Assembly (NCBI GenBank): GCA_028456385.1
Contig: JALNQF010000144.1
Coordinates: 50,180-114,179 of the forward strand
Length of the DNA: 64,000 nucleotides
Origin: Ophiosphaerella korrae
Taxonomy: Eukaryota > Ascomycota > Dothideomycetes > Pleosporales > Phaeosphaeriaceae
Reading direction: 5' to 3'
The position numbers and the translations under genes are program-made. This document shows positions 1 to 64,000 of this stretch, one piece after another (position 1 is the stretch's first letter; each line of letters starts with the position of its first letter). The notes below the pieces were generated by a model. The model saw only the letters and a program-made list of their open reading frames with translations. It ran no database searches and was not told the DNA's origin.

Positions 1-595
1 TTACATGTGCTGAGGCTCTATTCCGTATTCCTCAATTTTCCAGTGCAGGAGCTCGAATTATAGTGTATATTTCAAGACATAATCAGCCAGGTAGCGTTTG
101 CAGTCAATACCGGAGTCCTAGTGTGAGCCTAGATGGAGGCGGTGGTGCTGGACGATGCGATGAGCCTAGCACTTTCCAACTGGTTGCTTTGCGGTCTCTG
201 ACGCGAAATTTTGTATCATTTGCCTTGTAGGTGGTAGCCCTCGTGCCCAAAGTACTTCTATATACTGAACAAGCTTTGATTCTTGTGTAGTGTTGAGATT
301 GCGGTCTTTATCGATCTACTCCTCCTGGCTGCCCCGCACGCCAGATGCATCCTTGATAGCGTTGATCAATTAACGCCAAACTTCCTCGCAGTCGCAACGT
401 AGTTAATAGAGTCTGCTAGGCTTAGCGACTCTAAGGCCGCCGGAATTGGGTCAATAGCTGCCATACTGAGGGAGTAAACGAGAGGGGAAAATTGAGATGA
501 TGGGGCGGAGGGGGTGCTAGGTGAGGACGAGCGCTAGCCGATCCGATAAGATACGGGATACCACACTTCGAGCGGAGACCGAGGAGTAGACCATC
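1..595. other. No gene seen
   Basis: No coding region, RNA gene or repeat could be recognised here. It lies upstream of the HET pseudogene and may include its old promoter. Confidence 0.4.
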
Positions 596-2168
596 ATGGC
601 CATCCGACCTATCCGCACCGACACGCTCCGCTTGATGTCGTTCATGGGGACTAGGATTCCAAATTATGCGATTATCTCACATACTTAGGACGGTGGAGGA
701 ATCTCCTTCTAAGAGGTGGTGGCCATCAGCAAGGACCCAGGTCAACCAGCGGGGGGGGGAAATTGCCAAAGCTTGCCAAAAAGCTTCCAGGCATGGCTTT
801 GACTATATGTGGGTTGACACTTGCTGTATTGATAAGACGAGTAGCTCCGAATTGAGCGAAGCTATCAATTCCATGTATAAATGGTATCGGAAAGCCGACA
901 TTTGCATTACTCTGCTCGCCGACTTCAACGCGGACTCTGCCGCTTGCAAGATTACTCGGCCAAAATGTAGGTGGTTCACAAGGGGCTGATGTCTTCAAGA
1001 ATTCGTCGCCCAACGGAATTTGGAGTTCTTCGATGCCAACTGGGATCACGTTGGCCCAAAGGCAAGCCTAGCATCTCTTATCTCAAAAATCACTCGAATA
1101 GGTGAGCGGGTCATAATCGACAATAGTCTGATAGGTTTTATCCCAGTGGCGCGCAGAACGTCTTGGGCTGCTGAGAGAAATACAACCCGAGAAGAAGACA
1201 TAGTGTACTGCCTACTGGGGATTTTTGACGTCAAAATGTATGGAAAGGGCCTCAGGGCCTATATGCGATAGTAGGGGGAAATCACCAAAACGTCCAATGA
1301 CCTTTCCATTTTTGCGCTTATCCATAGATCTACAAGCCAAGCTCCCAGCTCTGCTTCCGGCTTATCGCAGCCTTACTGTGACCTCTTTGCCACATCGCCG
1401 AGGGTTTTCATGAAATGTGGAAATTTAGTAAATACAGGAGCGGATATCCACTGGAATGATGCGTTTGCTTTGACCAACAAGGAACTTTACTTTCGGCAAG
1501 CTCGGTTTCAGACTAACATCCAATACGGTTCATATAGTATGCCCCTGCACTGTAAGCCCTTGGAGTTCGAAACCATTAGAATGCATCTTCGAAAAGTGGG
1601 CCCTCGTCCCCTTGCAAGGTACGAAGACTACCATTCTGCCAGCACTATAAATGAGATGGACCCGGAAGGTTCCGATACCGACTATACAGAGATCGAGGAG
1701 GCATATATCATCACGAAAATAACACCTACACGACAGCTCCAGCTCGAACGAGCAGATGAATACGCGATTCGTGCCCTGCCCTGCGATTTCAATTTATCTA
1801 GAGCCCTTCAAGTGATTAGACGTGCGCCCTCAAGCGAACGCTGGGATGCTGCACGGATGCAATTCCTCACCAAAGGAGAGAAACTACTTGGAGGTTACTG
1901 GAAGCTATTTCCAAACCTCATGCGACGGGATATTGGAGCAAAGAACAACGACAAAGCTCCATCGGGTCACTGTTTTCTGGTGTGTGGAACTGAACACCCT
2001 GAATACCCTCCAAATCCCCGAGCCTGGGTGCGTCTGTATTCGCAAGCAGAGTGGAGAAGGCTTGAAGCGCAACTGGGGATAATAACTCAGCTGGATTATG
2101 CGACAAGCCATTCGAATATCGGCTTCACAAGTGACCAAATTACGCTGGAAAATGGCTCAATGAGGTAA
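596..2168 (+). pseudogene. HET-domain protein, pseudogene
   Basis: This is a dead copy of a HET (heterokaryon incompatibility) gene. The ATG at 596 begins a reading frame matching the usual HET start and running into SHT, where the next codon, normally Trp, is TAG. A further stop follows at the expected Gln of the SFQ motif. A G-run near 750-758 shifts the frame. After it comes a well preserved stretch with WVDTCCIDK and the adjacent SMYKWYRKAD region. The next conserved block, FTRGWCLQEF, has its Trp as TGA at about 987. YCLLGIFDV follows, then more stops near 1270, and a C-terminal part open from 1410 to 2168. Most stops replace Trp or Gln codons, as expected from C:G to T:A change. HET proteins trigger cell death on non-self fusion; this copy cannot make a full protein. 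Confidence 0.85.
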
Positions 2169-3029
2169 CGATAATTACTGCGGTCATCAAGTTAGCTACT
2201 GGAGAGGGGATACCGCGTTTTAAGCTGGGGCTCGATTTCGAAGAGCCTGAGCGTAGGTTACGATAGCCGCGAGTGAGGCTCGGTCTCCCGCAGTCTGCCA
2301 GCCAAGAATGAAAACAAGAAGGCGGCCGTCATTTCTCCTCCACTTAACACTGTGATCAGGATAGGAGATAAAGAGAGTATACAAACCTGAGAGAGAGCAT
2401 ATATATGTTGAAATTCCATCCTTAACCTGCTTGTATCTGCCCGTACCCTTGACGAGCACTTGCAGATGGCTTACTCTGTGTTGATCTAGGCGAAATTGTT
2501 CGTGTTCTCAATAACTGCTGGGCTTCAAGGACTTTTACACTTTGTTTTCTTGTGCGGCCTTTTGCTGGTGCTGGTGACTGAACCGGAGGTGGTGGTGTTG
2601 TGGGTACGTGTCTCAGAGTTGAGGCTGCCTTTGGAGCTCCGGGCCTCTCGGCAGTTTGCCACAAGGGCCGCCTTGCAGACCATTTGGGAGTGGGGCTGAA
2701 AAATTTACAGCTTGCCCTCAGCTTGCCCTATGTTCTCCTCCCTAACATTGATCCAAATCGAAATCCACTTTAGGGTCGAAACTATCTCAGTTTCTTGCCT
2801 CCTCGAGGCTCGTAAGCAAATAAGGCAAATGTTAAGTCAAATCTTGATTCAATTCTTAGACTAAGCATTAAAGCTACTTCAAACGGCTAGTAAGGAGGCA
2901 TATCTTGTATACCCTACCTACACAGACTTAAACTCACGTACCAACCTTGGAACGTTCTCAACACTCTTTGCAAGGCTGCCTTCTCTATCAAATTCAAAGC
3001 GACAAGTTTCTAGAAGGCGCTGAACCAAC
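2169..3029. other. Intergenic, no convincing gene
   Basis: A few short open frames exist, including an 80-codon proline-rich one on the minus strand at 2422-2664, but none resembles a known family or links to a neighbour by a clear splice site. Confidence 0.35.
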
Positions 3030-4823
3030 TCAATATAGCACAACAATTGGCTTAGTGATGGCCACCCTCTTCTCGACCGGTATATCGTTCTCTATGATGC
3101 GGTACTTCTTGATCACGGCACCAAAAACTGTAAGCGCAACATTGCGCTCGCTAGCAGAAGTCTCCCCGTTCAGGAAAGGCCCTGTTACCTGCACCGCATT
3201 GGCGTCGACTACGGACCGACTCGCGCCTTTGGTGTCCAACTGCTCCCATGAATAGTTTTGACTACTACGTAGCAGCAATGCGCATGCGACGGCCTTGTAA
3301 CACACCCGCTTTACCGCGGCGTTGGCAGCAGGGGTGATGTTACGGGAGGAAAACAAGGACTTCTTGATCTGATCTGCGAGTTCTTTCGCGACTTGCGATT
3401 CCGGTCCATCCTCCCGTTTGAGGTGCTCGTTCTGGGCGATCCGCACCGTCTGGATCAGCCAACGGGTTGCTTCTGTTTTGCTTCCTGGGTAGGTACGTTA
3501 GGCCTGAGATTCTAGGAGTAAGTAGGGAAGCAGAGGTAACAAACCCTTAAAACTTTCGCTCGTCAGCCAATCCTCGGCTTTGACTAGCCCCCGCTCGACC
3601 TCCTCGTCGTCTAAGGCAAAGAACCTCGATCTGAACAGCCTTTCATAGATGATGTTGGATATTCGCCATCGAAACCATGGATCAATCATCGCCGACAATT
3701 GTTTTGTCCTCGCCGCCACCACCGCCCACGGCTCGCTCTGGAAATCCTTTATTGGCCCTGTATTTCCAAGGTATTTGTACACCAGGTCGTGGATGGCGTG
3801 ATCCAGCTCATTGAAGCCTTGGGTAACATCGGCGTCTGAGATCTCGAACTCGCGGCCCGTCGGGACATGTCTGCGCGCCCGGGAAGGGGACTCCGCGGGT
3901 GCTGGGGCAACTTGGCCCTCTATACGGGATGATTTTAGGTTCGCTGTCCCATTCTGTGTAGCAGCGATCGCAGCTTCTTCTTGTTCCTGTTTCCACTTAT
4001 ACAAAGGCTGCAAGTGAGAGCGCCCAAATTCGGCAAATTGTTGCTGCAACACCTTGTCCAGGTGGTTAAACTGCTTCTGCAGGGCGTCATTGACGTGTCG
4101 TAGAAGAGAGTCCTGTTGCTGCGCAAAGAGCTTCTGTAGGATATCATCGAGGCTCCCGATTAACCGCCTCTCGCTGAGGACGTCTGCACCTTTAGTAGTT
4201 CGCTGCAGCTGTGGGGATAGACACCCTGCGTCACCCTCAGGTCTCGGCATGCCAGTCGGAGATTTATTCACCTCAAATGCGTCTTTATGTTGTTTGTCTT
4301 TGCTTTCAGACGTGTTGACCTTCTTAACTGACTTGGGAGGATCTGGCTGCGCCCCAGTAGAGGCTTCCCCGCCGGGCTGCTGTTGCGGTTGCTGTTGCGG
4401 CGGTTGTAGCGGTGATGGGGATGGTAACGGCTGGGAGCTCCCCTCCCCCGGCCTTTTAGATAGACGCTGTACCTCGTTCTTGAGTATCTCAATAATAGCC
4501 TCCAATTCCTTCACTGTATGCTCCTGCTGCTCGACTCGGATTTTGAGACTATCGATCGTCTTAACTAGCTGTGAGAATCCTTCCTTAGAGAATGGAATGC
4601 TGCTAGTAGCAGTACTATTATGCTGACTAGATGAGGTATTGATAGGCGTGTTCTTGTTGGTGGCAGCTGTGGCCGTATTGCCAGAGGGTCTCTGTGTTGG
4701 CGCCTGGCTGGAGCTAGTTCTGGAACTCGAGAGCTCTTCTTGACGAGCAGGCGCTGTGTTAGATCCTACCCCTATCGTAGCACTATTGCTAGATCCGCTG
4801 CGGTGATTTCCCGGTCCTGACAT
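3030..4823 (-). CDS. Fungal hypothetical protein with coiled coil
   Basis: Two exons, 4823-3545 and 3484-3030, joined over a 60-bp intron (3485-3544, donor GTTTGT, acceptor CCCAG), give 577 residues. The N-terminal 90 residues are low-complexity Ser/Thr/Asn. A heptad-like Leu/Glu segment follows at about 90-130 (coiled coil likely). Next come a Gln/Pro-rich linker with a QQQPQQQ tract, another helical Gln-rich segment, and a more conserved-looking alpha-helical C-terminal part from about residue 330 with several Trp residues. No catalytic motif, signal peptide or membrane segment is seen. I do not recognise a named domain. The layout recalls fungal proteins of unknown function with a coiled-coil N-terminus and a globular C-terminus. 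It is the only clearly intact gene among decayed HET/NLR-type genes. Confidence 0.7.
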
Positions 4824-5759
4824 ACTCGTAGCAATATATTGGTTTGCCAGTCCTCTATCGCTCTCTTCGCCGCGAGAGGTCTAGTGAAAAGATTTCGCAG
4901 CAGTTGATACAATCTTTTGCTCGACAATAGACCCTAGATTCTTAGAGTCATAAACTAAGAATTCGAAGAAAACTTACAGTTAGAATTTCGAGGAGGGGAC
5001 GTTAGTACACTATGGAGGCTCAAGGCTGCGGACAGCAGCCGTGTTATGGGCGCTGTATAATTGCTTTGGGAAGGGTGGCTTACTCACATATTTAGTGCTA
5101 AACTAACCGACGGCTTAGCAACAAATGCATTGTCAAGCTAACTATCACCAGCTTGAGCAGAAAGCCTGCGAATCACATTGAAGAAGACACCGGTGAGATC
5201 GCCGGTGAGGACGCGGTGATGCCGACCTCCGAAGTCATCCCACCTAGCAGCTACCTCGGCAGCCCCCTCTGCAGCCACTCAGCAGCCACTCAGCAGCCGT
5301 CTCAGCGAAATGCTCGCCTCACATATACGGCTGAAACCACGGGAAATTCACACAGCTATTTTGTTGTGATAAGGCAGCGTAGCTCCTACTATCCTATTGG
5401 GTGCATGGCCTTGTTGGAAATGAGAGAGGGCTTCTTAGCCAATAGTGAAAACTCTCTCTAACTGCTTGAGTACTAGGTATAACCGGCGTACGCCAAATTT
5501 TACAGTACGTGAGAAGAATCGAGTTTATGCTTTGATGCAGCGGCCACATTGCGGCCCAACTGCATATTCCGAGTGACGTGGGCTTGAGTTGAACAATGAG
5601 GCCAGCCTGCTGCGTTGTTCAAGTATTTAACACAGCCTTGCAGGGGTAGTAGCCATGCTCCATATATATTAAGTACATTGGGAATACGTGTGAAAATACA
5701 ACACCCTCTAGTAAGATAGTATACATCATTCACACATTCATCTTCTGCCTGAGGCTAAT
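4824..5759. other. Intergenic, small direct repeats
   Basis: No gene is supported. A short imperfect direct repeat (GCAGCCACTCA units, about 5270-5300) is present. The shared upstream space separates the divergent genes at 4823 and 5760. Confidence 0.4.
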
Positions 5760-8368
5760 ATGGCGTCTGCGAACTCACCTACAGTCGGCAAGATATTGCT
5801 ACCGTATATTGGGACAGTGCCTGCCGCATTGTCGGGTAACATAGCTGGGCACGCTAGCTCAGAGAAGCTGATTATCGCCATTGACTTTGGCACGACATTC
5901 ACCGGGTATGTTTAGCCTTTTGTCATTCTTGGATCCTAAAACTGCAATGATACCAATGCTGATTTTCTGTTGCTTAAACATAGCGTTGCATACGGCCTTT
6001 CGTCCGATCCGTCAAATATTACCGTTATCACGGAATGGCCCGGCACTGTGGTGCAAGGCAGGAACGACACAGTCAAGATCCCGTCTATTATCAAATATGG
6101 CATATCCAAGGACGGGTCGGAGCCCACCAGCTTCGATTGGGGCTACAAGATAGGCGCCAGGGATACCCGCGTGATCCGTGGTATTAAGCTAGCTATCGAC
6201 CCTGAAAAGCGCGATGCTACCTATGGAGTGGAGGAGGATGCTGTTCACCGCCACGAGGATATGATCGCAGAAGAAGCCGCCCGGCTCGACAAGACCACGA
6301 TTAACATGATTTCCGACTACCTTAGGGTGGTGTATGAACATGCGCTGGCAAAGATCCGTGAAATGGAATACGCTCCGCACATCGATAAACTAACCAAGCA
6401 GTTTGTGCTGACTGTGCCCGCCATTTGGACTGACCGAGCGAAGACCGCGACACTCAATGTAAGTCAACTTTTCGCCGCCTATATCTCTCTATTAGTAGTA
6501 TTTCATCGCCCTGGAGACTAAATCGTATTTTTAGGCAGCGCGAGCCGCTCACAAAGACATACTGGTCGGCCCTGAAAACTTGATCACCGAACCTGAGGCG
6601 GCAGCCCTGTATGCATCTCAAGCCTTCAACAAGAGGGGTCTACAAGTATGTATCTATACCCAGCTCCTCAAAGAAAGCAAAAGGAAATCCCTCGAAAGGA
6701 GATTAAGAGGATGTGAAGGCACCGTGTGGATTAGACATCCTGAGCTAATAGATTGTTGGCTATAGAAAGGTAATGCCTTTTTGCTCTGCGACGCAGGCGG
6801 CGGCACTGTCGATTTGATATCCTATCAAGTCAGTGCTGTCGAGCCAAGACTACGGTTGAAGGAGCTTGTTTCCGCTTCCGGTCAGTTACTTCCTTCGTTT
6901 CCTTGCCTCTCTTGGTAGAGATTTTTATACACTTACTTATCAGCGATGCATGCGTTTAGGCGGTAGAGTCGGCTCTATAATGATCAATAACGGCTTTGAG
7001 AGATACCTGCGCAAGATCTTGGGCGACGAACTATTCACCAAGTTGAAGGCAGCTGGGGACGGCGCAGCCTTCAACTCCATCATGAATGACTTTGAGTTCA
7101 GGATCAAGCCGAGGTTCTCGTCGGCCGAGGAGTGGGATGAATTGGACATGAACAACATCATCTCGTTTCCGGGCATTTTGGTCCCTGACTCTCCGGAAAA
7201 CAACATACGAGGGAATGTTTTGACCGTCAAGGGGTATTTAACCATCACGCTTCGCTTGCTACTACTTTATCCTAACCTCGTACTAGGAGTGTATTGGATG
7301 AGATTTTCAATCCTCTGGTGACCAAAACAGAGACTCTTGTCCAAGCACAGCTTCGTGAAATCAAGCTGAAATTAGGTGGAAGATCTGCTGAGGTAAGAAC
7401 CAGATTTTCTTCGAATCATATTGACTGGCTAAATCATACGCTAATGGGTGTCTACCAGATGGTCTTCCTTGTGGGAGGGTTCGGGGCTAGCCCCTACTTG
7501 AAGAGGCGAATACAGGCCTTGGTGGGCGATATTCATGTCATACAACCCCGCGATGCGTAAGTAGTAACTACCCGTACGAATATTATAACCAACGAGAACT
7601 AATGTGATCTGTCTTTAGTTGGTCGGCTATTGTAAGGTAAGGTTCGAGGCACGACCTCTATAATACCCGCAAACAGGAACCCCGTGCTCACATTATCATT
7701 TCAGAGGAGCTGTTATGAGCTGTATGCCCCGAACTGTTCGTGTTACAGCGAACATCGCACCCCAGCATCTCGGAGTCAGAGCCAAGATGCCCTACATAGC
7801 GCACGAGGTGACTGATGAAGGGGCTGCAGCTTACAAATTCATGGATCCCTACGAGGAGATTGAGAGAATCATGAAAATGAATTGGTTTATCCTGAAGGAA
7901 AGAACACGAATTTCATCTGTTTCTTCTTATCCATTAACTTTTCGAAATAGGACACAGAGTTGAATCGTGACACAAAAATCCGCTTCGCCTTTTACCGAGA
8001 CATTCCCTTCGATTACAAGCCTCAAGATTTGAAATTTGAGACGGATTTAGATGCGTCTGACGCGGAATGTGCACCCACGTACCCATGGCAAGGTATGTAA
8101 ATTTACTATGCTTATCTGTCGATAACATCGGTACACCAGTCTGTCCTTCAACTCATGCTTACTGTGCATAGGTGTAACCCGGAAGTGCGGACTATCGTTT
8201 GACCTTTCTTCCCTATCCAAGGACCAGCTAACTGAGAAGACGAAAAAAGATGGCACAAAGTACTACAAGGTTGACTACGACTTAGTAGTTACTGTTCTAT
8301 CAGCTATGATGACCTTTTCGGCAGAACGCAATGGAGTTCAGTATGGGAGTGTTGAAGTAGATTATTAA
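5760..8368 (+). CDS. Hsp70-like ATPase (actin fold), many introns
   Basis: Start ATG 5760, stop TAA 8366-8368. The first exon ends in IIAIDFGTTFTG, the phosphate-1 motif of Hsp70/HSPA12-type ATPases. The second nucleotide motif, LLCDAGGGTVD, is near 6780-6820, and VFLVGGFGASPYLKRRI (adenosine loop) is near 7460-7510. Introns of about 50-90 bp with GT-AG borders interrupt it, for example after ITFTG (5906 onward) and after the NKRGLQ block. The predicted protein lacks the canonical peptide-binding domain and EEVD tail, as in fungal Hsp70-like proteins of unknown role, often found near HET genes. One expected intron, 7898-7950, has GA instead of GT at its donor (CTGAAG|GAAAGA) with a normal ATAG acceptor. 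Reading through it gives a stop, so the gene may be damaged. Confidence 0.75.
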
Positions 8369-8599
8369 TCACCTACATCCTCCCAGAAACTTGGTATATC
8401 TGAAGAGAGTTCGAAGAAGTGTCTACGACACCGCCTAAGGAATAAGGGAGCAGGTCAATTATCCATGGGTTAAGCGAGGTGGTGATGGCGCCAAACCATC
8501 AGAACGCAGCTCTACTCTACTACAGCAAATAACCAAAAAGATACACATAATTAATAACGTTAATTATCTATATATTGTCCTGCTTCTTCAACTGAAGCA

Positions 8600-10130
8600 A
8601 CTAAGCAAATGCCCTTGATTGAAATCTATTACGTGATCGACTTTGAGATGAACGAGCCCACCGTGAGCGGGGAAAGACCGCCTGGGCAATGCTGGCACAA
8701 ACATGTTCTGAAATCCCACGATGGTGAGTGGGTACCCCATTTTGACCAAGAGTGAGCCCGGACTGGGGCTTGAGATGCCTCTCAACATGATCGCTGGTAT
8801 GGCTGGGTCGGAGCGAGCCAACAGATTCGATGGGAAATTGTTCATCAAAGGCTTTTCAGCGATGTTGATCGCAACGAGGATCACCGGAGACCTATTCATC
8901 TGGCATTACCTTTACAACAGCGACAGCGAACGACTCTCCTATTCTGACCATTCTCTTCATAACGGCGACGATATCGGCTCTCTCCAATTGGATAAGGCTC
9001 GACACCTGGTAGGTTGGTGCTCAGACTGTACATACAGTGCTGGTAAGTCCCACCCACCGAACTCAAGGAGCGGCAGATGCTCGATATGACGTCGGTGGGA
9101 CAGGCTTCCCGCGTCCCCATGCTAGCTGCCTTCTCGAAAAGGTGTCTATAACTAGGGAAAGTTCATCACAGGCGGAGCGACATTTGCGATCAGCGTTAGG
9201 GATACTCCACCGCATGTTACCCGAAATGGATATATTCCAAAGCTCAGGTGGATTGCCACCAAACGTGTTGTTCTGTGGGACGAAGAAGAAAAAAGTAGCT
9301 GGCCTGTTAATGGTATCAGCGCATTACTCCACCTGGTGCGCGCCTCATTCCAATTTTACGTAGTGACGATTTCCCTACTTCATTCCTATTTAACCTTAGC
9401 AAAATGTGGAACGGGTCCGAACACAAGCCAAATTCCGCCATCAAAGTTCTCATAGACGAAGACAATAGGGGACTTGAGATCTATCCCAATAAGATCGAGC
9501 TGTTCGAAGAAGAAGAAGAAGAAGAAGAAGAGGAAAAGGCAACATCGCGGAAAGAAGCTGACACCGAAAAATCAAAGGCCAAAAAGAAGAAGAGAGGTTC
9601 CTATCTCTTGAGGATCTTGTGGAGCAACATTACCACATTTTGGAGCAGATCATGGACCATCATGCACACTTGGTTGGTCAGAATGGGATGGACTTGAAGG
9701 TCAGGTTGCGAAGGCACCTAGAAGGGTGGGTTTTGTTGAGCTAGCCACGTATCACGACCCTTACTCACGCGTTGCTACCCTTCAGGCACTTGGATACGGC
9801 TGGGTAGACTTCGTCCGCTGCAATTACTCTGTTCGGTCGTGGGTTTGGCGACATAATTCAGCCTATCGAGTTCGACGGCATGTGCCCCAATTGGACAAGT
9901 CTCCCAAGGCATAAGTATTACCTAGCTGCAAGTGTTTTTGACTTGAATATCATCAAAAAGTTTGGCGACCAGTGGGCGGACCCTCTCAAGACTGTTCATG
10001 ATCTTTTGTGGCATTGCTCTGGAGCTCTCGTTACACCATGTCGATGTCAGGGGAACGGCATCCGTTGAAAGATTAGGGGAGCTTTCAGGCGCCACCATGA
10101 TCCGGTTCAAGTTTTCTACTGTACTAGGTC
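8600..10130 (+). pseudogene. Broken conserved fungal protein gene
   Basis: Protein-like blocks in different frames line up in one direction: one at 8721-9020 with MPLNMIAGMAGSERANRFDG, one at 9037-9150 with DVGGTGFPRPHASCLLEKV, one at 9404-9600 ending in a poly-Glu tract, and LGYGWVDFVR at about 9790. From there the sense continues in another frame as ITLFGRGFGDIIQP, without plausible introns at each switch. This suggests frameshifts in a once-continuous gene. The family appears to be a fungal protein of unknown function; no enzyme motif is visible. Exact ends are uncertain, and the 3' part decays beyond about 10.1 kb. Confidence 0.55.
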
Positions 10131-11608
10131 GCGTCAGAATTTGCCTATAAAAGGACCCGATAGGCTGGGAGACAAGGGAACTGTTGTCTTTGGGCACAAT
10201 GTTGCACGGGAATATCGATGGAAAGAGAAGGGGGAAGAAGGCATAAAGGATCACTGCACAGGCAACCATCAGAGGATTCCACACAATCGTGGGTGTGATT
10301 GTGCGGGCAGAAGCAGGTCTAGTCCCCATGGAGCAGAGACTGCACAACCAAGTGATTGCTTTCTAGGTGTCGATGAAAAACTCAGTCGGTCGCATCCGCA
10401 CCGGATGCGTAAGTGGCAGCGGCTGTGCACCAAAGCACCGGTCGCCGCTAATGCGGATTGCAGAGATGTGGAGGGTGTCCAAAGAGGCGGGATGCTGGAG
10501 GCGAAGCCGTACACATGCCCGCCATGAAGAGCCAGGCCTGAGGTGGTGCTATGCGAGGGAAGAGAGCAGGTAAGAGGTATTATCGAGGACTATGAACTAC
10601 TCAGCAGCAATCACCTAAAAGCAGCAATCACCTAAAGCGTCAGGCTTTACATAGCGACCTTAGACGGGACAGAAACGGGATCAACGATTTCAGCGAAAAA
10701 AATAGGGAGGTTGGTGCAAAAGAAGCCAGAATCCGGAAGGCATTTGGACTGAAAACACTTAGCTATACGCAGGAGCAAGACCGCTCCATCGCATGCCTAT
10801 ACCTTCCAACAAACCGCGAAGTAGAATATCGGCGATCGGAGATAGAGTAGGCACATTGATGGCATTATGATGTGTGAAGGGTCATAACAGGGATCGAGGA
10901 CGGCGGAGGCGTGACTAAGACGCGACTAGCTTCTGTATCCTGTTAGATAATGCGCTAAATAGATACTTACGTTTCAAGGGTGTGGGTGGCAATATAGGTG
11001 CTAATGAGCGTGTCACTCGAGGTACCTCTACATGTACGTCAGCAGTCAGCCCAGCTAATCAGTGGATACCAAGAGTATCTAGCACAACTCCGATAGGATC
11101 AGATCTGGGAATCCCCCTGCACCCCACAGGGATCCGCAGCGGAAGCTAGACCATATACATGAAGCGATAGTAGAAGCGGCGCTCATTTTGCCAAGCACTA
11201 TACTCACCTGCCAAAGTACTAGCGAGCCTTTCGTCTAGACAATAGCGTACAGGATCAATATTGAACCTTCCCATCTCACAATGCAACATCGAAATACCAT
11301 AAGTAGAGGCATTTCACCTCCACATAGTGCACGGCTCCCCCTTCCTGCTCAAGGCAGCATAGTTTGCACGCTAACTGAGCTGGTCCTCTCGCTCATTCCC
11401 AGCGCTTTTTTTTTTTTGTTGGGCTCTGTTGCCTTTACAAGCTTTTACCGGAGCCGCAACAACTCCTCCAAATCGCTTCCTTTTATCAAGGTGTCTGAGT
11501 TCCCAAACCAGCGCTCACCGGGCATGGCGGCGCATGAGTTATACAAGTGGAGCATAGCATTGCTCTACAGTGGCCACTGGAAGCCGCGAGATAGGCTAGC
11601 AAACCCCA
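10131..11608. other. Intergenic, degraded sequence
   Basis: Scattered short open frames only. A 17-bp direct repeat (AGCAGCAATCACCTAAA) occurs twice at about 10602-10636. Some of this may be the decayed 3' part of the preceding pseudogene. Confidence 0.35.
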
Positions 11609-12190
11609 CTAAGATGACTTCGCTGTAGGCTCTGACGGTAGCGTTATAAGCGTCCGAGGATTGGGATACGTTGGCACTCTTGTCCCGGTATGATCCACGA
11701 TATATGGCGATCTCATATCCCATCCATTAAGATTATGCTCCCTCGCGACAGTGGCGTTGACTTCCTTGTTGAATTCCAGCGCTGCTAATTTGGCCACCGA
11801 ATATCGCCTGCCGTAGTCGATGAGCACAACAGGCAACCTAGCCTCGTGGTGAGCGGTTAAGGGGTCGTACGTATTATTATAGACGCCGGAAGCGCATACG
11901 TCCAGCCTGTCCCATTTCTCAACTACGGGGAGCCTCGTGTGGCTGTCTTGAACGGATATATCGAGCGTAGAGCAAGCGGCTTTGACTATCTCATCGCATG
12001 TGTGGGAATATAAGGGTGATTTGGTGCGGACGAAGACGGCAATTCGGGTAGGTTCGCGAAGCTTGACGAGCTCTCGGATGGCCTGCAGCGATCCTGCCAG
12101 TAGGCCGAGCATATCGAAGGCTGCCAAAGTGTGCCTTTGGCACGGGTATCGACTAATCTTGCTTATGTAAGTCGGCTCTCCCTGCGCCAT
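11609..12190 (-). CDS. Hypothetical protein, 193 residues
   Basis: A single open frame of 193 codons from ATG 12190. It has balanced composition, no membrane segment and no clear signal peptide. The central part alternates hydrophobic strands and helices (for example LREPTRIAVFVRTKS), loosely like the RNase H-type fold of some fungal proteins, but no catalytic acid pattern is evident, so this is only a guess. It stands alone among pseudogenes and may itself be a fragment. Confidence 0.35.
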   Translation of the reverse strand: MAQGEPTYISKISRYPCQRHTLAAFDMLGLLAGSLQAIRELVKLREPTRIAVFVRTKSPLYSHTCDEIVKAACSTLDISVQDSHTRLPVVEKWDRLDVCASGVYNNTYDPLTAHHEARLPVVLIDYGRRYSVAKLAALEFNKEVNATVAREHNLNGWDMRSPYIVDHTGTRVPTYPNPRTLITLPSEPTAKSS

Positions 12191-12807
12191 TATAGCCTCG
12201 GCACTGGTTCAAAAGGCCCAAACCCAATTTGGTCTGAACCAAGCAACAAACTCGAAAGTTTGAGGCAACACAACGAGCTTAGTCGCTATCAGGTGGAGAA
12301 GGGTATCTGCACGATGCACATAACCCCTCCCTCACTATAGTCTAACCCTAGTCACCAACACCTCTGAATAGAAAAAACTAGCATTCATATACGTTCAAGT
12401 CGTCGAAGCTCCTTTGTAAATTGAGACGGGCATATGCAGGTAAAAGCTACGAGCCCGTGATACTTTTTGAGCTTCTACCACTGTCTTCTCGCACCGGCTT
12501 TGTGCCCTAGATCTGCCCATCGCCAACTTAGCGTCCATCTGTTCGGCGTAGCCATGACTGTATACTACCCCACTTTGTCCCTCCAGCCCCTCTTTAGGCA
12601 TTTTCATGAACGTATTCTTTTCTTTGAATTTGTTACGAATATATTTCTCTTAGCTGCTTGAGAAGCTATGGCTAGTAGAAAGCGTCTCGCGACGTCTCGC
12701 GACCAACACAGAACAGCCGACTGCTACTCCCGGTCGCGCCCCGTCGATCTCGCCTTCTGCTAATACAACGCAATGCATACCCTCAAACCCCTATAGCTTT
12801 ACGAAGG
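12191..12807. other. Intergenic, no gene seen
   Basis: Nothing recognisable apart from a small duplicated GTCTCGCGAC at about 12684-12703. Confidence 0.35.
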
Positions 12808-15155
12808 AGAGTTATGCTGTGGGATGGATATGTGCTTTAGAGGTTGAACTAGCGGTGTCCCAAGCAACGCTGGACGATGAGCATCCAGACTTTCCACAGT
12901 TTGAGAGCGATTCGAATACCTATACTCTCGGACGGATTGGATAGCATAAGGTTGTTCTGGGTTGCCCTCTAGCAGGCACAACTGGCACAAGCGCTGCGGC
13001 TACCGCGGCAATTAACTGACTTCGCAGCTTTCCTAAAATTCGTTTCGGCTTGTTGGTAGGCGTCGGAGATGGAGCACCAAGCCTGCCCAGCGATGATCCG
13101 CATAAAGACCTCCGTCTCGGGGATGTAGCAGTTAGCAACCCAGAAGGCAATTATAGTAAGGGAGGATTTCATTCAGCCGGAAATATCTAGACTTACAGAA
13201 TTCATAGGTAGTATCCTACACTATGACTTCGGCAAAACGACCAATGAAGGCAAATTCATTCAGACAGGCTCATTGAACAAGCCGCTTACAGTGCTAAGGA
13301 CTGGGGTTTCGAAACTACGGGGCACAGCATCGGAGAAAGGGAATCGCAATTCGTAGATACATTGATAATATGCTTCAGTCAAACCCAAAGATGCAGCAGG
13401 ACTTTGATCACCAAGGCTCCGAACACGATCAACTATTCCAAGCGAATTACGATCACAAAGACGGTGAAAGAAGTTGTAAAATTTGTGACAAGAGAACCTT
13501 ATTGCATCAAAAATCTCGCATAAAGTATGATCCTATCATCCACTACGGTCCCATTAGCTCGGCAAATCAGGTTTTGAGGCACGGTGCAACCCGAGAGAAG
13601 CTTCGACAAGAGAAGGGCATACTGTGTTTTGGGATAGAGGCCGCAGGACTGATGGACAGTTTCCCATGCCTCATCATACGAGGGGTTTGCGACTATTCTA
13701 ACACTCATAAGGACAAGCGCTGGCAACCTTATGCCAAGGAACTTGAAATTATACCGGTAATCCAGGTAACATCAACAAAGGAGGCGACCGAAATCGTAAA
13801 GCTTGGTTAGTTTAGATATAGTAGAGAAGAAGAGGGTGAAACTGAAAGCTATCTGTGTACTTGGTTGCTGTTATAGATAAAAGCTTGGACCTCTACGCGA
13901 TGATATGAATCGCTTCATATGATCCAAACTGTTTAAAGAGCTTTATAAATAACACTTGTTAAAGTTGCGAAACAGTGGCCAATATGAGCGCTAAGGCTCA
14001 GTTCAGCAAGATCAATGACTAGCTGTCCCCTCCTGATCTCTCAACCAACATGAACAAAGCGAAGAAAAAGTGACATGAAGGAACGGGTTCCTGGTTCCTT
14101 GAGAGCGAGCCATTTAGAGAGTAGAAGTCCCGATCTCGTCGATATCTCTGGCTGCATGGAATCCTAGGTTGTGGGAAGACTGTTCTCGCCTCAACGATCA
14201 TCGAGCATCTTTGCCAGAGCCAAGACAATTCCTCCTGCGTTGTTCTGGATTTCTTCTTTGATTTTAATGACATAAAATAGTCCGTTGATAAACTTGTCCG
14301 CTCGCTTTTTGCGCAGTTATATTCAAGATGCGAGACCTCTCGAAAGGAGCGAGATTCGTTGTTTGACCGCCGCGAGCATGGAAACTAGGAGCCATCGACC
14401 GAATCCCTCTTTGCAACCTTCCACAATATGATTAGCTACATTGACAATCTAGCAGTCGACCCAAACGGAGATCCCCGCTTCGATACCGAACTAAGGATAC
14501 CAAATCCTCGAGAAACTATGAAGATTTGTTCGAGTTGAGTCTCTCTTGTACCGAGACACGATGGGGAAGAAATATTAGAGCTTTAATTAGCGCATTTTCC
14601 AGTCAAGGAATATCTTCCATTTTGGCGAGTCGAGGCGACCTTCCAAAACAGGATCAACAATATCAGTGCAAGAGGGTCTATCGCAAGAGTCTGCCTCGGA
14701 TATCTGTCGCATTTGGGTAAGGGTAAGGGTCCCATTAAGGAGATCAAAGCAAAATTTCCTCTGGCGCAGTGCTCCGCGCGGTACTGGATGGGCCACGCAA
14801 GCCCGATGAGACTAACAAGGACGTCCAAAAATGTATCCTAAAGTTCTTTCAACAAAGCCAGGCTTACACAGTCTGGGGTGCCCTTTTTAACCCAGATCAG
14901 TCGTGGAGGGAAAACCCGGTGCGATATAGAAACATGGCAACTCCGTTGTACTACGCATCCTTGACAGACCTCGGATATACAGTGCAGTCACTATTGGAGA
15001 AGGGGGCGGATATCAACGCGCAGGGCGGCATATACGGCAAAGCTCTCCAAGCAGCTTTGGTAAGAGACCACGAGAAGGTGGTGCAGGTGCTGTTGGAGGA
15101 AGGTGCAAGGCCTGTGAGTGAACTGCCACCCATGTTTCTCGCATCTTCCGGATAG
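12808..15155 (+). pseudogene. PNP-NACHT-ankyrin NLR-like gene, pseudogene
   Basis: A fungal NOD-like receptor architecture is readable in order. First is a purine/uridine phosphorylase-type domain at 12808-13810, with YAVGWICALEVELA, FGLLVGVGDGAPS and, at the end, FGIEAAGLMDSFPCLIIRGVCDYS. Second is the NACHT linker LSPPDLSTN and P-loop WLHGILGCGKTVLAST at about 14030-14270. Third is an ankyrin-like tail at 14769-15155 with LLEKGADINAQGG and VVQVLLEEGA. The frame is broken by many stops: after GRIG at about 12940, at 13016, in the LSPPD Trp at 14020, after KKK at 14070 and in REWKSR at 14130. Several replace Trp or Arg codons, as RIP-type mutation would. NLRs of this kind act in fungal allorecognition; this copy is not functional. 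Confidence 0.85.
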
Positions 15156-16097
15156 TTCGAGCTGCGTAAGCATGATTACGAGTGATATGTAATGGTAATT
15201 AACGTAATTTAACATTGGCTGTCGCTACTACAAGTAGTAGGGAGGGTAGCCGAACCGCATCAGCCATAGGGTTGTAAGGTGGCGAATTCTATAAGAGGTA
15301 AGTTGAGTTAGATTGCAAGGCTGCGGGGCTAAGGGTTGGCCCGCCTGCTAAGACTTTACACTGTTACAGACTTGGCAGCTACTAAGTTGCGAGGTATACT
15401 ATAATAATCATGTAGCTGTTTTGCACTAGCTAGGACTAGTAATCGTTCTAGCTAGAGGTACTAATTAGGGTGGCGGCTCTACATAAATTTGCGTGCGACA
15501 GTAGACATAAGGCTAGTAATAACTCCTAAGCATTGTACTAAGTGTTAGGACGGCATAGTATGAAGATGTATTACGGGCGAGTAATATGAAGTGTTATTCC
15601 AGCCATCGGCGCTTGGGGTAACTATGGTTACGTGATCCAATATTATGCGACGTGGACGCTGGGGACGTTTGGTCGTGGCGAAGCGTCCGCCACGTCTACC
15701 TAGAAGAGATGCAAGGCTAGATGCCCGTGTAACGCGTAATTACTCTAATTTCTGCTTGAGTCGGACCGTGTGGGGCATTGCTAGTTGGGACCATTCGTCG
15801 GATAATCCGCAAGGATCAGCGAGCTTTCTCGAATCCCAGGAAGTCGCTTGTGATGCTTTAGGGAGGTTTAGCTCCCACCTCCAACGCGGGTTATTCTGCA
15901 TAGTCAAGTTTCGTGCAGCGGGTGACCAAGTGATTTGATCCTGCTGCGCCAAAACTGCCACTAAATCACAGCATGAGCCGTGGAGTATTAACTATAAACA
16001 AGCGCATTATCTTTCCGATCAACAGTTACCCACATCCTATGGTGCTCCCTCTTAGTTACTCGTTGTAATATTGTTCGAAGCGATTATACCCATCCCT
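15156..16097. other. Intergenic, no gene seen
   Basis: Short TA-rich unannotated stretch separating two pseudogenes; no coding, RNA or repeat signal recognised. Confidence 0.35.
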
Positions 16098-17542
16098 CAT
16101 AGCAACCGAATACGACACCGAATTTCATGAGCATCAGGTCTATCAGAGTTGGCGAGAGATTCCATTTCCTCACATTCAAATCATTGGTATAGGTGCAGTC
16201 GGAGTTGTGGATGAAGTAGAAGGCTTGTGTGGTGCATATGAGGATCGGATATACGCTCGCAAAGTTATCGGACTAACCGACAACCCTAAAACCCGGGAAG
16301 ATGAAGTACGCCAGATCGAAAAGGAAGTTAACATCCTCAAACGACTTCAGCATACTCATATTGTACGGCTCGTTACAACATACCTGCACGGAAACCATTA
16401 CGCAATCATTTTGGATCCACACGCAAGCGGAAACCTTGAACAATACCTCTAAACTGCCAAATCCCCTAACGACATTCCCCGGTGGTTTCAATGCTTGCTA
16501 GGTGGAGTAGCCTATGCTCATGAACGTGGAATCCGACATCGGGATATAAAGCCGCATAATCTTCTTGTGCGCGACGCGAACATCCTTCTGACAGACTTTG
16601 GTATATCAATGACGGATATAGGAAAGACGGTCCCAACAACAATGGTCGGGAAACCGCGAGGGAGAGCTCCCGAATACTGCGCTCCAGAAGTAGAAAACGG
16701 TCATACTCGCGGCCGATCGGCCGATATTTTCTCTTTAGGAGCCATATTTCTGGAGATGCTCACAGTTTGCGCAACTCCCGGGAAGCTTGAGGACCTTAGA
16801 AAAACATTACAGGCTAAAGAACGCCGATCATTTGCCCTGAGTTTAGACATGGTATCACATTGGATGAATACTTTAAGCCGTGCACCCAAAGTGCTCCTTG
16901 GCATACTACAATTCGTGGCCTTTGTCATAATATGTTGCAAGAGCGGCGAGAACTACGTCCTGTTGTAGTTGACCTGTGCACCTGGTGGTTGCACCAGCCG
17001 TCCCTAAAACTCCCACCGAGAGAGTGCGATTGCAGTCTGGTTTTTACTAACTTCGAGGAATATGCTGGTAAGAGAATGGGCGAGTCTTTACGATATGCGT
17101 ATGCGAACGGTTATAGGTTATCAGTGGATATGTGGGTTAAAAGAGACGCAAAACTAAGCGCTAATGAAACTCTAATTGCCGCATCAGAAGGGGGTATGTA
17201 GGACTCTGTGGATTCTTTAATCAAGAAAGGGGCAGATGCAAAAACCTCTAGTACTTTGCAAAAGGCCTCGGTAGGTGGTTTTAGCAAGACTGTGATAATC
17301 TTGCTGGATAATGGGGCCGACGTTGAGGTAAAGGACGACGGACGAACCGGAATTCATTCAACTGCTAGTCAAGGGTATGGAAAAGGGTGAAGATACTGCT
17401 GGAAAGCGGTGCGGATACCGAAATTAAGGATAACAATAGCAGGACAGCAGCTCAACTAGCCACAACAAAGGGGTATGACGAAGTGGTAAAGCTGTTATTA
17501 GATAATACAGACGGGAAGAAAGCTATCAAACAAAGCAAGTGA
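16098..17542 (+). pseudogene. Protein kinase-ankyrin gene, pseudogene
   Basis: A Ser/Thr kinase domain begins near 16098, with glycine loop GIGAVGVVDEV, beta-3 lysine in ARKVI, helix-C glutamate in EKEVNIL, catalytic HRDIKPHNLL at about 16530, DFG at about 16597 and APE-like RAPEYCAPEV at about 16670. A stop sits at 16450-16452 between the two lobes. A frameshift near 16880 moves the frame to the block continuing to 17201, where another stop lies next to the ankyrin repeats. The ankyrins (LIKKGADAK, ILLDNGADVEVKDDG) are split once more at about 17385, then run as ILLESGADTEIKDNN to the stop at 17540-17542. Kinase-ankyrin proteins are common in fungal signalling and incompatibility gene families. 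All catalytic residues remain, so decay is fairly recent. Confidence 0.8.
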
Positions 17543-18910
17543 AGGGACATCATTTCTTCTGTATTCGTGTTGTGGTGTAGTAGAACCGCACGTGATCGGG
17601 GAGGCTTAGGTCAGCCTTGCGGCTCTGCAAGGGCTCCGAGGGAGATCAGATAGAGTAGATAGCCACCGACACCAACTCGTCATGTAGTTACTCAAGCTAT
17701 ATATTTTAGCTCATCTTACCGACTGTGGGTCGCCACCTGCCTCCTACTTCCACGTGCATCCTACGATGCCACAGTATATAAAAGCGACTGTGTCTAATAT
17801 CCCTGCTCTAATAACCCGCCACTTTTTGACTTGTTATTAAACGGTTGTTGAGATATAAACGCTCAGATTTCGTGAGTTCGGGTAGGTGGGTTGTGCCCTT
17901 GACTAGGGTGGGTCGAAGAGTAGTAGAACATGCAAAAGGGTGTGAGTTGGCGTATACACCAGCATTATTTCGCTTCCCCCGGGATTAGTCTCTGGTCTAT
18001 TAAACACTGTTCTTTGTGCTTACACACGTAATAGCTCTTCAGCCTCGCCACTTGTTCTCGCATCCGGGGTCGCAATCGTATGCCTAATAAGAGGACCGTT
18101 AGTGCGCTTATTGCCTTCAAGAGGAGGAACGGTATTTACGTGCTATGAAGAGCAATTTACGCGCATAAGTCAACCGCCATCTAAACTGTCACCTAGAGCG
18201 CGCAGTTACATATCTGCCAACTTCGATGAATATAGCGATGATGCTGGTAAATTCTATGATTAGCAAAGGGAACCGGTGTCACGTGCCAAAGTCAAAAAAT
18301 TGCATCCATGTAGCCAAGGCTAGCAGGAAGGTTAATAAAGGCCGTATGGAGTGATATTGTCAGATTTTGAAGGGGTTATAGTAGGTTGATAAAAAGGCTT
18401 TTTCGTAACGGCCATGTGAGGGCCTTGTTGGAGAGGGATACTGAGGCTTTCAGAAAAGCCCTTTTTCAGTTGGTCACCTATGACTTGAAAGTACTGGGTA
18501 TGAACTCAGTGAGTAAAGAGTTGATTGATTGATCTTATTTCCCCCTCAACGTCATGGCTGCCAGCGTCAAGGCTAGCAGCGCCACCGCGCTTGACGCGCT
18601 GCCTCTGGCATCTGATTGACGTGCTGCTGGCTTCAATATTGCGGTGCGCAGGCCTTGAGTAGGGCTCGAAGAGGTTTCGGTGAGCTCTGAGTTACGCATC
18701 TCATCTGACAGATATAAACCAATGGGTTGGAACAACCCAAAGCAAGGCATAATATTTTGGCCGAATCAAGATCAACTCGAATTTCTCAGTGACATAATTA
18801 TTAATAAGGTCACTTTCATCGAGATTCAAGTTCAGCAGAACCGACGTTCCCGGGCCCAACGAAGACGCGAAGCGAAAAGGCCCACCTAAATGCTTATAAT
18901 CAGATCCACC
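17543..18910. other. Intergenic, no gene seen
   Basis: No coding region supported. It contains the 3' flank of the minus-strand MFS gene. Confidence 0.35.
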
Positions 18911-20709
18911 CTAGGTTACCTCTCCTCTTCGCCGGCTCACTTCGGGGCTTTTCTTTCCGATTAGCCCCCCTTTTCGCAGTCCAAAGAAGCTCAAAGGGAT
19001 TATAACTACACAGCCGGCAAAGATTGTCCAGAAGGCGGCCCTAAAGCCCACCATGAGCCAGGCCTCGTGTGTGATGGCACCTGACTGCTCTGAGACGGAC
19101 CTAGCGATAACGGCGATTATGGTCAGGCCAACAGAATTCCCAAACTGACCGATCTCGCTGAAGACCCCACCAGCAAGCGACTGAAGGTCAGGCGGAAACG
19201 CGTCGGAAATTACGAGGTTCGAGATTGTAAACAGCGCTGCTCTTGTCTATCAGCAAAATAAGATGGAATACACTGCTTGGGGCGCACTAACTGTCTGGGT
19301 TGATGGGCGACAGAACTAAGGCCCAGAAGGGTGCGAACCAGTAGTTGGAGTTGATAGGCATCGTAGCCATCAACGCAGGAGATGCCGTCGTCACGATAGC
19401 GGATATGACAGCGAGCTTCTGAATGTGGACTCGCGAGGCAAGGTAGCCTGTCAACACATTGATGAATACGCCTGAACAAACATGGGGAATGAACCTCAGC
19501 GAGCTCTTAAGCGCTGAAGTCTTTTGTATCTGTTGAAAGCTGGACGAGGCCTGTCAGATATTCTGGGACACTTAGGGGTGACTTGGATGAGCAAGCTTAC
19601 TATAGTGTAGTCAAATATTGAATGCAGTTCATGGCAGCCCAGCTAAGGAAAACACTAGCACAAATGGACGAGAAGACAGCATTACGCCACAGTCTGTTCG
19701 GAATAAGAGCTGGTCGAAATCTTCGCGTTTGGTGCCTCATCCAGAAGGGGAACAGAATAATAAGAGAAACAGACAGCAGGAGCAATACGATAGCTTGAGG
19801 GTCCCGGATGCGCAAGCCGGAGGTGATTGCAGCCAGGGTGTAGAGTAGTAGGCCCAGGCCAGCGCTTATGATGATTGCACCAACCCAGTCAATGTCCCGG
19901 GTCAGGCGACGGATGCGGGGATCAGAATGGCAAGCGTGGTGAACGTTTGGCAGCAGCCACACAGCTGAAGTTGATATCAGAAAGTTGATCATAGCGGTAA
20001 TGTAATAAGCCCATCTCCAGCCGATCGTGTCAGTGAAGACACCGCCAAGAACAAGGCCTAGAGCGAAGCCCAGTGGAGATCCAATGCCAACAATAGCGAA
20101 AGCGGTATTGCGCCAGCCCCCCTTAGGAAAAGTATTAGTGATGAGACTCACGGTGGTGGGGAGACTCATGGCAATGGAAGCACCCTGGAACGTGCGGAAC
20201 ATGATGATTTGGATGCCAGAACGAGAGAAACCGACCGCCAGAGTAAACACGATATACAGATAGGTACCAGTCAGCCACATGAGCTTGGTGCCGATGATGT
20301 CAGCAACGGCACCGAATATCAATAGCAAACATCCTGCGGCGAGATTGTAGACGGCAACAGGCCAGAGAATCAGGGCTTCGGAGAGGTGGACATCAAGAGC
20401 CACGCGCGGGAGAGCGGCTACAAGAATGCCAGTTCCAAAGGTGTTTATCACATATAGACTTGCCAGTATAGCAATAATGGAAACTCTTCGTGCCTTTGAC
20501 ATGTTTTCGGCGGCCAGTGTAGGATCGTCAATATTGGATTCCTCGGCCTTCACATTGTCATCTGACTCAAGCGCATCTTGTCCTTGGTTGTCGTTAGACC
20601 TTCCTGGCTGTTTTTCCAAATCACCATTTGTCCCCGAGGATGAAATTAATGTAGATAGATTTAGAGCGTCTACAGGCATTGACTTGGTTGTGGAATCTAT
20701 GACTGCCAT
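18911..20709 (-). CDS. MFS drug:proton antiporter-type transporter
   Basis: Start ATG 20709 (an upstream in-frame GTG at 20718 is not a plausible start), stop TAG at 18911-18913. The first exon runs to about 19605 and encodes an acidic cytosolic N-terminus of about 70 residues and most membrane helices, including the motif GAVADIIGTKLMW (motif A-like) and the motif-C-like GSPLGFALGLVLGG. Later exons read LKSSLRFIPHVCSG, TGYLASRVH and, near the end, SLAGGVFSEIGQFGNSVGLT and a Lys/Arg-rich tail. About 14 helices fit the DHA2 family. Splices near 19560-19610 and 19230-19290 are placed approximately. Substrate is unknown. It lies 12 kb from the polyketide cluster and shows no link to it. Confidence 0.75.
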
Positions 20710-23027
20710 TGGCGTCACGGATCAAATGAGCCTGTGTCGATAAGAGAGTCTAGTGCTGACTTGTTAAATCTCCCTGATGTGATTAACCACTAATATGCAC
20801 CGTTGTTGCGTATAGGAGCTGTATATGAAATAAGTAAGAGAATGGATTAGGGGAGCAATAATAATACCCAGCGGCAAGAATACTATACTGTATCTGCGGT
20901 AATATTGTGGTGCAATGCTACGGCGCAGGCCTTCGCGGTGCGTTGTCTTTGAGAGGACTAAATCAAGACCCGCGTAGGCCCATAAAGCATGCGTTTGGCG
21001 TCCCAGAACTTATATCCTTGCATGTCCGGCGATGGAAATGTGACACATGCGTTTACGGTCTTAAATTCATCGGTGGGCACTCTTCTATTATATCAATTGG
21101 AGGACGTTTTAATTGCTTCCGAAGGGTCTAGATTAGAAGCGGTGTAGAGATGTAACGGCGCGCATATCACCCTGGTTAATTAGAGCCTTCTTGGTAGTAC
21201 CCCTGTCTTTGTTTGAAACGATATTTTTTGTGATTTGTAATCCAAATGAGGCGTGGATAGCAACGCGTTCGGTAATCCGTCATCCTATTTTGTAAAGACG
21301 GAGCCTAGGTCTTGGCCGTAATACGGTGTAATTTTATGTTCCTGCCAGTGTTAATTCGGCCTACTTGTTACCTGCTTTCTAGAGTCTGTACCCTAACTAC
21401 AAACATTACTTAAAAATATAAACGCTAGGTTCCCAGCCAAGGCACACAAGTAGGCTCCAGATAGACTACCGAGCGACTAGCAATATCCATTGTCAAGTGC
21501 GGCAATCAGCATGGTAGTCAGATTATAGTATGGCAAAACCGTAGGTAAAATCATCTCAAACATTAAATCCCATCTCCTCGCTGCCTAGGCTGCACCTAGT
21601 GTCATGTTTTCAGTCTACAGTGTAAAGTCGCACCTTTAGATTTAACATGATTATCGTCGCTCTCCACGGCCTAAGTTTCTTCCTACGCTTAGTTCTGCAT
21701 AACGCACGCGTATCACAATTTGCCATGGCTCTAATTGCTATCGTCCTTTGCATGCCAAAGGTTCCCAACCACTTCATCAGAATCACTCCTCTTATGATCT
21801 TCCTTTACATGCCAGAGGTTCCCAACCACTTCGTCAACATCTCGCAGGCTTGCTGATTCAGTTCATTAGATGTGATCTAGAGTTCACAGTACGATCCGTA
21901 ATGCGTCGAATACACTTACTTCTCATCAGTGGTGTGGCTAGAGTGCCCACTGCCAAGCTAAGAATAACCAAAGAGAGTCTCATATTATATAAAGACAACT
22001 GACGAAGGCGGGTTACTTGTATTCAAGATAGCAGTGACTGCTGTTGTGGGCTGTATGGGTTATGGAAGAAAATTTTTGCTCGGTAATTTTTCAAGTGTAG
22101 GTGGCCACGACGAGATACATATGCATCCACAAGCCATTGGGATGCTCTCGCATGATTTCAGACAGTTATCTCTTCTAACTGATGTACGTGCTAACAAATC
22201 ATGTTCTCGATTCTAGCCCCCGCAATGTCTTTTGCACCAACATGGATAATTTTCCATTTTAGCATGAGGGCTATAGCCAACAACCAAAAGAGTGACTAGT
22301 CAAAGGTAAGCTCACAAATCCCCTGAGACAAAAACAATAAAGCAAAACGCAGCCTCACGCGAGATGCAACAATTTTCCTGGTTCAAAGGATTAACGGGGT
22401 TGCAATCACCTTGCATTTCAGTGTTTTGTTGCATCGCATATGCACGTTTGCGGCGGGGTTTGTCAGGGTAGATGCCAACTACTTATAACGGTTCTTGGAA
22501 TGTTGGTACCGCTTTCTTGGCGTATTTGCAAGCTTGATAGGATGTAAGCACAGAAATTTTTCACCTTTCCTAATTCCGGTAGTCTCGGTATTTCGAAAAC
22601 AACCTATAGCAGTGCAAGACATTTGTTTTGTATTGTAATTCCCAATTTTTTAGTATCACCTGACTTGTGCGCTCGGTGTTGTTACCAAGTGCTTTTGGAA
22701 GGCGGAACCTGACATTGATAAACACTTACCTTGCATATGCATCGGGGACTTGGCAAATTGCCGTGTAAGTCTCGTCCCGTAGCCCCTGCAACATCCTTCC
22801 CATATTAGTATGATTACGTCGAAACTAGTCAGTTGTCTTTTCTACGCTGCGTTGCGATGATTAAACTCGCCGAACGAAGGAACCTAACATCATTGTGTAG
22901 AGGTTTATGGTGATTATTTTTCTTGGTAACTTAGTATTTCTAGGTCCAGGGCTATCTAGGACCAAGGCTCTGTATTCCAGTCGCCAGAATTTTCTGGTTA
23001 TTCTCCTAACCCTTCCCTCTATTCACA
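20710..23027. other. Long intergenic region with a short duplication
   Basis: No gene is supported. An imperfect direct repeat of about 60 bp occurs at 21748-21835 (shared cores GGTTCCCAACCACTTC). I looked for a short repeat-bearing peptide gene that might serve the UstYa-like protein downstream and saw none. Confidence 0.4.
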
Positions 23028-24082
23028 ATGAATTCATTTTTTTCACATAAAGATCTAAAAGGCGATGTGGCCTATGAGGAAGCTCCATTTCTCGTGGATG
23101 ACGAGAAGGGATCGGAATCATCTGTAAGCGATGTTCGAGTTCCACCATTATCAGCTCGACGGTGTTTTCCCACCCCTCTGAACATTGTGCTCCTTGCACT
23201 CCTTGTTCTCTCAAACGGTGCTTGGTGGGCCAGTATCAACGGTAGGGGCGCACGAGAATCAGACTCTTCCTGCGTTCGGCCCCAGCTTGTATGGTGTAAG
23301 ATAAATGGTGGACGGGCATAAGCTCGCGATTTGCAGAGACAGAAGCGCTAACGCTGACGTAGCACCGGGCACTGCAGCCATTGAGTATGAGAGGGTGGTC
23401 TTGAACAGGTCAATCGAATCGGAGAATGTGTTTGCTGGCAAGCGTACCAAGGCGATGGACGAAGCTTGGGCTGAGCTCATCAAACGTATGTACTTTTGTT
23501 GCAGAAGTCTCCCTTCTGTTAGTTGACACTTAAGCCGATGCTCACTATGTTTCATAGCAATGGTACTGAAAATATCGAAGGATGAACTTGAGAAACTGGG
23601 AGAGAGATCCATCTCTTTCAGGGACGGGTCAGGCTATCTGGCTGAAATGGCCGTGTTCCATGAGCTCCACTGCGTGGTACTTACCCCTCCCCACTAACAG
23701 CACCAATTTACAACAGGAAAGCTCATATGATAACAGAAACACCTTCGCGAACATTTGACTTTGGATTTCCGCAGCATGACAGAAGACGAGTTGGAATTTG
23801 AAAGGGGACACGTAGGTATGATAGTCTATGCGGAGATTCTCAGTGAGATATACAAGAACTGACCGACTGACCGACGGGCTAGACCACTGCTTGGAGTATT
23901 TCCGCGAGGCGGCTATGTGCCGGGGAGACCCAACACTGGCCTTCTTCACATGGGACGACGGGATGCCGAAATCAAAAAGAGATACTACGAACGAGTGCGT
24001 GAAATGGGACAAATTGCGTGCGTTCGCTGAATCCCGCATGGTTGATGTATCGGATTATAGCATCTTGAATCGAGATGGATGA
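23028..24082 (+). CDS. UstYa-like (DUF3328) oxidase-family protein
   Basis: Start ATG 23028, stop TGA 24080-24082, five exons. The N-terminus is cytosolic and acidic, followed by one membrane segment (TPLNIVLLALLVLSNGAWW). The body has the family's opening block (IEYERVVL after a YRSANAD junction), then the two diagnostic histidine-cysteine motifs: FHELHC at about 23660-23675 and HVDHCLEYFREAAMC around 23880-23920. Splices that join these motifs are 23299 to about 23341 (acceptor GCAGAG), 23488 to about 23560, GTG|GTACTT to GATAACAG, and GTAG|GTATGA to GGCTAG. UstYa proteins act in cyclising or oxidising fungal ribosomal peptides and some other metabolites, probably in the secretory pathway. 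No precursor peptide, partner UstY or other biosynthetic gene is adjacent, so this is an orphan. Confidence 0.82.
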
Positions 24083-24433
24083 AGGCTGCTCTAATTATCC
24101 GGTCTTTGAGTGCAGACAGAGTAAATTGTTCGTTCATTAGTCCCAAGAGCAGAGGTTTAGGGTTATAAATAGAATAAACCAAGTGGTAAAAAAGAACCCG
24201 TTTATTTAGTAAAGCTTTAAGTCCATTTTAATAACTGTATTTTTGGCTAACTTTATGGCTGAGTTTTAAGTCTATTCCAAAGACGTCTGACCGCGCAGAC
24301 TATTACCGGTAAACGTTTATGTTGTAATGTGAAACGCCCAAAATCTAGAGAACTGCTACGCAAAAGTTGAGTTTAGAAATCTCAGTTTTCCCCAAGGTAC
24401 AGAGGTATACAAGATCACCCAACGATTTGTTTT
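24083..24433. other. Intergenic between convergent genes
   Basis: 3' flanks of the convergent UstYa-like and M20 genes; nothing else seen. Confidence 0.4.
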
Positions 24434-25692
24434 TCAACACCTTTTGGGCTTCTTAGGCTCCATTTCATTCATGATAAGCTTCTTGTAGCCTTCAACTGCA
24501 CTCTCCAGTTCTCCAAGAGTGATGGACTCATCGGCAGTATGGGCTTTCAGAATATCACCAGGCCCGTAAAGATATCGCGTATGATTACCCAGCAATCTGG
24601 GAATATCTGTACCGAATGCCATCACGTCAGCCGCAAAACCTGGTGAGCGGTGGTCAGCATTACTCTCTTTTTTCTAAACTCATTCCGCTTGAGCGGCGGC
24701 AAGGACTTACCATCTACGTCACATTTCGTCTCGACGACTCCGAAGCCAAAGGGGCACTCAAGCGTGAACGCATCTGGATCAACACCCTTCAGAATTTCTT
24801 GGAGTCGGTCCCTCACAATGATGTGGCCGTTTTCCTGGGGTCCCAAGGCGACGCGAATTGCGAGCGATGTGTTTGCTGCATCAGGGATGACATTAGGGGC
24901 GACGCCGCCTGCAAACAAGCCCACGTTGATAGTGGTGTTGCCGTAGCGCTCGCTGTTACCGAGGTCAGCGTCCATGGCCTTCACAAGGGCACGCATGAGC
25001 ACTTCGTTTGCGCTCTTCCCAGACTTGGGATAACCGCTGTGACCAGACCGTCCCTTTGCAAAGATGTTGCAGGCCATGCCTCCCTTGTGGCCACAAGCCA
25101 GGGTGCTGTTGGTAGGCTCGCCGAAGATTGCGGCACTGGGCCGAGTGCCGCGCTTTGTCATGACGTCAGAGAAGTGAATCATGCCATCGCCATTTGCCTC
25201 CTCGCCGACAACGAAAGCGAGCATCACGTCGTCGCCATTAATAGAGCCGGCGGCCATGAGCTCCATCACTGCCAGCGTCTGCGCGGCCACAGAGCCCTTT
25301 GCGTCGGAGGTACCGCGGCCGGAGATGACCGTCTCGGCCATTGGCGGCTCAGGTCCTGAGCGTGAGTACGGCAAATATGGCGGGACAACGTCTATGTGCG
25401 TCGTCACAACAATGCGCGAGCGGTTGGAGGCGCGCGGCTTTGGCCATGCGAGAACGTTGAATCGCTCCGACGACGGTAGGAACTGCCGCTCTGTGGCGAG
25501 ACCCTGCTCTGTGAGGTAGTCAATCAGGAAGTTGCCCACAGCGGCCTCAGTCCCAGTTATCGAGGGGATCTCGACAATGGACTGGTGGAGAGAGAGGAGC
25601 TTGGCGCGGTACGAAGGGGCACTTTGCGCGCCTACCGCGACGACCCCAAAGCCGCAGGAGAAGAGCAGCGCCGAGAGGTTTGCCTGCTTCAT
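24434..25692 (-). CDS. Secreted M20-family metallopeptidase
   Basis: Start ATG 25692 gives a signal peptide (MKQANLSALLFSCGF...GAQS); the frame is open further upstream but lacks such a signal. Exon 1 ends at GTAGATG|GTAAGTCC (about 24710). A short intron joins it to FAADVMAFGTDIP, and the stop is at 24434. Metal and catalytic residues of the ArgE/DapE/CPS1 group are present: His in THIDVVPP, Asp in GRGTSDAKGS, the EE pair in VVGEEANGDG, Glu in IFGEPT and the last His in ILKAHTADES. The dimerisation lid begins at AKGRSGHSGYPKSGKSA. It should be a zinc exopeptidase or amidohydrolase secreted or sent to the vacuole; the substrate cannot be told. About 375 residues, near the family's usual length. 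Confidence 0.88.
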
Positions 25693-26494
25693 GCTGTGTA
25701 AGTATTGGCACAGAACCAGGAAGAAATAATGCGCGTTTCCCGGTTTATGGATAGATAAGAATCGTCCCACAGGTCCACGTGGTAGAATGCAACCCCGGGG
25801 GCAAAGTGAGGAAGGGAATTGGCTAGGTAATCTCAATTGTTTAAGTATCAAACGTAGCCAAGCAGCAATCCCAGACTCATCCTTGTAAACAATCCTCTTC
25901 GTCTCTGCGCACTCGTAAATACCAACTGTGCTCCATCTGCAACATACGCATGTTGTAGCATCCTACTCGTATTTGCCTCGCGTATCAGGATAGCATGACA
26001 TGGCACGGCACGGCACGCTACGGGGCTATCCCATCGACCCATCCTCCACAAACGCCTAGAGTTAGTTCATCTTATATCCGCCAATGGAAATGCATGTCAA
26101 AATAACTATAGCTAGATCAGGAGGAGCTAAGGCTGTAGATGGAAAGCAAATCTTACGCCGAGGCGGAACCGGAGACCGACAGTTCATGCGCTATCTCTTT
26201 TCGTCTGGAGCATCCTCCTAACAAATTCTTGGTTTAGCCGGTAAGCGCAACGAATCTTGGAATTTTCTGTTGAAATAAAGGATAATAGTGATCGCTTCTG
26301 ATTCAGCGGTCGTCAAAAGGGCATGTAGAACGGCCAGGGGAGGCCTTATGTAGGCTAAGTAATGTCCCAGTCTCCAGGATAAGGCTCCTAGAGAATTCTA
26401 GTCGCCCTATAGTACGGACTGTGGCATATTTGAGAACTGCTAGATTAGCTGCAATTACACACGATACGGCAGAGCTACTTCCCATCGCTTCGCT
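25693..26494. other. Divergent intergenic region
   Basis: Upstream region shared by the M20 peptidase and the rhodopsin-domain gene; no further gene or repeat seen. Confidence 0.4.
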
Positions 26495-28074
26495 ATGGCT
26501 TCTGTTTACTTTGAGACAGGCAAACACCTCACCACCGCGAGTATCTCGCTGGTGGTGGTGGACGTCATCGCTGTGGCCACCAAGTTTTGGGTGCGCCTCC
26601 GCTTGAAGCAGCCTCTAATGGCCGACGACTGGCTCTTGGTGCCTGCAACTGTACGTACCGATACTCCTCCGTCCACGCAGACTATGGTTCAACCATGCTG
26701 CCTCGCTTGGCCGACGTGGTCACCATCAGAGGCAGTTTCTCTGTTGTTGGCCATCGTGGTGACCTTGAGCAGAAACTGACAAACCCCAGATCTTGTCCAT
26801 AGGCATCGGCTCCATGCTCACTTATGGCGCTTTTGAGGGTGCCCTTGGAGGGTCGATTAGCATTCCTCCTGGGGCTAATGGCCGCGCTGAGTTGGAAATG
26901 GCCCGATTAACACTGGGAAGAAAGGTATGTCTGGCAAGACTTGGTGAAAAGGCTCTCAGTTGACCGTGACTGACAATGGACGGCGTTCTTGCTAGATCCA
27001 ATATCCTTTTCTCTTCCTGCACCCGCTGGCCGTGGGTTTGGTTAGATGCAGTTTTCTCTTTCTATACCTGCGCATCTTCTCCGTCAACAAGCCCCGCAAG
27101 CTTATCGCCGTGTCCATATGCATCGTCGCAGCATGGACCGTTTCGTTCTTCTTTGCCGAGTTGTTCCAATGCGGCACGCATTTCAAATCTAACTGGGGCT
27201 CAGTGAAGCTTTTCGCGGCGCATTGCCCCGACACGCTGTGGATATTGTTTGTGAACTTTCTCACTAGCGCTATCCTTGATGTTTACATCCTTCTCCTACC
27301 TATGCCATTTGTACGTTCCGCTCCTTCTCATCTTCCTCATCTTCCTCACCGAAACGCGAAACTGACCGAGCGCGTGTTTGCAGATTTGGAAATTGAAATT
27401 GAGCACGGCGAAGAAGATTGGTGTAACTTCCGTCTTACTTATAGGCTCTACGTACGTCGATGTTTCTTAGACCTACGAGGATCTGACTAGCTGCTAATGA
27501 GTGCTAAATCGTAGCACGGTTGTAGCCTCTGTGCTTCGGCTCGCCTTCCTGGCCCCCCGTGTTTTCTCAACGAAACAAGGCCCACCCTTGACGTTTGAAC
27601 AGAGATCTGGTTCGTGCATCATCACTACGCGCAAGCTGCCTTAGACATCCATCTAACACAAATGCAACAGCGAGTTTGTCGTCGACATTGTACTGGGGCA
27701 TGGTAGAACTCGGCGTGGCCATATTCGTAGCCTGTCTTCCTACGGTGCAAAAACTGTTTCGCCCGCAGGATGGAAAAGGAATACTTTCTCGCATTAACGT
27801 GACTGGGGCGTCGTCAAAATCGAAGAGCCACACGACGTCATCGTCGTCACGAACGATAGGGTCCAAAACCATGAACGGACCGCGCATCTGCGTGGACCAT
27901 ACGGTCAACGTTGCATATGAGGATACGGACACGGATAAGAGGCCCATATTATCTGGATTGGAGACTGTGTGGACACGGCGCAGTAAGAAGAGTGAGGACA
28001 ATGCGAGCGACATCGAAATGCAGTCGGGCCGGCCAAGGTTGTCAGACCCGATCGAGACACGGCGTGCGTTCTGA
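26495..28074 (+). CDS. Rhodopsin-domain integral membrane protein (PTH11-like)
   Basis: Start ATG 26495, stop 28072-28074, about five or six exons. It shows the fungal rhodopsin-domain pattern: an extracellular N-terminus, helix 1, then FWVRLRLKQPLMADDWLL (R-x-DD-W/Y motif), helix pairs, LVRCSFLFLYLRIF, a cysteine-bearing loop (FQCGTHF and AAHCPDTLW), DVYILLLPMPF, LLIGSTTVVASVLRL and a final helix WGMVELGVAIFVACLPT. A long hydrophilic tail of about 110 residues follows. Donors at GCAACT|GTACGT (about 26650) and AGAAAG|GTATGT are clear; the splice near 27608-27667 before the last helix is less certain. These proteins resemble seven-helix receptors of the Pth11 type; ligand and partner are unknown. 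Confidence 0.75.
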
Positions 28075-28286
28075 CATATCTTGGCAAGCCTAACAATCCC
28101 TGCGACCTGGGCATAACCTTGCCCCGCATCATGACTAAGCACGGAGCTCGCTTAAAATAGCTTCCCTGCAGTAATTACGAACATAACTCTTCAACGAGTA
28201 AATCAACCGCTACGGTCATTGACAACAGCCTGACAGCGGCCCCACAATTCTGTCCCTGCGGCTGGTGGATCGATACAGCATACATC

Positions 28287-29045
28287 ATGGTAGATTTGCT
28301 GCCTAACGGGAATGGGCCGGAAGAAATTGAGAAGCCCAAGTTTTCGCAGTAAGTCGTCGCGCCTCGCCTCTCACACGGCCCTGCGCTTACCCTAAGCAGG
28401 TTTCTTGCCTCCTCCGTCATAGCGGCCACCGTTGCCAGCTCGAAAACATTCTACCTTCACTCTGACCTGCTAGCCGCCGAATCGGAAAGGTTCTCCAATA
28501 GCCTAAAGGGCGGGTTCAAGGAAGCCGAGGAGAAAGCTATCGAGATAGGGGATGAAGATCCCAACCTTTTTGGATTCTTCGTCGAATACCTTTACCGCGA
28601 CTGCTCGATCCTTTCCCGTGAGGTCCAGCATTACTCCGAATACGTCACCTTGGCACGCCTCTATGCCATGGGAGAACGCCTTATGGCACCGAAATTTCAA
28701 TCCCATTCTCTTTGGAGATTCACCCAATCGATAACGAACAACACGTTCATCTCAGATGAGAGCATTTGTGAACTACTTCGGATTGCCTGCACGGAAATTA
28801 CTGAGAGAGCGAGAGAGGATCCTATGAGGGCGTACATATTCTGGTATGGAGGAATCAAACTCACTAACCTCCAGAAGCTCGGTATGTTTCATCAGCTGCT
28901 GTGTGACATTCCAGACTTGGGAAAGCAGCTGTGCCTATGGCTGAATCAAACTCGACCAAAACAACCAGCCATGCCGAACGAACTGCAGTATCAGATGTTT
29001 GCGCCGGAAAGCGAGTACAGCTTGCAGTTGCCCTCGAGGAAATGA
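28287..29045 (+). CDS. BTB/POZ-domain protein
   Basis: Start ATG 28287; intron from CA|GTAAGT (about 28350) to AGCAG|GTTTCT (about 28401); stop 29043-29045; about 235 residues. The BTB core reads TFYLHSDLLAAESERFSN, then EKAIEIGDEDPNLFGFFVEYLYRD, the usual strand-helix order of fungal BTB proteins. The C-terminal part is helical with many Trp, Leu and Asp residues. BTB domains mediate dimerisation or cullin-3 binding; no Kelch, MATH or zinc-finger partner domain is present, so the role is unknown. Confidence 0.8.
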
Positions 29046-29559
29046 AAGTGGATTAGCCAATGTGCGTAGGGCTTAGCGTTTCCGCGAATAAGTCATGGGG
29101 GACAGACAGCGGCAAAAGGCCGTGCGCGGCCGTGCGCAGCAGAAAACCAGGGTGCATAGACGGAAAACGACGACTTTGCAGGGCGACAGCAGTAGCTATA
29201 GAGCGTGTTTTTAGGTAAAAAGTAGAAAATAATAAATTGGAGAGTATAGCAGGGCCTGCGGCAAAATTACCTATGGTGCAGCAGGGTAGTTGTTAAGTTG
29301 AATGTGGTCTGTTAGTAATTAGAAGCTTGTGTTGAACCCTTTGGGCAAACTCGGCAATCTACGACCTAAGAAGTGGGGGTCTTGATCAGCACGTGCGACA
29401 GGATCACGTGGTCTTGACAAGCTCGACAAGTCGACAATCTCGATAGTGTCGACTTCATTGAGACGATCGACTTAATGAAGATAGCCCTGATGCTAAGCAT
29501 ATAGGTGCTATATTTATTACCCTTAAATAGTTCCTGTATTATTAATACTATTTTTTTAG

Positions 29560-30065
29560 ATAGGCTGGTAAATGGGTAGGGGTTGGGTTAGGGTCTAGAG
29601 TCTCCTCGCCGAGTACCCGCTTTCCCGTCCCTCACACTGCTGAAGAAGGCCGAGCAAGAGTTGCATATAATAGGGGTATATCGTATAAAGGGTTTGACTA
29701 AGTATAAAGCTAATCTCGCAAGGCAGCCGCTACTTACAAACCCGAACGTTATAACAGCTAAGCGTAAGTTGACTCCAAAAATTCACTGCGTTAGTGGCGT
29801 ACTATTGGAGCCACCGATAATCCTCGTTTTGCACAAGTGGTTTTCGGCATGCTCTTAATTCTAGCGACGAGTAATGAGCCTGAGCGTGTGTTCAGGTGGC
29901 TTAGCCTTATGATATTGATGCGCTGCAATTATCTTGAGCAGAGCACAATATAGGCTGCCCAGTGCTTTACTCCTACGATAAGTGATGAATTGTTAATACC
30001 AAGGCAGCAATTTCGTACTACTAGAAGGTTAAACTTTAGAGAATCCTACAATTTTAACCTGATTC
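29560..30065 (+). mobile_element. hAT transposon relic
   Basis: Begins with a G-rich block (GGCTGGTAAATGGGTAGGGG at about 29563) that also occurs at 61720, suggesting a shared element end. Near 29870 is the degenerate hAT dimerisation signature TSNEPERVF, in which the usual VFSGA continues as VFRWL, followed by a recognisable but stop-broken tail (an ECLK-like block read as AAQCFT). No intact transposase remains. Confidence 0.6.
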
Positions 30066-30203
30066 TCAGTAGCTTAAGTCTCAAACACCCCAATGGATCG
30101 AAATGGAGTAGATCCTGCAGTCTGTCCAAATCCACTCAAGCAGCGTTTCGGATCTAGATCCAGTTGATCCAGTTGATCCATCCGTCCATTTTCCACACAC
30201 TGC

Positions 30204-31285
30204 CTAGGCTTCTGTACGGCCAGATTCTTGAGACCTACTAGGATAGCTGTCAAAATGTACGAGAGACAGCTCCTCAATCTGACGCCTAATATGGCTATTC
30301 TGCTCACAAAATTCGGAAGAGGTGGTTGATGACGAGTGAAGCATACCAAAGCGGTGCAAGACTTGCTCCGTCGGTGCTTTGAGGCAGGGCAACGAGGCAG
30401 CAATAGTGGCTACCATCAACTCCAAGCCACAGAACAAGTCGATTCTTACTATCACCCAGGCCATACTTCGATCCTTAAATTTCCCTAAAAGTATGGTGAG
30501 CCTCAAGACTCCAAAGACGGAGGCTAAGAGACCTGTCGCCATGAGACAGCAGATAAGGATTTTCTCACTCTTCGGCCGATGCATTTTCGATATGAATGGG
30601 AGAGGGATTACCGATAGAACGATATCCGAAGCGACGTTGAAGGCTCTAACATGTCAGTGACGAGCACACCAGCTAGGTATCTTTCTTACACTCACCGTTA
30701 TACGTGTATGCGTATGCCTCCATCTGCGACGGTGTCAAGCATGCGGCATCCGGGTTGGCTTCCCATGCTGCAGTTATCGGACGACAGTATGCAACGTTCA
30801 CCGAAGTTGATGAAAGGATCAACGCGATCTGGATGGCGATGAGGGCCCATAATGGCCATTTCCATCGTTTCGAGTCTTTCAGTCGTAGAATCATCAGGCA
30901 CATTGAAATTCTGATCAGATTCATGGACCAGAACCAAAGAACGCCACCAGTAAGTCCCAGGGGGCCGAGAATCGATGCAACTTGTCCGGGGCCCGCAATG
31001 ACGCGGCCGTATGAATACATTACCACAAGGATTACGAACCAAGCAACGGTCAATAGCTGGGTAGTGAATTAGCAATTGCAGATACAGCTAGGATCGGGCT
31101 TATTTTCGACTTACTAACGAAAATGCGAGAACATAGTCATCCCGCCTAAGGAGCCATTCGGGGCGGTATCGGGAGTAGAAGCGGGCGACGGAAGTTAGGA
31201 TAGCGATCCCCAGGAAAATGCTACACGGAACCAGGGCGGCTGCGGCATGGATAGTGCCAGGTGCTGGGGGGCTCGGATTTGACAT
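30204..31285 (-). CDS. Rhodopsin-domain integral membrane protein
   Basis: Start ATG 31285, stop at 30204. Exon 1 encodes helix 1 and the motif ARFYSRYRPEWLLRRDDY. The next exon has helices through LWFWSMNLIRISMCLMILRL, a PLW-type helix and the cysteine loop AYCRPITAAWE. A GT-AG intron (AAC G|GTGAGT, at about 30705, to GAG|CC) leads to ASDIVLSVIPLPFI and the last helices, with CLMATGLLASVFGVLRLTIL and GLELMVATIAASLP. The C-terminal tail is short and polar. The seven-helix layout and the RxDDY motif fit the same fungal family as the gene at 26.5 kb, though the two proteins are only distantly alike. Function unknown. Confidence 0.78.
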
Positions 31286-31807
31286 AAGAACCCCCTTATG
31301 GATTGCACGAGGACGATTGTGTTGCTGAAGGTGAAATAGTTTTTAAGATGGCATCTAGCCGGTTTGAGTCGTTGGAATACCACAGTTTAATATAAACTAC
31401 TGCACAGCTCCACATTCAGCAATTGGTTTCATTGTGAAGCGGAATTTCCCGGTGCTACAAATCAAATGTCTCATAGTCTGTGGGCTAATTCGTGGCTTAC
31501 GGGCTGAGCGCCACAAAGGCTTACTAGTATTATCAGCTGGCCTTAATTCTTTTTTTTGTGTCTGAATCATCTAATCATATCGCTTGAAGGTCGTGCCGCT
31601 TTACTGGTTTCCCAATCGCAAGCATGTGATCCGAACGCCGAACTGCATATGGCGCCTCCTGAACCCCCTGATTTTATGATAAGCGATTTATACAGATTAC
31701 TACTTCTAGCTAGATATACTTTGATAGTTGGTCCGAATTGCATACTAGGTAATAGTTGGGAGTTATGTTAATAGTTAGTAGTTATATTATAAAATCTATA
31801 GAGATTC

Positions 31808-32040
31808 TGTCACGGGTACTTTTCCCCCTACCTGAAACCTCTCTTTGAGCCTCTCCCTTTGAACCTCCCTTTGAGCTCCTCGGGCACCCCCAGGATCACC
31901 CTCGGAGCTACTTGGGATCACGTGCGCTCCTTAGATATATAAACACCTTCGTGAGCCTATGAATCCCTTAAGGATTCGTCTCACTTCATTAATATACCTA
32001 TTGTTCCATCATATCTGACTCCTGCCAAATACTCCTCACA
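31808..32040. mobile_element. Solo LTR with 5-bp target duplication
   Basis: A 233-bp segment starts TGTCACGGG and ends CTCACA, so it has TG...CA ends. It is flanked on both sides by the same five bases, GATTC (31803-31807 and 32041-32045), a target-site duplication. Inside lies a TATA-like AGATATATAAACACC near 31935. No internal retrotransposon domain is present, so it is a solo LTR left by recombination. Confidence 0.8.
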
Positions 32041-32150
32041 GATTCAAGGATAAAAAATAACCTATATAATAGTTTATCGCGTAATAAGCTACTACGCTCC
32101 TCCTCCCCTAAATCAATACTTAACTTTAATACTTAATATCTAAATTATTC

Positions 32151-32198
32151 TAAGCTTAATTAAGGAAGTACTTCTAAGCTTAATTAAGGAAGTACTTC
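32151..32198. repeat. Perfect 24-bp tandem duplication
   Basis: The unit TAAGCTTAATTAAGGAAGTA followed by CTTC occurs twice, 32151-32174 and 32175-32198, in AT-rich intergenic DNA. Confidence 0.9.
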
Positions 32199-32873
32199 TG
32201 GCTATAGTTGTCAGATGTGCGACTGAGCGAGTTGGCGATTCCGGCGATGGCGCAATCGAGCAATGGATCCAGACTATCACATGCTAACAAGCTATCGCGA
32301 GAACTACGGTTCATCATGACATGATAGGAACGGCATGGAGCCGAACCACTCAAACAAAATATCGGATCTCCACTATCCATGATGATAGACCTCAGCGAAC
32401 TGGGTAGGGATGACTATATAGAGCAGCCGAAAAGGCGTTGGTAATGAAGGAGGACAATCAGAACTCAGAGGATCAGCGAGAATACAATCAATCAATTCTA
32501 CTTCACTCAATTCAATCCAATCGATCATCTTTTTATCACGTTCAATTATCATAGTTGTGTGCACGTCAAATCCGGCACGAAATCTCACAATAGTATTATT
32601 AAAACCAGGAAAATAATCTAGTAATTAAAAAACTATATAATACTATAGCTACAGCTATTTAATACTTATATATAGCTACTAGGCTCTTATAACTCTACCA
32701 AAGATTAAGTTAAGAAATTCGTAGACTTACCGCTTACACTTAGAATGACGTACACCCCAATATCTGCAGCCGAAACACTGTATTAGGCCACGTCATTCGC
32801 AATGCCAGCCATCTAAGCACCGACGATAGCCATCTTATACTTTCGAGTACTATCGATATTTCTAGTGTATGTT

Positions 32874-35800
32874 TCAAGCAAGATGTCCCGACTTTCTCCA
32901 CCTCAGTAGATACTCGATAATCAGCTCTTTTTCAAGCCCTCCACTTCCACTGAGATGAATCGATGCTGCCCTTGCTATGCGTGTATCAAGTATAATACTA
33001 CCACTTGCTAAAGCCTTGAAATCATTTTTAAAAAAATCAATGAGACTTGTAGCATAATCGGTCGAAATTAGGTTTTCCAACCAGGTTTCAAAATCAATGC
33101 AACCCTCCTTGAGCCCTAACTTCTCCACCACGAATGCTCCCAATGCAGACAACGGTTGTCGTATCGGATTCTCTAGGTGATAGTAAGGCGATTTTGCAGC
33201 GTTGGCGTGGAAGAGAATATCGATAAGCGACTTGGCTGCACGGTCAACAGGCAGCCATGAGAAATCCTGCAGCCACTCGAGTTAGCACTTTCAAGGCCAA
33301 ACCAAAGTCAACGAATAACCTACCCCTTTCATATCTGGAAATGCCGAAAGCATCTGTGATGCCTTGATTAATGCGGGCACATGTTCCTCCGTTTTCCATA
33401 TTCCTACGCTTCGCTCGGGCCCGCTGAGTTGCCCGATGCGTACAATCATAGGGGTGCACCGCTTATTAACTTTATCGACCTCCTGGTGCAGCATGCGCTC
33501 GCATACCCACTTGGCTTCAGCATACCCCATTCTTGCTGTTACGAGCGGATTCTGCAACGGTGCCTCTAACACCACGTGTGACCCTGTGAGTTCGTGGTAA
33601 TGTCGCACGACGGAGATCGATGACGCTAGAACCAAACGTGGCGGCTCTATCTGTGGGCGAGCTCTGTGTGCGGACCGAGCCAATCGAATAAGTGTCTGCA
33701 GCGCATCTAACTGTGGACGGAAGCTTGCCAGCTGTCGTTTGAAGTCCATTGGCCATGCTAGATGAACAATATGTGTCACGATGGCCCCGAGATGCGCTAG
33801 CTGGTCCCGAGTCAGCCCGAGATCCAGTGCCTGTGTATTAGAGGCAATGAAAGATATTTTTTCCCACGCTGCAGGGGTAATCAATACACCTGCATCGGCA
33901 TTGACTTGTTCTTGACGAGCTCGAAGTCTTTCTTCACCGCTGTCTCTAGCTGTGCGACGATTCAGGCAGATGATCTTTGAAACGCCCTTGTTCTGTGCTA
34001 GACAGCCGAGCACATGTGCCCCAAGATTTCCTGTCGAGCCAGTAAGGACAATTACTGCCCCATCACCTATGTCTAGGGGCCTATCAGCTACGCTGAAGTC
34101 TTCCAAGCCCTCTATGGCACCTAAGTACTCATCTACAAGAGCTTGCATTTGCGATGCGCGGTCCTCTGTTTGATCCATGGTTTTTACGTTTTCACCTCGG
34201 ACCAGTAATCTAATAGCCGACGCTTGTTTAGTAAGAGATGGGTTCTGGTATATAAAGGCAGGCGTAAGTCGTTCAGCGGTAGCAAATACGCCGGGAGCGG
34301 CCTCATCGATTGAAGAATTCAGGAATCGCACCAACCTTGTGGCCTGCAGTGAGTCCATACCAAGTTCGAACAGGTCACTATCGATTTGCCAACCGCTACT
34401 TAGCTTTTGGTCCATGACTTTCTCGATAATTTTACAAAGGCTGCTCTCCAACTCCTCAAAATCGAGTGTGACGCTTGAACTGAAACTTTCGAGCTCTAGT
34501 GCTTCGTATGCGGCGCGGATCTCTTTAGCAAAGATAGTGTGAACTTCTCTGCGCATCACGGATCCCTTATCAGATCTTGGGATAATCTTACCAGAAGGCT
34601 TGACAATAATAGCCAGCCTGGATGATATCCGTGCGTGTGTATCGAGCAGTGGGTTGATCTTAGACACTAAGCACCAAACCTGGTCCACAAATCCTTCTAC
34701 ATCGTCGATCGAGCCCGAAGGCTCTACCAATACCGCCAACTCGAACTGCCCTTGCCCGACGCAAACCGCAGTCTTGATGGCACGATCCTGGGTCAACGTC
34801 TGCTCGAGGTAACGCGGAACAACCTTCTCGCCATTCTTCAGCACGATGAGGTCATCGCGCCTGCCTAGAATCTGCACCTCAATGTGTTGCGTCGATTCAG
34901 GCCTCTTGACAAGCTCGTCCTGGATCTCGAAAGTCTTGCCGCCCCAGCCGAATGGGTGGCCGACCAACTTGAAGCGCTGCGGATGATCGTCCACCCCGGC
35001 CACAGGATGTAATTTTAGGCCCAGATCAGCTCGGATACGGAGATAGCGCGCGTCATAATCAGCACCGGGCTGGAATATAGGTGCAATGGCGCCAATTTCG
35101 GTGGCGCCGTAGTGATTGAGCAGTTTAACGCCCTCAGTAATCAACGTGTCACGTGTCTCGGGACTTAATGGACCACCACCCACCGCAACCAACCGCTGGC
35201 GGCGCAGGACAGAAAGGGAAATCTCGCGTTGTTCGCCGGCTAGACTCAGCATATCCTCAAGAATACTCGGAACCGTCATCAGCGACTGCACACCAAAGGT
35301 CTCAAGCAGTTCCATAGTTGAATGTGCGGCCGGTATGATACGGGGCGGTGGAAAGACACATGGCATGCCTACTGAGAGGCTCAGACACGGCGCTAGTAGC
35401 CCGAATCCATGGTATAGCGGCAGTGTAGAGAGGTTTGACCAGGTAACCTTCTCATGCGGGGGGAAGCTGTGGCACGCGGCATAGCCAAGAAGATAACGGT
35501 GAGCTAGGCGAATGGGCTTAGGAAGCCCCGTCGTGCCCGAGGAGTGTAATATCAAGACGTCGATATCGTTCTCATCAACTCTCATGCGAGCGCTAAAGTG
35601 ATCCTCATTACACGATCTAGACCGGGCAGAGGAATCGAGAAAAAGCGAGTAAGTTGGCACAAGCTTTACCTCAGCCAAATCGATGTCGTCCTGTTTGATG
35701 ATGTGCCCCGTCTTCTTCGATAGCAGAATTGACCGACAGCCTGTCTCTTTCAACATGTGGCGCACACTCTCTAAACTTAATCTTGCTGATAACAACACAA

Positions 35801-36258
35801 CCTGAGGAATTGCCATTAGCCAATATAACCTTGGAGAAGAACTTCAATGGTATCCATAAACTGACCGGAATACCCAACACGAGAAGTGCCGTGATGTAGA
35901 TAAACAGGCCAACATCACTTTCCAAGAATAATGCCACCGGAGCAGGCTTTAGTCCCTTGTCTCTTACTTCATTACATCCTACAAGATTTATTTGAAGCCA
36001 GGACGAACATGCGTCTACTGCTTCTCGGAGCATTTTAAAGCTGATGCGATCTGCCTCGTAATTCCCATTTGTACTGGCTTTAGACCCAATGGTAGACTTT
36101 GCTGCTGATGCCTGGATACAAAATATGTGATCTGGATTCACTTCGGCATTGAAATTTATCAGGTCTGGAAGGCTACGTATATTATCTTCCTTTGCAGGTT
36201 CATGTCCCAGTGGGTCAAATTGGGCGCGCTGGAAAGCGCGTAGGTTGAGGCTTCTCAT
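32874..36258 (-). CDS. NRPS-like reductase, A-T-R
   Basis: Three exons, 36258-35866, 35801-33324 and 33266-32874, give 1,087 residues. Both introns are GT-AG (donors GTCAGT and GTAGGT). Domains in order: an adenylation domain (about 30-560) with LHSSGTTGLPKPI near residue 217, NHYGATEIG and GRRDDLIVLKNGEK; a carrier domain near 600-640 with the phosphopantetheine serine in FELGMDSLQATRL; and a thioester reductase from about 710 with the NADPH motif LTGSTGNLGAHVLG and YAEAK near 891. There is no condensation domain, so it acts on one acid: adenylation, thioester formation, reductive release. By analogy with partners of orsellinate-type synthases in ascochlorin-type pathways, it probably turns the PKS acid into an aldehyde. 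It shares a promoter head to head with the PKS. Confidence 0.92.
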
Positions 36259-36822
36259 CGTTGGCTAGATATGTAAAGTTTAGTCTGTGAAGAGGTTAGG
36301 GAACGAAAAAAAAATAAGATTCATAGGTTCATTCCCTCTTATCTTCCTCTTTCTCTTGATCGATGTTGCCTTGTATGACCATTGTGATTGCGTCAGATTG
36401 ATATCGTTGGTCGTTGGCCCTGCGTAACTCCGGTATACGCCGGTCCTGGTCGCACGTTTTAGGCCCTAGATCAACTGCTAAAACTACCTTTATAGGACTG
36501 AAACTCTCTAATTAATGCATCAATAAGCATTCCTAAGCGGCTGATAGAACGTTTCTTCGAGCGCTTATCTTACAAAGCTTAGTCAAAATACATTAGGGGG
36601 TTGCTACATAACGCATTTGAGCCATTTATCCACGAATGTATTATATTGCAGAAACAGTTTCGGTCTATCAAATCAAGTTAATCCCGCCACTCTATTTGTA
36701 AACCTTTGATAAAGGTTGTGTTATCAATTACTAGATCTACTTAAACTCCTTGTAGCCTCTTCCTCTATTACCCCGTGTATTGTGCTTCTAGCTATTTTTG
36801 AATCCCAAATTTTCTAACGACG
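36259..36822. promoter_or_regulatory. Bidirectional promoter of NRPS-like and PKS genes
   Basis: The 564 bp between the two divergent starts contain paired copies of the cluster motif: TAACTCCGGT at 36425-36434 and TACGCCGGTCCTGGT at 36436-36450. The second differs by one base from the copy at 54042-54056. Binding is inferred, not shown. Confidence 0.65.
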
Positions 36823-39800
36823 ATGACAAGAGATATTCTCCTCTTTGCAGGCCAAGGGGCAACCCTATCATTTGACAACGTTCAGACCCGATCAACATCA
36901 ACAACGGCTACTCGCTTCGTTGAGGCATGTCATAAGGCACTTGCTTCGGAATTCCGAGGCCTTGCGCCTACTGAGAGGCTTGCCGTGGAAAACATAATTC
37001 ATCTGTTTCCATCTCCAAGCAGTCTCATCAATCCAGCAGTACAGAATCACCCAGTGGTACAAGGGATTGTATTATACGTCCACCAGCTAATAGATTACAT
37101 TTCATATCGAGAAGGCTCAAGCGGCCTTCATTCCGAGCTATTGGAGTTAGCAGGATTTTGTTCGGGGATTTTACCAGCAGTCATCATATCACTTTGCCCC
37201 GAACCCAACTCTGAGGATTTTCTACAGGTTGCCATCGCTGGCTTTCGAATTGCATTCTGGATAGGCTTACGAGCTTTTACCTTCTGTCAGAGTATAGCGG
37301 GTGAAGATGAAAGGAATTTACCCTGGTCGTTGACCATCCAGGGACTGAGTGTATCCACCCTGGAATCAATTCTTACAAAATATAATCAATTAGTAAGTTG
37401 CCCTAGTTGATACTTGCTTGTTTCAGTATGAATTCTTGTCTGGAATAACTCATTGTGCTACAGGCAAAGCCGGAACTGCCGCTTAGGATAGCCGCGATAT
37501 TATCAAACCAGGTGATCTCTATTACTGGTGAGGGGCAGAGGCTGCAAGAGTTCACAATGGAACACATTCCGGCCAATGCCAAATACCGATTTGCGAACAT
37601 CCATGGTTACTACCATGGTGGTGCGCGTATGGAGAAGGTCGTTGAGGAGATTCTTGATGATGCACAGCGCTGTGGCATAGCGCTCCCTTCTTGGGAGTCG
37701 CTTCGATTTCCAGTTCGTTCGACTGTCGACGGCATGTATCTTAGCCCTAGACCATTTTCCATCTCTCTATTGGAAACTCTTCTCCAACTCATCCTTATCC
37801 ACCAAGTTGATTGGAACACAGTGGTAGAAAGATTGCTCCAAGATTCCCTTGAGAAGCTGGATCCAAATAGCGAGTTAAGCTGCACTATTCTCCCAATGGG
37901 CCCTAACTCGAAGTCGCTGTTGCGAGCGATGAACGGCAAGCCATGCCATTCCCGTCTTCGTGTAGCTAGCTTCGACCCTATCTCTGCAGACGGTCCATTA
38001 CCTGATGACATTGCCATAGTCGGCATGAGCGTCAACTACCCGTCCGGAGAGAACGCTACCAAGCTCTGGGAAACATTGGAGAAAGGGCTGAATGTTGTAC
38101 AAGATGTATGTTCTACCAGCATAGGAGTGGGATGGATGATGGACCGTAGAGCTAATCCAATATTAGATTCCCTCATCTCGGTTCCTTGTATCCAACTACT
38201 ACGACCCTAATGCAGATAGCGGCAAAATACCACAGAAGATGAGCTCAAGGTATGGGAACTTTTTAGATGACCCATTTGCGTTCGACAACAATTTCTTTCA
38301 GATTTCACCTCGCGAGGCTAAGTCTATGGACCCACAACAGCGTTTACTACTACATGCCGCATTTGAAGCAATGGAGGATGCTGGTTACGCACCCGACTCA
38401 ACAGCTTCTTTTCAGCGGCAGAGTTTCGGCGTCTACGTCGGCGTAGCCACTCTGGATTATGTTGATAACACGCGCAACGACATAGACGTGTATTATAGCC
38501 CGGGCACTCTTCGTGCATTCCTTAGTGGCAGAATCTCGTACGCATTCCAGCTGAAAGGGCCTTCTGTGGTCATTGATACAGCTTGCTCGTCTTCTACCGT
38601 CTCTCTCTACCAGGCATGTCGTGCTTTACAATCTGGGGATTGTACTTCCGCACTAGCGGGCGGTGTCAACGTCATCTCCAGTCCAGATGCAAGTAGATTC
38701 CACACTCCTTTTTCAGAAAATTCCCGCTCATTATTACAGATGTACCTTGGCCTTTCTCGAGCTCATTTTCTCAGCCCAACGGGACAGTGTAAGCCATGGG
38801 ATGCATCAGCAGATGGCTATTGCCGCGCCGAGGGATGCGGACTTTTCGTTCTCAAGAAGTTCTCCGACGCTGTGGCCGAAGGAGATCGTATCTATAGCGT
38901 CATCCGCGGAATAGAAGTCAATCAGTGCGGTACTGCGAAATCCATCACACACCCAGATGCAGATACGCAAGCGGCATTGTTCAACACCTTGCTTACCAAG
39001 ACCAAAATTGACCCAAATTCGATTGGCGTTGTTGAAGCACACGGCACTGGGACACAAGCAGGCGACTATGCTGAAGTCAACAGTCTGCAAGCTGCGTTTG
39101 GGACCGAACGGCCACCAGACTACCCATTAATACTATCTTCCATCAAAGGCAACATCGGCCATGCTGAAGCAGCTTCAGGCGCAGCTGGACTTGCGAAACT
39201 ACTCTTGATGATGGAGCACAAGCGCGTACCTCCACAGGCAGCATACCAGGTGCTGAATCCGCGCCTGGCATCAATGACAGAGCATAACATTATAGTTCCG
39301 ACAACGGTCATGGAGTGGAAATCGGCTGCTGGCAGACCTAGAAGAGCATTGTTAAACAATTTTGGGGCTGCCGGATCAAATGCAGCTCTCATCCTAGAGG
39401 AGTACACTCGACCTCACGCCAAAGTTTTCAAATCACCAGCACGATCCTGTCATGTGCTGAATATCTCTGCAAAGACGACTGATGCCCTAGAACGACTGCG
39501 GCAGGGCTACTGCTCGTACGTAGAACAGAGCAAGAGCGCTACGCAACTCGCCAATCTGTGTTACTCAGCAAATGCTCGTAGACGCGAGTTTGATGCCTTC
39601 CGCATTTCCGTCGCTGGTACATGTAGTGAAGACATTCTTCGGAAACTCCAGCAAGTAAAGACTCCCGCCAGATCAACGCGGTCTAAGGGATCGTTCATCG
39701 CATTCGTATTTTCCGGCCAGGGAAGCATTTACGCTGGCATGGGCGCGGAGCTTCTCTCGACCGCGCCCGTCTTCCGTGATAACGTTCGACTATGCAACGC

Positions 39801-42800
39801 CGTGCTCAAAGACTTGGGCTTTTCGACTGTCGACGCTCTCATCAGTGAGGACTTGGATGGTCTCAATACGCTCGATTCAAATGAACGTATTGTCGTTTCA
39901 CAATGCGCCTGTTTTGTCTTGGAGTACTGCCTCGCTCAGTGGTGGGTATCTTTGGGTGTAGTGCCTGATGTTGTTACGGGCCACAGCTTGGGTGAGTATG
40001 CGGCTCTGACGATTGCTGGTGTTCTATCTTTGCGCGATGCATTGCTCTTGGTAGCCAGACGGGCGGAGTTGATGGCCAAACTATGCCAACATGGCAACAC
40101 CGGTATGGCGGCCTGCAACATGGCACCGGCCAAGGCCGAGAGCTTGATATCAACCTTTGAAGGCCTCACTGTGGCATGCAAGAACGGTACGTTTGACTGT
40201 GTCATCGCTGGGCCGCTTACATCCTTGAATCACTTCGTCGATTCTTGCAAGTCTTCTGGGCACAAGGTTAAGATCTTGGATGTCCCCTTCGCATTCCACT
40301 CGGAAGCAATGGATCCTATACTAGAGCCTTTCGCACAAGTCGTGAGTACTGTCACGATCAATGCCCCTAAAATACCAATGGCATCGAGCTATCTTGGTAG
40401 GCTCACCGACGAAACCGACTTCTGCGTCGACAATTTCGTTGGGCACGCACGACAACCTGTCGAATTCATACGTGCAACCGAGGCTATTTCCACATTCGCC
40501 GGCGAGAAGGGGATAAATTTCATAGAAATCGGGCCTGCACCAATAAGTAAGTGATTCCTTCATCATCTCTTTTCCATGCAATCGATACTAAGACACCTCA
40601 GCCTTACCACTTATTAAAGCTACGTTGAAGCACGTCGAGGCGACTTACTTACCTTCACTGAAGGCCAATGAACAACCATGGGTCACCTTGTCTTCAACGT
40701 TGAGCTCACTATTCGTTCGCCAAATACCTGTACGCTGGCGTGAGGTTTACAAAGATCTTGATGTACAGTTCCTTACTGATCTCCCTCGTTATCCACTTGC
40801 GCCGGCTACGTTCGTGGTCCCGTTCGTGGAAGCCGCTTCGGTCCCACAGAGGCAAGAATTAGCAACTCCATCTCCGTCCTGGAAATTCCTAGATGGCTCA
40901 AGCCGTACATCTCCAAGAGGGGTGGTTTTCAATTCAAAAATCTCCGCTCTTGCGGAGTACATAAAGGCTCATAACGTGGGAGGCTCTTTCTTGTGTCCCG
41001 CTTCAGTCTACATCGAGCTCGCCTTCGAGGCACTAGATCTGCTCAAGCCCACACAAAACAAATACCAAACTCTGATCGATCTAACCTTCGACAAGCCTCT
41101 TGTATATACCGAGGAGAAGAGCGAAATGCATATTCAGACGCATATTGAGACAAATGGCTCCTCATTCCAAGTGCTATCTGGTGAAAACACGTTGCACTCC
41201 GCTGGCACTATGGCTACAGTAACAGACAAACACATCGACCAGGACTTCGCTCGACGCGCATCCTACATCAGGCGGCAAAGGGAATCGGTTAGCTTCACGG
41301 ACCGCTTCTCAGCTCGCATACTTTATGATGTCATCTTTCCACGTGTGGTCGCCTACTCAGGCCCGTACATCACCATCAAGCAGCTCAGCATTGCCTCCTC
41401 GGGCCTCGAGGGCATCGGTACATTTCAAATCCCTCCCGCCGCCCAGGGCGGCTTTGTATGCCCACCTGCATTCGCCGATACACTCCTTCATGCTGCCGGC
41501 TTTGTCGCGAACAGCAAGATCAACGTGGACGAGGCTTGCATCTGCGTAAAGGTCGAACGAGTCGCTATGCCAGTTTCTTCTCACTCTAAAAACCATTTAT
41601 TATATGGCCGGGAGATGGGCATCTACTGTGGCCTTGTGGAGTGCTTTGGTGATTTTGTTGTTGGTGATGCATACGCGTTCGACGAGGATGGCAATGTGTT
41701 GGCCTGCGTTGAGGGAATGCATTTCAAGCGACTCCGACTAAAATCCTTTCAAGCGCATCTGGCTCATTCAGCCGCATCTTCGTCAGGGCTAAAGCGTAAG
41801 ACAGTGGCTGCTTTGAAAGACGGTGCAGTGGAGCTTGAACGAGCACTCCGAGACTCTCAGCACCCTCATTCCTCATCCGTAATGCAGCAAAAAGTGCTCA
41901 TCAGAGGTTCAATCCAGGAAAGCATCAAACCGAAGCTCTACCGCAGCATATCAGAGGTCTGTGGTACAGTTGAATCCAATATCCAGGGAAGCACGCGCCT
42001 GTCCGACATGGGTATTGACTCGCTGCTGACCATTGAATTGACGACCGCGCTTCAGCATCAGTTTGCAGAGCTAAGCTTAGGTAGCTCTGATTTTGCACAC
42101 TGCGAGACGGTGGGCCAAATGGAGGATGTCCTCGAAAGTGCTTGTGCAGTGCAGGGAGAATGTACGCCTCCACCTTATCAAGTGCCTGGTCTCACCATGG
42201 GTCAGTCTACACCGATGAGCGAAGTCTCAATTGGCTCGACCGATATGGAACGGGCTGAAGGGTTCATTCAAAAAGTGTGCGGCTTCTCATTACAAGGTGT
42301 GGACAAAGATACTACTCTAGCTTCCCTAGGAGTGGACTCGCTTCTGTCGATCGAGCTAGTCGACGGATTAAAGCATACGTTCGGAGTTCAACTGGACGAT
42401 AGCAGCATTCCTGAGCTAAGCGTCCGCGCACTCGAAGAGGCCATGTTTCTGAATGAGCCAAAGACTCTCAAGCAACAGGAACCACCGGTCGGAGGCAATG
42501 ATGACGGTGCTCTCGTGCCTGAAGCTACGATCTTGCCCGAAATCAATACGATTTCAATGACTCTGCAGAAAAGCAACCATACGAACGAGAAAAAAGGGCC
42601 CCTCTATTTGTTCCATGATGGCAGCGGCCTTTGCAACCTGTATTCCCGCCTCAGTAAATTGGATCGGCAAGTCTACGGAGTTTCCAGCATCGACTTCTCC
42701 AGCATCGATAGCTCCATTTTGACATTGGAGGAGCTGGCTACTCGATATATCGACAAGCTTGGTCTTGCGAACAAAGAACGCTTGTTGCTCGGTGGTAAGC

Positions 42801-43461
42801 CTCCTCTACCCAAACTAGTCCACTTTATTTCCTTCCCTTTATTATCATTACTAGTCGGAAAACCTTTCTAACTCATCACAGGTTGGTCATTTGGAGGAGT
42901 CCTCGCATTCGAGGTATCGCGACAGCTCCGCTACCGGGGCAGCAGGGCGGTTCAGGGTGTTATCCTCATTGACTCGCCGCAGCCCGTCTCTCATGAGCCA
43001 CTCCCACAGGCTGTTGTCTCATACGTTTGCGAGCGCATTCCTGCGCACACGCAATCCATGCGCGGCGTGCGCCTTGCCATCAAAGCCCAGTTTCAGCGCA
43101 ATGCTCGTCTGCTAGGAGATTACAGCCCGCATTTAGTAAAAGGGCCCAGTGCTGGCGAGGATGTCCGATGTGTGATGCTAAAGTGCAAGGAGACATTTGA
43201 CACTGAGAATCTATGCAACGTCAAGTACCCGTGGCTTAGCGATAATAGGGCCCGTATCGACAGTGTGAAGGGGTGGGAAAGCATCGTGGGGAGACCGGTG
43301 CCTGTGCTGGATGCCGATGGAAATCATTTTGACCTGTTTGCTCCAAACAACGTACGCGCCATTCATTCTCGTGCAAGATGTATGCTAACGACAACGTGTA
43401 GGTCAAACAAGTCTCGAAGCAGTTGAAGAAGGCAATTTCCATGCTGGAGAACGACGGGTAG
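36823..43461 (+). CDS. Non-reducing polyketide synthase SAT-KS-AT-PT-ACP-ACP-TE
   Basis: Start ATG 36823, stop TAG 43459-43461. Introns: 37393-37463, 38106-38166, 38689-38739 (GC-AG, in frame), 40547-40601, 42795-42881 and 43352-43401; product about 2,087 residues. Domains: SAT with active Cys in GFCSG (residue 113); KS from about 375 with DTACSSS (Cys about 544), EAHGTGT and GNIGHAEAA; malonyl-AT with FSGQGS and GHSLGEYA; PT with His in HNVGGS and Asp in FADTLLHAAGF; two ACPs, with serines in GIDSLL and GVDSLL; TE with GWSFGG and His in GNHFDL. All catalytic residues are present, and there is no KR, DH, ER or methyltransferase. It should condense malonyl-CoA into an aromatic acid released by the TE. 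The TE start (LYLFHDGSG) looks most like those of orsellinate/resorcylate synthases, which is an impression, not an alignment. Confidence 0.95.
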
Positions 43462-44307
43462 TTAGTGTGCGCGAGATAAGGTGCTCGTTTATTTGGTGAA
43501 AATATTGAATTTGTTGTGCCACCTCTCTCTAACATGGGTGAAGCAAAACCAAGCGTCGCAGAAAGTTGTTGCAGAAAACGTCTGTATCCGTCTTAGTCTA
43601 GTTTAGCTTCAATGTTAAAGGCCGTTGGCCAAAAAAAGAGTTTCCAACGGGCCATTTGCATCCAAAGTGGGTCTGGCACGTGTCCGGGTATCAGCGTGAT
43701 GTGCCCAGGTAGCCAAGCCTCGACACGATGAACACCTTGGAGATAACAGTCTTATTGCCTCTTATTGCCGAGGCTATCTCCGGTATCTGCGGATTTTAGT
43801 TCGTCATATGGCGTTACTCCCGCCGCCCGCGCTGCAGCAGCCACTCGTTTGGCCTGTAGTCAGGCCAGAACAGGATCGCCGCCAGGGTTCTGCCCGGAGT
43901 TAACTGCTTTCGCCGGGACCGGAGTACGATCAGCCTCCTCCCATGTAAGGATCGGGCAGAGTGCCGAGGCTGCGGCAAGGATCGTTGCTTAAAAATTTCC
44001 CGCTTTGATTGTTTGTGCTGCGAAGACTGTCGCGTGGATAGCGAATGTGGGCGGGCGGTGGGAGCTAACGGCGTGGCGTGGTGGAGGGTTGCAGTGGCAC
44101 GAAAATTGGCATGCATGAAAAAACAGGTCACCGCCGTCCGGAATGGGCATAGCGCTCTATATCCGCTTTATTCCCACCGCGCTGGTAACAATGCCATTCT
44201 GTGCCTGGCTGTGTTTCTAAGCCTGTTGACTACGATATAAAACCTATTCTCTCAAGGCGAGCGAAAGAGCCTTAGCCACTCCTTTTTGCAACTCAACTTC
44301 GCCCACC
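43462..44307. promoter_or_regulatory. MFS promoter with paired cluster motif
   Basis: This gap between the PKS and the exporter holds two reverse-strand motif copies 13 bp apart: CCGGAGTTA at 43894-43902 (reads TAACTCCGG) and GGACCGGAGTAC at 43916-43927 (reads GTACTCCGGTCC). The same pairing occurs in the PKS promoter. A TATA-like ACGATATAAAACC lies at about 44231, 75 bp before the start codon. No gene is seen in the rest. Confidence 0.65.
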
Positions 44308-46338
44308 ATGGAATCAGATAAATCGTGCAGGCTTTCAAGCGAGCTGTCCCAAGCGGAAAAGGCAGCGGAAACTCCTCCCGTCGCGCCCGAGGAGGAGGAG
44401 ACTAGAAAAATCACAGGCGTCCGGGTGAGCAGCCGAGCTGGTCGTAAAATGTGCTGGCGCTAACACTGCATCCAGTGGTTTCTATTCGTTTTCAGCACCC
44501 TGACCAGCATTTTTGTCTACTCTCTAGACAACACAATTGTAGCAAATATCATTCCTGTGAGTAAACATGGCGCGCCGTGACCTGGGCCAGCACGACTGAC
44601 GCTTAAGAAAGACAATCGTCAACGAGCTGGACGCCATTCAAGACCTGCCATGGCTCTCTGTCGGGTGAGCACACAGATATCTTGTTCTATCAGGCGCATG
44701 CTCACAATTGGCCAGATTCATGATCGGTGGCATGGCAACTGTGCTGCCATTTGGGAAATTATATGCCATCTACGACTCCAAGTGGGTGTACATCGCCTCT
44801 ACGGTAGTATTTCTCGCCGCATCTGCCCTCTGTGGCGCCGCTCCCACCATGGAAGCAGAAATCATCGGACGAGTCTTCGCTGGTGCTGGTGGCAATGGCA
44901 TGTACTTTGGCCTTCTGGCACTTCTCTCCATCCACACGACCTCTCGAGAGCGACCACAATATCTTAGTTACACGTGAGCACTATGCGCCTATTCTATTTC
45001 TCTGCTCTCCCGCTAACACTGTGCGCATACAGTGGCCTTGTTTGGGGCTTAGGAACCGTTCTCGGGCCTGTCGTCGGCGGTGGCTTTGTCCTATGGAACT
45101 GGCGCTGGGGATTCTACATCAATCTACTGTTCGGCGCGATACTCTTACCTACATACCTCGTCGTTATTCCATCGGCCGATCCCCTCCCTGGCAAGACGCA
45201 AAGAGAGAAAGCAGCCCAATTTGATTGGTTTGGAGCCGTCATTAGCATCGGCGCAATGGTGACCCTCATCATGGCCATCAACTTGGGCGGTGCTCTATAC
45301 AAGTGGAATAGCGGCTCCGAGATTGCCCTTTTCGTGGTCTCGGGTGTATTATGGATCGCCTTCTCAGTGCAGCAGGCATTCTGCATTATGACGAATAAAG
45401 AGCAGCGAATATTCCCTGTTCATTTGCTGAAGCAAAAGATGCCCGTACTTCTGTTCCTCGCTTGCTCCTCCGTGGCAGCCGTGGCATATGTCTCGGTTTA
45501 CTACATCCCCATCTATTTTCAGTTCACCCGCGGCGACACGGCTATCTACACGGCAGTGCGACTGCTCCCATTTATATTCTTGCTCATCACCGCTATCCAA
45601 ACGAGCGGCATTATGATGACCCGGTATGGCTGGTTCAAGCCCTGGTATGTGATTGGAAGCCTTTCCTCACTAGTTACAGCAGCTTTGATGGGTAAGTCAT
45701 TCATTTCTTCTGCTTTTAACATGCGCTAATTATCAATTGAAAGCCCATTATGTCGAGTTGCGCACCGCTTCAGGTATTTTCTATGTTATCGAACTCTTCC
45801 TTGGCGCTGGTGCTGGCGCCTATACCCAGTCATCCTTCGCTGTTGTCCAGGCTTGCGTTCCAGAGGCCGATGCCGCCAGTGGACTTGCGCTAATGCTCAT
45901 TGGTAAGCTCTCCATTTCTACGTACTGCTACCATCTCCATCAATTTTAACATCAAAGTAGCTCAGCTTGGTGGCATGACCCTTGGTTTGTCTGTTAGCGG
46001 CGCTGTTTTCATTAACACTGCTGAGCGAGGCCTTGCCAAAGCGCTTCCAAATGTCCCTAAGGAACAGCTTGCCCAGATGGTTGCCGGTGCCAGTAACAAC
46101 GTCATTGCTGCTTTGTCGCCAGAGCTACGCACTGCCGCTTTCGAGGCCATCGTGAGCTCGTGGCAGAAAGTTTTCATTTGCGTCTACGTCGCGGCTGGCG
46201 TCAGCCTCGTGTCCTCTCTGCTGATGAAGGTAAGTCAACCCCTTATCGCAATCTTGCTAGCTTGTTGCATGATGCTAATCCGGGTCTACTCCACAGAATG
46301 GTCGCGCGAACATCAAAGTCTCGGCTGGAGGTGGCTGA
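44308..46338 (+). CDS. MFS transporter of the cluster (DHA2 type)
   Basis: Start ATG 44308 in CCACCATGG context, stop TGA 46336-46338. Small 5' exons: 44308-44424, 44476 to about 44556, then a 60-codon-scale exon ending in SVG, followed by larger ones; the last exon is 46297-46338. The N-terminus is acidic and cytosolic. Membrane blocks include FVFSTLTSIFVYSLDNTIVA (motif D1-like LDNTIV), GRVFAGAGGNGMYFG, GLGTVLGPVVGGGFV (motif C) and WRWGFYINLLFG, with about 14 helices in total. It is very likely the exporter or self-protection pump for the cluster metabolite; its promoter carries the shared motif. Confidence 0.9.
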
Positions 46339-47044
46339 GCTTGTGGGGTGTTTCGAAAAAGTTCAGCAATTGTAAATCAGCTCAACTCAGGTATAGTAAG
46401 TAGTAAAGTCTCAGTCGCATAGCGGTACGTCGTAAGAAATTAGGGTGTTTATTTAAAACTTGTATTATAAAACCAACTGATGATTATTTCGAACGCGGAA
46501 TCGGGCCGGTTCTTCGCCAAGTATTGATATTAACTACAGAAAACTACCTTGATCAAGATTATTCTCGAGGGTAAGTTTTGGGCATAACGTCAAGTTTGAG
46601 ACTTTCCATCTAAATAACCCCTTGTCTGATTGCATTATACTCCCATAAATTGATACCTCTGATAAGGCCAGCTAATACTCAAAGGCAGAAGCAAAATGCA
46701 TTGAGATGAATCGCCTGCGTGATCGAAAATGCCGACATGCGAAGCGTTTCGCTTACTGAACAACACGAGATTCTACCATCAGGATGTCGCATTACCGCGC
46801 ACGGTGAAGCCTTCCCAGACAAATACAACTCGTGGTATTGACGATGGCGGCATGGCGCTAATGTATGTAAATCATTCTGATTACTTTCAACTATAACGGA
46901 ATACTAGATCTGACCTATATGCGTAGCGCAGTGATAACTGATGCTTGATACTGTGCGTAAAGAGAATCTCTCAATGTGTTCTTCGCATATGCGTTCTTAG
47001 CATCTGGGATTCCGCCCCAATTCATCCATCTTTTTTTTTTTTTA
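46339..47044. other. 3' region between convergent genes
   Basis: No gene or repeat recognised between the MFS and Gfa-like genes. Confidence 0.4.
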
Positions 47045-47557
47045 TCAAAATAGTTCATGATATTTGGTGGTCTCGTCCGGGGTCCGGAACCATGGCGCCT
47101 TGCGTTTGCAATAGTATTCTCCGCTAGGCTTCCAGGTCTCTCCCGCCGGATCAATCTCCATAGCACCTACCGGCACGATGACAGCTCCCGGGAACTTCTC
47201 CTTGTTCTCTGCGACCATGGTGGAGCCACACTCCGCACAAAAGCTGCGCTCAATCATGCCGCCAGAGTCTGGGGAATGATCGTTGTAGGTGCGGAGCGTG
47301 TCTGCTCCTGTCAGGAGCTTAAAATTCTGGGTATCTCCTTAGTTTACAGTCTTATGCTTTTTTTTTTTTTAGACGGAGAGGTAACGAACCTCTTTCATGT
47401 ACCAGCTGTTGGCCATTCCAATTGATCCAGTATTCTTGCGACAGCTGTTACAGAAGCACAAACAATTGTTTACGGGTGGGCCGATGGCTTGGAAAGTAAT
47501 TTTGCCGCATAGGCATGATCCGTTAATAGTCGAAGGATTGGATGCTTGTTCAGCCAT
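47045..47557 (-). CDS. Gfa-like (glutathione-dependent formaldehyde-activating) zinc protein
   Basis: Start ATG 47557 (CAAAATGG context), stop TGA at 47045. Exons 47557-47390 and 47326-47045 around a 63-bp intron (47327-47389, donor GTTCGT) give 149 residues. The Gfa zinc ligands are all present: CLCG near residue 15, CFCNSC near 33-38 and CAEC near 90. The family includes the glutathione-formaldehyde adduct enzyme and many fungal proteins of unproved function. In secondary-metabolite clusters, Gfa-fold proteins may help lyase or aldehyde-related steps; a role with an aldehyde intermediate made by the A-T-R protein is my inference. It shares a 317-bp divergent promoter with the SnoaL-like gene. 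Confidence 0.88.
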
Positions 47558-47715
47558 TTTGGTACTATTGCTTAAGGAAAATGCAAACGCGCGATAGTGA
47601 AAATAAAGAAAAGTTACTTTGGGTGGTTCGTCACAATTCAAGAACGGCGGTTTCAGGTGTTAATGTCAGGCCAGGTACAAATACGCCGGGTTGGATACTC
47701 GGTGCTTTGTAGAAA

Positions 47716-47727
47716 GGACCGGAGTAC
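47716..47727 (-). promoter_or_regulatory. Cluster promoter motif (Gfa/SnoaL)
   Basis: GGACCGGAGTAC, the reverse complement of GTACTCCGGTCC, sits midway between the two divergent start codons. A weaker second copy, TACGCCGGGT, is at 47682-47691. A TATA-like ATATATATAG follows at about 47762 for the SnoaL-like gene. Confidence 0.65.
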
Positions 47728-47874
47728 AGCTGCAACACCTTGTCTTGTCCCGTATCAAAGATATATATAGATGGCGTTTAGTAGGAAACCCTATCTCCAA
47801 GTCGCAGCAAACGATAATATCTATTCAATTCAACTGAATACTATCATCTCTTCGCATATCATTAGCCAGTAAGG

Positions 47875-48333
47875 ATGTCTACCTACCCCGACCGCAAGTA
47901 CATCTACGATGTCTTCCGCCTCTTTTTCGACCCACCGGAGGGCACCAAGAAGTTCTTCGACTACGTCGACGATGACGTGCACTGGCAAGTCACAGGCCAG
48001 CACCGCTTTTCAGGCTCGTGGACCACCAAGAAAGATTACTATGACGCCACATGGGCCAACATTAACTTGCTGTTGGCTGACCCGGGCTACAAGCTTGAGG
48101 TTCCAGGGGGCGAGGAGGGCGTTATCGTTGGTCAGGATGGCTGGTCTGTCATTGAGATGAAGACGATCAACACTTCGACCAAGAGCGGAGTTCCCTATAA
48201 TCAACACTACTCTTGGCACTGCCGCTGGAATAAGGAGGGCAAGATTGTGGAGGCGAAGGCCTTTTTGGACGCTGATCACCTCGAGAAGGTCTTGGGTGGC
48301 GAGCAGAAGAAGCTCGGCCTGGTGTCAGTCTAA
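47875..48333 (+). CDS. SnoaL/NTF2-fold protein
   Basis: A single-exon gene of 152 residues, ATG 47875 to stop 48331-48333. It shows the NTF2-like order of helices and strands: YIYDVFRLFFDPPEG, FFDYVDDDVHWQVTG, GSWTTKKDYYDATWANI, a central strand with IEMKTINTST, and the late strands NQHYSWHCRWNKEGKIVEAKAF ending in LDADHLEKVL. Conserved His and Asp residues that could act in acid-base catalysis are VHW and LDAD. Proteins of this fold catalyse cyclisation, isomerisation or dehydration of polyketide-like substrates; a ring-forming or tautomerising step is likely here but not proved. Confidence 0.88.
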   Translation: MSTYPDRKYIYDVFRLFFDPPEGTKKFFDYVDDDVHWQVTGQHRFSGSWTTKKDYYDATWANINLLLADPGYKLEVPGGEEGVIVGQDGWSVIEMKTINTSTKSGVPYNQHYSWHCRWNKEGKIVEAKAFLDADHLEKVLGGEQKKLGLVSV

Positions 48334-48725
48334 GTGGTCAAGGAAATCGAAGCAATGGCGTGTGGGATCAGTTCTCTAAAGATCAAGGCTATCGCCATAT
48401 CAAGTAGATAAAGCTAAGACTCCTGCCCTGTTTAAACCTTGCTTTTTCCCCGTGTGACAAATTCGTATCCTCCGATAGTGACATCCACCACGTAATGGAA
48501 ACAGAAACTTAACCAGTAATATCGTAGTCCACATGACCCCATTGCTCGATAAGCTCCACTATCATTTCTAGGACTTTTGGTTTTGCTTCGAGGAAATATC
48601 GAAAAAGGTTTTGGTATGCGGCGATTATTGAAGAAACCTCTTTGCATGCCCACATGATATAAGCAAACTAGTGTTGTTATGCTACTTCTACTTGACAAGA
48701 TATTGCATTTCAATACTACATTCCT

Positions 48726-49943
48726 TTACTGCATCTGAGAAACTACCCATTTTACTCCTTCAGCTACCTTGGTATGAAATACTTCAGAACTCTTGAGCTG
48801 CGGCCAAAGCCAGAAGTAGTGTGGCAGGCCCGGATAGTTATCCATCTTGTTCGCTACGCTAAAGTGTATGTCAACATAGCGCTACTAAGCTGCAGCTCGG
48901 ATAGAATACATACTTATGCTTGTCAAGGACATGCTTTAAGATGGTAGAATCGTCGCGCACCGGATCAACATCACAAACGGCCTGATACACGGGAGGCAGG
49001 CGACCAAGACCGGGATGCAAGGCGGGGAAAGCATACGGATTGGTGCGCTGTTCGGTACCACCGTTGTTGTCGTAAAATTGGAGCATCGACTCACCATCTT
49101 GAAGAGGCGCTCCCTTCCATGTTTCTTCATATGCCTTGAATATGGGCTTATATTCGACGGGGACAAAGTGGGGGTGCAGCAGCGCGGGGCATAAGGCCAC
49201 CACTCCACGCACCATGTGAGCAAGATTCTCGTCGGCCAGCTTCAACGCCACACCTACCGCGACGCCACCACCAAGCGACGAGCCGAAGGAGAAAAAGCGG
49301 TTGGGATCTCCGTGCAGGCGCTGCGCATTGCGGTGACACTGCCTGATGGTCAATTATGGTTGCAGCACTCAGACGGCCAGGGAAGACTTGCCCACAGATA
49401 AGCGTCAAACACGTCGTTCAGCTGGGCGGGCACGGGATGCTCAGGCGCTAGGCGGAAATCTACCTGGGCCACTACAACGCGGGCGTGATGCGAGACAAAG
49501 CGGCACATGCGGTCCTCAAAGGACGATGCCCAAGCTCCACCATTGATATGACCTCCACCATGAGCAAAGACGCCAACGGGCAGGGGTTTTTCTGCATCGG
49601 TGGGCGTGTAGACGCGGATGGCGATTCCAGCGTCGGTGGTTTCCTTGTCTAACACAGTGAATCAGCGACGTCACGTGGGGCGGGGCGGAGAGAACAAGAA
49701 TGAGCGGGTGGGGCGGAATGGGGAACAGATGGTTGGCTCACGATCGCGGACGCGATAAGCGTCAGGTGGGGGGTACAAGGACTGCAATTGGTCTGACGTC
49801 TGGGCATAGGCAGCCCGCACCTCTGCCACAGTCCCGGAGATAAGCGGACGCTGGCCGAGCACGTCACGTTCTAGCTGTAGCCACTCTTCGGCAATATACA
49901 TGATGAATGCCAAGCTGCGCATCCTTCCTCCTGTGCCATCCAT
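48726..49943 (-). CDS. Alpha/beta hydrolase (hormone-sensitive lipase type)
   Basis: Four exons, 49943-49742, 49648-49392, 49338-48914 and 48858-48726, give 338 residues. The second intron (49339-49391) has a GC-AG border with donor GCAAGT. Without it the expected YLWCHRNAQRLHGDP cannot be read. The triad is visible: oxyanion motif AHGGGHINGG, nucleophile serine in FGSSLGGG, Asp in CDVDPVRDD and His in GLPHYFW near the end. The family is esterase/carboxylesterase-like. The start could instead be the Met at about residue 15. In the cluster it may hydrolyse an ester or lactone intermediate. It is head to head with the SDR, only 144 bp away. Confidence 0.9.
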
Positions 49944-49961
49944 ATATGTTGCGCCATCCGG

Positions 49962-49972
49962 GCCCGGAGTAC
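49962..49972 (-). promoter_or_regulatory. Cluster promoter motif (hydrolase/SDR)
   Basis: GCCCGGAGTAC, reverse complement GTACTCCGGGC: it keeps the GTACTCCGG core but ends GGC instead of TCC. It lies 19 bp from the hydrolase start and 116 bp from the SDR start. Confidence 0.6.
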
Positions 49973-50087
49973 AGATGTACAGATCCCTAGATCGTCATTA
50001 CTCGGCGCCCGCCTTGGCCCAACTGGGCCATACTTTCAAAGGAAATCACGCTCTCTACTCACACAATTTGTCCACCTCCTCTTCGAA

Positions 50088-51094
50088 ATGTCGGCTACTC
50101 CCCGCATAGCCGTTGTGACCGGCGCCGTAAGTAGCCCTGATTACTTGGCCGTCCGTTACTCTGACCACGGCCTCCATGCAGAATCGTGGCATTGGCCGCG
50201 CGATATGCGAACTTTTGGTAAAAGAGCACACGAAGCCACTGGTGGTATACGCAGCTTTCCGTGCTGGCACCCCACTCGAGCTTTCATCTCCCAATGTAGT
50301 CGTGCGACCAGCCCGCCTATCTCTCACTGATCTGGCATCCATCCGGGGGCTGGCCGGAGCCATCTACGCCGAGCACGGCGGATGCGACGTCGTCATCAAC
50401 AATGCAGGCGTTTACCATTATCGCAAAAACATTACTTCCCAGGAGCGCCGCGAAACCTTTGATGCAAATTACTACGGCACTGTGCACGTATGCCAGGCCT
50501 TTATTCCCATCATGCGCCCTGGCGGTCGTATAGTCAACCTCTCCTCCCAGTCTGGCCAGCTGCGCTACTTCGCTCCCGAGCTCCGCCAACGTTTCTTGGA
50601 ACCCAGTCTTACCCTGGATCAACTCGACGATCTAGTTGGCGAGTACAATGTACGTACCCTGCCTGCCTCATCCTTGTCTTCTCATGACTCACATGCAATC
50701 TCCAATCGCAGGATGCCGCTGATAAAGGTGAGGAAGTCGACCGCGGCTGGCCTCCCATGGCCTACTTCACTAGCAAGGCCGCTTTGAATGCCGCCACGCG
50801 CATCTTGGCCCATGATTATCCGCACATCGTTTTCAATTGCTGCTGTCCAGGTTGGGTGTCAACCGATCTCGGTGCCCAGGCTGGCTCGCCCCCCAAAACG
50901 CCTGGTAGGTCTCATCTCGACTTGAAATGTATCGGCACTGTTGCTAATGTCTTATTTTTTTTTCTTTTTCAACAGAGCAAGGCGCCCGTATCCCACTCCA
51001 TCTCGCTTTTGGGGATATCGGAAACGTCTCCGGTCGTTACTGGGCCAATGAATCTGTTTCTGATACAGGGATCGGGGAGGTACAGCCATGGTAG
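50088..51094 (+). CDS. Short-chain dehydrogenase/reductase
   Basis: Four exons, 50088-50126, 50182-50649, 50712-50904 and 50976-51094, give 272 residues. Spliced, the cofactor loop reads VVTGANRGIGRAI, followed by INNAGV, the catalytic serine region NLSSQSGQ and the YFTSK pair (YxxxK), then PGWVSTDLG. The order and length fit carbonyl-reductase-like classical SDRs, probably NADPH dependent. It would reduce a ketone, aldehyde or quinone intermediate of the pathway. The last exon ends in GIGEVQPW, a normal carbonyl-reductase-type tail. Confidence 0.92.
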
Positions 51095-51450
51095 GGGAAA
51101 TCAAGCGGTTGTTCAACTTGCATCTCATACTCTAAGTTTAAGTAGTAGTAGTAGTAGTCAATCACAAATACAAACATGCCCTCGTTGACTACGTTCTTCA
51201 ATTTAGCGGCCGACATGAGTTGCTACACCAATTTTGGTGCACCGAAATAGCCCTCTTCGATTGATTTTGGTGCCCTCAAGTTACTGCAACTGTGAAATAT
51301 CCTTCGGTAAAGTTCCTTAAGTTTGGTTCTCGGAGCCAAGTGTCATGCCAATGCGCGAGGTGAACAGATATTGGATCAAATAACGAGTGTTGTTCTCATG
51401 ATGAAGAGTCGCAAGTGTTACCTAATAATTTTGAGACCCTGTAGCTATAC
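51095..51450. other. 3' region between convergent genes
   Basis: A short (AGT) trinucleotide run occurs at about 51141-51160 inside the SDR 3' flank. Nothing else seen. Confidence 0.4.
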
Positions 51451-53958
51451 CTAGAGGTCTACTACTGGCAGTAAGAAACTATCAAAATACTGATATAGAG
51501 CATTGACATCATCTGGCAAAGCAGTCATCCCTACCCAAAGGTCAGGACGCACAACAGCAAGGCCACCATCGGAGTGGTTCGCTCCCCAAGTAGTGTGAGC
51601 ATCCTCATCTGGAGCGCGGTCATCGTAGATGATTGTGGCATGCTGCCTAAGGATGTGCAGTGCAGGTGTCGACATAACCGTGTCCATCTCCCATGGAAGG
51701 CGCTTCACCACAACCAGAATGTTGAACCGCTCGGAGCCACCGAAACGTCGGTAAAAGCCACCTGCAGGAAGCAGAGCCGACCCAAAAGTAGATAGCCGAT
51801 CACGAACCTTTGCCGACAACGAGGATGCAAAAATGACAATATGGAAGGTTGCAGCTCCAGTTAGTTTGTCGTACAGGTACCCCGTCTCCTCTGTCGAAAA
51901 ACAAACACGAGGATTCGGAGCGCGTACCCCATGGTTCACTTTGAATGGGGGCCGATGCTCTCCATTCTGAATGGATGTCTGCGTTGGCGTGAGGATTGAG
52001 GGCCCAAAGGGAGCGTCAACACCGAGTAAAAATTGTCCATTCTTGCCGAAAAAGTTTGCAAGAAACTTGAGATCCTTTTGCCTTTGGTTTTCATCAATGA
52101 CTCCGACATCTGTGCCATCATGCGTAGTGCTGTTGGAGGTGCCGTTGGGTGTGCCGTTAGGAACGCCGTTGGCTTTGATCAAAGTCTCAGTGTTGCTCTG
52201 AGCGGTGCTTGGGCCCTTTCCTAGGCCACGGACATTGGGAATCTGTATGTCGGTGGCACATACAAAACGAAGGTACTCTCCAGACGTTTCGATGATGCGA
52301 CATGCATGTTCGTGGCGCTCTGGACTGTATGTAGCCATAAGCGACTCAAGCTTTGCTTTCTTTTGAGCTACTAGCCCCATCTTCCAGGCGAGGTTGGAGG
52401 CATCCATGATTGATGCATTTAGCCCAAAGGCACCCATAACGCTATGAACATGACTAATGGGCCTGGGTTAGTTTGAGGAATACACAAGGCCTCAAGTGAA
52501 CACTTACGCAGCATCGCCGACGAGATGCACCCGAAGGTCTTCGGAAGAAAACGACCGGGCAACCCGTTCCGAAACTGCAGACCAGTTATTCAAGTTATTC
52601 CACCATTCCCAAGCGTTACTTACTCTTCCAGACCGCAAACCAGCTTAGAGGTGCAGCGAATTTCAATTTGTAGGGCGAGAAGATTTTATTCGCCTGCTCC
52701 AAGACCTCATCCGGCGTGATCGAATGCACATCAACCTTACCACCGGCTTCAGCAAATGCCGGATCCCTGGCTTGACGCGATACCGAAATCGCGCCAGTGT
52801 GAGAAATATCTAGCTGAGTATAAAGTCTTTGTACTGTCAGTGGAAGGCGCAAAACGGTTAGCAGGAAACGAACCTGATGTATCCATCTTCTCTGGGAATA
52901 ATGACACAACCGCCGTACTTCGAGCTAATTACAGACCTGGGATACACTTTAGCGAGATGCAACCGAGCCGGGTAAAGACACGTGCATACCCAAAAACCCA
53001 TGCGTGGGGGTAGTCACTTTCGAAAATGCAATCCATGATACCCCAGTAAATGTCGGTGCTCATGCCATCGAATGGAATATCGAGACGTTTGCGGATACTG
53101 CTGGCAGCCCCATCACTCCCAACGATAAACTTAGCACGGATGGTTTCATCGACACCAGTGCGGCTACTGGTCAGCGTGGCACAAATGGGGTGTTCCGCCC
53201 CACTGTCCAGGGTATAATCTTTAAGCGTCGTGCTACGTTCCACAAGAACTTTGTGCCGAAGGAGGTCTCGGATGAAAATCCTCTCGACCTGTCCTTGCGT
53301 AATGATGTGCAACCCACGATAGCGTGAGTCTGACTGGTGAGAGCGGTTAAATAACAATTTTTTACCATCTTTGTAGATGGCGGTTCGCTCAATAATCGGG
53401 CCTTCTTCATGGACTTCCTTGGCAAGACCCCAAGTGTTCAATATCTCAAGAAAACGAGGTTGAACTCCGTCAGCCCGTCCAGCAACCAGAGGCTGGTCAG
53501 CCTTATCTGTCGGTAAGTCGAATCAGTCGAAGGACCTGACGAACGAGGTGTGAATGTTCTACTCACCGATAATTCGGAATGAAACACCTTGTCTAACCAG
53601 ACTTAGAGCCGTTTCAAGGCCGCTAGGCCCAGCTGGGGTGATAACTGCAGTCAGCGAAACCTGCAAGGCCGTAGCGGTTAATCTTACCTCCACAAATCAA
53701 CACGTCTACCTCGCTAGAAGGGCTCCACCATTCTGGTATGCCATGCGGGTTATTTGTGCCATCGTAGAGTGTAGGCCAAGTACGCAACACATTGGTTCCA
53801 TGGTTGTTGGTTACATTTGATGTCATCAACTCTTTAGAGGGCGGAGTTATATAAGCGTCGTTTTGCGCTTCTGGCTCCGGCTCCCATTGCCATGGCGTAC
53901 CAGACGACGATTCTCTGAAGCCACGCTCCCAAGTATATGGAGAAACTGATTTTGCCAT
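51451..53958 (-). CDS. Phenol 2-monooxygenase-type FAD hydroxylase
   Basis: Start ATG 53958, stop at 51451; six introns with GT-AG borders restore a continuous protein of about 700 residues. Seen after splicing: FAD motif ICGAGPSGLETALSLVRQG, then DGVQPRFLEIL; VGSDGAASSIRKRL (the internal DG motif); IIPREDGYIRLYTQLD; and GDAAHVHSVMGAFGLNASI, the third FAD motif, with Ser where Pro is usual and without the usual GQG glycines. A thioredoxin-like C-terminal domain ends at VVRPDLWVGMTALPDD. This group ortho-hydroxylates phenols using NADPH and oxygen. The substrate is most likely the aromatic PKS product or its aldehyde. An insertion of low-complexity Asn/Thr/Gly repeats (NGVPNGTPNGTSN) sits in the C-terminal half. 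Shares a promoter with the O-methyltransferase. Confidence 0.92.
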
Positions 53959-54040
53959 GACTGTTTGAACTTGTGCAAGCAACCGTTCCTCGGGGCGTAG
54001 TCTCGTGGTATTTCTGCGAACAGTACTTGACAGCCCTGCA

Positions 54041-54055
54041 GTACTCCGGTCCTGG
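54041..54055 (+). promoter_or_regulatory. Cluster promoter motif (FMO/OMT)
   Basis: GTACTCCGGTCCTGG in the 246-bp divergent promoter. It is the fullest copy and matches the PKS-promoter copy over 14 of 15 bases from TAC on. Confidence 0.7.
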
Positions 54056-54204
54056 TTCCAACAACCACCACCGCAACCAGCGTTCTAAGCATCTCAAACA
54101 ACTACTCCGGGCTATTCGTGTTGGTTGTCAAGTTGAAGGTAAAATTAATTCTTAACTAGCCCAATTTCTTCAGTTTAATCTTGCTTCACATTAGTACCGC
54201 GGCC

Positions 54205-55980
54205 ATGGATACTCAATCGATGAATGAATTACGCCTGATTGGCAACCTTATCCAGTCTTCCATTGAAAGCATCATTAAACTGAATGGAATCTCCAGAGAT
54301 GACCTTCCTGCTAAACCGCTTTTTGATGCCCAAAGGGCGCTTCTCTCAGCTGCTGGCAAGTTGACTGAGCTTGTGAGCCAGCCCAGTACTCGAATCTTAG
54401 AAGTCTCTTCGCAGTATTTTGAAGCGCGCTGTTTGCACATCATCGCCGATAAACGCGTTCCTGATATTCTTGCGGAGGCTGGCAATAATGGAGTACATGT
54501 TGACAAAATTGCCAAAGCTATTGGTATAGAGGCACGAAAACTTTGTAAGTATTGCGTTTTCAACTTCTTCCTCCTAGATGATTTTGCTGATTAAGAATTT
54601 GCCCGCATATTGCGCTGCTTATGCTCCATTCATATCCTTGATGAAGTAGCGCCAGATACTTTTGCCAACAACAAGATTTCCACTGCACTTGTGCACAACG
54701 AACCCCTAAGAGCCTACATCTTACTTTTGTGAGTACCAAGACCATTCAAGCCTAGCAGATGCTAACAGAATCCTCCAACCTTCAGCGCCCTCGACATCTA
54801 CAGCGCCTCAGACTATCTGCCCCGAGCGCTCACTGACCCTATCATGGGCCAATCATACAAAGTTGACCAAACCCCTTTTCAGACTGCTGTCAATACCTCA
54901 AAGCCGCGATGGGAGTGGCTTGAGGAGATGGTTCCCGTCAAAGATATACGTGATGGTAACTGCGGATCTAACGGCGCTATCAGCGCATACCCCGGTCCAT
55001 TTGGGGCTGAGTTAGAAAAGGCAATTGCTGGGAAGGCTGATTCTAAGCTAGTATCGCGGCCAGAGCATGGCGTGTTCGGACTCGCTATGTTGGGTGGTGG
55101 AAGAGTGTTTGGGAAGGCCCATTTGCACGGTGAGCAACACCCTCATTTCGAGGCCTCTGAAGATTCTTGCAACCCACTCACCAATTCCCAGATTATCCAT
55201 GGGAAAAGCTCGGGACTGCCACTATTGTAGATGTCGGAGGTGGTGTTGGTAAGTACTTGCATTACACATAAACAGTTAGTGGCATGTACTTACGTCTGTT
55301 AATCAAGGCGGCTTTTGCCTCCAATTGTCGCATCTGTATCCACAGCTCAAATTCGTCATCCAAGATCGCGCACCTGTTCTTCAACAGGCCGAAGGCACAG
55401 TGTGGCCAAAGGAAAACCCATCCGCACTGAGCAAAGGACAGGTGGCCTTCACGCCACATGACTTCTTCAACATCAATCCTGTTAAAAATGCGGATGTGTA
55501 CTGGCTGCGCTATATCCTTCACGACTGGTCCGATGAGTACTGTGTCCAGATCCTATCCGCCATTCGGGCGAGCATGGGTCCCAGATCTCGTATCCTGATC
55601 TGGTAAGCGCGTTTTCCCCTTCCCGACCAAGCCACTTTGAGAAACAATCTTCACACGAGAAATTTCTGAATTTCTGAATTATATTTTGATAATTGCTAAC
55701 CGGTTCTACCCGCAGTGATCAGGTCATGAACACGACACTAGGTTGTCCAGAGCTACCACCTGCACCCAAGCCTTTACCCGCTAACTGGGGCTACTACACT
55801 CGCTACTCACACCAGCGTGACCTAACAATGATGTCAATTATCAATGGCATCGAGCGCACGCCCACTCAATTCCGAGAAATTGTGGAGCTTGCCGACTTGA
55901 AACTCCGAAAGATATGGGATTGTAGGAGCCAGGTATCCCTTGTCGAAGTGGTGTTACCCAGCTCTCCATTACTAGGTTAA
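54205..55980 (+). CDS. O-methyltransferase, possible defect at first splice
   Basis: Start ATG 54205, stop 55978-55980. The N-terminal dimerisation helices are intact. The SAM-binding loop IVDVGGGVGG is rebuilt by two introns (after LHLH and within VG), followed by FVIQDR, and the catalytic His is in LRYILHDWSDEY. So this is a class I SAM-dependent O-methyltransferase of the fungal sterigmatocystin/plant COMT type, about 420 residues. Oddity: the first intron (donor TTT|GTAAGT, 54545) has only one acceptor in the right phase, TTAAG at 54594-54595, and joining there makes the codon TAA. The other AG, at 54576-54577, reads TAA in the same frame. Either an unusual acceptor is used or the gene is broken; a sequence error is also possible. 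Confidence 0.8.
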
Positions 55981-56298
55981 ACGTGCCCATCGTTATAAAA
56001 TGTCATGGGTACTCAAAGTAGTGGAGTAGTAAATGATCAATTATTCCGTGATTGTAAACTCTAGGTCTATTGCTTCTTTAGGCTTGAGGGTGACGTGCAC
56101 CTTACACTTTGAATTGTGTTGAATAGGATACGTGAACGCTTTCCGAGAATGAAAACATGACTCTAAGCCTTCCAGACGAAATTTATCTTGTCTATACTCT
56201 TCAAAGTGAATACCAAAGAACAAGTTACAGGAGGAAAGTGTGATGCCCAGCAATGTGTGGCAAATTGTAGCCGAGATCGCGACTCCATAGCCACCAAA
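55981..56298. other. 3' region between convergent genes
   Basis: Nothing recognised between the O-methyltransferase and the Myb gene. Confidence 0.4.
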
Positions 56299-57678
56299 TC
56301 ACCGCATTTCCATCTTGAATCTTGTCTTAGTGGGCAAGAGCACACCTACTATGCCAGTAATAACATCTGGCGATGGGTCTTCAATCATCAAAACCATATT
56401 TGCCGATTGTTCTTGTGAGAAGTCTGAATCAAATTGCATAGCCTGTGGATCTGATTCAGAGTCCAAATGTGAGTCAGATTGCAATTCGGGCAGTTGGAAT
56501 TCCGAGAAATTCTGACTAATCGTTGATGTAAACAAATCATCATTGGTATTGGTCAGGGTGTTGATGGATGGGTTGGCTAGGCCTGGAACGAGATCGGTAC
56601 CGCCAATGGCGAATGGGCTTTCCATTCCTAAGGAATCTGTTGTACTCATATCTAAGTCTATCGCGTTAGACATAGTATGGGGGAAGTCACCGAGGGAAAA
56701 AGAGTCGCCGAACTGTTGTGGGTCGTAGTTGTTGCTCATTGTCATGGCGTCATCGTGAATAAGTGTTGAAAAGTCCTCCGAAGGCGGAACTTGCGTGGTA
56801 ATGTCTTGGCATGGCGAGAGAGGTGGCATACTCTCGCTTTCCATTCCGCTAGTGTCGTTTCCGCCGCTGCTATTTGCACAGTCCTGGGCTTCGCTGTTGG
56901 GATTCCTCGACGCTCGCTTGCGTGTCAGGACGACGTACCTTACAACTTGTCAGCTTTTATGTTCAAAACCATCAGGGAGGGCATATATACTTGTTCTTGA
57001 CGTTGTTGGTTGCACGATCTGGGAAATATTCGGTCTGAATTTGTTTCCATGCTCGGCCATGTTTCTCAACCGCCGTAAAAAGTGTCTCCTCCTATGCAAG
57101 TTAGTTGACAAGCAAATGGTGTCAAAGCTGCTAAATGGTTCACTACCTCTTGTTCAGTCCACTTGCTGCGGTCTAGGCTAGGATCAAGTGAATGGTGCCA
57201 CCTCTTAGCACACTCTGCAGGTATCAGTCAGACCAATGTGGTTGCATATGCTTGATGGAAAGATTCACTTACGATCTGCACTCCGTGTACCGACTTCTTC
57301 AGCAACCAAAGGCCACCTTTATTTCTGTGTGAGAACGGTAGTCAGACAGCTGAAAATTTGGCCTGTAGACGTACTGTATACCATACTCCTTCACACCTAT
57401 AGCTAACCTTCGATCTTCGCTCGGATCCCAAGGGCCTTTGTGGAGACCACCCACGAGGTGATTGCACCACCTTTTCCTACAGTCTTTGTTGGAACGACCT
57501 GGAATAGCACTGGAAATTGCGGTCCAATCCTTCGCCTTTCCTTGACTGGCTTATGAAAATTCAGCTGTTTGTGGTATTGTACACTGATCGGCGAGGGAAG
57601 CTACATACAAAGAAGAGCAACTTGCTGCAACAATATTTCGTCTTCCTCCCGTGTCCACTTTCTTACTACCTTTGACAT
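56299..57678 (-). CDS. Myb-type transcription factor, three SANT/Myb repeats
   Basis: Start ATG 57678, stop at 56299, six exons. Spliced, repeat 1 reads KWTREEDEILL to IPGRSNKDCRKRW; repeat 2 GPWDPSEDRRLAIGVKEYG to VGTRSADQCAKRWHHSLDP; repeat 3 KWTEQEE to HGRAWKQIQTEYFPDRATNNVKNKYVVL. Each ends in the recognition-helix pattern typical of R2R3/R1R2R3 Myb proteins. The C-terminal 180 residues are acidic and Ser/Asn/Asp-rich, fitting an activation domain. It is the only regulator in the cluster, where Zn2Cys6 factors are more usual. The Myb-like BasR of Aspergillus nidulans controls an orsellinate cluster, so a Myb controlling this one is plausible. Its own upstream region has a variant of the cluster motif at 57813. 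Confidence 0.88.
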
Positions 57679-57812
57679 GACTCAAAAAAATAAATTTAGG
57701 CCTCCGCCTTTATTACAAATGGATTGGCTGTTTCTCTATACTTTCTTTTCCGGACGAAAAATTCGGATAGAAGGGTATTTAAAATGCGGAAGACTTTCCC
57801 AAAAAGATAATT

Positions 57813-57821
57813 ACCGGCGTA
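57813..57821 (-). promoter_or_regulatory. Variant cluster motif upstream of the Myb gene
   Basis: ACCGGCGTA, reverse complement TACGCCGGT, 135 bp upstream of the start codon. It matches the second copy in the PKS promoter. A 9-mer can occur by chance about once in this window, and one such match exists at 5482, so this copy is the weakest. Confidence 0.4.
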
Positions 57822-57939
57822 GCGTGTATCATCTCCTTAGTTTTGAAAATCTTCATCGTCGGGTATTACGGTCACCGGTCGAAAGTCTAGAATACGAAGC
57901 TTTACGAATCGTTGATCCTCCTGTGTAACCTCGCCTAAC

Positions 57940-58620
57940 TCCTAATCTTTGACTCACTGTAACTATAGCTATACTACGCTAATTTAGATAAGAGATAGAT
58001 AGAGATACTTATAGAAACTTAAATATTAGTTTAGAAGCCTAGGATTAAATTATTCAGATAATAAAGTTATACTTAAGTTGAAATATATACTAGTCTAGTA
58101 TTTTTAATATACTAATTTTAGGTAGTTATAGTAAAAATAACTACTAGTAATATATACTTACTATTTATTAGGATTATTAGTATAGATAAACTAGTAAATT
58201 AAATCCTCTAATAAAAATTATAAATTTAATAGAAATAAGTTAGTTCTCTATATATAATTAGCTAAAAAACTAGTTTTAGAGGATAAGTAGTAAAGTTTAT
58301 TAGACTATAGTATATATTCTATATTCTAAACTTTAAACCTCGAACTCTATTATTAAAAGAACTAGTATACTAACTAACTAGATAAAAGTGATCTAAAAGG
58401 AATAGGTAATAAGCTTACTAGCTCGTAACTAAGTTAGTATACTATATATAGATAGTAAGTCTATCTTCTAACTAGCCTAGTCCTCTTACTAGTAAGTACT
58501 AGCCTAAATCCTAGTCCCTTATATTTATATATTATTTTTATACTTTAAGATTAATTATATATAACTATTGGAAATACTCTCTATAAATTATATCTAAACT
58601 ACTTTATTTACTGTGTATAA
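57940..58620. repeat. Strongly AT-rich degraded sequence
   Basis: About 680 bp built almost entirely of TA-rich words, with repeated ACTAGTA/TACTAGT elements and almost no CpG or CpA. This is what heavy RIP leaves behind. No parent element can be recognised. It marks the edge of the biosynthetic cluster. Confidence 0.6.
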
Positions 58621-60061
58621 AATTTGTATGTAAATCTCGTACGGGTAATAGTAAGATGCAGAGAATTGTCAGGGCGTAGCGACTCCAAGCTTGGCATATA
58701 CCTAGCGCGGCATTCTAGTATACGAAAGAACGGCGATCTCGTATAAAATAGCGTGATTCGGTAGCACAGCAGTAACCTACGACTAGGAAACCGACGCTTT
58801 GCCTCGTTTAGACCAAACAACGCACCGAGCAGCACCCTGAAATCTACGCGTAGACTTGAATATACACGAATCTAGGTATATCTTAACCCTATTTACTGGA
58901 GAAGGCGAGTAGCCGAGGTAGGATTGGAGTACGGGCGCCTTTTACTGCACGTGCGGCACGGGCGGGCGGGACGGGAGACGCCGCTTCCGCACCATGTCAA
59001 GTGTTATCAGTAAGTTTTGTCACCGTGCAGAAACATTTGATCCTTCTAATATACCCCTCCTCTGTGCAGACAAGGGAAAATGAAATGCCAGGATTTGTAC
59101 GAGGCCTGGGTGGGCTAATTTAGTAAATGTTGCGAGAGCCGTGAAGTATCGGTAGATCGGATGAGTAAGGCTTACCAACGTTCCAGCATGCTTGATCTGA
59201 GCCCTTTACAGATTAGGAGAAAAAAATGCTTCAGCTTCGTTTTGTATTGCTATGTAGAATAATAATCGATCTCCTAAAATGTTCCTGTACTCGTATTTTC
59301 CTACTATTGTCAATATTCAGCTTTTTTGAAATACAAAATCTAAGTTTCTTACTAGTATTGTATGATACGATAGGGTAGCCCTTCCAGCTTAGTACTAGTA
59401 GCTTTTCAAGCGTTATCAGAAATATATTATATTATAAGCTGGGCAAGCAAAGTCTTATCAGACCCAGTCTACTTAGTTACCATCGGTCAACTACCCAATC
59501 AAGTAGCGAGATAGATTTTTTGAAGCATGAAGTGGATCATTGGGTGAGGTGGATTGTACTGGGTAAAGATAGGACATAACGATACCTCGTTGATAACGGC
59601 CGAAATTGACTTTTAGTTTTCACGGCTATAAACGGTATTTTGGTTAGCTCTGGAATTGATTCGCAAAACTCTTAAGCAATCACATGCACTTTTAAATGTT
59701 GAGGGGCTCAAGTAACCGGATGACATGGCTAGTCTGAGCCTACTACTAGCGTCGGAATATAGATTCTTAGGTAGGCAAGAAATTAATGCTACGCAGTAGA
59801 CTTCGGGAGTGGAGAGTATATTTCCATATTATTTCCGGTTGTGCCAACTGCTAAGATGCTAGGTGTCAGCCATGCATGTTAGCGGCGCTGCAGATTAATG
59901 CGCCAAGTTATACCTAGGTCGTATTCCTAATTATGGAGCTTCACTGGGGCCAATACTTCGTCTTGAAAGTTCTAGAGAAGGATATCAACTTCCTGAAGGC
60001 TATTAGACATAGATTTCTGTTTAGTTCCCCTTTTCTTCCAATACTAAGGGAGGTACTTGAT
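58621..60061. other. Intergenic, no gene seen
   Basis: No coding region or repeat was recognised. A GC-rich patch lies at about 58920-58995. Confidence 0.35.
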
Positions 60062-60951
60062 CTATTTATCTAGGTAAATATTATATTTACCATACGAAAA
60101 CCTTTCGAGGCTGGGTATCATCTCTGCTCTTCCATCCTCCGAAACTAGGCTATCCAGACTTTTCCCGGGCATAGGGTTACTGAAGTCTGGTATCTGGCCG
60201 TTCTCTTCTGTCCTTCCCATGAGTACATCCATCTCTCTACCTCGACAAATCTCGATTAAACCAGGGTGCGGAATCCAAACAACCCTCATACCAGCTTTTC
60301 GACCAGCTTCGACGCCTGCGATTGAATCTTCGAATACAAGGCATTCCTCTGGTTTGAGTTCCAGCCCCCCGCTTGCCAGGATGTGGGCATTAAGTCGTTT
60401 GAGGGCAAGTAAGAAGATATCGGGGAGAGGTTTCTTATTGCAGTCTTTCATTTCTGAATCATCCCCGAAGACTTGACAGGATGTATCAGTAAATGTGCTT
60501 GTGATCGCAGGTAAGTGAGAGGTCTTCAAATTGAACAAATGACGGCCGGCGGAGCTTGCTAAAGCAAGCTTCACCGGAGGCGAGACTTGGTTGTAAAGAT
60601 CCGAGAGAAGCTGCTCCACACCCGGGAGCAACTGGCTAGTCGTGAATAGATTCGTGTATTTTGTTTCCTTTTCCTTCCACTCGGACATTGAGAGAGGTAC
60701 TTGGGCCCATTCGAGAAGGCGTATTGTTCCCTGTTCATCTTAAGCTGCAGTTAAAAAGGGGTCATCATCGCCTATATGCATACTGATGTCCCTCGGCTCT
60801 GTTGCAAAGCCTTGATTCTCCATGGGTAGTCAGGCTTCCCGAACTCATGGAGGATATTATTATAGATCTCGGAGTAGATATCCTCGGAATTGATAAGTGT
60901 GCCATCTACATCAAAAATGCACGCGCGAATTGGTCGGAAGTGTGTAGCCAT
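60062..60951 (-). CDS. HAD-superfamily phosphatase (HDHD1-like)
   Basis: Start ATG 60951, stop at 60062. HAD motif I, CIFDVDGTLINSED, is near residue 15; motif II serine is in LALASSAG; motif III region is CLVFEDSIAGVEAGRKAGM. These place it with fungal sugar- or nucleotide-phosphate phosphatases such as pseudouridine-5'-phosphatase relatives. Exon 1 ends in LQQSRGTS at a GTATGC donor near 60783. The second exon should begin just before GTIRLLEWAQVPLS, but the AG acceptors there (CTGCAG, CTTAAG) give the wrong phase, so the junction is unresolved. It may use a rare border, or a frameshift may have occurred. The gene is outside the metabolite cluster and is probably a housekeeping-type enzyme. 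Confidence 0.7.
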
Positions 60952-61074
60952 TTTAAGCTGTGTTTGGAATATAGATGGCAGCGACAACGTCTGGAACAAC
61001 GCACGACCCCCTCGGTAAAAGGCGCTTGCTGAATATCACGTCACTAGCGTCTTTGTCAACGTGTTTTACCAGTA

Positions 61075-61483
61075 ACGTGTTCCACTAACATTCCGGCCAC
61101 CCCACCATTCCAGCCACCCCGAAAACCCACCAAAAATGAGAAAAACCACACCTTGACATCTCAACAACGGCTTAATAATAAATTCTATAATTATAGATCT
61201 AGCCTCTCATGCCCACTCTAAGCCTCATGTTGGAATTAAAACATAATCTATTAAGTCGTTCTAGAGGTGTCGTAATGTAGCTCAAGATTGGGGGCCAAAA
61301 CTTGATATCCTAATAACGGCCAGGCTTATTACGCTAGGACCTTAATAAGAGTTTTAGAGTAGGTATGAAATGCTAATAATAGAATTTTAGAATTTATTAT
61401 CAAGCCGTTGTTGAGATGTCAGGGTGTGGTTTTTCTCATTTTTGGTGGGTTTTTGGGGTGGCCGGAATGTTAGTGGAACACGT
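61075..61483. mobile_element. Foldback/MITE-like element, ~100-bp inverted repeats
   Basis: The left arm, beginning ACGTGTTCCACTAACATTCC at 61075, is repeated inverted at the right end (to 61483). The arms run about 100 bp and include the block AAAATGAGAAAAACCACAC, then a near-match through TCTCAACAACGGCTT. The left arm carries an extra 18 bp, a duplicated CATTCCAGCCACCCC. The centre has no coding capacity. Confidence 0.8.
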
Positions 61484-61860
61484 CAAGCGGCCCACCCCAC
61501 CAAGATGCGCGAAGCGCCTCGTACGATAGCTCAGGACCCGCACAATCAAATTTTTTGAGGTTTTGTATGAGTATAGATTAGATAGCTCTACATTAAATTC
61601 TTTTGTGACCTTGTACATGATATTTACTGTACGTTGGTGGCGCTCATGTACGTGCTTGAGTAGGCCCAGCTTAGTTACTCTCTTGGACACCCCTTTCAGC
61701 CACTGCAACTCGCTCGTAGGCTGGTAAATGGGCTCGGGGTGCCCGGGGTCGGGCAGGGGTTGGGTTCGGGGTGGTAGGAGCTTGAGTTGGGGTTAGGTTC
61801 GGGGTACCTATCTAGGTGTAAGGGGCCAATAGTAGGAATCCTGGTATCCAAATATAGCCT
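61484..61860. mobile_element. Possible transposon end, G-rich
   Basis: TAGGCTGGTAAATGGG at about 61717 followed by GGGGTTGGGTT-type repeats matches the block at 29561, near the hAT relic. The region to its left has an open frame on the minus strand (to about 61708) with no recognised domain. It may be another hAT-related end. Confidence 0.4.
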
Positions 61861-61964
61861 AGTCTCTGATATGGCTTAGTAACTAGACTAGTACTAGTTG
61901 GGTTAGGTATTGCCGATAATATATTCCCTTCTCGGTTAACTAGGGTTAAACTATCACAAACCAG

Positions 61965-62271
61965 GGTTGCTACCTTAGTAGTGTTGTGGTGTTATGCGCC
62001 CGATACATATCTGGGGCCCGAGGGCTCATTGGTCCTAGGGAACAGGGTATGTTAGCTAATCTGACTCTAGATACTGTCTGTACTTCTATGGATTGTATCT
62101 CGCGACCCGAGGGCTCGTTCTCCATCTGTCCGTTGTCTCCCCCTGCCTTAGTAGCTCCTCCTTATGAGCCCTCGGTACTCGCGTTTCCCTAGCAACTGTC
62201 CACCCCCTTTTTTGCTGTTCCTTTTTTCATGATCCTCTACCACAGTAGTAATTACTACTAAGGTAGCAACC
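61965..62271. mobile_element. Small inverted-repeat element
   Basis: GGTTGCTACCTTAGTAGT at 61965-61982 is perfectly inverted at 62254-62271. The 307-bp unit between has no gene, so it looks like a MITE. Its right end directly abuts the putative LTR at 62272. Confidence 0.55.
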
Positions 62272-62699
62272 TGTTACGATACCAAGCGGCAGGTAAGCCG
62301 TTGTATCGCACGCGATTGGGCCAGGCAATGCGGCGCAGCAGAACACGTGACCGTTCAGTAGTGAACGCTCTGGAGTGAACGCTCTGGAATGAGCGCTCTA
62401 GAGCGAACGCTCTGGAGTGAGCGCTCAGGAATGAACGCTAGATAGCAGTATATAGGGACGTCGATGGACCTTCATAGACCATCGTGTTCAATCTCTTCTT
62501 TACCTCTTATCTTAACAGAGCATCACGACCGATACTTTAATCAGATTCTTATCTACCCATTGATACTCACATACCTCGTGATACTCCGATAAGAGCTGAC
62601 CGTCAATCAAGTCAAGTAACTAACTTGTTCATTGACCTCGCCCGTCTCACAGAAGCCTACTTGCCCTCGTTACCCTTACTAGTTCTAAGGACTTAACAT
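62272..62699. mobile_element. Putative 5' LTR of a gypsy-type retrotransposon
   Basis: Starts TGTTACG and ends TTAACA (TGTTA/TAACA ends), 428 bp, with a TATA-like ATATAGG near 62452 and a gag relic downstream. The 3' LTR lies beyond the window, so the ends cannot be verified. Confidence 0.5.
62363..62439. repeat. 14-bp tandem repeat
   Basis: Five and a half imperfect copies of GAACGCTCTGGAGT, each with one to four changes, inside the putative LTR upstream of its TATA box. It could be an enhancer array of the element. Confidence 0.8.
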
Positions 62700-62730
62700 A
62701 TTAAACACTCTCAAGATAAGCGATACGTCG

Positions 62731-64000
62731 ATGAACACGGACGACTAGCGTGCAGGAGCGACCTGTACTACTACTTCTAAGGTCGCTAAGCTAGACCTCT
62801 ACTATAGAGAACAAAACAAGCTTAAGCTATAGATCCTATAACTTAATCTCTTCTTTAAGGTAGACTAAGTTTAGGACAAAGATAGAGCTATACTTGCATC
62901 GTCCTATATAAGGGGCAAGGTAGAGAAATAGGTTACGCTATACCTTAAGAAATACCTTAATAATAACAACTATAACTACGATAAGATATTTAAAGAATAG
63001 ATTAAGTTTAAAGATAAAGTATAACAAGCCTTTCTACTAGCAAACGAGATAATAGTAGTAGAGTGCGTAATATAGTAGCTATAATAATATAAGGTAGTAG
63101 TAGACTATACTAACAAATTCTAAAGCTACGCGATATAAATAGAATAGAATAACAAGTTATTAATAAAGATATTTTAACAAAAACTTAAGAGTAACGTTTA
63201 AGGTAAGCTAATACGTAGTAGAGCTACAATTAAGACATTAGAAGACCTAATAAAAGAAGTAATTTAAGTCGACAACTATATATATAAATATATAGTAGAA
63301 GCTAAGAATAGTAGAGTACTACGTATAGATAACAAAAAGTATAAACCTAAGTATAAGTACTAATATAAGAATAACTACGTTTAGAGTAGCTATAGATACT
63401 TTAGGCTAGACGAGATATACGTTAATAACGTAAACCTAGAGAAATAAGAATACTATTACTATAAGAACCTTAAGAGAGTAAAAAGCTAAAAATACTATAA
63501 GTATAGTAAAATAAGGCACCTAGTAAAGAACTACTAAGTAAAGAATAAGATTATATAATAAATTAATATACTTAAAAGGTAAGATAATAATAGAGAGGAA
63601 GAATAGGAAGTAATCTCTAGAAGAAGCTAGGAGAAGAGAGATTATAAGACTACAAACCTCTAGTAGTAGGATATAAGTAAGAGATATAACTAATATAAGA
63701 TTACTATAAAGCTAAGTAACTTTATAATAGATAATAAGGTAAAAGCTATAAATATACTACTAGGAGTATAAAGCTACGTAAAGAGGCACTAGCTAAAGTA
63801 GAAGTAAGCTAGGATAGATACTTTAGAATACCTTTAGCTATACTAGAGAGGGGCAAAGTATAGGCGTAAGATAATATAGAGGGGTGACACGAAAAAAAAG
63901 ACCAAAAAAAAGTTATAATTTTCAACTTCAGATAACTCTACTAATATATTAGCTAAAAATACAACTAAACAAGAATATTAAAGAGAAAATCAAAGTCTTC
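62731..64000 (+). mobile_element. RIP-degraded Ty3/gypsy-type gag
   Basis: The plus strand reads as a stop-riddled gag. Around 62880-62960 it keeps the capsid block LASSYIRGKVEK followed by a stop where Trp is expected, then LYLKKYL. At 63493-63534 the nucleic-acid-binding knuckle has the spacing CX2CX4HX4C, but all three cysteines read Tyr (TAC/TAT) while His is kept. Loss of Cys and Trp by G to A is the expected RIP footprint. Later sequence is AT-rich and runs off the window. Confidence 0.7.

What the first reader, a model, noticed from the sequence alone, without database searches (positions are those of the whole stretch)
36425..57821. Cluster-wide promoter motif GTACTCCGGTCC
Every intergenic promoter of the 10-gene cluster carries the same element. 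Full copies: 43916-43927, 47716-47727 and 54041-54055. Core copies: 36425-36450 (two: TAACTCCGGT and TACGCCGGTCC), 43894-43902 (TAACTCCGG) and 49962-49972 (GTACTCCGGGC). A variant lies upstream of the Myb gene at 57813. The 9-mer GTACTCCGG occurs four times, all in promoters of the cluster; about 0.5 would be expected by chance in 64 kb on both strands, and I saw none elsewhere. This looks like the binding site of the pathway regulator and it defines the cluster edges.
Basis: seen in the sequence. Interest (0 to 1): 0.9.

Follow-up and report, generated by a model that had tools for sequence, protein, structure and literature searches.

The report
Shared promoter motif of fungal cluster
Six promoters that serve all ten genes of a fungal polyketide gene cluster carry the same short DNA word, which is rare in the rest of the genome and is most likely the docking site of the Myb-type regulator encoded in the cluster.

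Summary
The exact 12-mer GTACTCCGGTCC occurs 3 times in the 63.03-Mb assembly, all in this cluster. Ten aligned sites give WAC[T/G]CCGG[T/G], mostly followed by CC. TACKCCGGK occurs 532 times genome-wide; eight copies lie in the 3,059 bp of six cluster promoters, where 0.025 are expected (consensus chosen post hoc). None of four convergent intergenic regions has one. In leave-one-out scoring, five of six promoters beat every window of 172 kb of background; the Myb gene's own promoter does not (31 of 522 windows as good).

The genes form a non-reducing polyketide cluster whose only recognised transcription factor is a three-repeat Myb. Related Mybs and the cluster's type of FAD monooxygenase lie on contigs of equal length in 11 of the 19 species shown in both listings. 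Best reading: a pathway-specific Myb site, usually two per promoter, with weakly supported autoregulation. Binding by Myb is inferred. A Zn2Cys6 factor encoded elsewhere is the main rival. The kind of system is known (CicD, CASSIS); my searches showed no report of this motif.

The parts
36425..36436 (+). motif site TAACTCCGGTAT, promoter P1
36435..36446 (+). motif site ATACGCCGGTCC, promoter P1, 10 bp downstream of the first, same strand
43891..43902 (-). motif site TAACTCCGGGCA, promoter P2
43916..43927 (-). full 12-mer GTACTCCGGTCC, promoter P2
47716..47727 (-). full 12-mer GTACTCCGGTCC, promoter P3
49961..49972 (-). GTACTCCGGGCC, the only consensus site of the 165-bp divergent promoter P4
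54041..54052 (+). full 12-mer GTACTCCGGTCC, promoter P5
57811..57822 (-). weak variant CTACGCCGGTAA, 133 bp upstream of the Myb ATG
   Evidence: not significant on its own (31 of 522 background windows as good)
32932..36258 (-). NRPS-like A-T-R aryl-acid reductase gene (3' end of the model uncertain)
   Evidence: Pfam AMP-binding, PP-binding, NAD_binding_4; model
36823..43463 (+). non-reducing PKS gene: SAT-KS-AT-PT-ACP-ACP-TE
   Evidence: stop read by eye
44308..46338 (+). MFS transporter gene
47045..47557 (-). GFA-family gene (glutathione-dependent formaldehyde-activating enzyme domain)
47875..48333 (+). SnoaL/ketosteroid-isomerase-like gene
   Evidence: no Pfam or NCBIfam hit; homologs so named by their sources
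48756..49922 (-). alpha/beta hydrolase_3 gene (start could also be 49903; 3' end uncertain)
50088..51094 (+). short-chain dehydrogenase gene
51451..53958 (-). FAD monooxygenase gene (PF01494 + PF07976)
54205..55980 (+). O-methyltransferase gene (PF00891)
56299..57678 (-). three-repeat Myb transcription factor gene, open reading frame after hand splicing; candidate reader of the motif

Best explanation
The motif is the operator of a pathway-specific regulon. An asymmetric site of about 11 bp, TAC[T/G]CCGG[T/G]CC, sits once or twice in the six promoters serving all ten genes of a non-reducing polyketide cluster. It is read by the three-repeat Myb protein encoded at the cluster's right end, which most likely activates the cluster. 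The four divergent promoters let one set of sites serve two genes each. The weak site in the Myb gene's own promoter suggests autoregulation. Shown: the sites, their placement, their rarity elsewhere, and a Myb gene with an open frame whose relatives are linked to a cluster enzyme in other fungi. Inferred: that Myb binds the site, that it activates, and that it regulates itself.
For: Six of six promoters and none of four convergent intergenic regions carry the consensus. The 12-mer is confined to the cluster, 3 of 3 in the genome, and TACKCCGGKCC is 5 of 34. Eight of 532 TACKCCGGK sites fall in 3,059 bp of promoter (Poisson 4e-18, post hoc). The best 7-, 8- and 9-mers shared by the promoters are all pieces of the motif, beyond all 300 random sets at each length. 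In leave-one-out scoring 5 of 6 promoters beat all background windows. In 5 of 15 promoter pairs the longest shared word has 11-13 bases and holds motif letters; the sharing hardly extends beyond the site, so promoter duplication is unlikely. The Myb is the only transcription factor recognised in the window (Pfam on 39 of 66 ORFs and on spliced models). Myb and FAD monooxygenase relatives lie on contigs of equal length in Ophiobolus, Coniothyrium (tags 004490 and 004492), Macrophomina and Neofusicoccum parvum, and, counting all rows shown, in 11 of 19 species. Helix 3 of each repeat is nearly unchanged in eight close relatives. CicD, also a Myb, is required for cichorine production (passages of PMC8395729).
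Against: No binding or expression data. The motif lacks the animal c-Myb core AACNG (recalled) and the yeast Bas1 word TGACTC (named in passages of PMC6234034). CCGG also contains the CGG triplet typical of Zn2Cys6 sites (recalled). The bare core ACTCCGG is not enriched in the window. The Myb promoter site is no better than 31 of 522 background windows. A consensus copy lies in a predicted exon at 34287, and weaker words of 12-13 bits lie in a predicted intron of the reductase gene (35862) and in an exon of the methyltransferase gene (54987). Orthologous promoters could not be read here. In 8 of the 19 species in both listings Myb and monooxygenase are on contigs of different length, Lasiodiplodia among them. 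SnoaL is not on a contig of the Myb's length in Ophiobolus.
Confidence: 0.66

Rival explanations
1. The motif is the site of a Zn2Cys6 (Gal4-type) regulator encoded elsewhere in the genome; the Myb gene is a neighbour or an upstream partner.
For: The invariant core CCGG contains the CGG/CCG triplet that such factors read, and CTCCGG recalls the NirA-type site (both recalled). One Zn2Cys6-type gene lies on the same contig about 50 kb to the left of the cluster, and two consensus words lie within about 5 kb of it: C51:28645, outside the listed ORFs of 80 aa or more, and C51:31077.
Against: All ten cluster genes are assigned to other families. Whole-domain pattern search: none in six frames of the window, but this search also missed the distant gene, which an intron splits; the half-domain pattern gives five matches in the window, none of which looks like such a domain by eye, and finds the distant gene. 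That gene sits beside ORFs that look like glycoside hydrolases (by eye), and the word at C51:31077 (L005:897) lies inside an open frame there. The sites show no fixed spacing or orientation of CGG repeats.
Confidence: 0.22
2. The motif is the site of a general or global regulator that happens to be frequent here.
For: Some copies outside the cluster lie upstream of unrelated genes, such as one next to a subtilase gene (L008) and one upstream of an Hsp70-like ORF (5482).
Against: The word is rare: 532 TACKCCGGK in 63 Mb, against 1,215 for its reversed control. In 172 kb of background not chosen for the motif 2 sites score 12 bits or more, against 10 in 3 kb of cluster promoters (these ten trained the matrix).
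Confidence: 0.08
3. Chance or promoter duplication: no regulatory role.
For: The consensus was chosen after looking at the same promoters, so the small Poisson values overstate the case.
Against: Leave-one-out scoring, random promoter sets and genome-wide counts are all against it. Sharing between promoters hardly extends beyond the sites.
Confidence: 0.03

Closest known systems
CicD, Myb-like activator of the cichorine non-reducing PKS cluster of Aspergillus nidulans
   Same: Myb-type factor encoded in a non-reducing PKS cluster; deletion abolishes the product (passages of PMC8395729). CicD has Myb repeats at residues 7-58 and 69-105 of 341 (passages of PMC11199622), much like the first two repeats here.
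   Different: Counted there as two-repeat; here Pfam finds three repeats. I saw no published binding site for CicD in the passages read. Cluster content differs (recalled for the cichorine cluster).
BasR (AN7174), Bas1-like Myb regulator of the ors cluster of A. nidulans
   Same: Fungal Myb that controls a cluster with a non-reducing PKS (passages of PMC6234034 and PMC8395729).
   Different: BasR is described as a regulatory node for several clusters, and the paper speaks of the yeast Bas1/Gcn4 word, not of this motif (passages).
CASSIS principle (islands of shared promoter motifs delimit fungal clusters)
   Same: An island of sites over adjacent promoters, as seen here, is what CASSIS looks for (passages of PMC5570095).
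   Different: CASSIS is a method, not this motif; the original paper was not held.
Animal c-Myb R1R2R3 bound to DNA (PDB 1h88)

Membership tests
Pathway-specific promoter motif of a fungal biosynthetic cluster | Present in most or all promoters of the cluster | tested here: met
   6 of 6 promoters by consensus; 5 of 6 clear in leave-one-out scoring
Pathway-specific promoter motif of a fungal biosynthetic cluster | Rare outside the cluster | tested here: met
   12-mer 3 of 3 in the cluster, TACKCCGGKCC 5 of 34, TACKCCGGK 532 in 63 Mb
Pathway-specific promoter motif of a fungal biosynthetic cluster | Absent from intergenic DNA of the cluster that is not promoter | tested here: met
   0 of 4 convergent regions, 1,555 bp in all; best scores there 2.8-8.0 bits against 13.7-18.8 for the best site of each promoter
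Pathway-specific promoter motif of a fungal biosynthetic cluster | Conserved in the promoters of related clusters | not testable with these tools
   I know of no fungal DNA other than the window's own genome in the collections on hand
Pathway-specific promoter motif of a fungal biosynthetic cluster | Bound by the cluster's regulator and needed for expression | not testable with these tools
   Needs bench work
Myb pathway-specific regulators (CicD type) | Tandem Myb repeats | tested here: met
   Three stretches of PF00249 and of PF13921; nine helices in the repeat region of the model of a relative
Myb pathway-specific regulators (CicD type) | Gene linked to the biosynthetic genes across species | tested here: met
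   Equal contig lengths for Myb and FMO in 4 of 5 species with a close Myb and an FMO row, and in 11 of 19 species over all rows shown. Each listing shows 120 rows (of 187 and 269), so absences mean little; 3 of the 8 species with a close Myb have no FMO row
Myb pathway-specific regulators (CicD type) | Orthology to CicD or BasR themselves | tested here: inconclusive
   Aspergillus homologs of 341 aa, the length of CicD, align at 34-35% over 98%, but none was identified as CicD by accession
Myb pathway-specific regulators (CicD type) | Required for cluster expression | not testable with these tools
   Needs removal of the gene
Zn2Cys6 operator | Zn2Cys6 gene in the cluster | tested here: not met
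   All ten genes belong to other families; five half-patterns in the window, none convincing by eye; nearest such gene about 50 kb left of the cluster
Zn2Cys6 operator | CGG repeats at fixed spacing | tested here: inconclusive
   CCGG core invariant in 10 sites; pair spacing 10, 25, 35 and 61 bp with mixed orientation

The most novel reading that the evidence does not exclude
The site is a new Myb specificity: three repeats read a continuous, asymmetric 11-12 bp word, TAC[T/G]CCGG[T/G]CC, unlike the c-Myb and Bas1 words. It would be shared by a family of cluster-encoded three-repeat fungal Mybs, with nearly unchanged recognition helices and often linked to the same type of FAD monooxygenase, so that the word could predict the regulon of many silent clusters.
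Probability: 0.4. Interest if true: 0.6.

Novelty: new member of a known kind. Interest (0 to 1): 0.42.

Why it matters
It gives a concrete, testable DNA word for a class of fungal cluster regulators for which my searches showed no binding site (listings and the passages read), and it groups ten genes into one regulon without expression data. That would help in finding the cluster's limits and in deciding which genes belong to the pathway, including the patchily distributed SnoaL-like gene.

Tried and rejected
Promoter duplication as the source of the shared word was tested by longest shared words between promoters and rejected. A paralogous Myb region (C168, L022) was read; it holds no copy of the core words sought. 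A paired-site search (ACTCCGG twice, 4-34 bp apart) gave 11 hits against 25 for its reversed control: 1 is in the cluster, 5 are one identical 24-base word on several contigs and a sixth overlaps one of these as a variant, so it does not define a wider regulon. A near-copy of the P1 double site elsewhere (C2, 2 mismatches) is no more than chance: 3 hits in all against 9 for the reversed control. The five GTACTCCGGNCC sites outside the cluster were inspected: three overlap open frames of 100 aa or more and two do not; one of these two lies next to the 5' end of a subtilase gene. The plasmid search was uninformative. C2H2 patterns matched twice in the window (23123 +, 43217 -, the latter antisense to the PKS); they were not followed up. 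A first leave-one-out run used two sites one base out of register and a background that included five loci picked because they hold the motif; there 8 to 18 background windows matched the P1-P5 scores and 158 of 672 the Myb promoter. It was redone with the register corrected and those five loci dropped (windows overlap, so they are not independent). The k-mer test kept those five loci, which works against the motif. The script's own model of the Myb gene was wrong in the repeats and was replaced by hand splicing. Papers: passages only of PMC6234034, PMC8395729, PMC11199622, PMC8550591 and PMC5570095; all others only as search listings. The ACTCCGG word in PMC8550591 is inside a primer; the other seven papers and the 48 (15 listed) were not opened, so a report of the motif there is not excluded.

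Full report
What was checked. The window is contig C51:50180-114179 of an unnamed 63.03-Mb assembly in 974 contigs. It carries a ten-gene non-reducing polyketide cluster between about 32.9 and 57.7 kb. From left to right these are an NRPS-like A-T-R reductase (-), a PKS with SAT-KS-AT-PT-ACP-ACP-TE (+), an MFS transporter (+), a GFA-family protein (-), a SnoaL-like protein (+), an alpha/beta hydrolase (-), an SDR (+), an FAD monooxygenase (-), an O-methyltransferase (+) and a three-repeat Myb (-). Gene models come from a small script of mine and from hand splicing for the Myb; some ends are uncertain.

The 9-mer GTACTCCGG is found four times, against 0.17 expected from shuffles. The 12-mer is found three times, and these three are the only copies in the whole assembly (the reversed control has 4). 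GTACTCCGGNCC has 9 exact copies listed, 4 of them here. TACKCCGGKCC has 34, 5 of them here (reversed control 61). TACKCCGGK has 532 (reversed control 1,215), of which 8 lie in the cluster promoters. TAACTCCGG has 91, of which 2 lie in the cluster promoters (reversed control 339). The bare 7-mer ACTCCGG, by contrast, is not enriched in the window (8 against 5.4 expected); the longer word carries the signal.

Placement. I defined six promoter regions (3,059 bp in all) and four convergent, non-promoter intergenic regions of the same cluster (1,555 bp) as an internal control. With TAC[T/G]CCGG[T/G] or TAACTCCGG, all six promoters have one or two sites, ten in total, and none of the four controls has one. 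Sites lie 39 to 406 bp upstream of the modelled start codons. Four of six promoters hold two sites; orientation and spacing vary (10, 25, 35 and 61 bp between starts).

Statistics. The best 7-, 8- and 9-mers shared by the promoters are pieces of the motif; 0 of 300 random sets of matched segments reached the observed value at each of the three lengths. With a weight matrix trained on the other promoters, P1 to P5 score above every window of 172 kb of background not chosen for the motif, while the Myb promoter does not: 31 of 522 windows score as well. The expected number of TACKCCGGK in the six promoters is 0.025 and eight are seen. That figure is post hoc, because the consensus was taken from the same sites. 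An earlier leave-one-out run with a faulty register and a biased background gave weaker figures and is told under Tried and rejected.

Consensus. Ten aligned sites give 17 bits: position 2 T (8 of 10) or A, then A, C, T/G, C, C, G, G, T/G, then mostly C (7 and 5 of 10). A, C, C, C, G and G are invariant in all ten. In 5 of 15 promoter pairs the longest shared word has 11 to 13 bases and holds motif letters; a sixth pair shares an AT-rich 11-mer, and the rest share at most 10 bases. This speaks for independent placement rather than duplication of a promoter.

Who reads it. Pfam was run on 39 of the 66 ORFs of 120 aa or more in the window and on spliced models; the Myb is the only transcription factor recognised. 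A whole-domain Zn2Cys6 pattern found nothing in the window, but it also missed an intron-split gene about 50 kb to the left that the half-domain pattern finds; the half pattern has five unconvincing matches in the window. That distant gene sits beside ORFs that look like glycoside hydrolases (by eye). Two consensus words lie within about 5 kb of it, one inside an open frame and one outside the listed ones, which I cannot dismiss but which does not tie that gene to this cluster.

Linkage. The Myb has close relatives in eight species (nine rows, 47-64% identity). In Lasiodiplodia they differ. Counting every named species with a row in both listings, more distant Mybs included, 11 of 19 have equal contig lengths (counted by hand from the two listings). 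The further seven are Triangularia verruculosa, Xylariaceae sp. FL1019, Penicillium vulpinum, P. riverlandense (tags 002851 and 002853), Aspergillus lucknowensis, Camillea tinctor and Cytospora mali; some of these contigs are megabases long, where equal length proves less. The eight without are Lasiodiplodia theobromae, A. spectabilis, Xylariaceae sp. FL0255, A. carlsbadensis, Delitschia confertaspora, A. multicolor, Hypoxylon crocopeplum and A. mulundensis. Each listing shows 120 rows (of 187 and 269). That equal length means the same contig is an inference. Westerdykella has the monooxygenase (69%) but no Myb row shown. The pairing of such a Myb with this type of monooxygenase thus looks old and recurrent. 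SnoaL is different: its Ophiobolus relative is on a contig of another length.

Comparison with what is known. A Myb protein, CicD, is required for cichorine production from a non-reducing PKS cluster in A. nidulans (passages, PMC8395729), and BasR acts on the ors cluster (passages, PMC6234034). Shared promoter motifs that delimit fungal clusters are the basis of CASSIS (passages, PMC5570095). So the kind of system is known. I saw no report of this motif in two word searches of the library (8 papers, one opened, a primer; 48 papers, 15 listed, none opened) and no binding word for the cluster Mybs in the passages read; most subscription papers are not in that library.

Verdict. The regulatory reading is very likely, the Myb as its reader is likely (0.66), autoregulation is weakly supported, and the edge claim is only half testable. 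It is a good new member of a known kind.

Noticed in passing
56299-57678 (-), protein residues 332-365: The Myb has a conserved C-terminal element of about 35 residues, shared with its close relatives and recognisably with several Aspergillus homologs and one of Monilinia, predicted with high confidence in the model of a relative. No Pfam domain was reported there. It may be an interaction domain.
   Followed up: partly
56299-57678 and 51451-53958: Fungal three-repeat Mybs and PF01494+PF07976 FAD monooxygenases recur on contigs of equal length in 11 of 19 species named in both listings, well beyond the close relatives. The pairing may mark a wider family of clusters.
   Followed up: partly
47875-48333 (+): The SnoaL-like gene is 86% identical to a protein of Aspergillus sclerotioniger and 85% to one of Penicillium expansum, while the Ophiobolus copy (67% over 74%) is on a contig of another length than its Myb and FMO. 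It looks patchily distributed and perhaps recruited, yet its promoter carries the full 12-mer.
   Followed up: partly
61075-61483: A 409-bp element with 30-bp perfect terminal inverted repeats and 126-bp inner arms at 86%, MITE-like. By eye its ends resemble the 24-base word that recurs on several contigs.
   Followed up: partly
58001-60000 and 62001-64000: AT-rich right flank (36.6% and 36.0% GC) up to the contig end; possibly decayed repeat DNA.
   Followed up: no
5482 (-): A lone TACGCCGGT about 270 bp upstream of an ORF that looks like an Hsp70-type protein; probably chance.
   Followed up: partly
L005:2900-4164; C51:28645 and C51:31077: A Zn2Cys6-type regulator gene on the same contig, about 50 kb left of the cluster, between ORFs that look like glycoside hydrolases, with two consensus words within about 5 kb.
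   Followed up: partly
26996-31065: Two genes with the fungal rhodopsin (PF20684) domain flank a BTB gene left of the cluster.
   Followed up: no
3498-4880 (-): A 459-aa open frame without any Pfam match.
   Followed up: no
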